From Novosphingobium sp. 28-62-57 (GTDB taxonomy: Bacteria; Pseudomonadota; Alphaproteobacteria; Sphingomonadales; Sphingomonadaceae), in contig NCGO01000008.1 of NCBI GenBank assembly GCA_002256985.1, positions 62,001-126,000 on the forward strand: a stretch of DNA of 64,000 nucleotides. The letters are read 5' to 3'. Below, in pieces: positions 1-64,000 of the stretch. The position numbers were made by a program, and so were the translations under genes. Every line of letters begins with the position of its first letter. Within the stretch, counting starts at the first letter, position 1. The notes beneath the pieces are model-generated. The model saw only the letters and a program-made list of their open reading frames with translations. It was not told where the DNA came from and did no database searches.

Positions 1-769
1 GCAGCGAACGAAGCCCTGCCAACTGGACGCGTTCCGCAAGAGCTTCACAAACGGCGGCCACAAAGTCGCAGAACTCAGTCAGAACATTGATGTGCAGAAT
101 GTCTCCTATGTCGATGCTGCCGTGCGCTGCGTCGTTTCTATAGCCAATCAATGCGGCCATCTCAGTCGCAGCGTTAGGATTGAGCCTGCCTCCCGATGCG
201 AAAAATGCCACTACCGACGGATGGGCCTCTATCCAGCCAGACACATCGTCGATCCCGCAAGCCCTCATAAAGCGGTCCAGTTCGGGAAGGCGAAGGTTCT
301 GCTCTTGCATGAGCATTGCTTGAGGCTCTATTATGTAGGGATTGCCGGAAAGCGCGTCGTGGTATCCGGCGATTAGTTGTCCTACATCGAGGGCAGCAAA
401 CCTTGGCCCGCCAACCTTATCCAATATCTTTGCAATGCCGATACGATAAGATGAGCGTATCTTTTCAGGCAATTCGTCAAACGCTAGCCGACGCTGTAAC
501 AGACTGAGATGTTCTCGAACCATTTCGTGGGCGAATTGCTCATAGATTGAGTAAATACGGGTTACCGCCGCACAGTGATCGATAATCCTCCACTCAATTT
601 TACTGGGCGCGGCCTCGATTGAGCCCAGCTCTGCATCAAAGCAAGGTGACGCAGCGGCACAACGCAATGTCTGTTCAAACACTGCCGTGCGGAACCGGTC
701 GGACGCGTGGATGTGTCTGCGAAGCGCGGAGATCGCCTCCTGCGTGCGCTCCAAAAAGGCGTTGTACAT
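1..769 (-). CDS. HEPN-domain protein, MAE_28990/MAE_18760-like (partial, C-terminus off window)
   Basis: Reading the minus strand from an ATG at 769 gives an uninterrupted 256-codon frame that runs off the left edge. The visible protein is mostly helical, and near residue 211 it carries R-N-D-A-A-H followed by G (about 122-139), the RX4H signature of HEPN RNase domains. The segment before it (E-M-A-A-L-I-G-Y) resembles the helix that precedes the catalytic motif in MAE_28990/MAE_18760-type HEPN proteins. The ATG lies one base after the stop of the upstream DUF262 gene, so the two are almost certainly translationally coupled. Known HEPN proteins in such pairs act as RNA-cleaving toxins or effectors; that role here is inference. 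Base composition is less GC-rich than the housekeeping genes at 2243-6163, compatible with acquisition by transfer. Confidence 0.72.
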   Translation of the reverse strand, partial: MYNAFLERTQEAISALRRHIHASDRFRTAVFEQTLRCAAASPCFDAELGSIEAAPSKIEWRIIDHCAAVTRIYSIYEQFAHEMVREHLSLLQRRLAFDELPEKIRSSYRIGIAKILDKVGGPRFAALDVGQLIAGYHDALSGNPYIIEPQAMLMQEQNLRLPELDRFMRACGIDDVSGWIEAHPSVVAFFASGGRLNPNAATEMAALIGYRNDAAHGSIDIGDILHINVLTEFCDFVAAVCEALAERVQLAGLRSL

Positions 770-770
770 C

Positions 771-1955
771 CTACTTCAGAACTTCTTCGAGCATTTTCCG
801 ATAGAGATTGATACGATCTTTGATGTCTTGCTTCGTATTCCCGCGGCCAGTGAACGTGCCATCCGGATGCGACAGGAACAACTGCTTAGTCGCCTCAAGT
901 ATCTGGGAGGATCGTTGTTTGAGCATCGTCTCGTCTGCAAGGCGCTCGGATAGTCCAATCATGACAGCGTCTTGGAAGGCGCGATGAGGTTTCGCCTCCC
1001 AAGACGTACGCTCTGCCGAATAGGGCCTGAATAAGTGTTCAGAATAAATTTCCTTGGCGAACGACAAGGTGCGCACGTATATCTCCCGCAACTCAGCAAC
1101 GTCGCTATCATTGAACTTGGCTGCGCGCCGCATGTATAGGTCGAGGAAGCCTTGCATGCCGCGCCGATAGTGGTCGACATGCCGTAAAGCGAAGAAGCGG
1201 AGAACAACTTCCGAATCCATCATCTTGGCAAAAAACGGATCTGCAACGAGCGTCGGGTTGGTTTCGATTTCACCTTCGACCCAGCGGGGCATTCCCCAGA
1301 CCTCACGGAAATCATCCATGCGCGTGATGTCGTTGAGCATCTCGTTGAAGGCGCCGCGGTAGAGAGCATTGCGGATTTCCTGTCGTTCAAGCTTGATGCC
1401 ACCCGTATTTAATCGATCAAAGACAGTTTCTCGTAGGAGCGATGCCTCTTCTTCACTTTCTGTCGATTCCTTTAGAAGGACAATTGACGTTATCGAACGC
1501 CTGTCGATGCCAGCACGCAATTTCTCTGGCAGCGTGAGATAGGTTCGACCATTAAGTTCCGGCCAAGTTTCGAGACCTCGCAACTTAAAGGAGTTCGCAT
1601 AAAAGTCCCTTATCGCTGTAATCCGCTGCTGACCGTCCATTACCTCGTAGGAATTGAAGTCCCTTTCATAAAGGAACACCGGAGGAACGGGAATGTTCAT
1701 GATGAACGACTCAATAAGTAAGCTCTGTGTCCGCACATCCCATCTCGGGCGACGCTGATAGAATGGCCGAAGATCCATGTAGTTTGGATCTTTGAGTTGG
1801 TTGACGAAACCAGGAAGTTTTTCGCGATTGCTTTCGATAACGATCCGACCTTCGCCTCGAACATAGCGCTCGTTGATCGCGCGATCGTCAGCCCATGCTG
1901 GCCGCTCGTCGGGATCGCTGGACCACATTGTCAATTCAGATTGCGAGAGCGGCAT
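771..1955 (-). CDS. DUF262 domain protein (GmrSD N-terminal-like)
   Basis: A 394-residue protein whose first 200 residues fit DUF262. It has the substrate-loop signature L-R-P-F-Y-Q-R-R near residue 62, the N-I-P-V-P-P-V-F-L stretch near 87, and the diagnostic D-G-Q-Q-R at 107-111, the ParB-like nucleotide-binding/nuclease motif. No C-terminal DUF1524 HNH domain is visible, so this is not a complete GmrSD Type IV restriction enzyme; the remaining half is helical and unassigned. It is the first gene of a minus-strand pair with the HEPN gene and probably acts as its sensor or regulator (inference). The 287 bases between its start and the plsC-like gene hold no gene I can support. Confidence 0.85.
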   Translation of the reverse strand: MPLSQSELTMWSSDPDERPAWADDRAINERYVRGEGRIVIESNREKLPGFVNQLKDPNYMDLRPFYQRRPRWDVRTQSLLIESFIMNIPVPPVFLYERDFNSYEVMDGQQRITAIRDFYANSFKLRGLETWPELNGRTYLTLPEKLRAGIDRRSITSIVLLKESTESEEEASLLRETVFDRLNTGGIKLERQEIRNALYRGAFNEMLNDITRMDDFREVWGMPRWVEGEIETNPTLVADPFFAKMMDSEVVLRFFALRHVDHYRRGMQGFLDLYMRRAAKFNDSDVAELREIYVRTLSFAKEIYSEHLFRPYSAERTSWEAKPHRAFQDAVMIGLSERLADETMLKQRSSQILEATKQLFLSHPDGTFTGRGNTKQDIKDRINLYRKMLEEVLK

Positions 1956-2242
1956 GGGTGCTTAGTTCCTTTATGTCTCGTTGAGGTTAGCCCTGACGAT
2001 ATCCGGCGTCACGCACCATTGTTGCTAGTATTCCGTCTGTGGATCGAACGGTGATCGCCCACTTGCCAAAAGCTTGAGCCTTAAAGCCGGTGTTCCAAAT
2101 CGGACGTAGACATCAATATCAGGTAGCGCGTCCTCGCTTTAAGTTGAATGACCGATTTCTGCGTCACAAGATCATCGTCGCTGCGATGGTTACCGGCAGA
2201 AACGGCTTCGTCCTAACGCTCACCTCGAAAGCCCTATCAGCC

Positions 2243-2956
2243 TCACCCATTCAGCGCATTGATCGCCGCTTCCACCCGCGCCTCGATCTCCTCGCGCGGC
2301 AGGCCCGCCGGGATTTCTTCGGCGAAGCGGTAGCGGATGGTGCCGGGGTGTTTCCAGGTGCGGTGGTAGAGCGGGCCGCTGTCGACGGCGACCGGGATCA
2401 CTGGCAGGCGCAGCAGTTTGTAGATGCCGGCAAAGCCTGCCTGCAGCTTGCCCGGGGTGCCGTGGGGGGTGCGGGTGCCTTCGGGGAAGATGATCAGCGG
2501 GCGGTCTTCGGCGATCAGGCGGCGGGCTTCTGTCAGCATCGTGCGCAGCGCCTTGGCGCCGGCCTCGCGCTCCACCCCGATCAGGCCGAAGTTGCGCCCG
2601 GCCACGCCCCAGCCGGGAATTGCCAGCAATTCGGCCTTGGCAAAGACCACCGGCAGTTGGAACAACCAAGGCATATCAATCGCTTCGAAAAACGATTCAT
2701 GGCGAATGGCATAGAGAACGCCGGGTTTGAACTGCGGGCTTTCCAGCTCTACCCGGATGCCCAGCAATATGCGGCAGCACAGCCGGTGCCACCCGCTCCA
2801 CCCGCGCACAATGGCGCGGAACAGCGGCTTGTGCACCGACATCGTCAGCAGCGTGGCGATCACGAACAGCACCGAGCCGCCATAGAACGCGATGTAGAAC
2901 GCGATGCTGCGCGGCACGGAGAGCAGATTGCGGATCATTACCAGCCAACCATCCAT
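2243..2956 (-). CDS. plsC: 1-acyl-sn-glycerol-3-phosphate acyltransferase (PlsC family)
   Basis: A 237-residue membrane-associated acyltransferase expected to acylate lysophosphatidic acid in phospholipid synthesis. Hydrophobic segments near residues 15-45 precede the catalytic block R-H-E-S-F-F-E (HX4E, a known variant of HX4D). The substrate-binding F-P-E-G-T-R motif lies about 65 residues later. Length is normal for PlsC. It is the last gene of a minus-strand run ftsE-ftsX-ydcF-plsC, and its start overlaps the end of the YdcF-like gene by 19 bases. The family has paralogues with other acyl acceptors, so the substrate is inferred. Confidence 0.9.
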   Translation of the reverse strand: MDGWLVMIRNLLSVPRSIAFYIAFYGGSVLFVIATLLTMSVHKPLFRAIVRGWSGWHRLCCRILLGIRVELESPQFKPGVLYAIRHESFFEAIDMPWLFQLPVVFAKAELLAIPGWGVAGRNFGLIGVEREAGAKALRTMLTEARRLIAEDRPLIIFPEGTRTPHGTPGKLQAGFAGIYKLLRLPVIPVAVDSGPLYHRTWKHPGTIRYRFAEEIPAGLPREEIEARVEAAINALNG

Positions 2957-3486
2957 GCGACCAAACGTGCCACAAACTTGTTGTATTCGATGAACAGCGT
3001 GCGGAAGCTGGGCTGCGATGGCACGGCGTCGCGGATGATGATCAGGCTGGTGGGCGCTTGCGCAGCCAGATCGAAGGCGGCGCGGCGCATGTGCCAGTCG
3101 GTCGTCACCAGTCGCACGGAGCGGAGCCTGTTTTCCTTGATCCAGCGGACGGTTTCGATGGCATTGCTGCGCGTATCCACCGCATCATAGCCCAAGGTGA
3201 CGCAGCAGGCCATCAGCCGGGCAGGCACTTTGTATTCCACCGCAAACTCCACCGGCCGCACTTCGCGGTCCACGCCGGACACCAGCAGGCGCTTTGCACG
3301 GCCCTTGCGCACCACATCGAGCGCGTGCGGGATACGCCCGCCTGCGCCGGTCAGCGCAACCACGCCATCGCTGCGCACCGGCTCTGTCACCGGCTGCGGT
3401 AGAAACACCGAAAACCACACAAAGCCCAGCGCCCAGAAGATGACGAGCAGCGAGAACAACCGCCGGAAAATGCCGTGTTTGGTCAC
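2938..3486 (-). CDS. YdcF family (DUF218) membrane-anchored protein
   Basis: A 182-residue protein with one N-terminal membrane segment (about residues 8-28) followed by a DUF218/SanA-like domain: V-A-L-T-G-A-G-G-R-I early, then T-R-S-N-A-I-E-T and T-T-D-W-H-M-R-R, typical of the YdcF fold. A GTG at 3486 is preferred as start because it lies just after the ftsX stop (3497); an ATG at 3519 would overlap ftsX by 23 bases. The family is linked to envelope functions but its activity is poorly defined. It sits between ftsX and the acyltransferase in one apparent operon. Confidence 0.82.
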   Translation of the reverse strand: MTKHGIFRRLFSLLVIFWALGFVWFSVFLPQPVTEPVRSDGVVALTGAGGRIPHALDVVRKGRAKRLLVSGVDREVRPVEFAVEYKVPARLMACCVTLGYDAVDTRSNAIETVRWIKENRLRSVRLVTTDWHMRRAAFDLAAQAPTSLIIIRDAVPSQPSFRTLFIEYNKFVARLVAWMVGW

Positions 3487-3496
3487 GCAGCAATGC

Positions 3497-4432
3497 TCAC
3501 AGCATGCCCTTGAGCGCATGCAGCACCGATAGCCGCGCGGTCAGCACGGCCAGCAGCACGCCGCCCACCGGGATGCAGCAGATCACCAGCCAGTCCGTCC
3601 AGCCCAGCCCGCCCGCGGTCATCATGCCCGATCCCAGCGCAGCGAACTGGCGGGCCAGCAGCGCGGTGGTGATCACGCCCAGCAGCAGCCCGCCAATGCC
3701 GCCCGCCGCCGCATCCACCGCCATGGAGCGTTGGAAAATCCTGGCAATCTGCGCGTCGGTGCCGCCCAGCATGTGCACGATTTCAATCGTCGCGCGATGG
3801 TTGCTCAGCGCATTGCGCGATGCCAGCAGCACGGTGGCAACCGTGGCAAAGGCCAGCAGCGCGATCAGGCCGCCCGCCAACCACTGCAGCGCGCCGATGG
3901 CTTCGAACACCGGAGCGAGCCAACTGGCCTGCGCATCGATCCGGGCATCGGGTGCAGCGGGGCCAAGGCGTGTGCGCAGCCCACCAATCGCCGCGCTATC
4001 GGCATTGCCCGACAGCCGCACATCGATCAGTGCGGGCACGGGCAGCGCGTTCACGTCATCGCCCGCCGTGGTGCCGAGCCACGGCTCTACCAGCGCATCC
4101 AGTTCCTTTTGCGGCACCAGCCGGGCCGAGGCGATGCCCGGCGCGCCTTGCAACGCGGCCAGCGCGGCCTGCGCCTGCCGGTCCCGCTCACGCGGGGCGC
4201 CGTTGACGATCTGCACGGTCACGCCGCCTGCCACATCGGCACTGGCCACGCGCGCGGTGTTGCGCAGGGCAAGGCCGCAGGCGCTGGCCACCACGGTCAG
4301 CCCGATCATGATCGCGATGACCCACGGCATCGGCCCGGACAGCTTGCCCTGGGGCAGCAGGCGGCTTTCCGCGCTGGCCCGCTCGCGCCATTCCTCGCGC
4401 GGGTTGCCGGTCAGGGCCGCAATCAGGTTCAT
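3497..4432 (-). CDS. ftsX: Cell division protein FtsX
   Basis: A 311-residue inner-membrane protein, partner of the FtsE ATPase in the divisome, where the complex controls peptidoglycan hydrolysis at the septum. A first membrane segment (about residues 35-58) is followed by a periplasmic domain and then by three further hydrophobic segments in the C-terminal half, the FtsX topology. Its ATG overlaps the ftsE stop in an ATGA (4429-4432), which shows translational coupling. Length is normal for alphaproteobacterial FtsX. Confidence 0.93.
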   Translation of the reverse strand: MNLIAALTGNPREEWRERASAESRLLPQGKLSGPMPWVIAIMIGLTVVASACGLALRNTARVASADVAGGVTVQIVNGAPRERDRQAQAALAALQGAPGIASARLVPQKELDALVEPWLGTTAGDDVNALPVPALIDVRLSGNADSAAIGGLRTRLGPAAPDARIDAQASWLAPVFEAIGALQWLAGGLIALLAFATVATVLLASRNALSNHRATIEIVHMLGGTDAQIARIFQRSMAVDAAAGGIGGLLLGVITTALLARQFAALGSGMMTAGGLGWTDWLVICCIPVGGVLLAVLTARLSVLHALKGML

Positions 4433-5178
4433 CGCAGCACCATATCCGGGCGCGGGGCGGCAACCGTGCGGCGCGGGGGATAGCGCAGCGCGCCGGTTGG
4501 GTCTGACAGGCGGCCCTTGTCGAGCCGCATGATCAGCGAATCCGGCACTTTGCGCAGGAGGTGGACATCGTGCGTGGCCACCACCACGGTCGTCCCCAGC
4601 CGGTTCAGCGCCTCGAACAGGCGCAGCAGCTTGATCGCCATGTCGGGATCGACGTTGCCGGTCGGCTCATCGGCTACCAGCATATCGGGCCGCCCGATCA
4701 CCGCGCGGGCAATGGCCACGCGCTGCTGCTCCCCGCCTGAAAGCGTGGCGGGGCGGGCGTGGCTGCGGTCCCCCAGTTCCACCCAATCGAGCATGTCGGT
4801 CACCGGTTTGACGATATCGCGCTCCGGCACTCCGGCCACGCGCAGCGGCAGCGCCACATTGTCAAACGCTGACAGGTGCGGGACCAGGCGGAAGTCTTGA
4901 AACACCACGCCCAGACGGCGGCGGAAGCCGGGCAGGCGGTCGCGCGGCAGGGTGATGGCATCGGTGCCGAACATGCGGATCAGCCCGCGCGAGGGCCGCT
5001 GGGCCAGATAAAGCAGCTTGAGCATGCTCGTCTTGCCTGCGCCCGATGCGCCGGTCAGGAAATAAAAGCGCCCGGAATACAAGGTGAAGCTGACATCGGT
5101 CAGCACTTCCTTTTCGGTGCCATAGCGCAGCCCGACATTGTCGAAATGGACGATCTCCGCATCTTCGTTCTGGCTCAT
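4429..5178 (-). CDS. ftsE: Cell division ATP-binding protein FtsE
   Basis: ABC-type ATPase of the FtsEX complex, 249 residues. Visible motifs are Walker A G-A-S-G-A-G-K-T, signature L-S-G-G-E-Q-Q-R and Walker B M-L-V-A-D-E-P-T-G-N-V-D, followed by the switch histidine in V-V-A-T-H-D. The open frame extends upstream to 5334, but homology begins at the ATG at 5178 (M-S-Q-N-E-D), so that start is used. It is the first gene of the minus-strand run. It is divergent from the zinc-ribbon gene at 5327, a common arrangement in this bacterial group. Confidence 0.95.
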   Translation of the reverse strand: MSQNEDAEIVHFDNVGLRYGTEKEVLTDVSFTLYSGRFYFLTGASGAGKTSMLKLLYLAQRPSRGLIRMFGTDAITLPRDRLPGFRRRLGVVFQDFRLVPHLSAFDNVALPLRVAGVPERDIVKPVTDMLDWVELGDRSHARPATLSGGEQQRVAIARAVIGRPDMLVADEPTGNVDPDMAIKLLRLFEALNRLGTTVVVATHDVHLLRKVPDSLIMRLDKGRLSDPTGALRYPPRRTVAAPRPDMVLR

Positions 5179-5326
5179 ATGGTGGAGACTGTACCCGTTT
5201 GCTGCGCACCGATGATTACGCCAGATGGGCCATACGCGGCAATCCATGTGGAAAAAAGGCCGTTGAAGCGTTTCTTCGACAGCGAAGCTATTGTTACAAT
5301 GGGCCTCCGCATGCTTAACCGCAGTC

Positions 5327-6163
5327 ATGATCATTGCGTGCCCCGCCTGTTCGACGCGCTATGTCGTCCCTGATAGTGCCATCGGTGTGGACGGCAGGAC
5401 CGTGCGTTGCGCAAAGTGCCGTCATTCATGGTTTCAGGATGGGCCCGCTCTGCCAGAACGCGCGCCTGCTGAGGACTTGACCGACGCGGTGGCTGCTGCG
5501 CCCGTGGCAGAGCCTGAACAGGTGGCGCCCGAGCCTGCTCCACCTGCGCCACCTGCGCCCCCTCCGGTGCTTGCCCCTGCGCCCGAAGCAGCGCCGCAAG
5601 CTGAGCCTGAACCCGAGCCCGAACCCGAACCGGTGATGCCGCCGCCTTTACCCGAAACGGCGCGCCGGGTGCCGCCGCCGGTCTATTCGGATGACGATCT
5701 TTCGCCCTTCGATCACCAGCCACCATTCCGCCGGCGGCGCAACCCGGCAAAGATGTGGACCATCGCCGGGGTCGCCTTTGCGCTAAGCATGGCGGCGCTG
5801 GGCGGCGCGGCATGGCAGTTCGGCCTGCCCAAATGGCTGCCCGGTGCCGTGCAGACTTTTGGGGAGGATCGGCCTGACCTTGTCCTGTCCTTCCCGCCAG
5901 AAAAGCAGGACCGCCGCCAGTTGCCCAATGGCACCGAATACTTTGGTGCCAGCGGCACGGTGACCAACAACGGCAAAGAGGTGCGGGCCATTCCGCAGAT
6001 CCTGATCGTGTTGCGCGATGCGCAGGACAAAGTGGTCAAGACCTGGGAAGTCCCGCCGCCGCAGGACGAATTGGCCCCCGGCGAAAGCGTGACGATCAAC
6101 GCGGCCGTCACCGATGTACCAAAGTCTGCCAAAGTGGCCGAAATCGGCTGGAAACCTGACTGA
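5327..6163 (+). CDS. MJ0042-type zinc-ribbon / DUF3426 membrane protein
   Basis: A 278-residue protein beginning M-I-I-A-C-P-A-C, a zinc_ribbon_5 domain with CxxC pairs C-P-A-C and C-A-K-C in the first 30 residues. A long Pro/Glu/Ala-rich linker (residues ~45-125, with repeated Glu-Pro pairs) leads to one membrane helix (~145-167) and a C-terminal DUF3426 beta-domain. The ATG at 5327 was chosen over the TTG at 5291 because the zinc ribbon starts there. Such proteins are regularly found beside ftsEX; their function is not established. Topology suggests a cytoplasmic ribbon and an external DUF3426 domain. Confidence 0.88.
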
Positions 6164-6301
6164 CCAGCGGGCCTGCGCAAAAAGCGAGGCTTTGCAAAAA
6201 AGTCCCGAACCTTGTTGCGCCCCGCAATGTCCTTTGCTAGGGGCGCGCTCCTACCCCACCGCGGGGTGCAGGTGACAAGCCTTTGCACTCCGTCTGATTT
6301 T

Positions 6302-6388
6302 GCGGTCGTGGCGGAATTGGTAGACGCGCAACGTTGAGGTCGTTGTGGGCGAAAGCCCGTGGAAGTTCGAGTCTTCTCGACCGCACCA
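6302..6388 (+). tRNA. tRNA-Leu (anticodon GAG)
   Basis: An 87-base class II tRNA. The acceptor stem GCGGTCG pairs perfectly with CGACCGC, and the 3' CCA is encoded (6386-6388). The anticodon stem CAACG/CGTTG flanks the loop TTGAGGT, giving anticodon GAG at 6336-6338. A long variable arm (GGGCGAAAGCCC) and the T-loop TTCGAGT are present. An imperfect hairpin around 6396-6421 follows and may end the transcript. The gene is complete and I see no duplicated 3' end that would mark an integration site here. Confidence 0.96.
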
Positions 6389-6487
6389 GACAGTCAGGCA
6401 GGAAACCGGGTTTTTGCCTGCGGGCGATAAGGCCATTGTGCGGCCTGTGCCGGTTCCAGAACCTCTCCACCCCGAAGGGGGCGGGCC

Positions 6488-7255
6488 TCAAGTTGCCAGC
6501 GAGATATAGCCCAGCTGTGCGGCCTTGAACACGGTCTGGCTGCGGTTCACCGCGTTCAGCTTCATCGATGCGTTGTGGATGTGGAACCGCACCGTGGCGC
6601 GGCTGCGGCTCATGATCATGCTGATTTCAAGGTCGGTCTTGCCGATCGCGGCCCAGCGCAGGCATTCCACCTCGCGCTTTGACAGGCGCGATCCCGATGG
6701 CAGCGCTTGGGCCGATCCCATGGCGTGGACATAGCTGGCGATGAACGTGCGCGAATAGATGCCAAAGGCATCGCCGTGTTCCAGAAACACATCGTCCAAC
6801 TCGGTCAATTCCGGGTCGAGCGGATTGAAGCTGACCGCGCCAATCTGCCCGAACGGCAAGTGCACCGGCACCACGATGGCGGCGCGGGTCATCGCGCGCG
6901 TTTCGAAGTTGGTCAGGTCAATCGCGGTCAGATAGTGGTTGGGCTGGCGCGTGTGAAAGCCGCGCCCATTGACCCAGAACGGTTCGCTTTCAAACCGGCA
7001 GGCCGATGTCAGTGGCGAATCCAGCGCGATGCGCGAATTGCGCCACCACACTTTTTCATCGTTCCACCCGAAGACATCGCGCGCCAGAATGTTGCCGTCG
7101 GCATCCACCGGGGTGCGCTTGTCGGCAATATCGTGGGCCGGTGCAGCGCGCATGCCTGCTGCCGCTGCAATCCGGTGCAGCGCTTCTGCGGCGCGGCGCA
7201 CGTCTTGCGGGCCGGTGATCCTGACCGAATCGATGGAATCCATCGAAAGTTGCAC
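6488..7255 (-). CDS. LuxR-family regulator with autoinducer-binding-like domain
   Basis: A 255-residue transcription factor. The N-terminal 165 residues fit the autoinducer-binding fold, with W-W-R-N-S-R and a D-S-P where LuxR proteins carry the ligand-contacting D-P, then P-F-W. The C-terminus is a GerE/LuxR helix-turn-helix (L-S-K-R-E-V-E-C-L-R-W, then T-V-R-F-H-I). A GTG at 7255 has AGGAG six bases upstream; an ATG at 7243 and a GTG at 7270 are alternatives. No luxI-type synthase is visible, so it would be a LuxR solo. It is divergent from the acyl-CoA dehydrogenase at 7398 with about 140 bases between, so it may control that gene or the wider catabolic region (inference). Confidence 0.82.
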   Translation of the reverse strand: MQLSMDSIDSVRITGPQDVRRAAEALHRIAAAAGMRAAPAHDIADKRTPVDADGNILARDVFGWNDEKVWWRNSRIALDSPLTSACRFESEPFWVNGRGFHTRQPNHYLTAIDLTNFETRAMTRAAIVVPVHLPFGQIGAVSFNPLDPELTELDDVFLEHGDAFGIYSRTFIASYVHAMGSAQALPSGSRLSKREVECLRWAAIGKTDLEISMIMSRSRATVRFHIHNASMKLNAVNRSQTVFKAAQLGYISLAT

Positions 7256-7397
7256 TAACCTCTCCTGCACTTATGGGCACACCCTACCGGTCCCAAGCCG
7301 ATGAAACAACTTCGCACTTGCCTTGATTGCCTAGTCATTTGCGCAGCATGGCTAATGTCCCGACTTTGATAGACACATGTCCCTTGAGGAGAGGGAC

Positions 7398-8501
7398 GTG
7401 AATTTCGATCTCAACGAAGACGAGGAAATGCTCAAGGCCCTGGCCGAGCGTTTCGTTGAAGACAATTATGATCTTGACCGTCGCCGCCAGTACCTTGGCG
7501 GTCCGAACGGCTTTTCGCCGCAGATGTGGGCCATGCTGGCCGAGTTGGGGCTGGTTGCCGCACCGCTGAGCGAGGAGAGTGGCGGGCTGACGCTGGATGC
7601 CACGGCCATTGCCACAGTTTTCGAGGCGCTGGGCAAGGGGCTGGTGGTCGAACCGCTGATCGAAAACGTGATGGTTGCCGCGCGCCTGTTCGAACGGGTC
7701 GCGCCCGATGCGCTCAAGGCCGAGTGGATGGAGCCGCTGGCGATGGGCAGCCGCCGCTTGGCACTGGCCCATGCCGAAGCCGGATCGCGCGGGGGGAGCC
7801 TGTGGGTGACGACCAGCGTAGCTGCTGATGGCACGCTGACGGGCGCCAAATCCTGCATTCCGGCAGGGGCCGGGGTCGATGGCTTCATCGTCACCGCCCG
7901 GCAATCGGGCGCGGCGGGCGATGCGCAAGGCCTCGGGCTATACCTTGTCGCCGCCGATGCGCCCGGCCTTGCGCGCACAGCCTGGCGCATGGTGGATGGG
8001 GCGTTGGCCGTATCGCTCGAACTTGAAGGCGTGCCCGCCCAACCGCTTGGCGGGAGCGCGGCCGACCTTGCCGCCATCGCGCCGCTGGCCTCGCTCGCGC
8101 GGTCGGCTGAAGCGCTGGGCATCATGCAACTGCTGTTTGATGCAACGCTCGATTATCTGCGCACACGTCAGCAGTTTGGGGCGACGCTTGGGTCATTTCA
8201 GGCGATCCAGCACCGCATGGCAGCGCAATACACCGCCATCGAACAGGCGCGCGCCTTGCTGAACCTTGCCATTGTGAGTGAGGGCTCAGACCGCTTTGCC
8301 GCAGCCGTCGACGGCCTGCGCGCCTTCATTGCGCCTGCATCGGTGCAACTGGGGCACGAGATGATCCAGTTCCACGGCGGCATGGGCGTGACCGATGAAC
8401 TGTTCATCGGCCATGGCCACAAGCGCCTGCTGATGCTGTCACGCTGGCCCGATGATCCCCAAGCCGCGCTGGATCGATTTGCGGGGGTGGGGTGCTCGTA
8501 A
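7398..8501 (+). CDS. Acyl-CoA dehydrogenase family protein
   Basis: A 367-residue flavoprotein of the acyl-CoA dehydrogenase superfamily, expected to introduce an alpha-beta double bond into a CoA thioester. It begins V-N-F-D-L-N-E-D-E-E, a usual ACAD start, and ends with the conserved F-H-G-G-M-G-V-T-D-E-L block. The GTG at 7398 follows GAGGAGAGG at good spacing and is preferred over the ATG at 7377. The central and C-terminal helices resemble the shorter, degenerate ACAD partners that form heterotetramers in steroid and bile-acid side-chain degradation. That comparison is by pattern only. Confidence 0.85.
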   Translation: MNFDLNEDEEMLKALAERFVEDNYDLDRRRQYLGGPNGFSPQMWAMLAELGLVAAPLSEESGGLTLDATAIATVFEALGKGLVVEPLIENVMVAARLFERVAPDALKAEWMEPLAMGSRRLALAHAEAGSRGGSLWVTTSVAADGTLTGAKSCIPAGAGVDGFIVTARQSGAAGDAQGLGLYLVAADAPGLARTAWRMVDGALAVSLELEGVPAQPLGGSAADLAAIAPLASLARSAEALGIMQLLFDATLDYLRTRQQFGATLGSFQAIQHRMAAQYTAIEQARALLNLAIVSEGSDRFAAAVDGLRAFIAPASVQLGHEMIQFHGGMGVTDELFIGHGHKRLLMLSRWPDDPQAALDRFAGVGCS

Positions 8502-8512
8502 TTTAACGACTA

Positions 8513-8587
8513 CCCGTTCGTGTCGAGCGAAGTCGAGACACCTTGGCAGATCGCCAGCGTGTCTCGACTTCGCTCGACACGAACGGG
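8513..8587. repeat. Palindromic intergenic repeat, type 1 (copy a)
   Basis: Two 29-base arms (8513-8541 and 8559-8587) are perfect inverted copies around a 17-base centre. The arm begins CCCGTTCGTGTCGAGCGAAG. The same arm recurs at 50196-50297 and 55598-55661, always between genes. It could form a long hairpin between the acyl-CoA dehydrogenase and the convergent ThuA-like gene and may also act as a terminator. Confidence 0.92.
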
Positions 8588-8603
8588 GACTTGCGAGTAG
8601 AAG

Positions 8604-9392
8604 CTACCCCTCGCGCGGCTCACGCGCCTTCAGCCAGCCAATCCCGCGCCGCAGCAGATCGTAGAACACCGGCAAGTCCCAAGCACAGCGATCCACCGTC
8701 GGCCACCAGTCCAGCATCGGTTGCAGATCGTAATGCCCGCGGCAGTGGCCCAGCGTGTTATAGAGCACTGCGCCTTTGCCGTGGTCTTTCAGATACATCA
8801 CCGCGTGCTTGCCCAACGCATCGGCGGCCTCGACAAAACCGGTGCCCTCCACCGTGCAATCGGTTTCCAGCAGTACGTGCAGGCCCCCGTGGTATTCCAT
8901 GTGGTAAAGCTCGTCCGTGGTCTCGAACGGCTCCACCCCCTGCACCAGTGGGTGATCGGGGTCGGCCACGGTCACGGTATAGGGCGCGATCGGCGGGTGG
9001 CTGATGAACTGGCTGCCCAGCAGGTCCATCATCAGCGGTGCCCAGCGTGGCGCATCCCACAGGCCCTTGTGCTCACCCTCGGTCAGGAGGCGGAGCACCG
9101 AGTTGGTGCCATGCAGCGCATACCAGCGCCCGCCTGCACGCAGCCAATCGCGCAAGGCTTCCTGCGCGGCCAGCGACGGCGTGACATCGCAGGTGTAGGT
9201 GATCAGGATATCAGCGGCGCGGATCGCCTCGATATTCTCGTAATCCTCGAACACGCGCGTGCGCACCGCCGGGTCTTCAGCCAGCAGCTTCAGCAGTTCG
9301 AGCCGGGCAAAGTCCATATCATGCCATACTCCGCCGCACACGAGGACGCAGTTGATGCGGGGCGGGTGCGCTTTGGTCTTGGCTTCGCTCAC
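8604..9392 (-). CDS. ThuA-like protein (class I glutamine amidotransferase-like fold)
   Basis: A 262-residue protein of the ThuA/trehalose-utilisation superfamily. It shows the early V-L-V-C-G-G-V-W-H-D strand-loop, the I-L-I-T-Y-T-C-D-V strand, and G-G-R-W-Y-A-L-H-G-T where amidotransferases hold the nucleophile elbow, later D-E-L-Y-H-M-E-Y-H-G. The GTG at 9392 has GAGAGG eight bases upstream; a GTG at 9401 is also possible. ThuA-family proteins act on sugar derivatives in some bacteria but most are uncharacterised. A second family member lies at 49388. Here it sits among aromatic or alicyclic catabolism genes, so a hydrolase or isomerase role in that pathway is possible. Confidence 0.8.
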   Translation of the reverse strand: MSEAKTKAHPPRINCVLVCGGVWHDMDFARLELLKLLAEDPAVRTRVFEDYENIEAIRAADILITYTCDVTPSLAAQEALRDWLRAGGRWYALHGTNSVLRLLTEGEHKGLWDAPRWAPLMMDLLGSQFISHPPIAPYTVTVADPDHPLVQGVEPFETTDELYHMEYHGGLHVLLETDCTVEGTGFVEAADALGKHAVMYLKDHGKGAVLYNTLGHCRGHYDLQPMLDWWPTVDRCAWDLPVFYDLLRRGIGWLKAREPREG

Positions 9393-9459
9393 TTGGCACA
9401 CCTCTCAAATTGCTGGCGACAGGGTTTTGCCGCTTATGTTGTTCGCATTCGTAACCGTC

Positions 9460-9549
9460 GGAAGCCCACCCCCAACCCCTCCCGCATGCGGGAGGGGAGC
9501 GAGACTTGCTGAGCCGCAGGCGAAGTTAGTCGCAGCGGGGTGGGCTTCC
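9460..9549. repeat. Composite intergenic hairpin repeat, type 5
   Basis: An outer inverted repeat GGAAGCCCACC (9460-9470) / GGTGGGCTTCC (9539-9549) encloses an inner hairpin CCCCTCCCGC-AT-GCGGGAGGGG (9477-9498). It lies between the Rieske gene (ends 9569) and the ThuA-like gene downstream on the same strand. Structure of this kind is typical of dispersed intergenic repeats in sphingomonads; I see only one copy in the window. Confidence 0.85.
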
Positions 9550-9568
9550 GAAGCTATCGGCCAACCGC

Positions 9569-10975
9569 CTAGTTCTGCTCGGAGATATACTTGTCGAGCG
9601 TCTGGTGGAACTGGCGGATGCGGATTTCCTGATAGTCGCCCAGATTGACCTGCCCGGTCTTCGAAGCATGGAGGCCGTCCTGCACATAGGGCAGGTTGTC
9701 CATGTCCTGTTCGAACACGTGACCCAGCACGCCCAGCTCCGGCGCATCGGTCCACTTTTGCTCTTTGCTCAGCAGCTTCATCGGCACGCCGCGCGGCATC
9801 GGATCGCCTTGCTTCACGCGCGCGATGATGCGCACTTCCATCAGGCAAGTGTCGGGCGTCTTTCCGGGGCGCCAGCGATAGACGATGTTCGGCATGAACC
9901 CGCCCCACGGCGCAAAGTTCGGGAACACGTTATACACCAGCCCGTCGAGCAGTTCGGCATCGGTCGCATGATCGTGGTCATACCCCGTCTGCGCGGTATA
10001 GCCTGCGCGCATGGCTGCACCCAGTGCGGCCCGCGCGGTCATGTCATCTGGCACGGTCACCGCAAAAGGATCGCCCGATGCGTCATAATTGTCGGCGCTG
10101 CGGCCATTGTACTTGCAGAATTCGTCCACGATCCACTGCTGCGTCTTGCCTTCAGGATCGACATGCGGGCTCATCACGCCAAACGGCACGTGGTTGACGT
10201 TCACATTGTCGCCATAGGTCCAGTACGCCGCATTCGCATCACCAGTAAAAGGCAGCAATTGCGGATGGGTGACGACGGTGTGCCATGCCTCCATAAAGGC
10301 CTCGGCGGTCACCTTCCAGTTGGCCGGAACTTCCTTGGCCACCCAGATCACGGTGGTGCATTCCTCGTGCCGCCAGCGCTTGAAAAACTCGGGCAGCGGG
10401 GCAAGGTACTCCTCAAGGCTTGGGCCGCCCGGTTCTTCGCGCAGGAAGATATAGCCCGCCCAGCGTCCCACTTCAGCTTCGGGCAGAGACATCTTGTTTG
10501 CTGCCAGGTGCTTGAAGTCCCACGAACAGGGCATTCCGGCAAAGCTGCCATCCTTGTTCCAGGCAAAGCCGTGGAACGGGCAGGTGAAGGTGTCGGCCGT
10601 GCCGTCTTCGGTGCGCAGCTTGCGCCCGCGATGCAGGCAGACGTTGTGCATCGCCTTGACGCTGCCGTCTTCCTGGCGGCTGATCAGCCATGACCGGCCC
10701 GCGTTTTCGAACACGGTGTAATCGCCCGCTTCGGGAATGTCCTCTTCACGCGCGGCGAACTGCCACACGCGGGGCCACATCTTTTCGCGCTCTTCCCGCG
10801 CAAAATCTTCAGAGGTATAGCGCGCCGCCGCCAGCGGCTCCGATCCGCGATACTGATAGCTTTCCTCGGTCAGCATGGCCGGGGCCGGGCGCGAATCCTG
10901 CGCCAGCAGTTCCTGCCAGCTGATCGCCTCGCTGCGGTTCAGCCCGCCACCTACGTTCGGATCACTTTCCGCCAT
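9569..10975 (-). CDS. Rieske non-heme iron oxygenase, alpha subunit
   Basis: A 468-residue ring-hydroxylating oxygenase catalytic subunit. The [2Fe-2S] ligands are visible as C-L-H-R-G and C-P-F-H-G about 17 residues apart (near residues 110-135). The mononuclear iron site is E-A-F-M-E-A-W-H-T-V-V-T-H-P. The frame extends upstream to 11098, but the ATG at 10975 (M-A-E-S-D-P) fits the family and leaves room for an upstream control region holding the palindrome at 11005-11028. Electrons would come from a ferredoxin such as the one at 44504. It is closest in pattern to the Rieske protein at 18925. The substrate is unknown. Confidence 0.92.
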   Translation of the reverse strand: MAESDPNVGGGLNRSEAISWQELLAQDSRPAPAMLTEESYQYRGSEPLAAARYTSEDFAREEREKMWPRVWQFAAREEDIPEAGDYTVFENAGRSWLISRQEDGSVKAMHNVCLHRGRKLRTEDGTADTFTCPFHGFAWNKDGSFAGMPCSWDFKHLAANKMSLPEAEVGRWAGYIFLREEPGGPSLEEYLAPLPEFFKRWRHEECTTVIWVAKEVPANWKVTAEAFMEAWHTVVTHPQLLPFTGDANAAYWTYGDNVNVNHVPFGVMSPHVDPEGKTQQWIVDEFCKYNGRSADNYDASGDPFAVTVPDDMTARAALGAAMRAGYTAQTGYDHDHATDAELLDGLVYNVFPNFAPWGGFMPNIVYRWRPGKTPDTCLMEVRIIARVKQGDPMPRGVPMKLLSKEQKWTDAPELGVLGHVFEQDMDNLPYVQDGLHASKTGQVNLGDYQEIRIRQFHQTLDKYISEQN

Positions 10976-11004
10976 TTTCCGTTCCTCGTCCCGATTCCGT
11001 TTGC

Positions 11005-11028
11005 AATACCGGTATTTCTGCCGGTTTT
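11005..11028. promoter_or_regulatory. Candidate operator A, palindrome of the AAAACCGGC-N6-GCCGGTTTT type
   Basis: AATACCGGT, six bases, then GCCGGTTTT, 30 bases upstream of the Rieske gene start at 10975. The right arm matches the consensus fully and the left arm in seven of nine positions. Related sites occur at 20368, 26191, 26977 and 48261. Confidence 0.65.
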
Positions 11029-11152
11029 GCCCCTCTTGCGCGCGCGCGTCACCTTGCTGAAAGCATAGGTTGCACGAACGGCCAGCCCGCGTAACCACTC
11101 GCTCTATAATTCATACGCAATCTGGTCATTCGGATTCTCTGGGGAGAGAACA

Positions 11153-11935
11153 GTGTCAAAAAGACTCGAAGGCAAAGTCGCCCTGATCACCGGCGGCACC
11201 ACCGGCATCGGCGCAGCCACCGTGGCACGGTTGACCGACGAAGGCGCAAAGGTGTGGTTCACCGGATCGAAGGAAGAGGCCGCCGCAGCCCTATGCGCAC
11301 AGACCGGCGCGGTGTTTCGCAAACTGCGCGTGCAGGATGCAAGCGGCTGGCCCGGCCTGATTGACGAGATCATCGCCACTGAGGGCCGCCTTGATATCGT
11401 GTTCGCAAACGCGGGCACCGAAAGCGGCGATGCCAGCATTGAAGATGTGGGGATCGAAGGCTGGGACAATGTCGTGGCCGTCAACCAGACCGGCGTGATG
11501 CTCACCGTGCAGAACGCGATTAAGGGCATGAAGCGCAACCCCGAAGGGCCACGCGGTTCGATCATCATCAACTCCTCGATGAACGCCACGCGCCCCTTGG
11601 GCAATTATGTGACCTATTCGGTAACCAAGGCTGCCGTCTGCGCGCTGGCCAAGTCCGCCGCCGTCCACTGCGGGCAGCAGGGCTATGCCATCCGCGTCAA
11701 TGCGATCCTGCCCGGCGTGGTGGAAACGCCGCTGATCCAGCAGATCATGAACAGCCAGCCCGATCCCGCCGCCGCGCGCGCGATGTATGAAGGCATGGCC
11801 CCGATGAAGCGCATGGCGCAACTGAATGAAGTGGCGGGCCTTGTTGCCTATCTCTCATCCGACGAAGCCGGGTTCATCTCCGGCGCGGAATACGCGATCG
11901 ACGGCGCGACCACCGCCGGCATGATGGGAGTTTGA
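11153..11935 (+). CDS. SDR family NAD(P)-dependent oxidoreductase
   Basis: A 260-residue classical short-chain dehydrogenase. It has the cofactor motif T-G-G-T-T-G-I-G (residues ~13-20), A-N-A-G, the catalytic serine in N-S-S-M-N and the Y-S-V-T-K pair. The C-terminal G-A-E-Y-A-I-D-G-A is normal. It starts at a GTG with GGGGAG upstream. It is divergent from the Rieske gene, sharing a ~175-base control region that contains operator A, and is followed directly by a second SDR. It probably oxidises an alcohol or diol made by the oxygenases. Confidence 0.92.
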   Translation: MSKRLEGKVALITGGTTGIGAATVARLTDEGAKVWFTGSKEEAAAALCAQTGAVFRKLRVQDASGWPGLIDEIIATEGRLDIVFANAGTESGDASIEDVGIEGWDNVVAVNQTGVMLTVQNAIKGMKRNPEGPRGSIIINSSMNATRPLGNYVTYSVTKAAVCALAKSAAVHCGQQGYAIRVNAILPGVVETPLIQQIMNSQPDPAAARAMYEGMAPMKRMAQLNEVAGLVAYLSSDEAGFISGAEYAIDGATTAGMMGV

Positions 11936-11940
11936 AGCAC

Positions 11941-12756
11941 ATGGAACTTGTCGCACAGCGCCTGAAGGGCCGTGTCGCTTTCGTATCCGGCGGCCTGCGC
12001 GGCATCGGCCTTGCCTGTGCCGAGCGGTTCCTGGCCGAGGGCGCAGAAGTCGTGCTGTCAGACCTAGACGCCGAAGACAGCGACACTGCGCGCGAAGTCA
12101 TGGGCAAGCTGGGCCAGGCTGCCAGCTACATCAGCGCCAATGTGGCCAAGGAAGAGGACTGGGAGCGCGCTGTCGCCTTGGTCAAGGAACGCCACGGCAA
12201 GTGCCACGTGCTCGTCAACAATGCCGGGATCGATCTGACCGGCCCGGTCGAAGAGCTTTCGATGGAAGGCTGGCGGCGGATCATGGCGGTCAATGTCGAT
12301 GGCGTGTTCCTTGGCACCAAACATTTCGTGCCCCTGCTGGCGGCCAGCGGCGCGGATTTCCACGGCGGGGCCAGCATCATCAATGTCAGCTCGATCATGG
12401 GCCTTGTCGGCATGAACGAGGTTTCGGCCTATAACGCCAGCAAAGGTGCGGTGCGGCTGTTTACCAAGGGCATCGCCATTGAATTTGCGCAAAAGAAAAT
12501 GCCGATCCGCGCCAATTCGCTGCACCCCGGCTTTGTCGAAACGCCGCTGCTGAAAGCGGGTTTCCAGCGCTGGGTCGATCAAGGCTTTGCCGAAAAGCCC
12601 GATGATCTGGTCGCAGGTGTGGTCGGCATGACCCCCATCGGGCGCCTCGCGCAGCCCAGCGAACTGGCCGCCGCCGCCTTCTTCCTCGCCAGCGAGGATT
12701 CCAGCTACATGACCGGCACCGAACTGGTGATCGACGGGGGCTACACCGCGCAGTGA
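11941..12756 (+). CDS. SDR family NAD(P)-dependent oxidoreductase
   Basis: A 271-residue classical SDR with S-G-G-L-R-G-I-G, N-N-A-G-I-D, the serine in N-V-S-S-I-M and Y-N-A-S-K. A ~10-residue insertion before the active-site serine (around A-A-S-G-A-D-F-H-G-G) lengthens it slightly. The ATG at 11941 begins six bases after the preceding SDR stop; a TTG at 11932 would overlap that stop. It is the second gene of a two-SDR operon, separated from a third SDR (12909) by a hairpin repeat. Confidence 0.92.
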   Translation: MELVAQRLKGRVAFVSGGLRGIGLACAERFLAEGAEVVLSDLDAEDSDTAREVMGKLGQAASYISANVAKEEDWERAVALVKERHGKCHVLVNNAGIDLTGPVEELSMEGWRRIMAVNVDGVFLGTKHFVPLLAASGADFHGGASIINVSSIMGLVGMNEVSAYNASKGAVRLFTKGIAIEFAQKKMPIRANSLHPGFVETPLLKAGFQRWVDQGFAEKPDDLVAGVVGMTPIGRLAQPSELAAAAFFLASEDSSYMTGTELVIDGGYTAQ

Positions 12757-12793
12757 TGCTGTGTGCAGCACGCTGACGTTTCGACAACTCCAT

Positions 12794-12883
12794 CGTCATC
12801 CTGAACTTGTTTCAGGATCCATTTCGCCAATCAAGCCGCCGCTCGTGTTCAGAAATGGACCCTGAAACAAGTTCAGGGTGACG
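12794..12883. repeat. Palindromic intergenic repeat, type 2 (copy a)
   Basis: Inverted arms of about 32 bases, built on CCTGAACTTGTTTCAGG at 12794-12825 and on CCTGAAACAAGTTCAGG at 12852-12883. Each arm also contains a small internal palindrome. The same repeat recurs at 42017-42106. Here it separates two same-strand SDR genes. Confidence 0.92.
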
Positions 12884-12908
12884 GTCATTCAAAGGGATAA
12901 GGCCAACA

Positions 12909-13688
12909 ATGACAATCGCTCTCGATAACGTGGTCGCCGTCGTCACTGGCGCGGCAGGTGGCATTGGCCGGGAATTGGTCAAGGCGCTGAAAGCTGCCAA
13001 TGCCATCGTCATCGCCACCGATCTTGCGCCCGAAGCGCAGATCGAAGGCGCGGACCATTACCTGCAGCATGACGTGACGAGCGAGGCCGATTGGCAGGCC
13101 GTCGCCGCGCTGGTGCAGGACAAGTATGGCCGCCTCGATGCGCTGGTCAACAACGCGGGCTATTCCATCGTCACCAAGTTTGAAGACACGCCGCTGGCTG
13201 ATTTCCACCGCGTCAACGCGATCAACGTGGATTCGGTGATCATCGGCACGCAGATCCTGCTGCCCTTGCTGCGCGAAGGCGGCAAGGCGCGCAAGGGCGG
13301 GGCTTCGGTGATCAACTTCTCCAGTGTCGGCGGCTTGCGCGGGGCGGCGTTCAATGCTGCCTATTGCACCAGCAAGGCGGCAGTGAAGATGCTGACCAAA
13401 TGCCTTGGCGCAGAATTTGCAGCGCTGGGATACAACATCCGCGTCAATTCGGTGCATCCCGGCGGGGTTGATACGGCCATGCTCGGCTCGATCATGGACC
13501 GTTATGTCGAACTGGGCGCAGTCGCCTCGCGCGAAGTGGCGATGCAAGGCATCGTGGCCAACCACCCGATTGGCCGCATGGGCCGGGCAGAGGAAATGGG
13601 CGGCGGCGTAGTCTATCTGTGTTCGGATGCGGCCAGCTTTGTCACGTGCAGCGAATTTGTGATGGACGGCGGGTTCAGCCAGGTCTGA
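12909..13688 (+). CDS. SDR family NAD(P)-dependent oxidoreductase
   Basis: A 259-residue classical SDR. T-G-A-A-G-G-I-G near residue 14, N-N-A-G-Y, the serine in F-S-S-V-G and Y-C-T-S-K mark cofactor and catalytic sites, and the end (S-E-F-V-M-D-G-G-F-S) is typical. It resembles hydroxysteroid or cyclic-alcohol dehydrogenases in pattern, which does not fix the substrate. It is third of a row of three plus-strand SDRs and converges on the cytochrome c gene at 13702. Confidence 0.92.
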   Translation: MTIALDNVVAVVTGAAGGIGRELVKALKAANAIVIATDLAPEAQIEGADHYLQHDVTSEADWQAVAALVQDKYGRLDALVNNAGYSIVTKFEDTPLADFHRVNAINVDSVIIGTQILLPLLREGGKARKGGASVINFSSVGGLRGAAFNAAYCTSKAAVKMLTKCLGAEFAALGYNIRVNSVHPGGVDTAMLGSIMDRYVELGAVASREVAMQGIVANHPIGRMGRAEEMGGGVVYLCSDAASFVTCSEFVMDGGFSQV

Positions 13689-13701
13689 ACCCGCGCCCTT
13701 T

Positions 13702-14103
13702 TTAAGGGTTGGCCCCTGCGGCAATCCACGCGCGCACTTTGGCAATATCAGCACCGGGCAGCGGCGGCGCGCCGAACGGCATTTGCCCGCCGCTGCCGCC
13801 GTGCGTGATGTGGGTGCCCTCCAGTTTCATCACCAGATAGGACCGATCAGGATCGCCCGCCGCCACGCGCATCAGGGCGGGGGCCTCCTCGGCCGGTTTG
13901 CCCACCAGATAGGCGATGGCGGCATCTCCCACCAGCGACATGCCGCCCGCTTCCTCGCCCGTCAGGTGGCAGGTGGCGCACTGGCTTTCGAGCAGCGGCA
14001 CGATGTCCTTTGTATAGGACACCGCAGGCGCGCTGCCCTCATCGGCGTGGGCGGCGCACCCTGCCGCCAGCACCGCCGCGCCTGCCAGAAGGGCAAGCCT
14101 CAC
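13702..14103 (-). CDS. Cytochrome c family lipoprotein
   Basis: A 133-residue exported protein with one c-type haem site, C-A-T-C-H (near residue 43). The N-terminus is a lipoprotein signal peptide with lipobox L-A-A-G-C near residue 15, so the protein should be membrane-anchored and face the periplasm. A C-terminal methionine in Q-M-P-F-G could be the axial ligand. The GTG at 14103 overlaps the stop of the flavoprotein gene (GTGA, 14100-14103); the longer open frame upstream would lie inside that gene and is rejected. Coupling to an exported flavoprotein suggests it accepts electrons from that enzyme. Confidence 0.87.
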   Translation of the reverse strand: MRLALLAGAAVLAAGCAAHADEGSAPAVSYTKDIVPLLESQCATCHLTGEEAGGMSLVGDAAIAYLVGKPAEEAPALMRVAAGDPDRSYLVMKLEGTHITHGGSGGQMPFGAPPLPGADIAKVRAWIAAGANP

Positions 14104-15839
14104 GCCGTCACCGCATGTTTGCCGGCGATGTAGCCAAACGTCACCGCCGGGCCAATCGTGCCGCCCGCGCCCAGATAGGCCTGGCCTGTGGGCGCGGCCA
14201 CGCAATTGCCCGCGGCATAAAGGCCGGGGATCGGCAGTCCGTTGGCGCCCAGTACTTGCGCATGGGCGTTGATCTGCGGCCCGCCTGCGGTATCCAGCGT
14301 GCCCGGCGCCAGTACGATGGCATAGAATGGCCCCTTGGCCGCAAACGGGTGCATCGTGTTGTTGGGGAAGGGATTGGCAGGCTGCGTGGTGCCTTCGCGC
14401 CGGGCCGAAAATAGCAGGTGCCATTCGCGGTCATAAAGATATTTGCCGCGCCCGAATTCGGGATCGACGCCCTTTTTGGCATAGCCGTTGAACGCGGTGA
14501 TCGCAGCCTTGGCATTCGCGCCAAATTCGCTGGCCAGCCGTACGCCCCCGGTGCGGTCCTGCCATCCGGCCAGTTGTGCGTCGATCTTGGCAAAGACCTC
14601 GTCCCAGCTCATCCCTTCGATCAGGTGCGGCTGTTCGGCCTTGTTGACAGGGAAAGGGAACGCTCCGCCGAAAGCATCGATGCTGCGTTCGTCAAACAGC
14701 ATGAACATCAGATGGTTGGGATATTCCTCGTGCGCCGGGTCATAGCTGAAGTGCGCCTGCGTGCGGTCATTATAGTCGCGCTTTTCGTTGACCACGCGCT
14801 TGCCATACTTGTTGACGAGGATCATCGAATCCCCCGGCAGCACGAAGGCTCCCAGCCCGATCCCGCGCGTTTTCAGCGCCTCACCCAGCACCACCTGGCT
14901 GCGCCAGCCAAAGCCCATATTGCCCATCATCGCGCCTGCTTCTTGCGCAATCGGGATGAAATCGCCGGTCGATCCGGGGGTGGAGCAGGTGCCGTAAACA
15001 GCGGGCTGGTGCATGTCGCACAGCGCAGCGTTGTGGCTATAACCGCCGGTGCCAAACACCACGCCCTTGGTGGCCTTGATCCGCAGCAGCTTGTCGCCCT
15101 GTTTTGCCTCCGCGCCGATCACCCGGCCCGATGCATCCTTGATCAGCCGCGTTACGCGGGTGCGCGTGAGGATCGGCGTGCCCTTGGCTTTCAGATAAGC
15201 GTGCATCTGTGACGCAAGGCTGCCGCCGCCCTGTGATGAGCCTGATCCCACCGCTGGTTCCAGCGCGCGGCCGGTTGGCACTTTGTTTTCGGGCAGGTGG
15301 TCGGCGTAATCGGGGGCGGGCTTGTCCACCTGAAACAGGCGGAACTGCTTGAACTGCACCGCGCCCAGATCGCGCAAATGGTCAATCGCGGCAGCGCCGT
15401 GATCATAGAATGCCTCAACCACGCCAAACCGCGTTGCATCAAGGCCCAGCGTCGGGCTGTTGGGGTTGTATTGGCGCGGATAGCCATAGCGGACGACATA
15501 GCGCAGCGCATCGGCCTTCGGATCCGCAATGCCCTGTTCTCGAAAGATGAAGTGGTTGAAAATCCACGTAACGCCGCCAGACTTGGCCGTGGTGCCGCCA
15601 AGGATCGGCATCTTTTCCACCATCAGCACTTTGGCCCCGGCGGCAAGGGCCGTGATCGCCGCCGTGCCCGCCGCCGCGCCGCTGCCCACGCACAGGACAT
15701 CGCATTCATGGTCCCAGGCTGCATCAGATGGCGCTTGCGCCTGTGCTGCGCTGGCGATTCCGCCGCCTGCGGCAATGGCCGCAGCAACGCCTGCGCCCGC
15801 CAGCACTTGCCGGCGGCCGATCATGGGTTTGTCTGTCAT
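14100..15839 (-). CDS. FAD-dependent oxidoreductase, Tat-exported (fumarate reductase / ketosteroid dehydrogenase-like)
   Basis: A 579-residue flavoprotein. The N-terminus has a Tat signal (G-R-R-Q-V-L-A-G-A-G, then an Ala-rich stretch and A-Q-A-Q-A), so it is expected to be folded with FAD and exported. The FAD site is V-G-S-G-A-A-A-G-T near residue 52, with a second FAD block near the end (A-A-G-N-C-V-A-A, then G-A-G-G-T-I-G-P). This is the FAD_binding_2 family, which includes fumarate reductases, 3-ketosteroid dehydrogenases and urocanate reductases. It is coupled to the cytochrome c lipoprotein by a GTGA overlap, which suggests periplasmic substrate dehydrogenation with electrons passed to cytochrome c. 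Confidence 0.87.
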   Translation of the reverse strand: MTDKPMIGRRQVLAGAGVAAAIAAGGGIASAAQAQAPSDAAWDHECDVLCVGSGAAAGTAAITALAAGAKVLMVEKMPILGGTTAKSGGVTWIFNHFIFREQGIADPKADALRYVVRYGYPRQYNPNSPTLGLDATRFGVVEAFYDHGAAAIDHLRDLGAVQFKQFRLFQVDKPAPDYADHLPENKVPTGRALEPAVGSGSSQGGGSLASQMHAYLKAKGTPILTRTRVTRLIKDASGRVIGAEAKQGDKLLRIKATKGVVFGTGGYSHNAALCDMHQPAVYGTCSTPGSTGDFIPIAQEAGAMMGNMGFGWRSQVVLGEALKTRGIGLGAFVLPGDSMILVNKYGKRVVNEKRDYNDRTQAHFSYDPAHEEYPNHLMFMLFDERSIDAFGGAFPFPVNKAEQPHLIEGMSWDEVFAKIDAQLAGWQDRTGGVRLASEFGANAKAAITAFNGYAKKGVDPEFGRGKYLYDREWHLLFSARREGTTQPANPFPNNTMHPFAAKGPFYAIVLAPGTLDTAGGPQINAHAQVLGANGLPIPGLYAAGNCVAAPTGQAYLGAGGTIGPAVTFGYIAGKHAVTA

Positions 15840-15868
15840 TGTTGTCTCTCCCGCGCCTCTTGCGAAGC

Positions 15869-16303
15869 TTACTTGGCATTCTCCAGCGTGCCGGACAGCG
15901 GCATCAGGAAATTCATCGTGTAGCGCGTGGCTTTCCAGCCCGCTGGCGTGCGGCGCACGTCGAAGAAATAGCGGCCATTGACCGTGACGGTGCTGCCATC
16001 CTTGCCCTGACCCATGCCGATCACATAGGCGCGCATCGATGCGGTATCGCCATCATAGGCGGTCACCGCAAAGTTGGTCAGGTAGTGCGCATGGTGCGCC
16101 ATGTTGGCAAAGACATTGGTGAAGAAGCCGCGAATGCCTTCGTGCCCTTCCAGCGCGGCAAGGCCGATACCGGAAAGATCGAACACGGCATCAGGCGTGA
16201 AGACATCGCAGATGCCATCGATGTCATCCATGGAATCCACCGCATGGGCATAGGCCACCATCAGATCCTGAATGGCCAGACGGTCTTCGATCGGACACTG
16301 CAT
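15869..16303 (-). CDS. SnoaL-like (NTF2 fold) protein
   Basis: A 144-residue single-domain NTF2-fold protein. It has the typical opening (E-D-R-L-A-I-Q-D-L), then Y-A-H-A-V-D-S, then V-F-T-P-D-A-V, and a C-terminal strand ending in the conserved aromatic region. The ATG has GAGAGG seven bases upstream. Such proteins serve as isomerases, dehydratases or hydroxylase-like enzymes, and the ring-hydroxylating dioxygenase beta subunit shares this fold. It precedes the flavoprotein/cytochrome pair on the same strand by 29 bases, so it is likely in that operon. Confidence 0.85.
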   Translation of the reverse strand: MQCPIEDRLAIQDLMVAYAHAVDSMDDIDGICDVFTPDAVFDLSGIGLAALEGHEGIRGFFTNVFANMAHHAHYLTNFAVTAYDGDTASMRAYVIGMGQGKDGSTVTVNGRYFFDVRRTPAGWKATRYTMNFLMPLSGTLENAK

Positions 16304-16340
16304 TATCGTTTCCTCTCAGATATTTATGTTATAGCCCACG

Positions 16341-16360
16341 ATGTTTCCCTGGGGAAACAT
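16341..16360. promoter_or_regulatory. Perfect 9-bp-arm palindrome, candidate operator
   Basis: ATGTTTCCC and GGGAAACAT are separated by two bases, 38 bases upstream of the SnoaL-like gene start at 16303. No T-run follows on either strand, which argues against a terminator. It differs from the AAAACCGGC-type motif, so a second regulator would be involved. Confidence 0.5.
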
Positions 16361-16372
16361 AACAAGAACAAG

Positions 16373-16924
16373 TCAGCCAAACAGGGGCCGGATCGGGTCA
16401 GTCACGCCGTCCCAGTCGGCAGCGGCTTGCGCAATGCGGGTGAAGGCGTCGGTCTCGACATCGTCCTGCTCCACGATCTCGATCATGCAGCCCAGCGTTG
16501 CGGACGTATCGACATAGCAAAAGCGCATCGTGCCAAACTTGCCATCAATCGCCACGGCGTGGCCCTGATCGACATAGCGCTGGCGGCAGGCGTCATAATC
16601 ATCGGTGTAGATGCAGAAGTGGTGGAACCCGGTCTGGCCCTTGGCAATCGTATCGCGATAGGCGCTGGGCCGATCACAATGCTGCTGGATCAGTTCGATC
16701 TGCGTGCCACCCGATTGCGCCAGCGCCACCGAAAAATCGATGCCTTCCGACGGCGCCCCGCGATAGCTCGCCTCAGCCAGTTCGATATGCGGCACCATGA
16801 AGAACGGGCCGATGCCGGTGGCCGCGATCCATGCTTTCGCGGCGGCCTCCACATCATCGACCATGAAGGCGGCTTGCATCAGATGCGGGCCGGTTTGGCC
16901 GGGGGTGACGGTGATGTTGGTCAT
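16373..16924 (-). CDS. VOC superfamily protein (glyoxalase / methylmalonyl-CoA epimerase-like)
   Basis: A 183-residue vicinal-oxygen-chelate protein with two beta-alpha-beta-beta-beta repeats. Candidate metal ligands are H in G-P-H-L-M-Q, E in Q-I-E-L-I-Q, H in G-F-H-H-F-C and E in M-I-E-I-V. This is the epimerase-like glyoxalase pattern rather than a classic extradiol dioxygenase. The ATG at 16924 (M-T-N-I-T) is preferred over the frame start at 17011, which lies in a hairpin repeat. A related protein lies at 39123. The function in this pathway is unknown. Confidence 0.85.
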   Translation of the reverse strand: MTNITVTPGQTGPHLMQAAFMVDDVEAAAKAWIAATGIGPFFMVPHIELAEASYRGAPSEGIDFSVALAQSGGTQIELIQQHCDRPSAYRDTIAKGQTGFHHFCIYTDDYDACRQRYVDQGHAVAIDGKFGTMRFCYVDTSATLGCMIEIVEQDDVETDAFTRIAQAAADWDGVTDPIRPLFG

Positions 16925-16960
16925 TTTGCCTCGTCCCTTTTTATCGCACACGCGCCTGCT

Positions 16961-17040
16961 CCCCCGCGAAAGCGGGGGCCTCAGGCGTTTGCAACTGCCG
17001 TTCTGTAACAACCCTGAGGTCCCCGCCTTCGCGGGGACGC
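16961..17040. repeat. Composite intergenic hairpin repeat, type 4 (copy a)
   Basis: Hairpin CCCCCGC-GAAA-GCGGGGG followed by CCTCAGG, then about 26 bases and the inverse, CCTGAGG followed by CCCCGC-CTTC-GCGGGG. The two halves are inverted copies. A longer copy is at 50310-50420. It lies between the Rieske gene (17053) and the VOC gene on the same strand. Confidence 0.9.
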
Positions 17041-17052
17041 GCGGATTTTTGT

Positions 17053-18381
17053 TCAGGCCGTCGTCGGGTGCCCCAGCACCATATCGTTCAGCTTCTCATG
17101 AAACCGCTGCACGCGCTTTTCCTGGCCGGGCAGGATGCAGCCCTTGAAGCCGCGCGAGTTGAGGCCCTGCTGCTGCGTGGTGCCGATCGACAGGTCCTGA
17201 TCCGCCACATAGCCCACCGACACGCCATCGCCGTAGGTCGAATGGCGCGCAATCGCATCGTGGCGCAGCGGCGCGGGGCCGACCGGGGTTTGCACTTCGG
17301 CCAGCTTGGCGTTTGGCGGATAGAGGCACCAGTGCTGGAACACGCACTTTTCGGGGTCGGTCGGGTGCGGTTCGGTGCGCAGGATCTGGCACTGTTCGGG
17401 TGACATCGTGATCGTCAGGTTGGGGAACAGCGTGCAGTGGAAATAGTCCACCAGTTGCTGGTCAGTCATCGTGGAATAGTCATAGCCCGCATCGGCCCCG
17501 CGCTCACGCTTGGCCTTGATCACCGCTTCGCGGATATCGGCGGTGCGGCCACGGTATTCCTTGGGATCGATGCCCCATGCCTCGGCCGCTTCATACAGCC
17601 CCGGTGGCACATCGCCGCTGACATAGTCCTTCCGGCTCGTGGCCTGATGGCCGATCATCCACATCGCGTTGTGGCCGTTTTCGTACATCTCGAACACGGT
17701 GGTGGGCAGGCCATCGTTGATGAAGGTGGCCAGTTCCGGGTGGATCGTGGGGAGGTGATAGCTCTCGTTGAAATTGTCGCGGATGATCTTCCAGTTGAAG
17801 TCGCAATCCGCCGACACGTTGAACGCGCGCACCCAGTTGTCGAGTTTGTAGCCCGCCAGACGCTCGGTATAGGGCCACAGCCATTCGTGCAGGGGGGCCA
17901 CGTCATCGTCCATGCACCAGAACACGAACGGCCCCCACGTCTCGCAGCGCAGTTCGGACAGGCGCACTTTGCCGCAAGGGTTGCCACCCGCAAAATCGTC
18001 CGGGTCCTGCACATGCACCAGCGTGCCATCGGGCGCATATTGCCAGCCGTGATAGCCGCAAGTGATGCGCGGGGCCGATCCCACATCGCCCAGCACCAGC
18101 CGGTTTCCGCGATGCGGGCAGGTGTTGTAGAACGCCTTCACCCCACCATCGGCCTGTTTGACCATGATGACCGATTCCTTGCCGAAGTTGTGGCGGATCA
18201 GATCGCCCTCTTCTTCAAGATCGGCCAGCACGCCGCCCAGATGCCAGACCTTGGGCCAGAGGTTCTTGTTCTCCAGCTCCATCCATTCGCGCGTGATGTA
18301 TCGGTCCGCCGTGATCACATCGCCGCGCACGGCAACGTCAAACTCCGGGGAATAGCGGGAAATCGTTTCGTGAACGGTCAT
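17053..18381 (-). CDS. Rieske non-heme iron oxygenase, alpha subunit
   Basis: A 442-residue oxygenase. The Rieske cluster ligands are C-P-H-R-G and C-G-Y-H-G-W (near residues 87-110). The catalytic iron block reads D-N-F-N-E-S-Y-H-L-P-T-I-H-P. The ATG at 18381 (M-T-V-H-E-T) fits the family; the frame extends to 18459 inside the neighbouring SnoaL-like gene. It lies 20 bases downstream of that gene, in a minus-strand run Rieske (18925) - SnoaL (18402) - Rieske (17053), so oxygenase and SnoaL partner may be co-expressed. No palindrome of the AAAACCGGC type precedes it directly. Confidence 0.92.
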   Translation of the reverse strand: MTVHETISRYSPEFDVAVRGDVITADRYITREWMELENKNLWPKVWHLGGVLADLEEEGDLIRHNFGKESVIMVKQADGGVKAFYNTCPHRGNRLVLGDVGSAPRITCGYHGWQYAPDGTLVHVQDPDDFAGGNPCGKVRLSELRCETWGPFVFWCMDDDVAPLHEWLWPYTERLAGYKLDNWVRAFNVSADCDFNWKIIRDNFNESYHLPTIHPELATFINDGLPTTVFEMYENGHNAMWMIGHQATSRKDYVSGDVPPGLYEAAEAWGIDPKEYRGRTADIREAVIKAKRERGADAGYDYSTMTDQQLVDYFHCTLFPNLTITMSPEQCQILRTEPHPTDPEKCVFQHWCLYPPNAKLAEVQTPVGPAPLRHDAIARHSTYGDGVSVGYVADQDLSIGTTQQQGLNSRGFKGCILPGQEKRVQRFHEKLNDMVLGHPTTA

Positions 18382-18401
18382 TTCGGCGTCCTCATGCTTT
18401 T

Positions 18402-18920
18402 CTATACAGGCCAGTTGCGGGTCTGGCTGAAATCTGTTCCGCGCCTGCCGGGACGGCACAGCGGATTGCCTTCAAGGAATCCGTCTGCCGCCGGGTCAGT
18501 ACGCGCCCAGTCCACTATTTCGCGGCGGCGGCTGATACGCCACTCACCATTCTTGCAGGTATATTCGTCGATATAGCGTCCGGCGACGACCAGATCCTTC
18601 GGCTCGCCCTCTTCACGCGTGCGGTGCCAGGCGTAGAAATAGACCTCGCCGCTCGCCACATCGCCGCGCACATCGATCTGTGCCTGCCCGATGATGTGCT
18701 GGCTGCCTTCCAAATCGGCGAGGAATCCTTGGGCAAAGGCCACGAATTCATCTGCGCTGCCCTGCATCAGTCCGCAATCGACCCATGCATCATCGTGAAA
18801 GGCGCTGCGGTGCAATTCCGGGTCAAGCCGGTCCTGCCCGCGCATATAGCGGCACAGCGCATCGTGGATATCGCGCCGGGCGCACAGATCGCGGACCTCG
18901 GCTTCCATATCGAATGCCAT
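18402..18920 (-). CDS. SnoaL-like (NTF2 fold) protein, possible oxygenase partner
   Basis: A 172-residue NTF2-fold protein (A-R-R-D-I-H-D-A-L-C-R-Y-M-R-G, then D-R-L-D, V-D-C-G, and the late A-G-R-Y-I-D-E-Y). It begins four bases after the Rieske stop at 18925 and ends 20 bases before the next Rieske start at 18381. It resembles both halves of the double protein at 22514 and equals the C-terminal half of that protein in length. It could be a beta-like subunit or a dehydratase/isomerase acting on the hydroxylated product; the sequence does not decide. Confidence 0.82.
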   Translation of the reverse strand: MAFDMEAEVRDLCARRDIHDALCRYMRGQDRLDPELHRSAFHDDAWVDCGLMQGSADEFVAFAQGFLADLEGSQHIIGQAQIDVRGDVASGEVYFYAWHRTREEGEPKDLVVAGRYIDEYTCKNGEWRISRRREIVDWARTDPAADGFLEGNPLCRPGRRGTDFSQTRNWPV

Positions 18921-18924
18921 CGCC

Positions 18925-20346
18925 TCAGCCCTCCGCCGCCAGATACTTGTCGATCACCATCTGGAAATGCCGGATGCGCGATTCCTGATAGTTGCCCAGG
19001 TTCTGCACGCCCACCGCGCTGGCCCGGAAGCCCTGCTGCTGCGCGCGCAGATTGTCGGTGTCCTGATCATAGACATGGCCCATCGCCGGATCAAAGCCCG
19101 GTGCGCTGGCATAGCTTTCATGCTCGGCCACATGATAGGGCTCAGGCGGTTCGGGCACGCGCCCGCTCATCGGATTGGGCCGCAGGAACAGGATTTCAAA
19201 CAGCGTGCGGTTGGGATCGCTGCCGATGGGGCGGAAACGATAGACCATTGGGAGCGACAGGCCGGGGAACAGCACCATGTTGGGGAACACGTGATATTCG
19301 ATGGTGTCGATCATCTCGCTGTCCGACACGGCGGAAAGATCGGTCTGATACGCCTCGCCCATGATCTTGCGCAGATGCCGCGCCATCACGGTGCGCGCGG
19401 TTTCGCCTTCTTTCACATCAAGGCTGTCGTCGCGTGAATCCTTGTCGCCCAGAATCATCGTGGCCAGCAGTTCCTTTTCGGACAGGGGCTGGGCCAGATG
19501 CGGGGAATTGACCCCGCTGGCGGCATAGAACCGCGTCACGTGATCGGAATGGCAATCGTATTGCACATTGGCATCGCCCACACCCTTCAGGAGCTGCGGG
19601 TGGGTTTCGAGCACGTGGTACGATTCAAGGAACGCTTCCTGCGCGGTCTTCCAGTTGCAGGGCAGATCCTTGGACACGTGAACCGCGATATAGCGGTTTG
19701 CAATGTCCCAGTCCTTGAAGTGATCGGGCAGGGGGCTCAGGTATTCCTCAAGGCTAGGCCCGTCCTGCGATGGATTGATGAACACGAACCCGCCCCAGTG
19801 GCCAACGCGGGCCTCGGGCAGGTTGGTCTTGGCCGCATCGATATGCTTGAAATCCCACGCGCAGGGGACAGAGGCCAGCGTGCCATCGTTGTTCCACGTC
19901 CAGCCGTGATAGGGGCAGCGCAGATTGTCACCCGAGCCCACGCCTTCGCCGCGTTTGAATTTGGTCGAGCGGTGGAGGCACGAGTTCACGAAAGCGCGCA
20001 CCGACATGTCGTCCTGCCGCACGACGACATAAGAAAGGTGTGCGACTTCATAGGTATAGAAGTCGCCCGGCTCAGGAATGTGATCCTCTCGGCAGACCCA
20101 TTGCCAGGTCTTTTTCCAGATCTTTTCGATCTCGGCCTCGAAAATGGACTGGTCGAAATAGCGGCTCACGCTGACCGGTGCGCTGCCGAGGAATGCCGGT
20201 TCTTCCATCGCCAGCACGGGCGGCGGGGGCAGGGCATCGGCGGCCACGATCTGCTGCATGCTGGGTGCATCGGGACAGCGGATGGCGGCCAGATCTTCGC
20301 CTTGCACAGGTTCGGGCAGGCCGTGGGGATTGATGGCTTCCAGCAT
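18925..20346 (-). CDS. Rieske non-heme iron oxygenase, alpha subunit
   Basis: A 473-residue oxygenase closely similar in plan to the one at 9569. The Rieske ligands are C-L-H-R-S and C-P-Y-H-G-W (near 135-158), and the iron site is E-A-F-L-E-S-Y-H-V-L-E-T-H-P. The C-terminus ends with the same Y-Q-E-S-R-I-R-H-F-Q pattern seen at 9569 (Y-Q-E-I-R-I-R-Q-F-H), which supports paralogy. It is the first gene of a minus-strand operon. Its 84-base upstream region carries operator B at 20368 and, further up, an inverted ACCTAG/CTAGGT pair. Confidence 0.93.
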   Translation of the reverse strand: MLEAINPHGLPEPVQGEDLAAIRCPDAPSMQQIVAADALPPPPVLAMEEPAFLGSAPVSVSRYFDQSIFEAEIEKIWKKTWQWVCREDHIPEPGDFYTYEVAHLSYVVVRQDDMSVRAFVNSCLHRSTKFKRGEGVGSGDNLRCPYHGWTWNNDGTLASVPCAWDFKHIDAAKTNLPEARVGHWGGFVFINPSQDGPSLEEYLSPLPDHFKDWDIANRYIAVHVSKDLPCNWKTAQEAFLESYHVLETHPQLLKGVGDANVQYDCHSDHVTRFYAASGVNSPHLAQPLSEKELLATMILGDKDSRDDSLDVKEGETARTVMARHLRKIMGEAYQTDLSAVSDSEMIDTIEYHVFPNMVLFPGLSLPMVYRFRPIGSDPNRTLFEILFLRPNPMSGRVPEPPEPYHVAEHESYASAPGFDPAMGHVYDQDTDNLRAQQQGFRASAVGVQNLGNYQESRIRHFQMVIDKYLAAEG

Positions 20347-20367
20347 GGTCTCTCCGTCTCGCGCTCT

Positions 20368-20391
20368 AAAACCGGCAGCAGTGCCTGTTTT
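20368..20391. promoter_or_regulatory. Candidate operator B (AAAACCGGC-N6-GCCTGTTTT)
   Basis: Lies 22 bases upstream of the Rieske start at 20346. On the minus strand it is preceded by T-C-C-A and reads CATAAAACAGGC, a context shared with operator C, so it may overlap a -10 element. Arms match the consensus in 9/9 and 8/9 positions. Confidence 0.72.
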
Positions 20392-20430
20392 ATGGACTGT
20401 GTAGCGATTCGCCTCAACCTAGCGGTTGCA

Positions 20431-21645
20431 CTAGGTCGGCCAGACCAGCTCCACGCGGCGCAATGCGCCAACGATGCCGGGGACGGGCGAAAGATCGCTA
20501 TCTGGGCCGATGGCGAAATCGGGAATGCGCCGCAGCCATTCCTCCAGCGTGATCGCCACTTCCTTGCGCGCCAGTTCCTGCCCCGGGCACATGTGCGGGC
20601 CGGAGCCGAAGGTGGAATGGCGTGGGCGGTTGCGGGTGGTATCAATGACCAGTGGATCAGCATTCACGCGCGGGTCCAGCCCATGGACTTGCGTGGGGAT
20701 GGCAATCATGTCGCCTGCCTTGAGCGTGACGCCATGGAAATCGGCAATTTCGTTGCGCACCTCGCGCGCGATGGTGACAAGGCCAAAGCGGCGGAACAGT
20801 TCATGGACCACCGGCGTCAGATCGTCCCCGCGCGCTTGCAGGTCGGTGCGCAAGGCCGGGTTTTGCGCCAGTTCGTGCATGATGAAGCCCAGCACGTTGA
20901 CCACAGTGTCCAGCCCGGCAATCAACACTTGCGTAACGATGGACAGGGCCTCGTCCCGCGTCAGGCGGCGGCCTTCGCCAAGATCGGCATGCAGCATCGC
21001 GCTGATCATGTCTTCGCCAGGGGTGTGGAGCCGTTCGTCCACCAGCGGGCCGACATAATCGAAGAACACCGCCTTGGCCTCGTCAAAGGTCATGTCCATG
21101 CCGGGGCGAGTCATGCATTCGGCCCAGTGGCGGATTTTTGGCGCTTCTGATGCATCGATGCCGACCAGCGCCATGAACACGCGGATCGGGAATTGCTGCG
21201 CATATTCAGCGGTGAAATCGCAGTGCCCGCGCGCGGCAAACCCCTCGATCAGTTCGACCGCCGTGGCCCGAATGCTCTCCGCCGCGCCCCGGATTGCGCC
21301 GGGGTTCAAGTGGGCGTTGAGGAGCTGGCGATAGGGCCGGTGCTCGGGCGGGTCGATGGTGGTGGGGATCAGCCCGTGCATCTCGCCCACCGATTTGGGC
21401 AAGACGATGATGCGCGAGGAAAACCGTTCAGGATCAGACTGCACATCAAACAGCGCCGGCCCGCCCAGCGCGATCCAGTGCCCTTCGTTGCGCGGCGTCC
21501 AGACCACAGCGGGATGCTGCGCGGACAGATCGCTCCACGCCTTGTGAAAGCCGTGGGCCTCCAGTCCGGGCGGGACGTAGATGTCGATGTCGACGATCCG
21601 GTCGGCTGGAACGTGGGCTGGAACGTGGGCTGGCGCTTGCGTCAT
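20431..21645 (-). CDS. Cytochrome P450
   Basis: A 404-residue bacterial class I P450. It shows the oxygen-binding I-helix A-G-L-D-T, the E-L-F-R of the ExxR motif, and the haem loop F-G-S-G-P-H-M-C-P-G with the proximal cysteine. It should need a ferredoxin and reductase; none is adjacent. Near the N-terminus a 12-base tandem repeat (21604-21633) encodes a repeated A-H-V-P. It is in the middle of a minus-strand run: SDR at 21755 upstream and Rieske at 20346 downstream. Hydroxylation of an alicyclic substrate is the likely role. Confidence 0.94.
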   Translation of the reverse strand: MTQAPAHVPAHVPADRIVDIDIYVPPGLEAHGFHKAWSDLSAQHPAVVWTPRNEGHWIALGGPALFDVQSDPERFSSRIIVLPKSVGEMHGLIPTTIDPPEHRPYRQLLNAHLNPGAIRGAAESIRATAVELIEGFAARGHCDFTAEYAQQFPIRVFMALVGIDASEAPKIRHWAECMTRPGMDMTFDEAKAVFFDYVGPLVDERLHTPGEDMISAMLHADLGEGRRLTRDEALSIVTQVLIAGLDTVVNVLGFIMHELAQNPALRTDLQARGDDLTPVVHELFRRFGLVTIAREVRNEIADFHGVTLKAGDMIAIPTQVHGLDPRVNADPLVIDTTRNRPRHSTFGSGPHMCPGQELARKEVAITLEEWLRRIPDFAIGPDSDLSPVPGIVGALRRVELVWPT

Positions 21646-21754
21646 GGTGATCTTCTCTCGCTTTTGCCAAGGATCATGCGCCCGCCCGCCGCCCGATGTG
21701 CCTCACGTTTTGGATAGGGCAGCGCGGGGCGGAAAGTCCGTCAGCCCCCCAAGC

Positions 21755-22501
21755 TCAGCCCATCGTTTCGCCATTATCGATTACGATGTTGGTGCCGGTG
21801 ATGTGGCGGCCATCTTCGCAGGTAAGGTAGAGCACCATATTGGCGATATCGCTGGGCTGGCCCATGCCGTGGTTGTGAACCTGATCCAGCCCGGCGTTGT
21901 CGGCGGGCAGTTCGGCCAGAGCCTGTGCGGTCATCGGGGTGACGATGCCGCCGGGAGAGATCGAATTGCAGCGGATGCGATAGCCCTGTTCGCGGCAGTG
22001 GACCGCGATGGAGCGGGTCATGCCGATGATCCCGGCCTTGGCTGCGGCATAGGCTGGAATGGCGCTGATGCCCTTGATCCCGCCGACCGAGGCCATGTTG
22101 ATGATCGATCCGGAACCATCGCGGCTCATGTGCGGCAATGCTGCCTTGCAGCCCAGGAACGTGCCGCCTGCCATCACATCGGTCTGAAGCTTGTAATCGT
22201 CCCATGACAGCGCTTCGACCGTGCCAAAGCGCACGAGGCCGGCATTGTTGACCAGCGTATCGAGCCTGCCGAAGCGGTTCAGCGTTTCGGCCACCACTTG
22301 CGCCCAGCGGGCCTCATCGCGCACATCGTGGCGCAGGAACAGGCAGTTCGGGATTTCCGCCGCCACGGCCTGCCCCAGTTCGTCCTGCATATCGGTGATG
22401 ACCACACTGGCCCCTTCGCGCGCCAGCACGCGTGCGTCTTCGGCGCCAAGGCCCGATGCGCCGCCGGTGATCAGCGCGACTTTGCCGTCCATCTTGCCCA
22501 T
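21755..22501 (-). CDS. SDR family NAD(P)-dependent oxidoreductase
   Basis: A 248-residue classical SDR with T-G-G-A-S-G-L-G, N-N-A-G-L, the serine in N-M-A-S-V and Y-A-A-A-K. The C-terminus I-V-I-D-N-G-E is slightly unusual (D-N-G rather than D-G-G). It starts 12 bases after the double SnoaL gene ends, so the two are probably co-transcribed, followed by the P450 about 110 bases on. Confidence 0.92.
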   Translation of the reverse strand: MGKMDGKVALITGGASGLGAEDARVLAREGASVVITDMQDELGQAVAAEIPNCLFLRHDVRDEARWAQVVAETLNRFGRLDTLVNNAGLVRFGTVEALSWDDYKLQTDVMAGGTFLGCKAALPHMSRDGSGSIINMASVGGIKGISAIPAYAAAKAGIIGMTRSIAVHCREQGYRIRCNSISPGGIVTPMTAQALAELPADNAGLDQVHNHGMGQPSDIANMVLYLTCEDGRHITGTNIVIDNGETMG

Positions 22502-22513
22502 GTCTTTTGCTCC

Positions 22514-23560
22514 TTATGCGGCCCAGTGGGCGTAAACGGGATCGGAAGGGCCAAAGCAGCCCCGGTTGGTCAGCGCCTCGTAAAAGCCATCGCGTTCCAT
22601 CGTGGAGGGGTGCGAATGGCTCCAATCGGCCACGAAGGTGCGGCTGTGGATCAGCCATTTGCCATCGCGGCGCTGGTAGCGATCGATATAGCGCCCGCCG
22701 GTCAGCACTTCGGTGCCGGCCTGCACCATTTGCGCGATCACGTAGTGCTCGCCCACCGCCTCATCGCCGCGCACATCGATCCATTCGTTGGCAACCGAGT
22801 GGAAGCACATTTCCAGATTGGTGCGGACAAAGGCGGTAATGTCGCGCGCAAAGGCCGCGCCTGATCCGTTGACCACGCCGGAAATGACCGTGGAATCGTC
22901 GGTGAAGATCGAGGCCAGCAGCGCTTCATCGGCGCGGTCCACTCCGCGGGCATAGGCCATCAGCAGATCGTGGATTTCGGCGCGGGCGAGAGCTGCTTCT
23001 AGGGCGGCTTCACGGTTTGGCGTGGCGGTCATACTGGCTCCTGCGGCAGAGGCGGAATGGAAGGCGAGCAGCGCGCGGCCGGGATCGGCAGCGCCCTTGC
23101 CGCCTGCGGGCACGAAGTGTTCGAAACCGGTGGGCGGATCGGCCCGCACCGCGCTGTTCGGGCGGTTGACGTTGCCATCGAGCACATAAGTGCGGTGGGT
23201 CAGCCGCCAATCGCCATCGCGGCATTCCAGCGCGTCGAGATAGCGGCCCATGACCCAGCGTTGCAGGTCTGGCTCTTCGACATAGGCGATGACATAGGAT
23301 TCCGCCGTTGCGCGCGGGCCCTGCGCTTTGATCCAGCAGTTGGACGTGCGGTGCAGCGTGGGCAGCGCCGCTTTTTGCGCGCCTGCCAGAATATCAACCA
23401 GCGTTGCTGCCGGGCCGGAAAAGAACCCATAATCGACCGTGGCATCGGCGTGATAGGCGCTGCCCAGAAGGTTGGCATCTGCCCGGTCCACGCCACGGCT
23501 GTGGTTGGCAAGGGCATTGAGAATGCCGTGGCGGGCAATGAGATCGTCTGGACTGACCAA
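22514..23560 (-). CDS. Tandem SnoaL-like (NTF2 fold) fusion protein
   Basis: A single 348-residue frame holding two NTF2-fold domains, about residues 1-150 and 185-335. Both have the same pattern: R-G-V-D-R-A-D near the start, a V-D-Y-G or V-I-S-G strand, then G-R-Y-L-D-A-L or G-R-Y-I-D-R-Y. They are diverged duplicates. The start is a TTG at 23560 with AGGAG seven bases upstream. The linker contains an internal in-frame ATG (codon 177, at 23032) with AGGAG five bases upstream, so a separate 172-residue C-terminal protein may also be made. Either two tandem genes were fused by loss of a stop, or both forms are produced. Confidence 0.82.
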   Translation of the reverse strand: MVSPDDLIARHGILNALANHSRGVDRADANLLGSAYHADATVDYGFFSGPAATLVDILAGAQKAALPTLHRTSNCWIKAQGPRATAESYVIAYVEEPDLQRWVMGRYLDALECRDGDWRLTHRTYVLDGNVNRPNSAVRADPPTGFEHFVPAGGKGAADPGRALLAFHSASAAGASMTATPNREAALEAALARAEIHDLLMAYARGVDRADEALLASIFTDDSTVISGVVNGSGAAFARDITAFVRTNLEMCFHSVANEWIDVRGDEAVGEHYVIAQMVQAGTEVLTGGRYIDRYQRRDGKWLIHSRTFVADWSHSHPSTMERDGFYEALTNRGCFGPSDPVYAHWAA

Positions 23561-23602
23561 AATGCGCTCCTAATTGGGCGGAACAGAAGCCCAAGTCTTT
23601 AT

Positions 23603-23700
23603 CGTCATCCCGGGCTTGACCCGGGATCCCGCTGTTTCTTCGCTAGTTTCTTCACTGCGCTGCAAAGAAGCGGGACCCCGGATCAAGTCCGGGGTGACGA
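23603..23700. repeat. Palindromic intergenic repeat, type 3
   Basis: Arm CGTCATCCCGGGCTTGACCC (from 23603) is inverted, with small differences, near 23669-23700 (GGATCAAGTCCGGGGTGACG). The arms enclose about 35 bases. A single copy in this window, of a kind dispersed in sphingomonad genomes. Confidence 0.88.
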
Positions 23701-23748
23701 AGGTTTTTTGTGATCTCGGAATTTGGCACGGAATTTGGTCGAACCACC

Positions 23749-23787
23749 AAAAAAAGTGCCCCGGTTGCGGGTTATGGCAACCGGGGC
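23749..23787 (-). terminator. Rho-independent terminator of the TonB-dependent receptor gene
   Basis: Perfect 11-base stem GCCCCGGTTGC / GCAACCGGGGC (23758-23768 and 23777-23787) with an 8-base loop. Read on the minus strand it is followed by CAC and a run of seven T. It lies 20 bases after the receptor stop. Confidence 0.9.
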
Positions 23788-23806
23788 CAGGGAGGATGGC
23801 GTCAGA

Positions 23807-26125
23807 TCAGAAGTTGTATCCCACGGTCACGCCGAACTGGCGCGGCGGGGCATAGCCGACCAGGCCCATGTAGCCGGGGCTGTCGTAAACGGTTGAGATA
23901 TAGCGTTTGTCGAACAAGTTCTTGCCCCACAGGCCAATCGAATAGCGCCGGTCCGGCCCGTAATAGGTGAGCAGCGCATCGACATAATAGGTCGGCTGGA
24001 TCGATGAGCGCGGGGAGTTGACCACGGCAGTGTAGAACTTCTGGCCCGTGTACATCCAGCTGACATCGGCCACCACGCTGGCACCGCTGGCAAATTCGGT
24101 GGTGTAATTCACCCCCAGCGTCGATGCCCAGCGCGGCGCGTTTTGCAGCGCAAAGCCTTCAAGGCTGATCGTGGTGCCGCCCACCGGATCAAAATACAGG
24201 AAGTCCTTGTACTTGGTATCGAGGAAAGCGAGCGAGCCGCGCAGGGTCAGGCCATCGGTGGGCACGGCCTGCAGTTCGAGTTCAAAGCCCTTGATCTCGG
24301 ATTCCGCAGCATTGAGGATGCGGTTGCCCTGCACATTGGTGGCCGGATCGAAATAGATCTGCGCGACCTGCATATCGCGATAGCTTGTATAGAACGCGGC
24401 AAGATTGGCGCGCAGGCGGCGGTCGAGGAAATCGGCCTTCAGGCCCACTTCGAACGTATCGACCTTTTCGGGGTTGTAGGGCGCGTTGCCATCTGCGGCC
24501 ACGCCGATGCGGCCGGTAAAGCCACCCGATTTGAAGCCGCGCGCCCAGTTGGCATAGACCAGCTGGTTCTGGCCCATCTCGTAATCGAGGCCGATCTTCC
24601 AGCCCACGTTGCTCCAGCTTTTCTTGCCGCCCACATCAAGGCTACCGGGGAACACCACATCGAACCGGTCCCAGTTGGGCGAGGTCAGCGCCTCGCTGCC
24701 AAGGCCGGTATCGAGCGTGGCGCGCGCATCGATGCTGTCATGCGTGTAGCGTAGGCCCGCCGAGAGTTTAAGCCGGTCGGTGATTTCGGTGTAGGTTTGC
24801 ACGAAGGCCGAGAAGCTCTCGGTGCTCTGATCCTGCACGTTATACTGGATCAGGCCGGGCAGCGCGAAATCCAGATGATACATCTGGTAGTGGTTGTAAT
24901 CGGTCTTCAGGTAAAACAGCCCTGCCACGGCGTTGAAGCTGTCGCCCATGCTGAAGGCGGTGCGCAGCTCCTGGCTGAACTGCCAGCCACGCGTGCGGCG
25001 GCGGGTGGCGTTGTTGGTCTTGGCGGTGCCATCCTGATCGGTATATTCGAACAGGGTGAAGTTCTTGTACCCGGTGATCGCGGTAATATCGCCCAGCGGG
25101 GTGTTGTCATACTGGATCGTGCCGATGAAGAACTTCGTCGTCATGTCCGACTGATCGGGCACTTCATTGTTGCCCGAAAAGTATTCATCCGGCGCAGTGC
25201 AGGGCTGGTTTGGTACAGCGCAGGGGCTGCGATACATCGGCAGGACGGCGTTGTTCCAGAACGTGCCTTCTGGCACGTAATTGGCCTCACCCGGCAGGCC
25301 ACCGTTGACCACGATGGGCGCTCCATTGCGCGCCGCCACATATTCGCCCTGCAGCGTGATGGTAAGATCGGTGTTGGGCGTGATGCGCAATTGCCCGCGC
25401 ACCGCATCAACATTCTTGCGGCCCATGTCCTCGCCGTTCCACACGTTCGTCACCCAGCCTTCGCGCTGGGTGTGGATGCCCGAAACCTTGAGGCTGACCA
25501 CATCCTTGACCAGCGGTGCTTCGATTGATGCGTTCACATCGAACCGGTTCCAGTTGCCATAAGTGCCACGCACATAGCCGCCGAATTCGCCAGTGGGCTG
25601 GTTGGTGATCACGTTGACCACGCCGCCTGTCGTGTTTGCGCCAAACAGCGTGCCCTGGGGCCCGCGCAGAATTTCCACGCGGTTGGTGTCATAGGTATCG
25701 AGCAGCGCGCCCATCGAGAAGAACTGCGGCACGCCATCGACCACGATCGACACGGTGTTGCCAGCATAGGGATCGGGTTCGATCACGCCGATGCCGCGAA
25801 TGGTGAAAACGGCGTTGTTGGGGGTGTTCGCGAAGTTATCGATCTGCACGTTGGGCACCGCGCCCTGCAGCGCCTGCAGCGTCGTCACGTTCATCGCGGT
25901 CAGCGTATCGCCGCCCACCGCCGCAATCGAGATTGGCACCGACTGGATGCTTTCCGAACGCTTTTGTGCGGTCACGATGATTTCGGTGAGGCCGCCCGTG
26001 GCGCCTGCGTCATCAGCCTGCGCTTGCGGTGCATCTGCTGCCTGCGCCATCGCCATGGCGGGCGTTGCGGCCAATGCCAGCAGCGACAGGCTGCTGAGCA
26101 GGCGTGATCCGGTATTGGCTTTCAT
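23807..26125 (-). CDS. TonB-dependent receptor
   Basis: A 772-residue outer-membrane transporter. It has a signal peptide (to A-M-A-M-A-Q-A near residue 28), a TonB box E-I-I-V-T-A-Q-K-R near 48, a plug domain with R-G-I-G-V and E-I-L-R-G-P-Q-G-T-L-F-G, and a long beta-barrel ending in the expected terminal aromatic residue (V-G-Y-N-F). It belongs to the same subclass as the receptors at 45780 and 51314 (Q-S-V-P-I-S-I after the box). It is divergent from tetR, with operator C between them, and a terminator follows. Import of the bulky pathway substrate is the likely role. Confidence 0.95.
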   Translation of the reverse strand: MKANTGSRLLSSLSLLALAATPAMAMAQAADAPQAQADDAGATGGLTEIIVTAQKRSESIQSVPISIAAVGGDTLTAMNVTTLQALQGAVPNVQIDNFANTPNNAVFTIRGIGVIEPDPYAGNTVSIVVDGVPQFFSMGALLDTYDTNRVEILRGPQGTLFGANTTGGVVNVITNQPTGEFGGYVRGTYGNWNRFDVNASIEAPLVKDVVSLKVSGIHTQREGWVTNVWNGEDMGRKNVDAVRGQLRITPNTDLTITLQGEYVAARNGAPIVVNGGLPGEANYVPEGTFWNNAVLPMYRSPCAVPNQPCTAPDEYFSGNNEVPDQSDMTTKFFIGTIQYDNTPLGDITAITGYKNFTLFEYTDQDGTAKTNNATRRRTRGWQFSQELRTAFSMGDSFNAVAGLFYLKTDYNHYQMYHLDFALPGLIQYNVQDQSTESFSAFVQTYTEITDRLKLSAGLRYTHDSIDARATLDTGLGSEALTSPNWDRFDVVFPGSLDVGGKKSWSNVGWKIGLDYEMGQNQLVYANWARGFKSGGFTGRIGVAADGNAPYNPEKVDTFEVGLKADFLDRRLRANLAAFYTSYRDMQVAQIYFDPATNVQGNRILNAAESEIKGFELELQAVPTDGLTLRGSLAFLDTKYKDFLYFDPVGGTTISLEGFALQNAPRWASTLGVNYTTEFASGASVVADVSWMYTGQKFYTAVVNSPRSSIQPTYYVDALLTYYGPDRRYSIGLWGKNLFDKRYISTVYDSPGYMGLVGYAPPRQFGVTVGYNF

Positions 26126-26190
26126 GACCTCTCCCTCCTCGAATGCGCCGGATTTGGTGCCGGTCGCTTGAATTTTATCAGGTCCATCAG

Positions 26191-26214
26191 AAAACAGGCC
26201 CTGCTGCCGGTTTT
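26191..26214. promoter_or_regulatory. Candidate operator C (AAAACAGGC-N6-GCCGGTTTT)
   Basis: Lies between the divergent TonB-dependent receptor (start 26125) and tetR (start ~26294), 66 bases from the receptor start. On the minus strand it reads TTCATAAAACCGGC, matching the TCCATAAAAC context of operator B. It is placed to control both genes. Confidence 0.75.
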
Positions 26215-26293
26215 ATGAACCGAACTAGGGTGGCGATGTAACTGGCGGTTTTGTCAGGAGGCCTTGGCAAGGCGATCCGGGCATGACAGGACA

Positions 26294-26971
26294 ATGACGA
26301 TGGCCGGTTCCACTATGCAAAAGCGCATGCTCGCCGCGATGCGCCCGAATGGGTTGGGTGAAGAGCCCGCCCGCTGGCAGCAACGCAAATCCGCGCAAAC
26401 GCGGCAGAAAATGCTTGAAGCTGCAGTCGATTGCCTGGTCGAGGGCGGTTACGCCGGGTTGACCACGGCGCGCGTGGCCGAACGCGCCGGGATTTCACGC
26501 GGCGCAATGCACCACCACTTCGCCACGCGAATCGATCTGGTCGGCGCGGTGGTTGAACATGTATTCTATCAGCGGATGCGCCTGTTTCTCGAAGATTACC
26601 TGGCCAGCATGGCGCAAAGCCGGGATGAACGGCTGATCGATTTGGCCACCGAGGCACACTGGCGCAGCGTGCTGACGCGCGAATATGCGGCCTATCTTGA
26701 ACTGGCCGTGGCCGCGCGCACCGATGCCGAATTGAACACCACGTTCGAACCAGCCGCGCGCCGCTATGACGAAGTGTGGACCGCCGAGATGATCGAATCC
26801 TTCCCGCAATGGCGTGACCAGTGGGAAGCGATGAAGCTGGGCAGTGATTTTGCCATCGCCGTGCATTCCGGTCTGTTGCTTCATCGCCCAGTGTTCGGCC
26901 CGCAGCGGGTGGAGCAGGTGTTGCGAATGTCGATGGAATCGATTCGCGGGCTCTATCGAACTGAGGGCTAA
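26294..26971 (+). CDS. TetR/AcrR family transcriptional regulator
   Basis: A 225-residue repressor-type regulator. The N-terminal helix-turn-helix is clear: R-Q-K-M-L-E-A-A-V-D, then A-G-L-T-T-A-R-V-A-E-R-A-G-I-S-R-G-A-M-H, then H-H-F. The C-terminal ligand domain is diverged. The ATG at 26294 is one of several in-frame starts (TTG at 26264, ATG at 26300). It is the only TetR gene in the window and is flanked by two copies of the 24-bp palindrome (26191 and 26977), so it is the best candidate for the protein that binds this motif and controls its own expression. Confidence 0.9.
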   Translation: MTMAGSTMQKRMLAAMRPNGLGEEPARWQQRKSAQTRQKMLEAAVDCLVEGGYAGLTTARVAERAGISRGAMHHHFATRIDLVGAVVEHVFYQRMRLFLEDYLASMAQSRDERLIDLATEAHWRSVLTREYAAYLELAVAARTDAELNTTFEPAARRYDEVWTAEMIESFPQWRDQWEAMKLGSDFAIAVHSGLLLHRPVFGPQRVEQVLRMSMESIRGLYRTEG

Positions 26972-26976
26972 TCGCG

Positions 26977-27000
26977 AAAACCAGCAGCTATGCCGGATTT
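26977..27000. promoter_or_regulatory. Candidate operator D (AAAACCAGC-N6-GCCGGATTT)
   Basis: Follows the tetR stop by five bases and lies 96 bases upstream of the SDR start at 27097. Each arm differs from the consensus at one position. Confidence 0.65.
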
Positions 27001-27096
27001 CTCACCTAAGTATCAGTTCCGCAAAACCGCGATGCGGGCAAAGTTGTGTTTCGCAAAGAACAGGACCGCACGCACGGTCAGCAATGGGAGAGCGTT

Positions 27097-27783
27097 ATGG
27101 CGACAGTGGCAATTACCGGCGCAGGGCGCGGGATCGGGCTTGAGATTGCGCGGCAGCATCTGGCCTGTGGGGATCGCGTGATCGCACTGGTCCGCAATCC
27201 GGCAGGCGCCACCGAGCTGGCCGAATTGGCTGCGGCATCGCAAGGTCTGCTGACCATTCATGCCATGGATGTGGGCGATGATGCATCGGTGAAATCGGGC
27301 GCGGCCGAGACGGGCGATGAACCTGTCGATGTGCTCTATAACGTGGCCGGGATCAGCGGGCCGGTGCCCGCCGAACTGGAAAGCGCCGATTGGGACGAAT
27401 GGGACGATGTGTTCCGCATCATGGTGCAAGGCCCGCTGCGCGTGTTGCAGGCATTCTTGCCGCGCATGGGTGAAGGCGCGAAAGTCATCAACTTTTCCAG
27501 CCAGTTGGCGGCATCGACCTGGCCCTATGGCGGGTACTATGCCTATAGCGCGGCCAAGGCGGCACTGAACCGGCTGATGCGTTCTGTTGCCATCGATCTG
27601 AAGGAGCGCGGCGTGATCGTGGGGCTTGTCCACCCCGGCTGGGTGCAGACAGAGATGGGCGGCGCGGGCGCGGACATTACTCCCGCTGAAAGCGCCGAGG
27701 GCATCCGCAAAGTGACCGCCGACTGGACGCTCGACCGATCCGGCGATTTCCTGAAATGGAACGGCGAAACCCACCCCTGGTAA
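27097..27783 (+). CDS. SDR family oxidoreductase
   Basis: A 228-residue SDR with T-G-A-G-R-G-I-G, Y-N-V-A-G (in place of N-N-A-G), the serine in F-S-S-Q-L and Y-S-A-A-K. It resembles the shorter C-factor/carbonyl-reductase-like SDRs. The ATG at 27097 has GGGAG upstream; the frame extends to 27046. It is followed after 12 bases by a SnoaL-like gene, so the pair forms an operon downstream of operator D. Confidence 0.9.
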   Translation: MATVAITGAGRGIGLEIARQHLACGDRVIALVRNPAGATELAELAAASQGLLTIHAMDVGDDASVKSGAAETGDEPVDVLYNVAGISGPVPAELESADWDEWDDVFRIMVQGPLRVLQAFLPRMGEGAKVINFSSQLAASTWPYGGYYAYSAAKAALNRLMRSVAIDLKERGVIVGLVHPGWVQTEMGGAGADITPAESAEGIRKVTADWTLDRSGDFLKWNGETHPW

Positions 27784-27795
27784 GGAGCGCGACCC

Positions 27796-28230
27796 ATGCC
27801 TTTTACAGGACCTGTTGAAGACCGCATTGCCATCCGCGAACTGATGGACACCCACGCCCACGGCGTGATGATGAAAGACGCCGATATCTGGGGCTCGATC
27901 TGGGCCGAGGATGCCTATTGGGAACTGCCCGATTACCCTGATCTTGGCGGCTTTACCGGCAAAAAGGTGATCGTCGATGGCTGGGTGGAATCGATGAAGG
28001 CCTATGGTCTCGACAATTGCACCAAGCCGATGATCTATTTCATGCAGCCCGGATCAATCGAGGTGGACGGCGATCATGCCACAGCGGTTGCCTATACCAT
28101 CGAAATCTATGACGACCCCACCACCGGCAAACGCATCCACACCACCGGCCGCTACAACGACGAACTGCGCCGCATCGACGGCGCGTGGAAATTCACGCGG
28201 CGGGCGTACCGGACGGTGTTTGAGGAGTGA
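27796..28230 (+). CDS. SnoaL-like (NTF2 fold) protein
   Basis: A 144-residue NTF2-fold protein starting M-P-F-T-G-P-V-E-D-R-I-A-I-R-E-L. It is clearly paralogous to the protein at 44977, which starts M-P-F-T-G-P-F-E-D-R-L-A-I-R-E-L; both continue with D-A-D, W-A-E-D-A and L-P-D-Y-P. GGAG precedes the ATG. It likely acts with the preceding SDR on a ring ketone or alcohol (isomerase or dehydratase type), which is inference. Confidence 0.87.
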   Translation: MPFTGPVEDRIAIRELMDTHAHGVMMKDADIWGSIWAEDAYWELPDYPDLGGFTGKKVIVDGWVESMKAYGLDNCTKPMIYFMQPGSIEVDGDHATAVAYTIEIYDDPTTGKRIHTTGRYNDELRRIDGAWKFTRRAYRTVFEE

Positions 28231-28564
28231 GCGGGGTTGATGCGTTGTCTAGCTGAGTTTGCAACGCTTGGTTTTTGTGGTTCACTTGTTGCCATAGGCA
28301 TTGTGTGACGGACAGGGCATGACAACGTCAGATGGCAAACTTGGACATGATGGAAACCCGCAGCCTGTTGTGGGATCAAGGCGTGTTCGTGAAGTTTCCG
28401 ATGAATTATCACACAGCGGCGTCAAGAGGACGGCGCTGTATCGGGTGCGAGCCCGGTTGCAGGCACATCTGGGTTCCGATGCCGATCTTAGCCAAGACCT
28501 ACTGGCAGACCGTCGGCAGTCGTCCGAAACTGAATAGAACCTTCAAGTTTGTAGTTAGTCGCTC
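28231..28564. other. Intergenic region without a supported gene
   Basis: About 330 bases between the convergent SnoaL-like and EthD genes. Frames of about 78 codons exist, but they show no family features and have no good ribosome-binding site. GC content is lower than in the flanking genes. Nothing else recognisable. Confidence 0.5.
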
Positions 28565-28921
28565 TTAAACTGCTGGCAAATCTGAAGCACATTCCTCCAC
28601 CCGGTATGTCCGCATTCGGGCCCGGTCGAACAGGCGTTCTTCGTCTTCCACGATCTCGCCCATGATCGCCGGGTCGGCCATGGCGGCAAAGCAGGCGTCG
28701 CAGGTGGCCTGGTCGGGGAAGTCTATTTCCAGCACCACATCGAAATCGTGCGCCACGTCCGCGCCATCGTGCGGGTGCAGATGGCGGCGGACGTAGCGGG
28801 TGGCCCAGCCGGACAGGACTTTTTCGCCGATCAGGCGGTGCTGTGTTTCATAATAGGCGATGAAATCGGCCTTGCTCATGCCTTCGCGGCGTTTGAGCAG
28901 GGTGAGCATGGTAACGGTCAT
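28565..28921 (-). CDS. EthD domain-containing protein
   Basis: A 118-residue dimeric alpha-beta barrel protein of the EthD family: M-L-T-L-L-K-R-R-E-G-M-S near the start, F-I-A-Y-Y-E-T-Q-H-R, a central D-F-D-V-V-L-E-I-D-F strand and D-E-E-R-L-F-D. The ATG at 28921 overlaps the stop of the TIM-barrel gene (ATGA 28918-28921), so it is the third gene of a coupled Rieske-TIM barrel-EthD unit. EthD-like proteins are often small partners or isomerases in ether and polyketide or aromatic metabolism; the role here is unknown. Confidence 0.85.
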   Translation of the reverse strand: MTVTMLTLLKRREGMSKADFIAYYETQHRLIGEKVLSGWATRYVRRHLHPHDGADVAHDFDVVLEIDFPDQATCDACFAAMADPAIMGEIVEDEERLFDRARMRTYRVEECASDLPAV

Positions 28922-29736
28922 GCCAAAGCCTCCAGCCAGCGCCGGGTAGCATTGGCCACAGCGGCGGCGCGCAGGGCGGGGTGCGGGAAGGCATCGCGCA
29001 GAGCCTGCGACCGCAATTCGATGGCCAGCGGAATGTTGGCGGGCAAAGCCTGATGCAGCGCGGCCAGCGGCAGGGCGCCTTCGCCGCACTGTTCGCGCAA
29101 GTTGATTGCATCGTGGATCACCGCATCGAAATCGGCAGGATCAGGGCGCAGGGCGGGGGCATCGCAAAACTGCGCATAGGGCAGGAGCGCCGGATCGACT
29201 TTGGCAATATCGGCAATGGTCGTGCCCGAACGGTCCACGTGGATCGGATCGATCAGCAGCGCGCGCAGCGGGTGCGCGACCTGATCGAGCACGGCCAGCG
29301 CGGCGCGCAAGTCCTTGACCTCGGTAAAGATCCCGAACTCCAGCGTCACACGCATGCCGCTGCCTTCGGCATGGACGCACAGCTGCGCCAAACGCGCGGC
29401 AGTGCGGGCGTGGTCCGGGTCTGACGAGACGCAAAGCACATTGGCCGCGCCCAATTCCGCACCCACGTCGATCACCTTGCGGTGATCGTCCATCGCCGAA
29501 TCCGGTTTGAGCCAGATCACTTCCACATCGAGCAGCGGCAGGCCGGTGGCAGACAGCGCGGCGCGGGCATCGCGCGTGTTGCCCGCCGTCCACTCGGCCG
29601 GATCGACCCACAGGCCGACCATGTCGAACCCGCCCGCCCGTGCCGCCTCGATAGTATCGACCGGGCTGAATTCGGGCACCACGCCGGAAGCCAGACTGAT
29701 CGGGTTCGGAGTGGTTGGTTTCACGGGCCCGCTCAC
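28918..29736 (-). CDS. Sugar phosphate isomerase/epimerase-like TIM-barrel protein
   Basis: A 272-residue protein of the AP-endonuclease-2/xylose-isomerase-like barrel family, with I-E-A-A-R-A-G-G-F-D-M-V-G-L-W early, V-T-L-E-F-G-I-F in the middle and L-L-I-D-P-I-H-V-D-R-S. It starts at a GTG (29736) that overlaps the Rieske stop (GTGA) and its stop overlaps the EthD start. Family members are metal-dependent isomerases, epimerases or hydratases. Tight coupling to an oxygenase suggests it acts on an oxygenated ring or ring-cleavage intermediate. Confidence 0.82.
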   Translation of the reverse strand: MSGPVKPTTPNPISLASGVVPEFSPVDTIEAARAGGFDMVGLWVDPAEWTAGNTRDARAALSATGLPLLDVEVIWLKPDSAMDDHRKVIDVGAELGAANVLCVSSDPDHARTAARLAQLCVHAEGSGMRVTLEFGIFTEVKDLRAALAVLDQVAHPLRALLIDPIHVDRSGTTIADIAKVDPALLPYAQFCDAPALRPDPADFDAVIHDAINLREQCGEGALPLAALHQALPANIPLAIELRSQALRDAFPHPALRAAAVANATRRWLEALA

Positions 29737-30911
29737 ATCACCGGTTCGGGCAAGTCCTTGTCATCCTGCAGATACCAGTCGAGCCATTCGTGGAAGTACT
29801 GGTTGCCGCGCTCATTGCGGCCAAACACGAGTTCATCGTGCGCGCCCGATTCCAGACCCTTCTGGATTTCCAGACCGATCACATAGTCTTCGGTATACGT
29901 CACATCGCGGAAGAAGTTCATCGCCGCTTCCACGTTCGCGCGGTCTTCCTCGTCGCGGATCGGTTCGCGGCGCAGATAGTTCAGGACGGTGCGGTTTTCG
30001 CCCGGCGTCGGCCCAGGGAAAAGCTGCGCCACTTGCGTGATTTCCGGCGCGATGAAGGCCGATACGTTGGGGAACATGATCCGCACGAAATCGAAGCCGT
30101 TGTTTTCCTGTGTGCCCCAATCATCGCGCGGCACATCTTTCAGCGCTTCGGCAATGCGGTGGTGCGGAAAGCCGATGCGCTGGTGCGGGCCGAAACCTTC
30201 GTAATGCATGCAGTTCGATGGCGTGCGCGGGAAGATCGTTTCGGGGTGGAGCGAGGCGAAGTGATAGCCTTCAAGATAGCCGTCATAGGCCACCTTCCAG
30301 TTCGCGCCGTGAATGGTGCGGCTGCCCATATAGGTCCAGTTTTCAAAATCCAGCGCATCGAAATCATCAAGGAAGCCACGGAAATAGGCATCGACATCAA
30401 TCGGCGCGTTGGGGGTGAGGACGACGAAGATCATGCCCGACCGTTCCTCGCACGGCAGTTCGCGCAGGCCCATTTCCGATTTGTGGACTTCGCCAAACTT
30501 GCTCGCTTCGGAAATGCCGATCAGCTTGCCATCGGGGCCATAAGTCCAGCCGTGATACTTGCAGGTAAAGCGCGGGCAGTTGCCGTGGCCCTCGGCGGCG
30601 ACCGGCGCGGCGCGGTGCGAACAGACGTTGAGGAACGCGCGCACTTTTCCGGCCTTGTCGCGGTTGATCAGCACCGGCATGCCGACAGCGTCCATCGCCT
30701 TGTAATCGCCCGCATTGGGCAATTCGGCGGTGAAGGCCAGCATCAGCGGCACGCGCTTGAAGATCAGCTCCATCTCCGCCTTCCACTGATCCGGGTCGGT
30801 ATAGCTGCGCGCGGGCACGCGCTTGGTGCTGTCGGTCAGGAAGGTCTGCTTGTTTTCAACATAGTCGCGCATGATTTCAGCGACTTGTCCGATACGCTCG
30901 ATGCGATCCAT
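29733..30911 (-). CDS. Rieske non-heme iron oxygenase, alpha subunit
   Basis: A 392-residue oxygenase. The Rieske ligands are C-S-H-R-A and C-K-Y-H-G-W (near residues 85-108). The iron site is D-G-Y-L-E-G-Y-H-F-A-S-L-H-P. It is shorter than the other three oxygenases and of a different subgroup. The ATG at 30911 (M-D-R-I-E-R) is chosen; the open frame continues far upstream across the antisense of the acyl-CoA ligase and is rejected. It leads a minus-strand operon of three genes joined by 4-base overlaps and is divergent from the ligase. Confidence 0.92.
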   Translation of the reverse strand: MDRIERIGQVAEIMRDYVENKQTFLTDSTKRVPARSYTDPDQWKAEMELIFKRVPLMLAFTAELPNAGDYKAMDAVGMPVLINRDKAGKVRAFLNVCSHRAAPVAAEGHGNCPRFTCKYHGWTYGPDGKLIGISEASKFGEVHKSEMGLRELPCEERSGMIFVVLTPNAPIDVDAYFRGFLDDFDALDFENWTYMGSRTIHGANWKVAYDGYLEGYHFASLHPETIFPRTPSNCMHYEGFGPHQRIGFPHHRIAEALKDVPRDDWGTQENNGFDFVRIMFPNVSAFIAPEITQVAQLFPGPTPGENRTVLNYLRREPIRDEEDRANVEAAMNFFRDVTYTEDYVIGLEIQKGLESGAHDELVFGRNERGNQYFHEWLDWYLQDDKDLPEPVM

Positions 30912-31073
30912 GCTTCTGTTGCCTCTCCGTGGCGCTTTTGGCCGAATGTTGCTGCAGACCATGCCGTGCCCAAGCCTGAGGGGGAAGCTGTGACAGGGGC
31001 TAGGTTTGGGGAATAGGTTACTCGCCTTTTCGCCAATTGCGGGGCAGGGGTGGCGCTTGGGACAAGCAAACGC

Positions 31074-32726
31074 ATGAACGAGAACACCACCAAGCCATGG
31101 GACTGGCTGCCGATTCCCGCCCCCCACCAACACGCTTTTGCGGCAAGTGGCGCATGGGCAATGCAGACTCTGGCCGATCTGGCGCGCGAACGCGCCGCGC
31201 AGGCGCCTGATTTCGTGTGCTTTGTGGATGGCGAAGGGCACTACACTTTTGCGCAGGTGCTGGCGCAAGCTGAGGCGCTTGCCGCAGCGCTGCAGGCGCG
31301 CGGGTTGCAGGTCGGAGACGTCATCGCCTTTCAGGTGCCCAATTGGCGCGAGGCGGCGGTGATCAATCTGGCGGCGGTGATTGCGGGGCTGGTGGTCAAC
31401 CCGATCGTGCCGATCTACCGCGATGCCGAAATGCTGATGATGCTGGGCGATTGCGGGGCCAAGGCGATCTTCGTGCCACAGACGTGGCGCAAGGTTGACT
31501 ATGCCGCCATGGCACAGCGGTGCAGCGATGCGCTGCCCGATCTGGCGCATGTCTTCACGGTGCGCGGGCATGGGCCGGATGATTTTGCTGCACTTGTTGC
31601 ACAAGGTGCCGGTGCAGCATTTGCACCACCCATGGTTGATCCGATGGGCGTGAAGATGGTGCTTTACACCTCGGGCACCACCGGGCGGCCCAAGGGCGTG
31701 CTGCACAGCCACTGCACCTTGACGCGCATCGTGGCGGAAAGCGGGCGGCACTGGGGGCTGAACGCAGGCGAGGCGACGCTGATGCCATCGCCGGTCACGC
31801 ACGTATCGGGCTATGCCAACGGGCTCGAAGCGCCGTTCATCTGCGGCATCCGCGCGGTGCTGATGGAAGCGTGGAATGCGGCTGATGCGCTGGCACTGAT
31901 CGAGGCGCACCAATGCGTTGGCACCGTGGCGGCAACGCCGTTCCTTGTCGAACTGGCAGCGGCGGCGCGGACGGCGGGCACGGGCCTTCCCAGCTTCCGC
32001 TTCTTTGCCTGCGGCGGCGCGGCGGTGCCGGCAGACCTGATCCCGGCAGCCAATGCCGCATTCGAAAACTGCAAGGCTTTCCGCGTGTTCGGTGCATCCG
32101 AAGTGCCGCTGGTGACCTTCGGCTGGCCCGCGGATGAGCGTCTGGCGGCGACCACCGATGGCGAAGTGGTCGATTACGATGTGCGTATCGTTGACCACGA
32201 AGACAAGCCGCTTGGCGCAGGCCGTGAGGGCGAAATCCTCGCCCGCGGCCCCGCCATGATGCTGGGCTATGCCGATGCCGCGCAGACCGCCGAAGCGATC
32301 ACCCCGGACGGCTTCTTCCGCACCGGCGATCTTGGCGTGATGACCGCCGACGGGGCCTTGACCATCACCGGCCGCAAGAAAGACCTGATCATTCGCGGCG
32401 GCGAAAATATCTCTGCCAAGGAGATCGAGGACGTGCTGCACACGCACCCCGCCGTGGGGGAAGCCGCCGTCGTGGCTATGCCGCATGAACGGTTGGGCGA
32501 GGGTGTCTGTGCCTATATTATCCTGCGCGGCGAGGCGGATGCGGCGATGCTCGCCGCACATGTCGGCGCATCGGGCCTGGCCAAACAGAAAATCCCCGAA
32601 CGCTTCGAATTCATGGACGATTTTCCCCGCACCGCCAGCGGCAAAGTGCGCAAGGATCAGTTGCGGGCGATGGTGGCGGTCGCTGTGAAGAACCCGTCGG
32701 AACTGCCGCGTGAGACGCAAGTGTGA
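31074..32726 (+). CDS. AMP-dependent acyl-CoA synthetase/ligase
   Basis: A 550-residue adenylate-forming enzyme. The ATP-binding loop is Y-T-S-G-T-T-G-R-P-K-G; G-A-S-E is at the A5 position; R-T-G-D-L-G and G-R-K-K-D-L-I-I-R-G-G-E-N-I-S mark the hinge; and the catalytic lysine lies in A-S-G-K-V-R-K. It activates a carboxylic acid to its CoA thioester, presumably the entry step for the downstream beta-oxidation genes. The ATG at 31074 is used; a GTG at 31050 with GGGGCAGGGG upstream is an alternative. It opens a long plus-strand gene block. Confidence 0.93.
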   Translation: MNENTTKPWDWLPIPAPHQHAFAASGAWAMQTLADLARERAAQAPDFVCFVDGEGHYTFAQVLAQAEALAAALQARGLQVGDVIAFQVPNWREAAVINLAAVIAGLVVNPIVPIYRDAEMLMMLGDCGAKAIFVPQTWRKVDYAAMAQRCSDALPDLAHVFTVRGHGPDDFAALVAQGAGAAFAPPMVDPMGVKMVLYTSGTTGRPKGVLHSHCTLTRIVAESGRHWGLNAGEATLMPSPVTHVSGYANGLEAPFICGIRAVLMEAWNAADALALIEAHQCVGTVAATPFLVELAAAARTAGTGLPSFRFFACGGAAVPADLIPAANAAFENCKAFRVFGASEVPLVTFGWPADERLAATTDGEVVDYDVRIVDHEDKPLGAGREGEILARGPAMMLGYADAAQTAEAITPDGFFRTGDLGVMTADGALTITGRKKDLIIRGGENISAKEIEDVLHTHPAVGEAAVVAMPHERLGEGVCAYIILRGEADAAMLAAHVGASGLAKQKIPERFEFMDDFPRTASGKVRKDQLRAMVAVAVKNPSELPRETQV

Positions 32727-32874
32727 TCGCGCAACCGCAAAGCTTTTACCAAAATCGTGCGCTGCTCGCTTGCGCGCCCTGTCCATTTGCGCACCCTAGC
32801 GTTTTGCAGAGTCGGCAAATGCCTCTGCGACAGGTCTAGTGACTGTAACAGCAACCAAAAGAATCGGGAGAGTG

Positions 32875-33270
32875 ATGCGCGCCATTGCCGAAGGGCTTGT
32901 TACCGAAGATTCGCCACCGCACCTGATTGGTGGGCGTGAGCGGGCAACCGGGCGCGTGGTTTTTCCTTGCCCGGGCGCGGATACGTTTGAACCGGTTGCC
33001 CTTTCGCGCACCGGCACTTTGTGGTCCTACACAATCCAGCGCTATCGCCCCAAATCCCCGCCCTATTCAGGGCCAGAGGCGTTCCGTCCGTGGCCGGTCG
33101 GCTATGTCGAATTGGCAGGCGAAGTGATCGTCGAAGCGCGGCTGACCGATGTGGCCTTCGAAGATATCCGCATCGGCATGCCGCTGGAATTGACGATGAT
33201 CCCGCTCGATCCCGAAGCGGCTGACCCCGTCATGATCCCCGCCTTCCGTCCCGCAGGAGCAGCAGCATGA
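32875..33270 (+). CDS. DUF35 OB-fold protein (acyl-CoA-associated)
   Basis: A 131-residue OB-fold protein (DUF35_C) with L-W-S-Y-T-I, P-P-Y-S-G-P and V-G-Y-V-E-L, the typical pattern. The usual rubredoxin-like zinc ribbon with four cysteines is not intact: only one Cys is visible. The ATG at 32875 has GGGAG upstream; a GTG at 32839 is also in frame. It overlaps the next gene by ATGA (33267-33270). DUF35 proteins pair with thiolase-like proteins, for example in retro-aldolases of steroid side-chain degradation, and the adjacent gene is such a protein. Confidence 0.87.
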   Translation: MRAIAEGLVTEDSPPHLIGGRERATGRVVFPCPGADTFEPVALSRTGTLWSYTIQRYRPKSPPYSGPEAFRPWPVGYVELAGEVIVEARLTDVAFEDIRIGMPLELTMIPLDPEAADPVMIPAFRPAGAAA

Positions 33271-34418
33271 GCGGTGATGTATGCATCGTTGGCGTGGGCA
33301 TTCACCCGTTTGGCCGCACCGATGGCTTGTCCGGCCTTGATCAGGGCGTCTATGCCGTGCGTCAGGCGCTGGCCGATGCCGGGATTGATTGGCCGCAGGT
33401 GCAGTTTGCCTATGGCTCTTCGGATGCGGCGGGCAATCCCGATACGATGGTGGAGCGCCTTGGCCTGACCGGCGTGCAGTTTATCAACGTGCGCAACGGC
33501 TGCGCGGCGGGTGGCTCCGCGCTGTTCTCGGCGCAGATGGCGATCAAGAGCGGCGAGTTCGAGATCGGCCTTGCCGTCGGCTTTGACAAGCATCCGCGCG
33601 GCGCGTTCAACGCCATGCCTGCCGAATATAACCTGCCCGACTGGTATGGCGAGGCTGGCTACATGATCACCACGCAATTCTTTGCGGCCAAGATCATGCG
33701 CTACATGCACGAACACGGCATCAGCCAGACGTCGCTGGCGCGCGTGGCCAACAAGGCTTTCCGCAACGCCGTCCACGCCCCTCACGCATGGCGGCGCGAG
33801 CCGGTGGACATGGAAACCATCCTTGAAGCGCCGCTGGTTTCAGACCCTTATACCAAATACATGTTCTGCTCTCCGGCCGAGGGCGGCGTCGCGCTGATCC
33901 TTGCCAGCGAAAAGAAGGCGCGCGAACTGGGCAAGCCGTTGGTGCGCCTGAAAGCCGCCACCATGCGCACCCGTCCGCCCAAATCGTTCGAAGTGTTCGC
34001 GCCTTCCATCGATATCGGCGGCGGCACGGCCACGGCCACCCGCATTGCCAGCGCCGATGCTTTCCGCATGGCCGGGATTGGCCCTGAAGACATTGCGCTC
34101 GCGCAGTTGCAGGATACCGAATGCGGTGCTGAAATCATGCACATGGCCGAAAACGGGTTCTGCAAGGATGGCGATCAGGAAGCCTGGCTGGAACAGGGCC
34201 GCACCGAGATCGGCGGGGCACTGCCGGTCAACACCGATGGCGGCTGCCTTGCCTGTGGTGAGCCGATTGGCGCATCGGGGCTGCGGCAGGTCTATGAAAA
34301 TGTCGTCCAGTTGCGCGGCGATGGTGGCGGGCGGCAAGTGCCCGGCAATCCCAAAACCGCCTACAGCCACGTCTATGGCGCCCCCGGCGTCTCTGCCGTC
34401 ACCATTCTTGAGCGTTGA
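33267..34418 (+). CDS. Thiolase-like (Ltp/SCP2-type) protein
   Basis: A 383-residue thiolase-fold protein. A cysteine in N-G-C-A-A-G-G-S-A lies at the nucleophile position. The C-terminal motif reads C-G-E-P-I-G-A-S-G where catalytic thiolases have G-H-P-x-G, so the usual histidine is replaced by glutamate. That argues against ordinary thiolysis and for an aldolase-like role with DUF35, as in Ltp-type enzymes. The ATGA overlap with the DUF35 gene means equal expression and probable complex formation. Confidence 0.87.
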   Translation: MSGDVCIVGVGIHPFGRTDGLSGLDQGVYAVRQALADAGIDWPQVQFAYGSSDAAGNPDTMVERLGLTGVQFINVRNGCAAGGSALFSAQMAIKSGEFEIGLAVGFDKHPRGAFNAMPAEYNLPDWYGEAGYMITTQFFAAKIMRYMHEHGISQTSLARVANKAFRNAVHAPHAWRREPVDMETILEAPLVSDPYTKYMFCSPAEGGVALILASEKKARELGKPLVRLKAATMRTRPPKSFEVFAPSIDIGGGTATATRIASADAFRMAGIGPEDIALAQLQDTECGAEIMHMAENGFCKDGDQEAWLEQGRTEIGGALPVNTDGGCLACGEPIGASGLRQVYENVVQLRGDGGGRQVPGNPKTAYSHVYGAPGVSAVTILER

Positions 34419-34427
34419 CAAAGACTT

Positions 34428-35642
34428 ATGGACATTGAACTTTCTTCCGAAGAACTGGCCTTCCGCGATGAAGTGCGCGCGTTTCTGGCTGAGCATCTGC
34501 CAGCAGATGTGAAAGATGGCGCGGCTGCTTCGCCCACGGTGTTTGTCGAACCCGATATTGGCCAGCGCTGGAACGCGGTTCTGGCCGAAAAAGGCTGGCT
34601 GGCCTATCAATGGCCCAAGGAGGTTGGCGGCACCGGTTGGACGCCCACGCAGCGCTATATCTTTGAAAAGGAATGCGCGCTGGCAGGCGCGCCGAACCTG
34701 ACCGTGCTCGGGCTGAAGCTCGTTGCGCCGGTGATCTATACCTTCGGCACGCCTGAACAGAAGGCCAAGTATCTGCCCAAGATCCTGTCGGGCGAAGATT
34801 ACTGGTGCCAGGGCTTTTCCGAACCCGGCAGCGGATCAGACCTCGCCTCGCTGCAAACGCGCGCCGATCTTTCAGCCGATGGCACGCACTATGTGCTCAA
34901 CGGATCGAAGATCTGGACCACGCATGCGCACTGGTCGAACAAGATGTTCGCACTGGTCCGCACCGATGCCACAGGGCGCAAGCAGGCAGGCATTTCGTTC
35001 CTGCTGGTGGACATGCAGCAGCCCGGCGTCTCGGTGCGCCCGCTGCTGACTCTGGCGGGCGATCATGAGGTCAATCAGGTCTTTCTCGAAGACGTGATCG
35101 TGCCGGTCGAAGACCGTGTGGGCGATGAAGGCGATGGCTGGATGCTGGCCAAGTTCCTGCTGGAAAACGAACGCGGCGGATCATGCCATGCGCCCAAGCT
35201 GGAATATGATCTGACCCAGATCGAACAGGCCGCCGCACACGAACCCGATGGCCGGGGCGGCACACTGGCCGATGATGCGGACTGGAAGCGGCGCCTTGCT
35301 AAAGTGCGGCTGGAAATTCAGAGCCTTGAGATGATCGAGCTGAAAATCCTGTCCGAAGTGGCCAAGGGCCGCAGCCCCGGTCCGCAGACCTCGCTGTGCA
35401 AGCTGCTGGCATCGAACCTGCGACAGGATGTCGATCTGCTGGCGGTCGATCTTTATGGTTCGGCGGGGCTGCAGCTTGATTTTGCCCGTCCGCTCTATGG
35501 CGACAATGCGCCTGCGGGCATTCATTCCAAGGCGGCACAAGTGGCTTCGGCGCGCTATCTCAACAGCCGCGCATGGACGATTTTTGGCGGAACCAATGAA
35601 GTGCAGGCGGGCATCATCGCGCGCACTGTGCTCGGCCTGTAA
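34428..35642 (+). CDS. Acyl-CoA dehydrogenase
   Basis: A 404-residue acyl-CoA dehydrogenase with G-F-S-E-P-G-S-G-S-D in the FAD/substrate region, W-T-T-H-A in the middle, and F-G-G-T-N-E-V-Q-A near the end. That is the usual region of the catalytic base. It follows the thiolase-like gene by nine bases and precedes the E1alpha gene, so it is likely part of the same transcript. It would introduce the double bond needed before hydration and aldol cleavage of the CoA ester. Confidence 0.93.
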   Translation: MDIELSSEELAFRDEVRAFLAEHLPADVKDGAAASPTVFVEPDIGQRWNAVLAEKGWLAYQWPKEVGGTGWTPTQRYIFEKECALAGAPNLTVLGLKLVAPVIYTFGTPEQKAKYLPKILSGEDYWCQGFSEPGSGSDLASLQTRADLSADGTHYVLNGSKIWTTHAHWSNKMFALVRTDATGRKQAGISFLLVDMQQPGVSVRPLLTLAGDHEVNQVFLEDVIVPVEDRVGDEGDGWMLAKFLLENERGGSCHAPKLEYDLTQIEQAAAHEPDGRGGTLADDADWKRRLAKVRLEIQSLEMIELKILSEVAKGRSPGPQTSLCKLLASNLRQDVDLLAVDLYGSAGLQLDFARPLYGDNAPAGIHSKAAQVASARYLNSRAWTIFGGTNEVQAGIIARTVLGL

Positions 35643-35669
35643 GAACATTAAGCGTAAGGAAGCTAGAGG

Positions 35670-36644
35670 ATGCAACTGAGCCGTGACGCGCTATTGCGCG
35701 CGTATCGCCAGATGAAGGTGATCCGCGAATTCGAGGAACGCCTTCACGTGGATATCCAGACCGGCGAGATCGCCGGGTTCACGCACTTGTACTGCGGGCA
35801 GGAAGCTGTGGCGGTGGGGGTGTGCGAGCACCTCTCGGTCGAAGACAAGATCGTCTCCACCCATCGCGGCCATGGCCACTGTCTGGCCAAGGGCTGCGAT
35901 GTGAACGGCATGATGAAGGAAATCTGGGGCAGCCGCGAAGGCCTTTGCAAGGGCAAGGGCGGATCGATGCACATCGCCGATATCGACAAGGGCATGCTGG
36001 GCGCCAACGGCATCGTCGGGGCCGGATCGCCCATTGCGGTGGGCGCGGGCATTGCCTGCAAGATCGATGGCAAGGGCCACGTGGCCATCACCTTTTCGGG
36101 CGACGGTGCCTGCAATCAGGGCACCACGTTCGAAGCGATGAACATGGCCGTGGTCACCAAGGCCGCCACGATCTTCGTGTTCGAAAACAACCACTATTCC
36201 GAACACACCGGCTTTGAATATGCGGTCGGCACCAACAAGGACATCGCCAGCCGCGCCGAAGCGTTTGGCATGAAGGTGTGGCGCGGCGATGGCACCGATT
36301 TCTTCAGCGTGTTTGAAACCATGCGCGAAGTGCTCGAATATGTGCGCGTGCCCGGCAATGGCCCGGCGGCGGTGGAATTCGATACCGAACGCTTCTTTGG
36401 CCACTTCGAAGGCGATCCGCAGCGCTATCGCGGCCCCGGCGAACTGGACCGCATTCGCGAGATGCGCGATTGCCTGAAGAACTTCCGCAAGAGCGTGACC
36501 GACGCCAAGCTGCTGACCCATGAAGACCTCGATGCGCTCGATGCCGAAGTGCTGGAGGCTATCGAGGAATCGGTGCGGCAGGCCAAGGCCGCTGACCGTC
36601 CCACCGCCGAAGACGTCCTGACCGACGTCTATATCTCGTACTGA
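35670..36644 (+). CDS. 2-oxoacid dehydrogenase E1 component, alpha subunit
   Basis: A 324-residue thiamine diphosphate enzyme subunit. The ThDP motif is G-D-G-A-C-N-Q-G and, about 25 residues later, E-N-N-H-Y. K-G-K-G-G-S-M-H is the activation-loop region. Length and pattern fit the acetoin or branched-chain/pyruvate E1alpha family. It forms a complete set with E1beta (36662) and E2 (37687), which follow closely. No E3 gene is visible. Confidence 0.92.
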   Translation: MQLSRDALLRAYRQMKVIREFEERLHVDIQTGEIAGFTHLYCGQEAVAVGVCEHLSVEDKIVSTHRGHGHCLAKGCDVNGMMKEIWGSREGLCKGKGGSMHIADIDKGMLGANGIVGAGSPIAVGAGIACKIDGKGHVAITFSGDGACNQGTTFEAMNMAVVTKAATIFVFENNHYSEHTGFEYAVGTNKDIASRAEAFGMKVWRGDGTDFFSVFETMREVLEYVRVPGNGPAAVEFDTERFFGHFEGDPQRYRGPGELDRIREMRDCLKNFRKSVTDAKLLTHEDLDALDAEVLEAIEESVRQAKAADRPTAEDVLTDVYISY

Positions 36645-36661
36645 GCCGGGGGAGCGAACCA

Positions 36662-37675
36662 ATGGCAAAAATGATGTATCGCGAAGCGGTCGTATCGACC
36701 ATCGCCGAGGAAATGGCCCGCGACGAAAACGTCGTCTGTCTGGGTGAAGATATTGTCGGCGGCATGGGCACGCCCGGCGGGCCTGAGGCCATCGGCGGCA
36801 TCTGGTCCACCTCCACCGGCCTGTTCGGCAAGTTCGGCGCAGACCGCGTGATCGACACGCCGATTTCGGAAAGCGCGATCATGGGCGCGGCGGCGGGCCT
36901 TGCGCTTTCGGGCAAGCGCCCGATTGCCGAGCTGATGTTTGCCGATTTCATCGGCGTCTCGCTCGACCAGATCTGGAACCAGCTCGCCAAGTTCCGCTAC
37001 ATGTTCGGCGGCAAGACCAAGTGCCCGGCGGTGATCCGCATGGCCTATGGCGCGGGCTATAATGCCGCGGCCCAGCACAGCCAGGCCGTGCACCAGATCC
37101 TCACCGGCATGCCGGGGCTCAAGGTCGTGATGCCCAGCACGCCGGATGACGTGAAAGGCCTGCTGCGCACCGCGATCCGCGATGATGATCCGGTGATTTT
37201 CCTTGAACACAAGGCGCTCTACGGGATGAAGGGCGAAGTGTCCGACGATCCCGATTACATGATCCCCTTCGGCCACGCCCGCCTGACGCGCGCGGGGCAG
37301 GACGTCACCATCGTCTCCACCGGGCTTTTGCTGGGCTTCTGCGAAGCGGTGGCCGACAAGCTGGCCGCCGAAGGCATTGGCTGCGATGTGATTGATCTGC
37401 GCACCACCAGCCCGCTGGATGAAGAAACCATCCTCGATTCGGTGGAAGTGACCGGCCGATTCATCGTGGTGGACGAAGCCCCGCCGCGCTGCAGCCTTGG
37501 TGCCGATATCTGCGCGCTCGTGGCCGAAAAGGCCTTTGCCAGCCTGAAGGCCCCGCCGCTGTCGATCAACCCGCCGCACACCCCCGTCCCGTTCGCGCGC
37601 GAGCTGGAAACGGCCTACCTGCCCTCGGTCGACAAGATCGAAGCGGCGGTGCGCAAGGTTCTGAGCTACCGTTGA
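36662..37675 (+). CDS. 2-oxoacid dehydrogenase E1 component, beta subunit
   Basis: A 337-residue transketolase-type subunit: G-E-D-I-V-G-G, D-T-P-I-S-E-S, P-I-A-E-L-M-F, Y-N-A-A-A-Q-H-S-Q-A and P-S-T-P-D-D are typical E1beta landmarks. It starts 17 bases after E1alpha and its stop is followed by the E2 start after 11 bases. With E1alpha it decarboxylates a 2-oxoacid (or a diketone in acetoin-type enzymes); the actual substrate is not evident. Confidence 0.93.
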   Translation: MAKMMYREAVVSTIAEEMARDENVVCLGEDIVGGMGTPGGPEAIGGIWSTSTGLFGKFGADRVIDTPISESAIMGAAAGLALSGKRPIAELMFADFIGVSLDQIWNQLAKFRYMFGGKTKCPAVIRMAYGAGYNAAAQHSQAVHQILTGMPGLKVVMPSTPDDVKGLLRTAIRDDDPVIFLEHKALYGMKGEVSDDPDYMIPFGHARLTRAGQDVTIVSTGLLLGFCEAVADKLAAEGIGCDVIDLRTTSPLDEETILDSVEVTGRFIVVDEAPPRCSLGADICALVAEKAFASLKAPPLSINPPHTPVPFARELETAYLPSVDKIEAAVRKVLSYR

Positions 37676-37686
37676 GGAGCCACGAG

Positions 37687-39126
37687 ATGGCCAATATCAA
37701 ACCGTTCTGCATGCCCAAATGGGGCATCGAAATGACCGAAGGCACCATCGCCGAGTGGATGGTCAAAGAGGGTGAGCCTTTTACCAAGGGCCAGCTCCTG
37801 TGCCTGATCGAAACCGACAAGATCACCAACGAGGTTGAAGCCGAATACGATGCAGTGCTCAAGCGCCTGCTGACGCCCGCCAGCGAAGAGGCGCTCCCGG
37901 TGGGCGCGCTGCTGGCTGTGTTCGCCGATGCCGATACGCCCGATGCCGAGATCGATGCCTTTATCGACGGGTTCAAGCCTGCCGAAACATCAGTCGCGGC
38001 CAAGGGTGGCGGTTCTGCGCCTGCACCTGCGGCAACGCCCGCTCCGGCCGCAACGCCAGCACCCGCGCGTGAGCCGAAGAAGATCGTCACCAACCGCGCG
38101 ATCAGCCCGGAAGCGTTGAAGCTGGCCGAAGCCGAAGGCGTGGACATCGAACCCATCGCCGGATCAGGCCGCAATGGCCGCATCACCTATCAGGATGTGG
38201 TGCAGGCTATGCGCCCCGAACGCGCCCTGTCCTTCAAGGGCACCGCGCAGCTGGTTGAGGATACGGCAGAAGCCTTTGCCTCGCCGCTGGCCCGCCGCAT
38301 TGCTGCGCAGCATGGCATCGCGCTGGCCGGGATCACCGGCACCGGCCCGCGCGGGCGCATCAGCAAGGCCGACGTGCTGGCGCTGGTCAAGCCGACCACC
38401 GCCGCCGTGCCCAGCTTTGGCGCACCGTTCGAACTCGTGGCCAACCAGCCCACGGTTCAGCCCTTCGACAAGGTGCGCAAGGTCGTCGCCCGCCGCCTGA
38501 CTGAAGCCAAGCAGACCATCCCGCACTTCTACTTGCGGGTATCGGCCAGCGTCGATGCGCTGATGGACTTGCGCAAGACGGCCAACCTGGTGCTGGGCAC
38601 CAAAGCCTCGATCAACGACTACTTGGTCAAGGCCGTGGCGCTGGCGCTGGTCAAGCACCCGGACGTCAACGTGCAGGTCCATGGCGATGCGGTGCATTCC
38701 TTCCCCCACGCCGACGTGGCGATTGCCGTGGCCAGCCCCAAGGGCCTTGTCACGCCGATCGTGCGGCAGGCAGACCGCATGCACATCGCCCAGATCGCGG
38801 CCACCACCCGCGCGCTGATCGACAAGGCGCAGGCGGGCAAACTGGGGTATGAGGACATGGACGGCGGCACGTTCTCCGTCTCCAACCTCGGCATGTTCGG
38901 GATCGAAGCCTTCGATGCGATCATCAACCCGCCGCAGGGCGCGATCCTTGCCGTGGGCGGGGTGAACCGCGTGGCGGCAGAAGCGGCGAACGGCGACATC
39001 AGCTTTGAGAGCCGCATGCAGCTATCCCTCTCGGTCGATCACCGCGCCATCGATGGTGCAGCAGGCGCGCAGTTCCTGCAAACGCTCAAGGGCCTGCTCG
39101 AAGCGCCCGAAGGACTGTTCGCATGA
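37687..39126 (+). CDS. Dihydrolipoamide acyltransferase E2 component
   Basis: A 479-residue E2. A lipoyl domain (residues 1-78; lipoylated lysine in E-T-D-K, about 45) is followed by an Ala/Pro linker (about 110-130). Two peripheral-subunit-binding segments follow (about 136-172, G-S-G-R-N-G-R; and 196-232, G-T-G-P-R-G-R), then the CoA-acyltransferase core with D-H-R-A-I-D-G near 449. Most E2 proteins have a single subunit-binding domain, so two is unusual. The ATG at 37687 has GAGGAG upstream. The stop overlaps the VOC gene start (ATGA). Confidence 0.93.
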   Translation: MANIKPFCMPKWGIEMTEGTIAEWMVKEGEPFTKGQLLCLIETDKITNEVEAEYDAVLKRLLTPASEEALPVGALLAVFADADTPDAEIDAFIDGFKPAETSVAAKGGGSAPAPAATPAPAATPAPAREPKKIVTNRAISPEALKLAEAEGVDIEPIAGSGRNGRITYQDVVQAMRPERALSFKGTAQLVEDTAEAFASPLARRIAAQHGIALAGITGTGPRGRISKADVLALVKPTTAAVPSFGAPFELVANQPTVQPFDKVRKVVARRLTEAKQTIPHFYLRVSASVDALMDLRKTANLVLGTKASINDYLVKAVALALVKHPDVNVQVHGDAVHSFPHADVAIAVASPKGLVTPIVRQADRMHIAQIAATTRALIDKAQAGKLGYEDMDGGTFSVSNLGMFGIEAFDAIINPPQGAILAVGGVNRVAAEAANGDISFESRMQLSLSVDHRAIDGAAGAQFLQTLKGLLEAPEGLFA

Positions 39127-39653
39127 CCCGCGCAATCACGAAACTCGGCCCCGTCGGCCAGCTTGCCTATCTGCCGTCCGATTTCGATGCGGCGGTGCGG
39201 TACTGGACCGAAACGATGGGCGTCGGCCCGTTCTTCCTGATGGAAAACGTCGCGCTGGGGGACTGCAAATACAAGGGCGTGCCCACCGGCGCGGTATTCT
39301 CCATCGCGATTGCCTATTGGGGCGATGTGCAGATCGAACTGATCCGCCCGGAAAACCGCGAACCGTCGATCTACACCGGCGAATATGCGGTGACCGACGG
39401 GCTGCACCACATCTGCATTTTCGTCGAATCCATCGCCGAAGCCCGCGCTGCTTGTGCAGAGGCAGGCGCGCAGATTCTGGTCGAAGGTAAAGTCGGCGCA
39501 GATGGCGAAGTGATCTATGTCGATCCCGGAAACGGTCCGGGCCACGTGATCGAACTGCTGCAAAACATGACCGGCGCAGACGCGATCTTCCAGATGATCA
39601 AGGACGCGGGCAAGGATTGGGACGGTTCGGAACCCTTGCGCAAGCTGGGCTGA
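39123..39653 (+). CDS. VOC superfamily protein (epimerase-like)
   Basis: A 176-residue vicinal-oxygen-chelate protein, paralogous to that at 16373 (both contain G-P-F-F and Q-I-E-L-I). Candidate ligands are Q in V-G-Q-L-A, E in Q-I-E-L-I, H in L-H-H-I-C and E in V-I-E-L-L. It is translationally coupled to E2 by an ATGA overlap. Coupling of an epimerase-like VOC protein to a 2-oxoacid dehydrogenase suggests it processes a CoA-ester product or substrate of that complex. Confidence 0.83.
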   Translation: MTRAITKLGPVGQLAYLPSDFDAAVRYWTETMGVGPFFLMENVALGDCKYKGVPTGAVFSIAIAYWGDVQIELIRPENREPSIYTGEYAVTDGLHHICIFVESIAEARAACAEAGAQILVEGKVGADGEVIYVDPGNGPGHVIELLQNMTGADAIFQMIKDAGKDWDGSEPLRKLG

Positions 39654-39729
39654 ACCATCTGCTTTGTGCTTGCCCATTGGCACCGGCGCGCAATAGTGCC
39701 GTAAAGACAACAGAAAAGGACGAGGGATC

Positions 39730-40911
39730 TTGACCATCAGCAGCGAAGCATTGGACGTTGCCGCCCGCGTGGAGGCTTTCGTGCGCGGCACGGTATTCGC
39801 CTATGAGCAGGACCCCCGCCGCGATCACCATGGTGCGCCGACCGATGAACTGGTCATGGAATTGCGCGCGCTGGCGCGTGAAGCGGGCGTGCTTACGCCG
39901 CATATCCGCAACGATGGCGGGCACTTCAACCAGCGCGAAACCGCGGTCATCCTGATCAAGTCTGGCCTGACCCCGCTCGGCATGCTGGCGTGCAACACGC
40001 AGGCCCCCGATGAGGGCAACATGTACCTGATCGGCAAGGTCGGCAGCCCCGATCTGAAGGAGCGCTTCCTGAAGCCGCTGGTCTCGGGCGAGGCGCGCTC
40101 GGCCTTTTTCATGACCGAACCGGCCGAATTGCAGGGCGCGGGCGCGGACCCTTCGATGATGATCACCACCTGCCGCAAGGACGGCAACCACTGGGTGGTC
40201 AACGGCAAAAAGGCCTTCATTACCGGGGCGGACGGGGCCAAAGTCGGCATCGTCATGGCCAAATCGGAAGATGCCGACAGCAAGGGCGGGGCCTGCATGT
40301 TCCTGGTCGATCTGCCCGATCCTGCCATCCGCATCACCCGCGTGCCCAACACTATCGATAGCTCGATGCCCGGCAGCCATGCCGAGATCGACATCGTGGA
40401 CTTGCGCATCCCCGCCGATCAGATGCTGGGCGATGCGGGCGAGGGCTTCAAATACGCGCAGATACGCCTTAGCCCCGCGCGCCTTTCGCACTGCATGCGC
40501 TGGCTGGGCGGGTGCATCCGCGCGCAGGAGATTGCGGTCGATTATGCCAACCGCCGCATGGCCTTTGGCAAGCAGTTGATCGATCACGAAGGCGTTGGCT
40601 TCATGCTGGCGGAGAACATGATCGATTTGCAGCAGTGCGAACTGATGATCGATTGGTGCGCGGGCGTGCTCGATAGCGGATCGCTGGGCACGGTAGAAAG
40701 CTCCATGACCAAGGTCGCCGTGTCCGAAGCGCTGATGCGTGTCGCCGACAAATGCGTGCAGGTGCTGGGCGGCACGGGCGTGACCGACAAAACCATCGTG
40801 GAAACCATGTTCCGCGAAATCCGCGCCTTCCGCATCTATGACGGCCCCACCGAAGTCCACAAATGGAGCCTCGCCAAGAAGCTCCGCCGCGATTGGAAAG
40901 CCGCGCAATGA
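39730..40911 (+). CDS. Acyl-CoA dehydrogenase family protein, ACAD10/11-like
   Basis: A 393-residue ACAD with a C-terminal Y-D-G-P-T-E-V-H, the motif of the ACAD10/11 subgroup, in place of G-G-T-N-E. It has the middle M-T-E-P-A-E block. It starts at a TTG (39730) after GAGGG. The stop overlaps the start of an APH-type kinase gene (ATGA, 40908-40911). This pair mirrors the domain fusion in eukaryotic ACAD10/ACAD11, where the kinase phosphorylates a 4-hydroxyacyl-CoA and the dehydrogenase domain removes the phosphate. An analogous role here is inference. Confidence 0.9.
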   Translation: MTISSEALDVAARVEAFVRGTVFAYEQDPRRDHHGAPTDELVMELRALAREAGVLTPHIRNDGGHFNQRETAVILIKSGLTPLGMLACNTQAPDEGNMYLIGKVGSPDLKERFLKPLVSGEARSAFFMTEPAELQGAGADPSMMITTCRKDGNHWVVNGKKAFITGADGAKVGIVMAKSEDADSKGGACMFLVDLPDPAIRITRVPNTIDSSMPGSHAEIDIVDLRIPADQMLGDAGEGFKYAQIRLSPARLSHCMRWLGGCIRAQEIAVDYANRRMAFGKQLIDHEGVGFMLAENMIDLQQCELMIDWCAGVLDSGSLGTVESSMTKVAVSEALMRVADKCVQVLGGTGVTDKTIVETMFREIRAFRIYDGPTEVHKWSLAKKLRRDWKAAQ

Positions 40912-41972
40912 CCAGCGTAGCGGACGCGAACAAGGGCGCGGGCAAGGTCCGCGTTGCGTTTGATGAAGCGGCGCTGGCAGCGTGGCTTGCGGCGAATGTC
41001 GAGGGCTACACCGGTCCGCTGACAGTCGAACAATTCAACGGCGGCCAGTCCAACCCCACCTATCGCCTGACCACGCCCACCGCGCGCTACGTATTGCGCC
41101 GCAAACCGCCCGGCCCCTTGCTCAAAGGCGCACACGATGTGCTGCGCGAGGCGCGGGTGCAAACTGCGCTCTTTGGCACCGGGGTTCCCGTCGCCCGCAT
41201 TTTCGGCACGTGCGAGGACGAGAGCGTGATCGGGAGCGCGTTCTATGTGATGGATATGGTCGAAGGCCGGGTGATCTGGGACGCCTCATTCAGCGAAGTG
41301 CCCACGGCCGAGCGCGCCGCCTATTTTGACGAGATGAACCGCGTGATCGCCGCGCTGCATTCGGTGGATTATCAAGCGGTTGGCCTTGGTGAATATGGCC
41401 GCCCCGGCAATTACTTCGCCCGCCAGATTGGCCGCTGGTCAAAGCAATATCTGGAAGACGACCTGGCTGGGCGCCTGCCCGATATGGATGCGTTGGTCGA
41501 ATGGCTGCCCACGGCCATTCCCGATGGCGATGAAACCACCGTCGTCCACGGGGATTTTCGCTGCGATAACATGATCTTCCACCCGACAAGCCCACGCGTG
41601 CTGGCGGTGCTCGATTGGGAGCTGTCCACGCTCGGCCACCCGCTGGCAGACTTTGCCTATCACGCGATGATGTACCGCATGCCGGGCGATATCGTGGCGG
41701 GGCTGGGCGGCGCAGACCCGGTGCCGCTGGGCCTGCCGACCGAAGCCGAATACATCGCCGCATATTGCGCGCGGACGGGGCGGACAGAAATCCCCAACTG
41801 GGACTTCTACCTCGCCTTCAACTTCTTCCGCCTCGCCGCAATCTTCCACGGCATCAAAGGCCGCGTCCTGCGCGGCACCGCCACCAACGCACAGGCCAAG
41901 GAACGCGCCGAAGCGCTGCCAAGGCTTGCGGCATTGGCGCGCGCGGCGATGGAAAGCTGCATTGGCGCGTAA
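40908..41972 (+). CDS. APH-type phosphotransferase (ACAD10/11 kinase-domain-like)
   Basis: A 354-residue aminoglycoside-phosphotransferase-fold kinase. It contains V-H-G-D-F-R-C-D-N (catalytic loop), V-L-D-W-E-L-S-T-L-G (metal-binding loop) and an N-terminal F-N-G-G-Q-S-N-P-T-Y loop. The start at 40908 overlaps the acyl-CoA dehydrogenase stop; the in-frame ATG at 40863 would lie inside that gene. With its partner it resembles LvaA and ACAD10/11-type kinases that phosphorylate 4-hydroxyacyl-CoA. Aminoglycoside resistance is unlikely. Confidence 0.9.
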   Translation: MTSVADANKGAGKVRVAFDEAALAAWLAANVEGYTGPLTVEQFNGGQSNPTYRLTTPTARYVLRRKPPGPLLKGAHDVLREARVQTALFGTGVPVARIFGTCEDESVIGSAFYVMDMVEGRVIWDASFSEVPTAERAAYFDEMNRVIAALHSVDYQAVGLGEYGRPGNYFARQIGRWSKQYLEDDLAGRLPDMDALVEWLPTAIPDGDETTVVHGDFRCDNMIFHPTSPRVLAVLDWELSTLGHPLADFAYHAMMYRMPGDIVAGLGGADPVPLGLPTEAEYIAAYCARTGRTEIPNWDFYLAFNFFRLAAIFHGIKGRVLRGTATNAQAKERAEALPRLAALARAAMESCIGA

Positions 41973-42016
41973 GATCAGGCGGCAGCCTATCCCGCTTGCC
42001 TAGGTTCCTCCTTCAA

Positions 42017-42106
42017 CGTCACCCTGAACTTGTTTCAGGGTCCATCTATCCGCACAAACGGCTGCTTGAGGGCAGAAATGGATGCTGAAACAAGTTCAGC
42101 ATGACG
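42017..42106. repeat. Palindromic intergenic repeat, type 2 (copy b)
   Basis: Arms CGTCACCCTGAACTTGTTTC (from 42017) and GAAACAAGTTCAGCATGACG (to 42106) are near-perfect inverted copies with the same core as at 12794. They lie between the kinase gene and the convergent SnoaL-like gene. Confidence 0.92.
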
Positions 42107-42161
42107 GTGAGAGAGGTCGCGCTGCCAAATGGCATGATTACAAAACCCACCAAGGTCGAAT

Positions 42162-42575
42162 TCAAGCAGGCGCTGCAGCCTTGGCCTCTGCCGCCGTCCT
42201 GAACACGGCGTCGTCGAAATAGAACGGCTTGATCTCGCAGCACTTGCCATCGCGGAAACGGAACAGTTCGCACAGTTCGGCAGGGGGAATTGATGGATCG
42301 GCAAACTGGAACGACAGGATCGTGACCGCATGATCCTTGCCCGCGGTCGTCTCAACCCGGTTCAGGCCGACAACGTCCACCAGCCCCATAACCTTCACAT
42401 AGAGCTCCTGCAGCGCATTCTTTCCGCGATATTCGCCTGCCATCGGCAGGCCCGGCGCTTCGGTCACCACGAAATCATCGGTCAGCATCGAAGCGGCCTT
42501 GTCCCAGTCACCCGTGCCGGTGGCGGCATAGAGATCGTCGACGAACTGGATCATTTCCTGTGGGGTCATCGTCAT
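42162..42575 (-). CDS. SnoaL-like (NTF2 fold) protein, limonene-epoxide-hydrolase-like
   Basis: A 137-residue NTF2-fold protein starting M-T-M-T-P-Q-E-M-I-Q-F-V-D, with A-A-S-M-L-T-D-D-F and a late F-R-D-G-K-C-C-E-I-K-P strand. It is more like the SnoaL/ketosteroid-isomerase type than the other SnoaL-like proteins here. The ATG at 42575 has GAGG nine bases upstream. The open frame extends far upstream antisense to the MDR gene and is rejected. It is divergent from the MDR gene at 42702. Confidence 0.82.
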   Translation of the reverse strand: MTMTPQEMIQFVDDLYAATGTGDWDKAASMLTDDFVVTEAPGLPMAGEYRGKNALQELYVKVMGLVDVVGLNRVETTAGKDHAVTILSFQFADPSIPPAELCELFRFRDGKCCEIKPFYFDDAVFRTAAEAKAAAPA

Positions 42576-42701
42576 TTCGGGAATCCTCTTTTCGTTTGGC
42601 GCACGATCACCCATCCCGCTCGCGCGCGAACCTAGCGATATGGCTAGCGATGTGCGCGCCGTGCCTGCGCTACAGGTGAAAAAACGAGAGGACACCGCCT
42701 G

Positions 42702-43715
42702 ATGAGCCCTAGCACCACCCGCCAGATCACTCTGGTCCGCCGCCCCACCGGCATTCCCCTGGCCGATGATTTCGCGCTGGTCGAAGTGCCGCGCCCCGTG
42801 CCCGGTCCGGGCGAAATCCTTGTGCGCATGCGCGTGGGATCGTGCGATCCGGCAATCCGGGGTTTCCTTGACGACAGGCCAAGCTATCTGCCCCCGGTCG
42901 CCATCGGCGCGCCGATCAATGGCATGTCGCTGGGCGAAGTGGTGGAATCGCACAACCCGGACTGGCCGGTCGGCACGCTCCTGCGCACTTTCGCGGTCTG
43001 GTCGGAATACTATGTGGTCGGCGCCGACGCACTGGGAATTGAGAAGGTCGATCAAGCCCCCGGTGTCCCACTGCAGCACTATATGGGCGCGCTTGGGCCG
43101 GTCGGGCTGACCGCATGGGTCGGCCTGTTCGAAATCGGCAAGGCCAAGGCCGGGGAAACCGTGCTGGTCAGCGCGGCAGCCGGTGCCACCGGCAGCACCG
43201 TGGTGCAACTGGCCAAGGCTGCCGGATGCCGCGTCATCGGCCTTGCGGGCGGGCCTGCTAAGGCGCAGATGGTGCGCGATCTGGGCGCGGATATTGCGAT
43301 TGATTACAAGGCCGAGCCGGATCTTGACGCCGCCATTCGCAAGGCTGCGCCCGAGGGGATCGATGTCTATTTTGACAATGTCGGCGGCGAAACGCTCGAC
43401 GCGGTGCTGCCGCTGATGCGTCTGCATGGCCGCATCGCGGTGTGCGGGATGATCGCGCAATACAACGATGCAGATAACCCCCACGGCAACCGCAACTTGT
43501 GGCAGCTGGTGGTCAACCGCCTGACAATGCGCGGTTTCATCACCTATGATCACCCCGAAGTGCTGGGCGAGGCGCAGGCCGTGCTCGACCGGCTGTTCGC
43601 GGAAGGAAAACTCAAGCCGTTGGAAAACGTGCGGTCCGGCCTCGAAAAGCTGCCCGAAGCCTTCATCGAACTGATGAGTGGCAAGACGACCGGCAAGACG
43701 CTTGTTCTGATATAA
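42702..43715 (+). CDS. MDR family NADP-dependent oxidoreductase (leukotriene B4 dehydrogenase-like)
   Basis: A 337-residue zinc-free medium-chain reductase. The nucleotide motif is A-A-A-G-A-T-G-S-T-V, followed by G-L-A-G-G-P-A-K; F-D-N-V-G-G-E and G-R-I-A-V-C-G-M-I-A are typical of the enone/prostaglandin reductase group. It lacks the zinc ligands. It is paralogous to the genes at 48378 and 53836. Likely reaction: reduction of an alpha,beta-unsaturated ketone. It starts a plus-strand unit with the SDR at 43731 and a ferredoxin. Confidence 0.92.
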   Translation: MSPSTTRQITLVRRPTGIPLADDFALVEVPRPVPGPGEILVRMRVGSCDPAIRGFLDDRPSYLPPVAIGAPINGMSLGEVVESHNPDWPVGTLLRTFAVWSEYYVVGADALGIEKVDQAPGVPLQHYMGALGPVGLTAWVGLFEIGKAKAGETVLVSAAAGATGSTVVQLAKAAGCRVIGLAGGPAKAQMVRDLGADIAIDYKAEPDLDAAIRKAAPEGIDVYFDNVGGETLDAVLPLMRLHGRIAVCGMIAQYNDADNPHGNRNLWQLVVNRLTMRGFITYDHPEVLGEAQAVLDRLFAEGKLKPLENVRSGLEKLPEAFIELMSGKTTGKTLVLI

Positions 43716-43730
43716 TGGGGTGCTGATCTG

Positions 43731-44468
43731 ATGGGCGTTCTGGATGGAAAGCTGGCCTTCGTCACCGGCGGCGCTTCAGGCTTGGGTGAGGCCATGGCGC
43801 GCGCCTATGCCGCAGAAGGAGCGGAAGTGGTGATTGCCGATATCGACGCTGCAGGCGGAGAGGCTTTGGCCGCTGAAATCGGGGCAAAATTTGTGCTGCT
43901 CGATGTTACGCAGGAAAGCTCATGGGCGCAGGCGGTGGCTCCGTTTGAGCGGATCGATGTGCTGGTCAACAACGCCGGGATCACTACGCTCGGCTCGGTC
44001 GAGGACCTAACGCTCGCCCAGTTCCGGCACGAGCTGGACATCGATGTGCTGGGCGTGTTTATGGGCATTCAGGCCGCGCTGCCCCGGATGAAGGCACATG
44101 GCGGATCGATCATCAACATGTCCTCGCTTTCGGGCGTCAAAGCCTCGGCCAACTTGTGCGCCTACAACGCGGCCAAGGCGGCGGTGACGCTGATGACCAA
44201 ATCGTGCGCGCTGCACTTTGCCGAAAAGGGCTATGGCATTCGCTGCAATTCGATCCACCCCGGCGCGATCCACACGCCGATCATCGACAAGGTATTGGCA
44301 CAAAGCGATAATCCCGATGCGCTCTATCGCAGCTTTGTGAATGTTCACCCGGTGGGGCGGCTGGGCAAGCCCGAAGAAATCGCGGCCATCGCGGTCTATC
44401 TTGCCAGCGATGCCAGCGCCTTTGCCACCGGCGCGGAATTCCGCGTGGACGGCGGGGCTTCGATCTGA
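43731..44468 (+). CDS. SDR family NAD(P)-dependent oxidoreductase
   Basis: A 245-residue classical SDR with T-G-G-A-S-G-L-G, N-N-A-G-I, the serine in N-M-S-S-L and Y-N-A-A-K. It follows the MDR gene by 15 bases, suggesting a joint redox step in an operon. The C-terminus (A-E-F-R-V-D-G-G) is normal. Confidence 0.92.
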   Translation: MGVLDGKLAFVTGGASGLGEAMARAYAAEGAEVVIADIDAAGGEALAAEIGAKFVLLDVTQESSWAQAVAPFERIDVLVNNAGITTLGSVEDLTLAQFRHELDIDVLGVFMGIQAALPRMKAHGGSIINMSSLSGVKASANLCAYNAAKAAVTLMTKSCALHFAEKGYGIRCNSIHPGAIHTPIIDKVLAQSDNPDALYRSFVNVHPVGRLGKPEEIAAIAVYLASDASAFATGAEFRVDGGASI

Positions 44469-44503
44469 CTATTTGCGCGCTCCCCTTTGAAAGCAGACTC
44501 TTT

Positions 44504-44854
44504 GTGACACAGACTTGGCATACCCTTGTTTCTGAAAATGAATTTCCGGCCGAGGGCAAGCTCGCCACCAAGCTTGGCGGTTGGCACGTGCTGGTCGCCC
44601 GCACCGATGAGGGACTCTTCGCGGTTAACGATCGCTGCACCCATCAGGCCGCGCTGCTCTCGCCCGGGCGCGTGCGGCGCGGGGCGGTGATGTGCCCGCT
44701 GCACGGCGCGCGGTTTGAGATGAATGGCGGCAAGTGCATTGGCGGGGCTTACAAGGATCTGCGCAGCTTTCCGGTGCGGATCGAAGGCGGCGTGATCGAG
44801 GTTTGCGTGCCCGATGCAGCGCCCGGAATGGACGAGCTACCGGTGGTGCTCTGA
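44504..44854 (+). CDS. Rieske [2Fe-2S] ferredoxin
   Basis: A 116-residue soluble Rieske protein. Ligands are C-T-H-Q-A and C-P-L-H-G-A, about 18 residues apart. It starts at a GTG (44504). This is the size and pattern of electron-donating ferredoxins of three-component ring-hydroxylating oxygenases. It is the only free ferredoxin in the window, so it may serve the Rieske enzymes at 9569, 17053, 18925 and 29733. No ferredoxin reductase is visible nearby. Confidence 0.92.
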   Translation: MTQTWHTLVSENEFPAEGKLATKLGGWHVLVARTDEGLFAVNDRCTHQAALLSPGRVRRGAVMCPLHGARFEMNGGKCIGGAYKDLRSFPVRIEGGVIEVCVPDAAPGMDELPVVL

Positions 44855-44900
44855 AACTCACCCAAAGCGCAGGTTCGCGCGCGATTGATGCGGGTTACGT

Positions 44901-44934
44901 GTCGCTAGGTGCAGCTAGGTGCATCTAGGTGCAG
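44901..44934. repeat. Three tandem 10-base units ending CTAGGT, upstream of a SnoaL-like gene
   Basis: GTCGCTAGGT, GCAGCTAGGT and GCATCTAGGT follow one another in exact 10-base phase (one helical turn), then GCAG. They lie 43 bases before the ATG at 44977. CTAG is otherwise rare in such genomes, which makes the array notable. A regulatory binding site is possible. Confidence 0.7.
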
Positions 44935-44976
44935 TTCAGAAAAACGCGCTGAAAACTCGTCTGGGAGAGACACGAA

Positions 44977-45405
44977 ATGCCCTTCACCGGCCCCTTTGAA
45001 GACCGCCTCGCCATCCGCGAACTGCTTGAAACATATGCCGATGCCGTGACCCGCTGCGATGCCGATGCGTGGGCGGCAACATGGGCCGAGGACGCGGAAT
45101 GGTCGTTGCCTGATTATCCTGAGCTGGGCACCACCTGTGGCCGCCCCGCGATCAAGGCGATGTGGATCGAGGCGATGAAGAACTATCCCGGCATCATGTT
45201 CGAAGCCTGGCCGGGTTCCATCGAGGTGACCGGCGATAGCGCCACGATGCGCAGCTATACCGCCGAAGTCTATGACCAGAACGGCACCACGATGCGCGAC
45301 CGGGGCGTCTACGAGGATACGTGCGTCAAAGTGGACGGCCAATGGCTGTTCAAGACCCGCTCTTTCCGCAACATCCACCGCCAGCACGCACCCAAGGGCT
45401 GCTGA
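44977..45405 (+). CDS. SnoaL-like (NTF2 fold) protein
   Basis: A 142-residue NTF2-fold protein, paralogue of the one at 27796 (both open M-P-F-T-G-P). Conserved features include A-D-A-W, W-A-E-D-A-E and L-P-D-Y-P-E-L. GGGAGAG precedes the ATG. It stands alone behind the tandem CTAGGT array and is followed by a non-coding stretch. Confidence 0.87.
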   Translation: MPFTGPFEDRLAIRELLETYADAVTRCDADAWAATWAEDAEWSLPDYPELGTTCGRPAIKAMWIEAMKNYPGIMFEAWPGSIEVTGDSATMRSYTAEVYDQNGTTMRDRGVYEDTCVKVDGQWLFKTRSFRNIHRQHAPKGC

Positions 45406-45508
45406 GGCGGCTTTGGCAGGCAAAGACAAGGCTGCTGCATCGCTTGCAAACTTGAGCGGTCAGCAGCCTATGTGCTGTTTGCCAGCATCACTTCATCAGC
45501 GAAAAAGC

Positions 45509-45684
45509 GTTTCGCGCAGAGACCGCAGGGGAAGCTAAGACGCAGAGATAGAGCGCGGGACTGAAGGGCCAGTTGCCCCAACATCCCCCCTGCGAAAGCC
45601 GCAGCGTCCGGTTTTGTGAGACGGCTTTGCCGCAGCTACAAGGCCTTTGCGATCTCTGCTTCCATGGCGGCCTCTGCGCGAAAC
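45509..45684. repeat. Imperfect long inverted repeat in a non-coding stretch
   Basis: The arm at 45509-45549 (starts GTTTCGCGCAGAGACCGCAG) is inverted at 45651-45684 (ends CCTCTGCGCGAAAC), with mismatches and about 100 bases between. The whole stretch 45406-45779 holds no gene I can support. It may be a remnant of a dispersed repeat or a structured RNA; no function can be assigned. Confidence 0.6.
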
Positions 45685-45726
45685 CTTCTGTTGCTTGGGC
45701 CGGACGGCGAGATCACCACCAAAGAA

Positions 45727-45758
45727 AAAGGGCGGAGACCTTTCGGTTTCCGCCCTTT
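45727..45758 (-). terminator. Rho-independent terminator of the TonB-dependent receptor gene
   Basis: Stem AAAGGGCGGAGACC / GGTTTCCGCCCTTT (one mismatch) with a TTTC loop. On the minus strand a T-rich run (TTTTTCTTT) follows. It lies about 22 bases after the receptor stop. Confidence 0.87.
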
Positions 45759-45779
45759 GTCATTTCCGGGACGCGTGGA

Positions 45780-48236
45780 TCAGAAGCGCTTGATCACCGA
45801 GACTTGCACCGTGCGGGGCAGGTTGCCGAAGCCGAGCTGATCGGCGCGCACGCCGGCTGCTGTGCCAGTGCCGCCGCCGGTGGAGGGGCCATCGACCACG
45901 CCGCTGACGAAGAAACGGTTGGTCAGGTTCTTGCCGATCACCGCGATCTGCCAGTTGTCATCTTCTGCGCCAAAGCGGATGCCCGCATCGAGCACCGCAT
46001 ACTGGCCCTGCCGCGAGAAGACATTGCCAAAGCCCGAGGCGAGATAGCTGGACGAGTAGCGGGTATCGACATTGAAGCCGATCTTCAGGCCTTCGCCCGC
46101 AGTGGTATCATAACCCACGCCAAAAGCGCCGGTCCATTCGGGCGCGACCGAAAGCGGCGCGCCGTTCAAGTTCTGCCGCGCATCCAGCCCGCCCACCAGC
46201 GTGCAGCCCTGTGCCGGGGTTTGTCCGGCAAAGCACGGGGCCTGCGGGAAATCGGTGTAGCGGGCGTGGGTATAGTTGATTGAACCATGGACGTTGAGGC
46301 CATCAATCGCACGCGGTGCATATTCGAAATCAACTTCGACACCCTTGGTGCGCGCATCGGCGGTCAAGGTCTGGAACGCGAAGATTGGCGAGTTGAAGAA
46401 GTCTACCTGCAGATCGCTGTAGGCATAAGTGAAGGCGACGAGGTTCAGGCGCAGCTGGTTATCGGCCAGCGTGGTCTTGATCCCGGCTTCGAAGCCGCGC
46501 GCCTTTTCAGGGTTGAAGGTCAGGTCGGCCAGCGGATTGGCAGAGAATTTGGAGTTGATGCCGCCGTTGGAAAAGCCGCCTGATTTGTAGGCCGTCTTGT
46601 AGGCACCATAGACGAGGATGCCATCCTGCGGCTTCCACGTGAGGGTGACTTCGGGTGACCAATCATCAAACACTTGCGCAGCGGTGATTTCCCCCAGGCC
46701 ATCAGGATCGGCCTGATCGCGGAAAATGCCTTGTACGCCCAGATTGTTGTAAGGCTGGGTGAAGAAGCTGTCCTTGGTTTCATGCGTATAGCGCACGCCG
46801 CCTGCCACTTCGAGCGTTTCGGCCAAAGCCCAGCTGACCTGCCCGAACAGGGCCATCGTCTCACCATCGGTGAAGCTGGTTTTGGACGAGGCGACGAAGC
46901 GGTTGGCTGCCGATGCCTGATCATCACGCAGGCCTGCAAACATCACGTACTGTTCAAAATCGCGCTTGGTCTTTTGATACAGGCCGCCAACCATCAGGTT
47001 GATCGGGCCATCAAAGGCTGTCTGCGCGCGCAGTTCCTGGCTGAAGGCCTTCCACGTGGCGTTTTCCGTCGCCCATGTGCCGGTGTCGCTGCTCTGGAAA
47101 TCGCAGGCGCAAGCCCAGCGGTTGTTGTTGGTGTTGTAATTGGTGATCGAGCTGATTGTCAGATTGTCCAGCTCGTAGCTCACCGCGCCGTTGATCGCCC
47201 ATGACCGGTAGCGGTTGTAAAGCGACCCATCTTGCTTGGCGAAGGGGAAGTTGGCGGCAATATCGGCCGGCATATTGTTTTGATGCGTGACGAAATCGGT
47301 GCCGCACGGATAGCCGGTCAACTGGCTGATCCCATCGGCCCGCCCGCAGTTATAGGCCACATAGTTCCATGAGGAATTGTTGACCTGGTTGTAGTTGTAC
47401 GAACCCTTCAGCGTCATCGTCAGACTATCATCGGGCGTGTATTTCAGCGTGACACGGCCGAGGAATTCATCCTCGCCGGGCTGGCGCGACGGGGCTGGCT
47501 TGGCGACCGAGGCCAGCGGATTGCCACTGCCCCCTGCCAGCACGTTGCGGATGTCGACCGTGGTATAGGTGCGGTCCACCGAGACATTGCGATAGTAACC
47601 GCCGTCCATGATCGACCCGCGCGCGGCAAAGCGAACGCCCAAGCTTTCGGTCAGCGGGATCGAGGCGATCAGTTCGCCCTGATACTGGCGTGAGCGGAAT
47701 TCATAAGCGGCGCGGGCGACGAATTCGCGGTCCTGCCCCGGATCGTTGGTGGCAAGGCTGATGACGCCTGCCGTGGCGTTCTTGCCAAAGAACAGCGCTT
47801 GCGGGCCTTTGAGCACTTCGACCCGCTTCAGATCGAAGAAGCCTTCCTGAATGATGCGGCCCTGCCCGTAATAGGCGCCATCGACCACGACGGCGACGGA
47901 CTGTTCGATGCCGATCGAGGTGGAGGATGAACCGATGCCGCGCATGGTCAACTGCGCGCCCGAACCGTTCGACGCGCGCCCCACATTGAGGTTCGGCGTG
48001 GCGGCGGCGATCTTTTCAATCGAGGTGATATCGCGCTGCTGAATGGTCTTTTCCGAAATCGCCAGCACGGCAACGGGGACCGACTGCACCGATTCCTCGC
48101 GCTTGCGGGCGGTGACGATGATTTCTTCAAGACCGCCGCTGCTGACAGCGTCCTGCGTTGCTTCTTGCGCATGCACAACCGGCGCGCTGCCCAGAATGCA
48201 GGACGCGAGCAGCCACGACTTTGCGGAAATCTTCAA
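45780..48236 (-). CDS. TonB-dependent receptor
   Basis: An 818-residue outer-membrane transporter. The start is a TTG at 48236, with GGGAGAG five to six bases upstream, followed by a clear signal peptide ending V-V-H-A-Q-E. The TonB box is E-E-I-I-V-T-A-R-K-R; the plug has R-G-I-G-S and V-L-K-G-P-Q-A-L-F-F-G; the barrel ends V-S-V-I-K-R-F with a terminal aromatic. The open frame goes on upstream to 49226, antisense to the MDR gene, and is rejected. It is the same receptor subclass as those at 23807 and 51314. Operator E lies just upstream and a terminator downstream. Confidence 0.94.
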   Translation of the reverse strand: MKISAKSWLLASCILGSAPVVHAQEATQDAVSSGGLEEIIVTARKREESVQSVPVAVLAISEKTIQQRDITSIEKIAAATPNLNVGRASNGSGAQLTMRGIGSSSTSIGIEQSVAVVVDGAYYGQGRIIQEGFFDLKRVEVLKGPQALFFGKNATAGVISLATNDPGQDREFVARAAYEFRSRQYQGELIASIPLTESLGVRFAARGSIMDGGYYRNVSVDRTYTTVDIRNVLAGGSGNPLASVAKPAPSRQPGEDEFLGRVTLKYTPDDSLTMTLKGSYNYNQVNNSSWNYVAYNCGRADGISQLTGYPCGTDFVTHQNNMPADIAANFPFAKQDGSLYNRYRSWAINGAVSYELDNLTISSITNYNTNNNRWACACDFQSSDTGTWATENATWKAFSQELRAQTAFDGPINLMVGGLYQKTKRDFEQYVMFAGLRDDQASAANRFVASSKTSFTDGETMALFGQVSWALAETLEVAGGVRYTHETKDSFFTQPYNNLGVQGIFRDQADPDGLGEITAAQVFDDWSPEVTLTWKPQDGILVYGAYKTAYKSGGFSNGGINSKFSANPLADLTFNPEKARGFEAGIKTTLADNQLRLNLVAFTYAYSDLQVDFFNSPIFAFQTLTADARTKGVEVDFEYAPRAIDGLNVHGSINYTHARYTDFPQAPCFAGQTPAQGCTLVGGLDARQNLNGAPLSVAPEWTGAFGVGYDTTAGEGLKIGFNVDTRYSSSYLASGFGNVFSRQGQYAVLDAGIRFGAEDDNWQIAVIGKNLTNRFFVSGVVDGPSTGGGTGTAAGVRADQLGFGNLPRTVQVSVIKRF

Positions 48237-48260
48237 TGTATCTCTCCCATCTACCTTATA

Positions 48261-48284
48261 GAAACCGGCATAACTGCAGGTTTT
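48261..48284. promoter_or_regulatory. Candidate operator E (GAAACCGGC-N6-GCAGGTTTT)
   Basis: Lies 24 bases upstream of the TTG start of the TonB-dependent receptor and ~95 bases upstream of the divergent MDR gene at 48378. The arms match the 9-base consensus in 8/9 and 8/9 positions. Confidence 0.65.
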
Positions 48285-48377
48285 GGCCTGACCCACTGCG
48301 AATAAAGCCAGACTGTCCTTTTGGAGAGGTGAGGCGCCGCTGCCGTAGCGGCACCCCGTACCTTGAGAGGAAATGCC

Positions 48378-49388
48378 ATGATTGAAAACCGCTTCTGGAG
48401 ACTGGACCGCCATCCGCAAGGGTCCGACTTTGCCAGCGCGCTGAGCCTGCAGACCGAAGCTCTGCCGCCCCTGGCCGATGGTGAGGTGCGGGTGAAAGTC
48501 GGCTGGCTTTCGATGGATGCCGGCACGCGCATGTGGATGAGCCCGCGCACCGATGGCTATCAGCCGCCGCTGCCGTTGGGGGCCAAGATGGCAGGCCTTG
48601 TGCTGGGCCGCGTCAGCGAGAGCCGCGATACCGCGTATCCAGTAGGCGCGCTGGTGCGCGGGTTCGGGCAATGGGCCGATTATGCCACGGTCATGCCCGC
48701 GCTGGCGGGGCTTGAAGCGGTGGATGAAAGCCTTGGCGATGTGCGCCACCACTTTGGCGCGCTGGGGATGAATGCGTGGACCGCCTATGTCGGCGTGAAG
48801 GAAGTGGCGGCGGTGCAGCCGGGCGAATGGCTGGTGGTTTCCGCTGCAGCAGGCGCGACCGGGTCCATGGCTTGCCAAGTGGGCCGCAATCTGGGCGCGC
48901 GGGTGATCGGCATTGCGGGTGGGCCGGACAAGTGCCGCTATTTGCGCGAAGTGCTGGGCGTGGACATGGCGATTGATTACAAGTCCGAGGATGTGGCGGC
49001 GCGGCTCGCCACAGTTGAGGGCGGGGTCCATGCCTATTTTGACAATGTCGGCGGCCCGATGCTCGATGCGGTCCTGCCCAACATGGCGCATTATGGGCGC
49101 GTGGCCGTGTGCGGAATGGTGGCCGCTTATGATAACGACGCTCCGCTGCCGGGCCCGGCACGGTTCGATCAGGTGCTGATGCGCAGGTTGCGGATCGAGG
49201 GGTTCTTCATCCCCGATTTCCTGCATCGCGGGGCCGAGTTCCTGCCCACCTTGCGCGCTTGGGTGGATGCGGGGACATTGACCGTCAATCTGGACGAAAC
49301 GGTGGGGCTGGAGAACACGCTTGTGGCCTATGATCGGATGCTGTCGGGCAAGGCGATGGGCAAGGTTATCGTGAAAGTTCAGGACTGA
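48378..49388 (+). CDS. MDR family NADP-dependent oxidoreductase
   Basis: A 336-residue zinc-free MDR reductase, paralogue of those at 42702 and 53836: A-A-A-G-A-T-G-S-M-A nucleotide motif, G-I-A-G-G-P-D-K, F-D-N-V-G-G-P and V-A-V-C-G-M-V-A. The ATG at 48378 has GAGAGG upstream. Its stop overlaps the ATG of the ThuA-like gene (49386-49390), so the two are coupled. It is divergent from the receptor at 45780. Confidence 0.92.
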   Translation: MIENRFWRLDRHPQGSDFASALSLQTEALPPLADGEVRVKVGWLSMDAGTRMWMSPRTDGYQPPLPLGAKMAGLVLGRVSESRDTAYPVGALVRGFGQWADYATVMPALAGLEAVDESLGDVRHHFGALGMNAWTAYVGVKEVAAVQPGEWLVVSAAAGATGSMACQVGRNLGARVIGIAGGPDKCRYLREVLGVDMAIDYKSEDVAARLATVEGGVHAYFDNVGGPMLDAVLPNMAHYGRVAVCGMVAAYDNDAPLPGPARFDQVLMRRLRIEGFFIPDFLHRGAEFLPTLRAWVDAGTLTVNLDETVGLENTLVAYDRMLSGKAMGKVIVKVQD

Positions 49389-50179
49389 TGCCGATCATCA
49401 AACACCGCGCCCCGTTGCAGTGCCTTGTTGCCGTGCGCGGCCATCCGTTTGACCGGACGGCCTTTGACGCGATGTTTCAGGCCATGGAGGGGATTTCGGC
49501 CACGATGGTCGACCAACCCGCTGCCGCGCGTCTGATGAACCCCGATGGGATGCGCGGGTTTGATGTGCTGGTCCTTTACGACATGCCGGGGCTGGACTTT
49601 GAATGCCCGGACAATCCGCCGCTCTATCTTGAGCCTGACGCGCAATTGCAGTCGGGGTTCAAGGCCTTGCTGGAACAGGGCAAGGGCGTGGTGGCGCTGC
49701 ATCATGCATTGGCCGGTTGGCCCACGTGGACGGCGTATCACGAATGGCTGGGCGGGCAGTTCCTCTATCACCCCGGCATGTGGCAGGGCGCGGCAGTGGC
49801 TGACAGTGGCTATTGCCATGATGTGACTCACGAGATTTCGGTTGTGGCCGATCATCCGGTAACGGCAGGTCTGCCTGCGCAGTTTACGCTGACCGATGAG
49901 GTCTATCTGGCGCAAGTGCTGGAGGCCGATGTCACGCCGCTGCTGCGATCATCGGCCACGTTTGACCGGGAGCACTTCTGGTCAGCCGATCTGGCGGTAA
50001 AAGGCCAGATGTTCACCCGCGAGGGGTGGGAGCATCCGCCGGGGTCCAATCTTATCGGCTGGGCCAAACAGGCGCTGAACAGCAGGCTGGTATACCTGCA
50101 GCCGGGTGATGGCGTGTCGGCCTATGACGATCCGCATTACCGGCGGCTGGTGGAGAATGCGATTCGCTGGGTGGCGTGA
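49388..50179 (+). CDS. ThuA-like protein
   Basis: A 263-residue ThuA-superfamily protein with D-V-L-V-L-Y-D-M-P-G, G-K-G-V-V-A-L-H-H-A-L-A, H-E-W-L-G-G-Q-F and a late L-T-D-E-V-Y. It is coupled to the MDR gene by a TGATG overlap. It is a diverged relative of the protein at 8604, which lies beside an acyl-CoA dehydrogenase. The role is unknown; a hydrolase or lyase in the same pathway is possible. Confidence 0.8.
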   Translation: MPIIKHRAPLQCLVAVRGHPFDRTAFDAMFQAMEGISATMVDQPAAARLMNPDGMRGFDVLVLYDMPGLDFECPDNPPLYLEPDAQLQSGFKALLEQGKGVVALHHALAGWPTWTAYHEWLGGQFLYHPGMWQGAAVADSGYCHDVTHEISVVADHPVTAGLPAQFTLTDEVYLAQVLEADVTPLLRSSATFDREHFWSADLAVKGQMFTREGWEHPPGSNLIGWAKQALNSRLVYLQPGDGVSAYDDPHYRRLVENAIRWVA

Positions 50180-50195
50180 TTAAATCACCCATGAT

Positions 50196-50297
50196 CCGTT
50201 CGTGTCGAGCCCCTCGACAAGCTCGGGATAAACTTCGTGCCAAGGCACGAAGTCGAGACACTGCGCGGGGTGTCTCGACTACGCTCGACACGAACGG
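50196..50297. repeat. Palindromic intergenic repeat, type 1 (copy b, extended)
   Basis: Outer arms CCGTTCGTGTCGAGC and GCTCGACACGAACGG enclose further nested inverted segments (CCCTCGACAAGCTCGGG; CTTCGTGCCAAGGCACGAAG; GTCGAGACA and TGTCTCGAC). It is longer than the copies at 8513 and 55598. Confidence 0.9.
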
Positions 50298-50309
50298 GGG
50301 TTTTCTCTG

Positions 50310-50420
50310 CGCCCCCGCGAAGGCGGGGGCCTCAGGCGTTCCACGCAAATGTCGCGTAACAGCACCTTGTCAGCCAGCGTTCCGTAACAACCCTGAGGCC
50401 CCCGCCTTCGCGGGGGCGCG
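50310..50420. repeat. Composite intergenic hairpin repeat, type 4 (copy b)
   Basis: CGCCCCCGCGAAGGCGGGGGC with CCTCAGGCGTTCC is inverted about 50 bases later as CCTGAGG with GCCCCCGCCTTCGCGGGGGC. Same plan as 16961-17040. It directly follows repeat type 1. Confidence 0.9.
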
Positions 50421-50458
50421 GCTTGTTTATGGGTTGCTGGGTGGGCTGGAAGCCGCGC

Positions 50459-51223
50459 TCAAAGCGCGGTCATGCCGCCATCGACCACCAGTTCGGTGCC
50501 GGTGACATAGCGGCTTTCGTCCGAGGCCAGGAACAGGTTCATGTTCGCGATGTCGAGCGGGTCACCCATGTAGCCCATCGGCACGAGCGCGAGCGTGGCG
50601 TCATAATTGGCGGCATTGTCTTCCAGCGCGACGCCCTGAATATTGGTCAGGATCATGCCGGGGTGGACCGAATTGACGCGGATGCCCTGTTTGGCCACTT
50701 CGACCGCGATGGTCTTGGAAAACAGGCGTACGCCGCCTTTGGATGCGGCATAGGCCCCGCAGGCGGGCACGCCGATCAGGCCCGCCACCGACGAGATGTT
50801 GATGATCGAGCCTTTGATGCCGGTCTTGCGCATCAGCACTACGGCGCGTTTGGTGCCGTGAAACACGCTTTCAAGGTTGACCGCGTTCTGCAAGGCCCAA
50901 TCGGCGGTGGTCATGTCCTCAATCGGGCGCAGCACCGCGATGCCGGCATTGTTGACGCAGACATCGAGCTTGCCGTCTTCGGCCTCGATCGCTGTGAAAA
51001 CTTCGTCCCATTGCGCTTCGTTGGTTACATCGTGCAACATGGCCACGGCCTGCCCGCCTGCCGCCCGGATACCTTCGGCCACCTTTTCCGCGCCTGCCAG
51101 ATCGCGGTCGGTCAGCCAGACCTTGCAGCCTTCCTCGGCAAAGCGTTGCGCGGTGGCGCTGCCAAGGCCGGGGACGGACGCGCCGCCGGTGATGAGGGCA
51201 ATCTTGCCGGAAAGACGGGGCAT
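50459..51223 (-). CDS. SDR family NAD(P)-dependent oxidoreductase
   Basis: A 254-residue SDR with a cofactor motif lengthened by two residues (T-G-G-A-S-V-P-G-L-G), N-N-A-G-I, the serine in N-I-S-S-V and Y-A-A-S-K. It follows the receptor at 51314 on the same strand, about 90 bases on, with a possible terminator between. AGGAG lies eleven bases upstream of the ATG. An alcohol dehydrogenase-type step is likely. Confidence 0.92.
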   Translation of the reverse strand: MPRLSGKIALITGGASVPGLGSATAQRFAEEGCKVWLTDRDLAGAEKVAEGIRAAGGQAVAMLHDVTNEAQWDEVFTAIEAEDGKLDVCVNNAGIAVLRPIEDMTTADWALQNAVNLESVFHGTKRAVVLMRKTGIKGSIINISSVAGLIGVPACGAYAASKGGVRLFSKTIAVEVAKQGIRVNSVHPGMILTNIQGVALEDNAANYDATLALVPMGYMGDPLDIANMNLFLASDESRYVTGTELVVDGGMTAL

Positions 51224-51238
51224 GAATGGTAAGCTCCT

Positions 51239-51287
51239 AAAAAACCGGGAGCGGAAACAAGCGGTAAGTGCCTGTCACCGCCCCCGG
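51239..51287 (-). terminator. Possible Rho-independent terminator of the TonB-dependent receptor gene
   Basis: On the minus strand CCGGGGGCGG pairs with CCGCTCCCGG (one mismatch; 51278-51287 and 51245-51254) and is followed by six T (51239-51244). The loop is long (23 bases) but contains a smaller inner hairpin. It lies 27 bases after the receptor stop. Confidence 0.55.
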
Positions 51288-51313
51288 CAAGGTGGATCAG
51301 TTTTGCGTCAGGT

Positions 51314-53683
51314 TCAGAACCGGACGCCCACAGTTGCTCCATAAGTGCGCGGTTCGAGCGCCATGCCGAACGACCACAGCCCGGCCACGGTAAAGGCGTG
51401 GGTGGTGGTCTTTTCGTTCAGGAGGTTGCGGCCAAACACGCGGACATAGGCCTTCGTGTCATTCAGATCGAAGTTGAAGGTCAGCGCCGCATCGACCAGA
51501 TCCTGCGTGGTGGTGCGCACGCGCGGATCGTTGCCGTTCACGGTCACCCGCGTTGCCGCGCCTGCGCTGTTGAGCGTGGGCGTGAGCGATGCGGCCGACA
51601 GCTGCTGGTCATAAGGCGAGATATGGCGCCAGCTGAGGTTGGTGGAGATATCGCCGAAGCTGGTCGGGTAGGTATATTCCGCCCCCAGCGATGCGGTGAA
51701 ATCGGGCGCGTAGATCAGACGGTTGGCCGAATAATCGAACGGCACCAGACCCGTACCGCAGGCATTTGTTGCCACCGGGCCTCCGGCATAGGCACCACAG
51801 GCCACGAAATCGCGGAAGTTGGAATCGAGGAACGCCAGCGATGCGGTCATCCGGAAGTTCTCGGTGACGCGCAAGGTGCCATCAAATTCGATACCCTTGA
51901 TCAGCGCGCCGCCGGGCACATTGCCGGTTACCGTCTGGTTGCCAGTGGGGCCGCCGGGGACGGTCAGGTTCTGCTGCATGTCCTTGTAATCAGACACAAA
52001 GCCCGCAAGGTTCAGGTCCAGCTTGCCGTTCAGCGCGGTCAGCTTGACGCCCACTTCGTACGAATCGACCGTTTCAGGCTGGAACGGGGTGCTGGCCGTG
52101 GCTGCCGTGGCTGCGCGCGGGCTGAAGCCGCCCGAACGATAGCCGCGCGACCACGAGGCATAGAGCATCGTGTCGTTGTTCGGCCGCCAATCGACGCCGA
52201 TCTTGGGCGTGAACTTGTTGAAGCTGGCCTTGCCGGTGCCGACCGGCACGAACTGCGAACGCTGAATGTTGTTGGGATCGATCAGCTTGCCGCCGGCAAA
52301 ACCGTTGAACAGTTCCTTCTTGTCGTGGCTGTAACGGCCACCGAACGAGATGCGCACGGTGTCGGAGACTTTCCAGTTGAAGTCACCAAACGCGGCATAG
52401 CTTTCGGTCCTGCCGACGACATGCTGCGAATTGAGATCGAAGGTGGTGGGCGGCACGGTGGGGGCAAAGCCGAACACGCGCGACCACTGGGTCAGATCGT
52501 AGTCGGACTTGAAGTAGAAGCCGCCGACGACGTAGTCGAACCCGTCAAACAGCTCGCCCGCAGCGCGCAGTTCCTGGCTCCACTGTTCGTAATTCTGGCG
52601 GCGATCAACGTAGTAGAGATCGACCGAGGAACCATCGAAGTCCTGCGTCTGGGCCTCGGTGCTCTTGCGCCAACCGGTGATCGAGGTGAGCTTTACCACA
52701 CCTGCATCGTAGTTCAATTCGAGCGTGGCTTCAGGAGCCTTGTAGTTGCTCGAAGCGGCGTCACCGAAGGTAGTGTAGAGGTCCGTCGTGCTGTTGCGGT
52801 TGCATTCGCGCGCCGGGATAAACCCGCAAAACACTTCGCTGCTGTTGGTAATGTTGCTGACAACAGGATCAAACACCTGCTCCACCTGGGCCACGGTCAG
52901 CTGGGCTTCGAAGCCCGATCCTGCAGGCTTGAACAGCAGGCTGGCGCCATAGTTTTCCGCGTTGCTCCAGCCTGCGCTGACATTGCGGGTGACGTTGCGG
53001 TAGAAACCGTCAGTTTCGTTGTGGAAGTACCACGCCTTCACGCCCCAGGTTTCGCCATCGCCATAGTTGCCAATGGCCTTGGCCGAGAACGTGCCGAAGC
53101 GCGCGTAGGTCGCCTCGGCCTTGAGGCCCAGCTCCATCGTGGGCTTCGAACGTTGAATGTTGATCACGCCGCCGATGGTGTTTGCGCCAAACAGCGTGCC
53201 CTGCGGCCCGCGCAGCACTTCGATCTGTGCGACGTCGAAGGCATCCTGCAACTGGCCGGTGTTGGTGCCGATGACCACGCCATCGACCAGCACGCCCACG
53301 GTTGGCGTCTGCGACTTTTCGATATCGGCATAGGTCAGGCCGCGGATCGAGATGTTGGCCGCCTGCGCGCCGGAGTTCTGCTGCGTGATCAGCAAGCCCG
53401 GAGCCGCGCCCTGAAGATCGCCGATGTTCACCGCGCCCTTGGCTTCGAGCATGGCGGTGTTCACGGCCGTGATGGCAACCGGGGTGGACTGAAGCGTTTC
53501 CGAACGGCGACGCGCGGTCACGATGATTGCGCCGCTGTCTTCGGATGCGGCGTCGCTTTGCGCCATCTGTGGATCATTGGCCTGCGGTTCATCGGCCTCG
53601 GCAGCAAAGGCCGGAAGTGTGAAACCGATTGCAGATGTGGCAAGTGCAACGGCGATCAGCCGCCTTGTGGCTGGGGTTTTCAT
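51314..53683 (-). CDS. TonB-dependent receptor
   Basis: A 789-residue outer-membrane transporter. It has a signal peptide to A-F-A-A-E (near residue 28), TonB box G-A-I-I-V-T-A-R-R-R, plug with R-G-L-T-Y and V-L-R-G-P-Q-G-T-L-F-G, and a barrel ending G-A-T-V-G-V-R-F. The ATG at 53683 is used; the frame extends to 53725. It is divergent from the MDR gene at 53836, as is the receptor at 45780 from its MDR gene. A weak copy of the palindrome lies 12 bases before the start. Confidence 0.95.
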   Translation of the reverse strand: MKTPATRRLIAVALATSAIGFTLPAFAAEADEPQANDPQMAQSDAASEDSGAIIVTARRRSETLQSTPVAITAVNTAMLEAKGAVNIGDLQGAAPGLLITQQNSGAQAANISIRGLTYADIEKSQTPTVGVLVDGVVIGTNTGQLQDAFDVAQIEVLRGPQGTLFGANTIGGVINIQRSKPTMELGLKAEATYARFGTFSAKAIGNYGDGETWGVKAWYFHNETDGFYRNVTRNVSAGWSNAENYGASLLFKPAGSGFEAQLTVAQVEQVFDPVVSNITNSSEVFCGFIPARECNRNSTTDLYTTFGDAASSNYKAPEATLELNYDAGVVKLTSITGWRKSTEAQTQDFDGSSVDLYYVDRRQNYEQWSQELRAAGELFDGFDYVVGGFYFKSDYDLTQWSRVFGFAPTVPPTTFDLNSQHVVGRTESYAAFGDFNWKVSDTVRISFGGRYSHDKKELFNGFAGGKLIDPNNIQRSQFVPVGTGKASFNKFTPKIGVDWRPNNDTMLYASWSRGYRSGGFSPRAATAATASTPFQPETVDSYEVGVKLTALNGKLDLNLAGFVSDYKDMQQNLTVPGGPTGNQTVTGNVPGGALIKGIEFDGTLRVTENFRMTASLAFLDSNFRDFVACGAYAGGPVATNACGTGLVPFDYSANRLIYAPDFTASLGAEYTYPTSFGDISTNLSWRHISPYDQQLSAASLTPTLNSAGAATRVTVNGNDPRVRTTTQDLVDAALTFNFDLNDTKAYVRVFGRNLLNEKTTTHAFTVAGLWSFGMALEPRTYGATVGVRF

Positions 53684-53695
53684 GGTATCCTCCCT

Positions 53696-53719
53696 AAAAC
53701 AGGTCGCACGGCCTCGTTG
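53696..53719. promoter_or_regulatory. Weak candidate operator F (AAAACAGGT-N6-GCCTCGTTG)
   Basis: Position relative to a TonB-dependent receptor gene is like the other sites, but the right arm matches the consensus in only about six of nine bases. Listed as a degenerate member only. Confidence 0.3.
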
Positions 53720-53835
53720 GACCATTGCTCTGATCTTTCATCTACTGCACCGCGACCGGAACCAACTGCGACTTGTTACAGGTGCCCCGTTTGCGTGATG
53801 TTGCATCCTTGAAGATAACACCGGGAGAAATTGCC

Positions 53836-54858
53836 ATGACTGCCAATCGCCGATTCCTGTTGACCCGCCGCCCGCATGGCACACCTGTGCGAGAGGACTT
53901 TTCGTTTGTGGAACAAGCGGTTCCGCAAGCTCCTGAGGGCGGTTTTGTGGTCCGCAACTGCTATGCCTCGCTTGATCCGGCGCAGCGCGGATGGATGGAC
54001 GATGCACCCAGCTACATGCCGCCAATCCCGCTTGGCGATGCCGTGCGCGCATCCACGATCGGCGTGATCGCAGAATCACGGTCGCCCGATTTCCAGGTTG
54101 GCGACTGGGTCATGGGCCTGAACGCGCTGGAAGACTACTCGGTCGGCGTGGCTGGCGGGTTCACCAATAAGGTTGATATCTCGCAGGTCGATTCGCCATC
54201 GCGGTTCCTGTCAGCCATGGGTGCGGTCGGTTTGACCGCCTATTTCGGCCTTACCGAAGTTGCCAAGCCCAAGCCTGGTGAAACGCTGCTGGTATCGGGC
54301 GCGGCCGGTGCGGTGGGTTCTGCGGTGGGGCAGATCGGCAAGATTCTGGGCGCCCGGGTGATCGGCATTGCCGGAGGGCCGGGCAAGTGCCGCCGCTTGA
54401 TCGAAGATTACGGTTTTGATGAGGCCATTGATTACAAGGGCAAATCGGTTGAGCAACTGGCCGCCGAAATCCGCGCGGTGGCACCGGGCGGGGTGAACGT
54501 CCTGTTTGAGAATGTAGGCGGCGATGTGATGGATGCCGCATTGCTCAATCTGGCCAAATACGCGCGCATCGTGCTGTGCGGCTTGATCAGCGAATACAAT
54601 TCGCCCGAGAAGATTGGCGTGCGCAATCTGTGGCAAGTGCTGGCGCAGCAAGCCACGCTCTATGGCTATTTGATCATGGACTATGCCCCGCGTTTTGCCG
54701 AAGGCGGGGCGGTGATGGCAGGCTGGATGGCGCAAGGACGGCTGCGCATTGACGAGGATGTGCAGGAAGGGTTGGAGAACACCTACGACGTGTTCATGCG
54801 CCTGTTTACCGGGGCAAATACCGGCAAACTCGTCCTGAAGATCGCCGATGGCCTCTAA
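53836..54858 (+). CDS. MDR family NADP-dependent oxidoreductase
   Basis: A 340-residue zinc-free MDR reductase, third paralogue in the window: G-A-A-G-A-V-G-S-A-V nucleotide motif, G-I-A-G-G-P-G-K, F-E-N-V-G-G-D and I-V-L-C-G-L-I-S. The N-terminal P-S-Y-M-P-P motif is shared with the gene at 42702 (P-S-Y-L-P-P). The ATG at 53836 is preferred to the frame start at 53773. Its end overlaps the next SDR by 11 bases, indicating coupling. Confidence 0.92.
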   Translation: MTANRRFLLTRRPHGTPVREDFSFVEQAVPQAPEGGFVVRNCYASLDPAQRGWMDDAPSYMPPIPLGDAVRASTIGVIAESRSPDFQVGDWVMGLNALEDYSVGVAGGFTNKVDISQVDSPSRFLSAMGAVGLTAYFGLTEVAKPKPGETLLVSGAAGAVGSAVGQIGKILGARVIGIAGGPGKCRRLIEDYGFDEAIDYKGKSVEQLAAEIRAVAPGGVNVLFENVGGDVMDAALLNLAKYARIVLCGLISEYNSPEKIGVRNLWQVLAQQATLYGYLIMDYAPRFAEGGAVMAGWMAQGRLRIDEDVQEGLENTYDVFMRLFTGANTGKLVLKIADGL

Positions 54859-55564
54859 GCGCCTTTCGGGCCGCAAGGCGATTGTCACAGGGGCCGCTTC
54901 GGGCATCGGGGCGGCCACAGCGGCACGGTTGCGAGCCGATGGCGCGCAGGTCTTTACCGCTGACCTGCACGGAAATGTAGATTTCACCGCCGATCTGACT
55001 GAGCCCGATGCCAATGCCCGGCTGGTCGAAGCCGCTGTTGCGGCGCTGGACGGGTTGGATACGCTGGTGCCATGTGCCGGGATCAGCGCGTTTCATGCAT
55101 TGGAGGGGCATGACGATGCCTATTTCCTCAAAGTGCTCGACGTGAACCTCGTTTCGGTGTTCCGCCTGATTCGCGATGCCGTGCCACACCTGAAAGCGGC
55201 GGGGAATGGCCGCATCGTGACCATCGGCTCCACCACATCAAGCCACGGCGATGAAGGCCTGTGCGCCTATTCGGCCTCAAAGCACGCGGTGCTGGGGCTG
55301 ACCAAATCGGTGGCGGCAGAACTCGGGCCGTTCGGGGTGACCGTGAATTGCGTGCAACCCGGCGCGATTGCCACGCCAATGACTGCGCCCGCCTTCACCG
55401 ATATGCCCGAATTCCGCACGTTCTGGGAAAACAAAGCCCCGCTGCGCCGCCTTGGCCAACCAGAGGATATCGCCGATGTCATCGCCTTTCTGTGCAGCGA
55501 TGATGCGCGGTTCATGTCCGGCCACGGGGTATGGGTGGATGGCGGGGCGATGGTGCGGCATTGA
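54848..55564 (+). CDS. SDR family NAD(P)-dependent oxidoreductase
   Basis: A 238-residue SDR with T-G-A-A-S-G-I-G, P-C-A-G-I-S (in place of N-N-A-G), the serine in I-G-S-T-T and Y-S-A-S-K. A short deletion between the cofactor motif and the acidic strand makes it about ten residues shorter than usual. It is coupled to the MDR gene. A hairpin repeat follows. Confidence 0.92.
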   Translation: MASKRLSGRKAIVTGAASGIGAATAARLRADGAQVFTADLHGNVDFTADLTEPDANARLVEAAVAALDGLDTLVPCAGISAFHALEGHDDAYFLKVLDVNLVSVFRLIRDAVPHLKAAGNGRIVTIGSTTSSHGDEGLCAYSASKHAVLGLTKSVAAELGPFGVTVNCVQPGAIATPMTAPAFTDMPEFRTFWENKAPLRRLGQPEDIADVIAFLCSDDARFMSGHGVWVDGGAMVRH

Positions 55565-55597
55565 ATGACGCCCCGGAGTGAATGACGCCCCAGAGTG

Positions 55598-55661
55598 CCG
55601 TTCGTGTCGAGCGAAGTCGAGACACCAGACACTGTGTCTCGACTTCGCTCGACACGAACGG
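55598..55661. repeat. Palindromic intergenic repeat, type 1 (copy c)
   Basis: Arms CCGTTCGTGTCGAGCGAAGT and its inverse around a short centre, the same arms as at 8513. It lies between the convergent SDR (54848) and VOC (55673) genes. Confidence 0.92.
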
Positions 55662-55672
55662 GATGGAGGTGA

Positions 55673-56200
55673 CTACTCCGGCAGCACCACCCCCCCATCC
55701 GCGCGCCATACGGGGCGGACTTGGGGGTCGTCATAGATTTCCATGATTTCAAAGGCATTGCCAAAGAAATCCCGCGCGTAAGTGGCGGCATAGCCGTGTT
55801 TGCGACCATCGGCATCGGTGGTGATACCGTCCATCGCAGGCGGGGCGTGGACGCGGATACCGGCGGCCAGCAGGCGCTGATAACAGGCCTGAATGTCCTC
55901 TACCTGCACGGCGAAGTGGGTATAGCCATGATGGTTGACCCCGCGATCAGGGTCCTGCCGTTGGGGTTCCGGGGCGGAATATTCGAACACTTCGATGTGC
56001 GTGTTGCCCAGGCGGCACATGAATTGCTGCGCCGCGCTTCCCCGAAGCCCCACGATCTCGTCGATGAAGGGATTGTCGCGCCATTCGAGCGGCGGCCCTA
56101 CCTCGACCGCGCCCAGCAGATCGAGGTAAAACTCCCGCGCCTTTGCCAGATCGGGCACGGACACGCCGATGTGCTGGATGGCCCGTGCGCCGATGCTCAC
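55673..56200 (-). CDS. VOC superfamily protein (glyoxalase-like)
   Basis: A 175-residue VOC protein: I-Q-H-I-G-V-S-V-P-D-L, F-Y-L-D-L-L-G, H-I-E-V-F-E-Y, G-Y-T-H-F-A-V-Q-V and E-I-M-E-I-Y. Ligands H, E, H and E are all in place. The GTG at 56200 follows the SDR stop at 56205 by four bases; an ATG at 56236 would overlap that gene. Likely a small isomerase, epimerase or lyase in the same operon as the SDR. Confidence 0.85.
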   Translation of the reverse strand: MSIGARAIQHIGVSVPDLAKAREFYLDLLGAVEVGPPLEWRDNPFIDEIVGLRGSAAQQFMCRLGNTHIEVFEYSAPEPQRQDPDRGVNHHGYTHFAVQVEDIQACYQRLLAAGIRVHAPPAMDGITTDADGRKHGYAATYARDFFGNAFEIMEIYDDPQVRPVWRADGGVVLPE

Positions 56201-56204
56201 GGGA

Positions 56205-56966
56205 TCAGAACTGCACGCGCTTGGTAAAGCCGCCATCGATCACCATGTTGGTGCCGGTGGTGTAGGACGATGCCGGGCTGGCGAGGAATACCACGGCCTT
56301 TGCCACATCATCGGGCGCGCCAAAGCGGCCAAGCGCAAAGCCGGCTTCGACCGACTTGTACAGATCGGGCGCCGCGCCCTCGATCACGTCCCAGCTGCCG
56401 CCGCTGAACTTGATCGGTCCCGGCGATACGGCGTTTACGCGAATGCCCTTGGGGCCCAGCGCCTGCGAAAGCTGGCCAGCATAGACGATCAGTGCGCCCT
56501 TCAGGGCGTTATAGCCTTGCGGCACAATGAAGGTTTCAAGCCCTGCGGTGGACGAGAGGATCACGATCGACCCGTCGTCCGACTTTTCCAGATAGGGCTC
56601 CAGCACTTCGACGCCGATGACCGACCCCATGATGTCGTGATCGAGGCCTTTCTGCCAATCCCCGGTCTGGCCCGATCCGCTGGTGGAAATCATCGGAATG
56701 AAGATATCGCAGCCGCCCAGGTTTTCGACGGCCTGCGTCAGCCAGGCCCGATAGGCATAGGGCCCGTCGTTCATGTCAAAGGCCGATCCGAACACTTTGC
56801 CGCCGTGCTTGCCAAGGCTTTCCGCCGCTTCAGCCACTTGATCGGCATTGCGCGAACAGAAGGCGATATTGGCCCCCTCGGCTGCCAGAATCTCTGCGGT
56901 GGCGCGCCCGATCCCGCGGCTGCCGCCGGTCAGAATCACGTTCTTGCCTTTGAGTCCCAGATCCAT
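56205..56966 (-). CDS. Atypical SDR family oxidoreductase
   Basis: A 253-residue SDR with T-G-G-S-R-G-I-G, but no N-N-A-G: the fourth strand reads I-P-M-I-S-T-S-G-S. The catalytic tyrosine and lysine are in Y-N-A-L-K and the serine in L-S-S-T-A. This matches a divergent SDR subgroup. It precedes the VOC gene and is divergent from the SDR at 57109. Confidence 0.87.
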   Translation of the reverse strand: MDLGLKGKNVILTGGSRGIGRATAEILAAEGANIAFCSRNADQVAEAAESLGKHGGKVFGSAFDMNDGPYAYRAWLTQAVENLGGCDIFIPMISTSGSGQTGDWQKGLDHDIMGSVIGVEVLEPYLEKSDDGSIVILSSTAGLETFIVPQGYNALKGALIVYAGQLSQALGPKGIRVNAVSPGPIKFSGGSWDVIEGAAPDLYKSVEAGFALGRFGAPDDVAKAVVFLASPASSYTTGTNMVIDGGFTKRVQF

Positions 56967-57108
56967 GCGCTTTGCTCCTCTATCCCGAAATTCGTTGTGG
57001 ATGACCGTGCAGGGGTTGGCACGGCGTCACTACTCCCCTTTTGAACAGGAAAAGCCTTTGTGCCGCCAGTGGTAGCACCTTTGCAAACAGCGACCGGGAG
57101 ATGAAAGC

Positions 57109-57915
57109 ATGAAACGTCTGGAGGGCAAGACCGCCGTGGTGCTGGGTGCCAGCAGTGCGGGCAACATGGGCCAGGTCATCGCCCAGCGGCTGATCGATGA
57201 AGGGGCAACCGTGCTCGTGGCAGGCCGCAAGGAGGCAGTGCTGCAGGACTTTGCGCAAGCCACTGGCTGCCACTGGACCGCGTGCGACATTACCGATGAA
57301 GCCAGCGTCAATGCTCTGGCCGATACGGCCATCGCCCAATTGGGCGCGATAGACATTGCCATCAACGCCACTGGCTGGGGTCTGCTCAAACCCTTCCTAG
57401 ACGTGACGCGCGAAGAGTTGGATGCGATGAGCGCGCTGCAACTGATCGGCCCGCACCAGTTCTTTCAGGCGATGGTGCGCAAGATGGCCAAATCGATGGG
57501 CGGGCGCGGCGGGTCGCTGATCACGATCAGTTCGGCCACGGCCACGATCATGCTGAATGATCACGCGATCTATATGGGCACCAAGGCCGGAACCGATCAC
57601 ATCGTGCGCTGCATCGCGCATGAGTTTGGGCAGGAAGGCATCCGCGCCAACTCGATCTCGCCGGGGCTGACCGATACACCGATGAACGCCGAGGCCAAGC
57701 AGGTGCCGGGCCTGTTCGAATCGTTCCGCAATTCCTACCCGCTGGGCCGCTGGGGCACTTCGGAAGATGTTGCTGCCGCGGTCGTGTTCCTGGCCAGCGA
57801 CGAATGCTTCATGACGGGCGAAAATTTGCAAGTAAACGGCGGCCTGACCCTGCGCCGCAACCCCACGCGCGAGGAAATTGGTGCGGCTGTGGCAAAGGCG
57901 ATGGCAGAGGGGTGA
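57109..57915 (+). CDS. Atypical SDR family oxidoreductase
   Basis: A 268-residue SDR in which the cofactor motif is enlarged (L-G-A-S-S-A-G-N-M-G) and the strand motif reads N-A-T-G-W. Tyrosine and lysine are in Y-M-G-T-K and the serine in I-S-S-A-T. The pattern is closer to enoyl-reductase-like SDRs. It is divergent from the SDR at 56205 with about 140 bases between. It is the last gene of the catabolic region. Confidence 0.85.
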   Translation: MKRLEGKTAVVLGASSAGNMGQVIAQRLIDEGATVLVAGRKEAVLQDFAQATGCHWTACDITDEASVNALADTAIAQLGAIDIAINATGWGLLKPFLDVTREELDAMSALQLIGPHQFFQAMVRKMAKSMGGRGGSLITISSATATIMLNDHAIYMGTKAGTDHIVRCIAHEFGQEGIRANSISPGLTDTPMNAEAKQVPGLFESFRNSYPLGRWGTSEDVAAAVVFLASDECFMTGENLQVNGGLTLRRNPTREEIGAAVAKAMAEG

Positions 57916-58491
57916 TTTCAGGCCAAGGGCTTTGCGTGAACACCCGCGCGCGCAGGTGTCACGCGAGGCCTTTTTGATGGCGGGAAGCCAACTCCTGCCC
58001 TAGCCATTTGAAAAACATACCGATATTCAGATCGACCGGACCACGAAGCCACCATATTGGGCCCCGAAGTCGTCGGATGACTGTGGAAAACCTTGGACGG
58101 TCCACCCGTCTGCCGAGACTGCGGACTTCAAGTCAGTTTTGATTGGCTGCTTTCTCCCCTGAATCGGCTTGTTTTCAATTTATTACCTTAAGTTCCGGTC
58201 AGATACGACTTTCCAGTCAGTAGCGACGGAGAAGCTGCCACATCCTCGCAGTAGTATTACCGATCTGAACAATATGGATTTTTATGCTCGCTCTGCCTGC
58301 GATTTGTTGCGTACGTTGTGGCAGCTCGTGGGTGGGAAGTTGAATGCCCGCTTTGCTAATTGGTCGAACGCTGACACGGCTCTAAGCAACTCGATGCCTG
58401 CGCTCGAATATTCTGCTTCGTCCGTTACTTTGCTGTCACACAAAGCCCCTACTCCGCCGTCGGCGCGTGGGGCGTGAGAAAGCCAGGTGTC
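57916..58491. other. Intergenic region marking a change of gene content
   Basis: About 575 bases without a gene I can support; frames of about 90-100 codons on both strands look random. GC content is lower than on either side. It separates the catabolic region from the transporter/phospholipase locus. Confidence 0.5.
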
Positions 58492-59796
58492 ATGTCCGCA
58501 AACCGCGATACCGCTCCAATGGTCAAGATTGCCGCCTATACGCTGCTCAATTTCGTCAAGCACAGCTTCTGGTCATTCTTCGGCTTGTTTGGGCTGGTCT
58601 ACCTGACCGATGTGGTCGGTCTCGATCCCGCTTTTGCCGGATCCATCCTGCTCGCTTCGCTTGTGTTTGATGGCCTGATCGATCCTCTCGTCGGAGCGGC
58701 AATCGACTGGTTGCGGAGCAAGCTGCCGGATTACGGGTGGATACTCCTGGGGGGCGTGCTGGCGAGTGCGGTGAGCCTGGCGCTTTTCTTCAATACTGCT
58801 GCCCTCGACCTCGGGATCGTGTGGCTGCTGGTCCTGTTGCTGGTGTTCCGCCTTACCTTCACGGTCTTTGATCTCAGTGACAACGCGCTGGCATCCCGGA
58901 TCACCGCCTCGGTCGAGGAGCGGACCGCGATGGCCGCCTGGCGCAAGGCGGCCGCAGCCCTTGCCAGTCTCGCAACGGGGGCCGCGGTCGGCTACATCGC
59001 TAGCGACGCTGCCGAAGCCGCTGTCAGGCTACCGGTCTTTGCGCTGATCCTGGCTGTTGCCTCGCTTCTGCTGGCTTGGTTGGGCTATACAGCATTGAAG
59101 CGTCTCGATCAGGCTGGCCCACCGATCAAGCTCGTCGAGGCCGGGGAGTGGTTAATCGCTCTGGGCGGTGCGCAGGGTGCGCTGGTTCTGGCGTTTCTGG
59201 CCCTGATAGAGACGACCGCCACCCCCGTGCTTGTCGGCGGACTGATCTATTTTTCCCGTGCCTTGACAGGGGACGCCCATTGGGCAGGGACTGCGATCGT
59301 GATCCTGACCCTCGCCCAGCTGGCGTTACTGCCGCTTTGGGCGTGGGCGGCGGTACGCCTCGGTAAGCGTGCGACGCTTGCCCTCACACACGCAGCAACG
59401 GCATTGGCCTGCCTGGCCTTCGCGTTCCTTGCGGCCACGTCAGCTGTCTGGGGCTGGCTGCTGGTGGGCGTGGTGGGCGCCATGGTTGGCGGTGTGTCGA
59501 CCCTGCGCTGGTCGCTTGTTCCGGACTTGATTGACGCTGCGTCCCGCGATGGCCCCCGGCTAGAAACGAGCCTTGTCGGGTTGGTCAGTGGGGCTGTGCA
59601 GATTGGTTCGGGGCTGGCCGTCGCTATGCTCGGCGTTTTGCTGGGTCTGGCAGGCTATTCAGCCCAAGCCCCCGCAGATGTTGATGTATCCCTGCTGGCA
59701 GGCGGCATCGGTCTTTTTGTGGGAAGCGCGCACGGCATATGCGCGGTGCTTTCCTGGCTGTGGGCACGGTCGGTCCGGGCAGCAGAAGCCGCCTGA
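58492..59796 (+). CDS. MFS transporter, GPH (glycoside-pentoside-hexuronide) type
   Basis: A 434-residue inner-membrane carrier with about twelve hydrophobic segments. N-terminal L-T-D-V-V-G-L-D and the D-G-L-I-D-P-L-V-G motif are typical of the MelB/GPH group, which take up sugars or glycosides with a cation. The ATG at 58492 is used; the frame begins at a GTG at 58474. The gene converges on the phospholipase-like gene with only one base between the two stop codons. With its neighbours (PI-PLC-like lipoprotein, TonB-dependent receptor, ROK regulator) it suggests uptake of a sugar or inositol-containing compound. Confidence 0.85.
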   Translation: MSANRDTAPMVKIAAYTLLNFVKHSFWSFFGLFGLVYLTDVVGLDPAFAGSILLASLVFDGLIDPLVGAAIDWLRSKLPDYGWILLGGVLASAVSLALFFNTAALDLGIVWLLVLLLVFRLTFTVFDLSDNALASRITASVEERTAMAAWRKAAAALASLATGAAVGYIASDAAEAAVRLPVFALILAVASLLLAWLGYTALKRLDQAGPPIKLVEAGEWLIALGGAQGALVLAFLALIETTATPVLVGGLIYFSRALTGDAHWAGTAIVILTLAQLALLPLWAWAAVRLGKRATLALTHAATALACLAFAFLAATSAVWGWLLVGVVGAMVGGVSTLRWSLVPDLIDAASRDGPRLETSLVGLVSGAVQIGSGLAVAMLGVLLGLAGYSAQAPADVDVSLLAGGIGLFVGSAHGICAVLSWLWARSVRAAEAA

Positions 59797-59797
59797 G

Positions 59798-60844
59798 TCA
59801 CTCCGGGTCGAGGCGGCACCCATGTGGCCTGCGCACGGGGTTGCACTGCATGGTCTTGCCATCTTTGAGAGACACGACGAAGCCGAATCCAAGCGGGTCG
59901 GGTGCACCCGGATAATAATCGGTGCTGATGATTTGGGCACCACTCCGTTGCGCTGCTTTGAGCATCGACCGATCGGCAGCCCGTGCCTCGCGCGTTGACG
60001 CATCGCTGCGAGTGCGGACGAGGAAGCCCTTGCGCACCCACGATGCAATCGCCTCCTCGCTGCCGCGTGGGTTCTGGACAATGAAGACCGCGGCTTCACG
60101 ATCCGTTTCGTCATAAAGCGAAAACATCGACCGACCAGCAAGGTTTGCATGGTCGAGCCGATATAGTTCAGCCAATTCGGGCCTCACATCGAAGATCACT
60201 AGCACCTTCCCGCGCACGGCCTCCAACAAGGGCCACCCGCGGTCGGTCACAGCTTCTCTCAGCGAGCCGGCCTGTCCGCGCACCTCGTCTGGCGTCAAAA
60301 GGCGGTCTGCACCCAAACCTTCGCGCAATTCCGCGTCTAGCGCGTCGAGCAGGACGGTTGTCAAGGTCACCGGGACTCGCTCGCCAGGAAGATTGGTGGG
60401 AAAATCTTTGGCGTCGATTGTCAGGATCAAGGGCAGATGGCGGGGGTGCCGATCCGACCAGTTCCGGATATCGATCAGGCAATCACGGAGCATCCGGCAA
60501 TGGCTGCGCTCGTCCAGGCCGGCGATATGCATGACTTTGAAGCCCTGACCGCCTTCCGGGTGCCATTGCCCATCAGGATCGGCAAAGATATCCATCTCAA
60601 ATTGCCTGACCCCCACTTCCAGTTGGTGTTGCAACGGAGGGTGGTCATAGGCGAGTTCATCTCCGAGGCCTGACCGGAGCGCGTTCAGGGCAAGGAGCTC
60701 ACTTTGGGGCGGAATGCGGCGGTAGGAATTGTGGGAGCCAATGACCTGCACATCGTTCAGCCGCAGGTCAGCATTCGTGCCGGGTGGGGTATGCGTGCAG
60801 GCGGCGAGTGCCGTGCTGAGGAAGGCCAAGTTCATAGGTCGCAT
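59798..60844 (-). CDS. Ca2+-dependent phosphoinositide-specific phospholipase C-like lipoprotein
   Basis: A 348-residue protein of the PI-PLC-C1-type family. It shows V-I-G-S-H-N-S-Y near residue 35 (catalytic histidine), F-E-M-D-I-F, the L-I-L-T-I-D-A-K strand and a C-terminal T-D-Y-Y-P-G. The N-terminus is a lipoprotein signal with lipobox L-A-A-C, so it is probably membrane-anchored and periplasmic or surface-exposed. The start is ambiguous (60844 or ATG at 60835; 60871 is too far upstream of the lipobox). It lies 57 bases after the TonB-dependent receptor on the same strand, with a small hairpin (60860-60887) in the gap. Release of inositol phosphate or a related head group is inferred. 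Confidence 0.85.
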   Translation of the reverse strand: MRPMNLAFLSTALAACTHTPPGTNADLRLNDVQVIGSHNSYRRIPPQSELLALNALRSGLGDELAYDHPPLQHQLEVGVRQFEMDIFADPDGQWHPEGGQGFKVMHIAGLDERSHCRMLRDCLIDIRNWSDRHPRHLPLILTIDAKDFPTNLPGERVPVTLTTVLLDALDAELREGLGADRLLTPDEVRGQAGSLREAVTDRGWPLLEAVRGKVLVIFDVRPELAELYRLDHANLAGRSMFSLYDETDREAAVFIVQNPRGSEEAIASWVRKGFLVRTRSDASTREARAADRSMLKAAQRSGAQIISTDYYPGAPDPLGFGFVVSLKDGKTMQCNPVRRPHGCRLDPE

Positions 60845-60901
60845 AAGGTTTATCGGGCTGGGACACACCATATGGCTGGTGTGCCCCGTTCCGCCTCCTG
60901 T

Positions 60902-63538
60902 TTAGAAACGAGCCCGCACACCAAAGGTGAAGGTGCGACCGTAGTTGTTGATTTCTAGGCCGCGATTCGGGTTCTGAGCAAATTCGAAGCGTTTGGCTTC
61001 GGTCAGGTTGATCCCTTCGACAAACACATTGAAATTCTTGTTGATCGTATAAGAAATCTGCCCATCCAACGAACCGAAGGAGTCGCTAGTGCTCGGAGAT
61101 GCCGTGGTGGAGCCGGTGTTGTTGAGGAACTTGTCGCGCCAGAAATAGCCGATGCGGCTAGAGAAGGCCCCACGTTCGTAGAAGGCGGTCAAATTGTAGC
61201 TGAGTTTCGACAGGCCCGAGAGCTCGTCGCGCAATACGCGCCGACCGGCAGTGTAGCTGGCCTCGACCTCGACGGCCGTCAGCGAAGCTTGCACACCGAA
61301 CCCGCGCAAAGGGTCAGGAAGGAAGTCGAGGACCTGCTGATAGGCTATCTCGAAGCCGTAGAGCTTTGCATCACCGCCATTCACGCTTGACGACAACGTG
61401 ACATCACCCCTGCCAGGGATCTGTATGATCGAATTGTCCTGCGTGATGAAATCATCGAAAACCTTGTAAAAGGCCGCACCCGTCAGCGAGCCCGTCTGGG
61501 CGAAGTACCACTCGAGACTTGCGTCGAACTGGGTTGCGAGGAATGGATCAAGATTGGGGTTGCCCCCGGAAGCCGTCGGACTATCGCGTGAGACGCTCAG
61601 TCGCGGAGCAAGGTCGACGATGTTGGGCCGGGAGATGACCCGGGAAGCGGCAAAGCGGGCTATCAATTCATCAGTGATTTCAAGTCGCAGGTTAAGGGTC
61701 GGCAGCCAGTTGTTATATGTTTTGGAAAATGACACCGGCGTCGCCACCGCCCCGACCGACTGGTGACCGCTCGAGATCTGTTCGGTCTCGGCATAGCGGA
61801 GCCCGACGTTACCCTTGAGAGGGAGACCGAACACCGTGGTTGCGAAATCAGCACGGACATAGGCCGAGGCGATTTTTTCGGTCACCACAAAGGAATTGCG
61901 CAGATCGCCCGCCGTCAAGGGCTGCGCTGCGACATCGGCGGTGAACAAGCGGTCAAAGAAGGCCGTACGCGAGGGCGCCAACCAAGTTCGGGGTGTATTG
62001 CCCGATAACCCGCCGAGGAAGTTGTCAACTGGGAACGGATCAATAAAGCTTGGCCCCAACGCGGTTACGGGCGTGTTTAAAACTCCGTTCAAGACCCAGT
62101 CGCGCCGTTCATAATCGCGTTTGCGCTTTTGATACTGCGCGCCAAACGCGATCCGGCGCAGGAAATTGCCTTCAAAGTCGCGCCCGCCGTCAAACTGAAC
62201 GGACCAGTCGGTATCCAGTGAATCTTTCGGCGCAACGTCAAACCCCTGGCCGACAAAATTGGCCGGGTCGGTCAGCGAGCGATTGGTCGTCAGTGTTGGC
62301 AATTGCGTGTAGCCCCGCGAGTAATCATAGGTCAGCGGAGCAAAAAAGGCGATGCGGCTGCGCAAGGTTGCATCTTGCAGGGTCGGGTGGAAGGAGTGCG
62401 CGCGAGAATAGGATCCGTCGAGCTCGAACTTCCAGTCCCCGGGCGTCCACAACTGGTTGATTCCGAAAACAGTCAACTCATGGCGATTGAGGCTGGTTTC
62501 GCGCGATGCCATCCAGCGCACGTTGTCGATGGTGGCTCCCACCACAGTGTCGCCGACGATACGTTCGGAGCCCGGGACAAAGCTGGGCGTTTGGAACGTC
62601 CGGTCATCGGGGAAGATGTCGATCCCGTATTCATCAAAGTCGACGTCGAGCTTGGTGTAGAAGACATCGAAAGACGTCTGGAGATCGGGCGTAGGGCGCC
62701 ATTGCACGGTTAGGGCTCCCGACACACGCTCGCGGTCTTCGAGTTCGACGGTCGGTCGTGTGCGAGTCGGGGTATAAAGGCCGGCGGGCAGTGGGCCCCG
62801 CGCGCCCGTGAACTGGTCGAGGTTCCAGCCAAAGCCGAACAAGCGGTCATTCCGAACCTTCCGCTCAGTATACATAGCCGATGCCAGAATCCCGAAGGTA
62901 CGGTCCTTGTTGGCCCAGCTGACCAATCCGGAAAATGTCGGCGTGGTCTTTTCGGTCAGTGTGTTGTAATTGCCCTGTATCGATCCAGTCATCCTTGTGC
63001 CTACGTCAAGAGGCCGGAAGGTCTTCACATCGATATTGCCACCTATGGCACCTTCATCCATGTCGGCAGTCGGTGCCTTTATCACTTCGATTTGTGAGAT
63101 GAATTCCGCCGGGAGCACCTCGAAACGGAAGTTTCTCCCCTGCACACCGCCGTTCTCGATCAATTCGTTTACAGCAATGCTGCGCCCATTGAGGGTCACG
63201 TTCTGATAACGCGGGCCCAAGCCTCGGACACTAACGAACAGCCCCTCCCCGCGCTGACGGGTGATCGTGACCCCGGTCACCAGCTGAATGGCCTCGGCGG
63301 CGTTCTGTGCGGGAAATTTCCCGATGTCCGTGGAATTGACTGCGTCGGTGGCGTAATCCGCATTGCGCTTTGTATCCTGAGCGCTGCGCAGGCTCTGCGC
63401 GTATGGTGCGGTGACCACGATGGCCTCGCTCTCAGCAACGTCAGGCTCTTCGGTGCTCTGCGCCAATGCCGGTGATATGGCCGTGCTCCACTGAATGACT
63501 GCCAGCGACGCTGCCCACAAACCATCTTTCACGCCCAT
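60902..63538 (-). CDS. TonB-dependent receptor, Xanthomonas/sphingomonad carbohydrate type
   Basis: An 878-residue receptor with signal peptide (to P-A-L-A-Q-S), TonB box E-A-I-V-V-T-A, and a plug characteristic of the long class: A-Q-N-A-A-E-A-I-Q, then G-V-T-I-T-R-Q-R-G-E-G and R-G-L-G-P-R-Y. The C-terminus ends F-G-V-R-A-R-F. It differs in class from the three other receptors in the window, and this class is often linked with sugar or oligosaccharide uptake. It is divergent from the ROK regulator. GGGG lies about seven bases upstream of the ATG. Confidence 0.94.
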   Translation of the reverse strand: MGVKDGLWAASLAVIQWSTAISPALAQSTEEPDVAESEAIVVTAPYAQSLRSAQDTKRNADYATDAVNSTDIGKFPAQNAAEAIQLVTGVTITRQRGEGLFVSVRGLGPRYQNVTLNGRSIAVNELIENGGVQGRNFRFEVLPAEFISQIEVIKAPTADMDEGAIGGNIDVKTFRPLDVGTRMTGSIQGNYNTLTEKTTPTFSGLVSWANKDRTFGILASAMYTERKVRNDRLFGFGWNLDQFTGARGPLPAGLYTPTRTRPTVELEDRERVSGALTVQWRPTPDLQTSFDVFYTKLDVDFDEYGIDIFPDDRTFQTPSFVPGSERIVGDTVVGATIDNVRWMASRETSLNRHELTVFGINQLWTPGDWKFELDGSYSRAHSFHPTLQDATLRSRIAFFAPLTYDYSRGYTQLPTLTTNRSLTDPANFVGQGFDVAPKDSLDTDWSVQFDGGRDFEGNFLRRIAFGAQYQKRKRDYERRDWVLNGVLNTPVTALGPSFIDPFPVDNFLGGLSGNTPRTWLAPSRTAFFDRLFTADVAAQPLTAGDLRNSFVVTEKIASAYVRADFATTVFGLPLKGNVGLRYAETEQISSGHQSVGAVATPVSFSKTYNNWLPTLNLRLEITDELIARFAASRVISRPNIVDLAPRLSVSRDSPTASGGNPNLDPFLATQFDASLEWYFAQTGSLTGAAFYKVFDDFITQDNSIIQIPGRGDVTLSSSVNGGDAKLYGFEIAYQQVLDFLPDPLRGFGVQASLTAVEVEASYTAGRRVLRDELSGLSKLSYNLTAFYERGAFSSRIGYFWRDKFLNNTGSTTASPSTSDSFGSLDGQISYTINKNFNVFVEGINLTEAKRFEFAQNPNRGLEINNYGRTFTFGVRARF

Positions 63539-63613
63539 CTTCTATCCCCTTTTGCGAATCTTTTGCGCCTACGCACAGTAATTGATTTCGTTGCACAGCC
63601 AAATGAATTTTTT

Positions 63614-64000
63614 ATGACATCAAGGTTGGATCGATGGCCGAGAGCCAGTAGTCTGATGCCTGCTGAAGTGGGAGATCGTGGCTTGTATGAAACCTTGACC
63701 CAGAATGAGCGCCGGGTGCTGGACCTGATCTGGCGAAAAGGCCCGATTGCGCGAGCCGAACTGTCAGATAAACTCGGCCTTACAACTGGCTCACTCAGCC
63801 GAATCACTCAAAACTTTGTAAGTAGTGGCATAGTCCTTGAAAGTATTCGACATGACGGCGTTCGGGGAAATCCGATGCGTCCTTTGCAAATCAATCCTGA
63901 AGGGGCCATGGCCTTCGGCGTGAGCTTTTCTCACACTTACATGGAAGTGGGGCTGATTAATCTGGCAGGCGAGCTGGTAGACTCAGTGCGACAGAACTAC
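63614..64000 (+). CDS. ROK-family transcriptional regulator (partial, C-terminus off window)
   Basis: An open frame of 129 codons running off the right edge. It has a winged helix-turn-helix (V-L-D-L-I-W-R-K-G-P-I-A-R-A-E-L, then L-T-T-G-S-L-S-R-I-T, G-I-V-L-E-S) and then the start of the ROK domain (M-A-F-G-V-S-F-S). This is the NagC/XylR type. The ATG at 63614 is in frame; another ATG at 63656 is possible. ROK regulators usually respond to sugars. Divergence from the receptor gene suggests it controls that gene (inference). Confidence 0.8.
   Translation, partial: MTSRLDRWPRASSLMPAEVGDRGLYETLTQNERRVLDLIWRKGPIARAELSDKLGLTTGSLSRITQNFVSSGIVLESIRHDGVRGNPMRPLQINPEGAMAFGVSFSHTYMEVGLINLAGELVDSVRQNY

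Follow-up and report, generated by a model that had tools for sequence, protein, structure and literature searches.

The analysed stretch of DNA, called here the window, comprises 64,000 nucleotides of a contig of Novosphingobium sp. 28-62-57. It holds a catabolic island with a TetR-family gene, and a LuxR-type regulator gene lies at its edge:

6488–7270, minus strand: LuxR-type regulator gene, candidate activator at the dyads listed below; GerE domain, weak whole-chain fold match, travels with tetR
7377–57915, no strand assigned: catabolic island with Rieske oxygenases, SnoaL_4 proteins, SDRs, a CYP101-like P450, a KstD-like flavoprotein, three TonB receptors, ACADs, a ChsH2-type OB protein and thiolase, and a 2-oxoacid dehydrogenase
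26294–26971, plus strand: tetR, the proposed repressor gene, with ATG 26294 taken as the start within ORF 26264–26971 (TetR_N, E = 1.8e-12)

The KstD-like flavoprotein (14100–15839) matched best to 8am8-type chains (365 bits) and more weakly to 3-ketosteroid dehydrogenases, the P450 (20431–21645) is CYP101-like, and the ChsH2-type OB protein adjoins the thiolase. Because of these genes the island suggests, without being decisive, an alicyclic, terpenoid- or steroid-like substrate. Bile-salt and estrogen clusters were considered as the type of the island, and their operators, in the portions of the sources available, are described as different ones. Bile-salt degradation in Sphingobium Chol11 has reportedly been treated by Feller et al. 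A description of the operator or the island was not found among titles and abstract openings of the open-access PMC literature.

A pattern scan allowing three mismatches detected exactly five 24-bp palindromes of the form AAAACCGGC-N6-GCCGGTTTT in the window, at the five positions named in the original prediction, while 0.03 were expected from dinucleotide shuffles. None of them is a perfect copy. All five are intergenic, the intergenic share of 6488–57915 being 10.4% by our own gene calls, and the most probable start codons follow at distances of 21–96 bp, which agrees with the predicted placement 20–100 bp ahead of genes for two Rieske oxygenases, two TonB receptors and one SDR. The candidate operators (no strand assigned) are:

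11005–11028: operator 1, between Rieske gene 9569–10975 (minus) and SDR 11153 (plus); 2 mismatches, matrix score 29.3; 29 bp to the Rieske start at 10975
20368–20391: operator 2, before Rieske gene 18925–20346 (minus); 1 mismatch, matrix score 37.0; 21 bp to the Rieske start at 20346
26191–26214: operator 3, between TonB receptor 23807–26125 (minus) and tetR (plus); 1 mismatch, matrix score 31.8; 65 bp to the receptor start at 26125
26977–27000: operator 4, between tetR and SDR 27097 (plus); 2 mismatches, matrix score 26.4; 96 bp to the SDR start at 27097
48261–48284: operator 5, between TonB receptor 45780–48236 (minus) and ADH 48363 (plus); 2 mismatches, matrix score 26.4; 24 bp to the receptor start (TTG at about 48236)

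For every operator, one or more other genomes have a site at the corresponding position. Such sites were found before the SDR 11153 homolog (locus L082), before the RieskeC gene (L050, L052, L053, L055, L056, L057 and L058), in the gap between TonB receptor 45780 and ADH 48363 (L120), and, recurrently in relatives, both 5' and 3' of tetR. With an operator matrix trained on other genomes, the five sites scored 26.4–37.0 against a maximum of 13.4 in 30 Markov windows. A weak sixth copy originally predicted at 53696 reached only 0.7 and was rejected as an operator; the dyad 53764 stands at that promoter, 44 bp away, which is an unusual spacing. In the site matrix the arms were much less variable than the central bases, and 57 distinct sites gave the consensus AAAAC[CA]GGC-N6 followed by its complement. 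Also the predicted shared minus-strand context, TCATAAAAC/CCATAAAAC, was present at 26191 and 20368. Since a consensus scan located no sigma-70 promoter at operators 2–4, the placement of the operators over the -10 element is a guess.

In the whole genome (4,102,969 bases or 4.10 Mb, 39 contigs), at most two mismatches returned the same five palindromes and no others, neither scattered at random nor within genes but all intergenic and all in the island, against one match for the reversed pattern. With three mismatches allowed, there were 12 matches against 14 for the reversed control, so only the two-mismatch set exceeds chance. The random or genic occurrence that would have refuted the original prediction is thus not seen at the stricter threshold, and at the looser one there is no excess. 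On another contig (C19:65466), a match with three mismatches and a matrix score of 16.5 precedes a TonB receptor ORF by about 210 bp and is a possible distal operator; two further control matches to the matrix (16.1 and 13.7) fall within long ORFs. All three score below the five of the window (at least 26.4) and above most shuffles.

The protein of ORF 26264–26971 carries an N-terminal helix-turn-helix domain (TetR_N, 47.3 bits, Pfam cut-off 24) and gave the sole TetR_N match among the scanned window proteins, some small ORFs lying outside the scan, in line with the claim of a single tetR gene. Its model has nine helices in an all-helical TetR-like fold (pLDDT 88.7) and 223 PDB matches at E ≤ 0.001; the 50 matches listed are transcriptional regulators, and most of them carry a TetR-type name. 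A second TetR homolog, 37% identical, is found elsewhere in the genome (contig C21).

For a comparison centred on tetR, the best 80 of 108 confirmed loci from named genomes were used (1.47 Mb; of loci L130–L149, L148 alone was taken into the analysis). They contained 64 palindromes with at most two mismatches and none of the reversed pattern, while 100 shuffled-arm palindromes gave a mean of 0.03 and a maximum of 1; many of the loci are close relatives, so these counts are not independent events. Of 397 genomes of the family, eight had sites with at most one mismatch and five of these a close TetR homolog (site by homolog table 5/3/17/372, Fisher p = 1.6e-5), and in all five at least one such site lay within 1 kb of tetR. 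No site within three mismatches and 400 bp was found for 16 of the 68 homologs with His in the recognition helix (best 80 of 108 loci). Several of the 16 have a site with four mismatches, and seven are apparently unlinked to the island, their genomes having 0–1 sites.

Five of the 80 TetR homologs (best 80 of 108) have Gln in place of His in the recognition helix (helix 40–46). Upstream of these five tetR genes the standard palindrome was absent, the best matches having 6–7 mismatches, and a different palindrome, ATAACARTCC-N4-GG--TGTTTY, was present instead. The pattern ATAACAGTCC-N4-GGACTGTTTT, derived from these five loci, matched four of them within three mismatches and the fifth at four; among the 68 His-type loci none matched within three mismatches and one (L056) at four. 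In four genomes with both paralogs the variant occurs at the promoter 3' of tetR in the His-type locus, once as a hybrid with one standard arm. The other non-Gln loci (75 non-Gln loci examined) had no variant operator at two mismatches or fewer. The joint change of helix and operator rests on one clade, because a Gln-type homolog outside it (G237) has neither palindrome.

These sequence comparisons, namely the genome-wide sites, the adjacency to tetR in relatives, the positional counterparts and the joint change in one clade, support the predicted link to a TetR regulon, and the palindrome is very probably the operator of the repressor encoded at 26294–26971. The original prediction is nevertheless incomplete: the sixth copy is to be dropped, and a second element at the same promoters had been missed. 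This element is a lux-box-like dyad, CCT-N12-AG[GT], about 22–27 bp upstream of operators 1, 2, 3 and 5, with a weaker dyad touching the other end of operator 4. Further dyads lie at island promoters with no operator:

11051–11070, no strand assigned: ACCTATGCTTTCAGCAAGGT dyad, 22 bp upstream of operator 1; matrix score 7.3 (minus) and 10.0 (plus)
20417–20436, minus strand: ACCTAGTGCAACCGCTAGGT dyad, 25 bp upstream of operator 2; matrix score 19.0, the best in the window
21700–21719, minus strand: dyad without operator, before P450 20431–21645; matrix score 13.7
26240–26259, minus strand: dyad 25 bp before operator 3; matrix score 18.7
26999–27018, plus strand: weaker dyad that touches operator 4, at offset 22 relative to the operator start; matrix score 8.7
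48311–48330, minus strand: dyad 26 bp before operator 5; matrix score 12.6
53764–53783, minus strand: dyad without operator, before TonB receptor 51314–53683; matrix score 18.9; overlapped by ORF 53773 in its longest reading
57031–57050, minus strand: dyad without operator, before SDR 56205–56966; matrix score 15.5

In relatives, a dyad stood 20–30 bp upstream of 42 of the 52 sites 5' of tetR and of 7 of 13 distant sites, with 0.6% expected by chance (2 of 87 sites, too near the locus ends, were omitted from the spacing count). None of the 20 sites 3' of tetR had such an upstream dyad; their best dyad match was at offset 22 in 11 and elsewhere in nine, and these dyads were weaker than the upstream ones. 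The dyad matrix was built from 42 distinct dyads picked for CCT-N12-AG[GT], and its core positions are therefore fixed. Matches scoring at least 10 numbered 11 in the window against 2.5 per 64 kb in control sequence. The simple pattern was not enriched genome-wide (17 against 36 in the control), and the claim of a dyad therefore rests on matrix, position and recurrence.

The candidate binder of the dyads, the product of 6488–7270, has a C-terminal GerE domain (PF00196, 52.6 bits, residues 195–248), and its N-terminus had no Pfam match to an autoinducer-binding domain. The best Foldseek matches of its model (pLDDT 71.6) were, over both domains, QscR, LasR, TraR and SdiA, with TM values of 0.4–0.6 against QscR, LasR, TraR and the LasR ligand domain; the whole-chain match was weak (TM about 0.4, rmsd over 10 Å). 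Unlike for those regulators, no luxI gene adjoins it, the sole genome match to Autoind_synth (PF00765) being on contig C27. Of the 22 genomes carrying the TetR group, 18 had a LuxR protein at least 70% identical, as did 5 of the 375 others. Ten LuxR-homolog regions from genomes without an operator-type TetR contained no operator: the highest score was 9.3, compared with 26.4–37.0 for the five sites of the window. Dyads exceeded all 40 shuffles in six of these ten regions.

We consider it reasonably probable, from these sequence patterns, that a LuxR-type activator acts at the dyads, its control being overlaid by that of TetR. A smaller yet appreciable chance goes to an activator other than the 6488–7270 product, or to the dyad being part of an extended TetR site. 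The dyad is degenerate and was paired with this LuxR from sequence; four of the ten LuxR-homolog regions showed no dyad excess; the LuxR-homolog regions G038 and G317 have no dyads; and LuxR homologs at E ≤ 1e-50 are present in 112 of the 397 genomes, a much larger number than carry the TetR. Against this, the 20-bp dyad has the geometry of the lux box, and no further regulator was found among the scanned island proteins of the window. Moreover, orthologous promoters, including the counterpart of 11051–11070, carry dyads in genomes that have this LuxR and lack this TetR.

The best reading is that the island is under LuxR-type activation and that five of its promoters are additionally under TetR repression. 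Without inducer, TetR would sit on these promoters and upstream of its own gene, keeping off the two TonB receptors for uptake, and the two Rieske oxygenases and one SDR operon for early oxidation, until a pathway compound released it. The activator, most likely the 6488–7270 product, would bind the dyads at operator promoters and at operator-less island promoters alike. At operators 1, 2, 3 and 5 the dyad lies about 25 bp upstream and the operator would cover the presumed -10 element or start; operator 4 touches its dyad, and TetR would there block the activator.

Operator 4 is also what speaks for TetR acting as an activator, or as both, since it lies upstream of its dyad and off the presumed start, a spacing shared by 11 of 20 relatives, and the family includes an activating member, FasR, known by its model name. 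At the other four promoters the dyad comes first and the operator follows it, adjacent to the gene, where a repressor usually binds, and we regard activation by TetR as unlikely. Still less probable is that another regulator, such as the LuxR-type protein, whose gene also travels with the island, binds the palindrome and that tetR is a mere neighbour: 46 of the 80 loci (best 80 of 108) have the palindrome no more than 400 bp from tetR, the ten LuxR-homolog regions without this TetR lack it, and in one clade it changes with the TetR recognition helix. Terminators and mobile repeats can be palindromic too, but the shuffle, reversed and shuffled-arm controls, the far more variable centre and the position before genes leave chance or a repeated element with a negligible probability.

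A wider reading of LuxR-type activation with TetR repression, taken jointly, has about an even chance of being right. In these sphingomonad islands, a LuxR-type activator and its lux-box-like regulon would be the older layer. The TetR repressor would have been added later, at some of the promoters and in one of two geometries: across the start, or up against the box of the activator. In a single clade of Novosphingobium, which has two tetR paralogs, the recognition helix would have changed from His to Gln together with a new operator; the new type also occurs in the other paralog's cluster, so the two TetRs would cross-wire a split pathway.

Comparable regulators are known from sphingomonads. 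EdcR of Caenibius tardaugens is a TetR-family repressor whose proposed 24-bp palindromic operator, TnnCnnTACnAnTnGTAnnGnnA, recurs in several promoters and is reported to overlap the -10 box; a less well conserved copy precedes the gene of EdcR itself (PMC8700777). The likeness lies in a TetR-family gene within a catabolic cluster with 24-bp palindromes at several promoters; the operators alone, compared by eye, are unrelated, the consensus of the 57 distinct sites differing from the operator that would mark an EdcR-type estrogen repressor, and the available part of that paper mentions no LuxR-type box. Similarly, the TetR EGO55_16300 of the C. tardaugens bile-salt cluster bsd I is a steroid-cluster regulator with proposed palindromic operators, but ATAGGGCCATTG and GCATGCGGGATGC, as given in the accessible portion of the source, do not match the window operator (PMC12882949). 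PheR of Sphingobium sp. SHPJ-2 also represses an aromatic catabolic operon and affects TonB genes, but is, according to the accessible text, of the IclR family with the recognition core GCAACG (PMC13273656).

These results provide a catabolic island found in Novosphingobium, Croceicoccus and their kin with a regulator, an operator and target promoters, which together would offer a quick route to the substrate of the island through the compound that relieves TetR. The tetR paralogs and two operator types within the same genomes would form a natural experiment in which the specificity of a TetR changed and the regulon was kept. If the LuxR-type part is true, direct catabolic targets would also become known for a LuxR regulator that has no luxI next to it.

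The pattern scan confirmed the five palindromes of the original prediction, each with one or two mismatches to AAAACCGGC-N6-GCCGGTTTT. The features considered, with the palindromes as putative operators, are the following:

6488-7270, candidate LuxR-type activator
11005, operator 1
20368, operator 2
26191, operator 3
26294-26971 (+), tetR
26977, operator 4
48261, operator 5

According to domain matches, the genes following the operators by 21-96 bp (operator to start codon) encode two Rieske oxygenases, two TonB receptors and one SDR, as originally described. All five operators are situated in intergenic DNA, which comprises 10.4% of the catabolic island. The motif was not distributed randomly or within genes across the whole genome at ≤2 mismatches, as only these five intergenic sites were found (reversed control 1), but at ≤3 mismatches the excess disappeared (12 sites vs 14 in the reversed control). 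With a symmetric matrix trained on other genomes (57 distinct sites), the five ranked first to fifth in the window (scores 37.0 to 26.4; next 8.2), and the sixth, weak copy proposed at 53696 was not supported. No sites were detected in the contig flanks (112 kb, best score 5.7), and the best score in 280 kb of control sequence was 16.5. Another contig of the same genome includes a 3-mismatch operator-like site (G000:C19:65466; L211:15466-15489), followed at a distance of about 210 bp by a TonB-receptor ORF; this site could belong to the regulon as a distal member or be a chance match.

The sole TetR_N protein among the scanned window proteins is encoded between operators 3 and 4, in agreement with the predicted flanking. 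TetR homologs (E ≤ 1e-25) were present in 40 of the 397 family genomes, and 29 loci of homologs from this search included 13 sites at ≤2 mismatches, vs none with the reversed pattern. The best-matching loci (L014-L033, 48-63% identity) had a site at ≤4 mismatches within the retrieved stretch in 19 of 20 cases, and loci L034-L042 (38-49%) in one of nine, where it has 4 mismatches and is roughly 1 kb away from tetR. The best 80 of the 108 confirmed tetR loci (1.47 Mb), used as the named locus set, partly overlap with the 29 and include many close relatives; they contained 64 sites at ≤2 mismatches and none with the reversed pattern, and a site was located ≤400 bp from tetR in 46 (≤2 mismatches) or 53 (≤3) of them. 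Sites with ≤1 mismatch occurred in eight of the 397 genomes, five of which hold the TetR group, i.e. 22 genomes that we drew from the homolog search (Fisher p = 1.6e-5). Seven loci (L059, L063, L064, L065, L066, L074 and L088), five of them forming one clade, have TetR homologs outside the island with H at the recognition-helix position (His-type); they showed no nearby site at ≤3 mismatches, and their genomes have 0-1 operators at ≤2 mismatches.

Also the target promoters are partly shared. The operators 5' and 3' of tetR recur in many relatives, the 3' site often preceding an additional Rieske gene absent from the window. With window proteins as queries, an operator was found before RieskeC in L050, L052, L053 and L055-L058, before the SDR11153 homolog in L082, and between the homologs of ADH48363 and TBDR45780 in L120.

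At the variable position of SRGAM-[residue]-HH, the 80 homologs have H in 68, L in six, Q in five and A in one. None of the five Gln-type loci has the standard operator 5' of tetR (best 6-7 mismatches). Instead, they have another palindrome, ATAACAGTCC-N4-GGACTGTTTT, a pattern derived from these same loci and present within 3 mismatches in four and at 4 in the fifth; no His-type locus has it within 3 mismatches, and one (L056) has it at 4. The variant is repeated 28-33 bp before RieskeC in two of the five. All four genomes with both paralogs bear it in the His-type locus, at the promoter 3' of tetR (1-2 mismatches to ATAACARTCC-N4-GG--TGTTTY), and in L070 it is a hybrid with one standard arm. 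The co-change of helix and operator counts as one event, because the five Gln-type homologs form a single supported clade (SH-aLRT 99). A distant Gln-type homolog (G237) has neither palindrome.

A lux-box-like dyad, CCT-N12-AG[GT], lies 20-30 bp upstream of the operator, in the orientation of the catabolic genes, at 42 of the 52 5'-of-tetR sites, 7 of the 13 distant sites and none of the 20 3'-of-tetR sites (chance 0.6%), and at four of the five window operators. At the 3' sites a weaker dyad follows the operator, the best matrix match being at offset 22, overlapping operator bases, in the window and 11 of the 20 relatives, and elsewhere in the remaining nine. The matrix, built from 42 dyads of other genomes, gave 11 scores ≥10 in the window, vs 2.6 in Markov windows; the background in the own genome was 2.5 per 64 kb (280 kb). 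Our gene calls place nine of these 11 between genes and one within 29733-32786, and the other overlaps ORF 53773 at its uncertain start. Among the 11 are the dyads that precede the operator-less TonB receptor 51314, SDR 56205 and P450 20431.

The ORF at 29733-32786 has 1017 aa and a C-terminal Rieske oxygenase part; no Pfam match was obtained for the part preceding residue 680 or so, or else its start is misassigned. Within the island, at 39730-41972, an acyl-CoA dehydrogenase adjoins an APH-type kinase, a pair known from 4-hydroxyacid catabolism. Outside it, genes for an MFS transporter and a TonB receptor flank 59798-60871, whose product belongs to the Ca2+-dependent phosphoinositide phospholipase C family (PF16670, 305.6 bits).

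The candidate activator has a GerE domain, and its moderate-confidence model matched QscR, LasR, TraR and SdiA best, if weakly; no luxI was found nearby. Homologs at E ≤ 1e-50 occurred in 112 of the 397 genomes, and those at least 70% identical in 18 of the 22 TetR-group genomes vs 5 of the 375 others. In 15 of the 18, the own genome included, luxR was within about 40 kb of the TetR-group tetR on the same contig, and in three on another contig; in G030 the luxR match is preceded by an operator at a distance of 60 bp. The homolog in G288 (L155, C3:51343-52116; 78% identical) has one TGA within the match and may be broken. From genomes without operator-type TetR we picked ten LuxR-homolog regions, none of which has the operator. 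Dyads scoring ≥12 exceeded all 40 shuffles in six of them, two (G162 and G006) being almost identical members of the same genus, and no such excess was present in G011, G054, G038 and G317. A dyad precedes the SDR11153 homolog in G289, G162, G006, G094 and G084; its window counterpart also has operator 1. Near the tandem LuxR homologs of G114 (L223), several strong dyads overlap (ACCTATTGAATAGGTCAGGT, score 23), possibly as an autoregulatory array.

The promoter scan recognised no sigma-70 promoter at operators 2-4. Catabolic clusters under TetR control with 24-bp palindromes are already known in this group (EdcR, PMC8700777); in the portions of the literature searched, no description of this operator or the paired dyad was found. 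In the simplest model, with binding, control sign, ligands and start sites as we infer them, the island would be activated by the LuxR-type regulator, and TetR would gate uptake and the first oxygenases.
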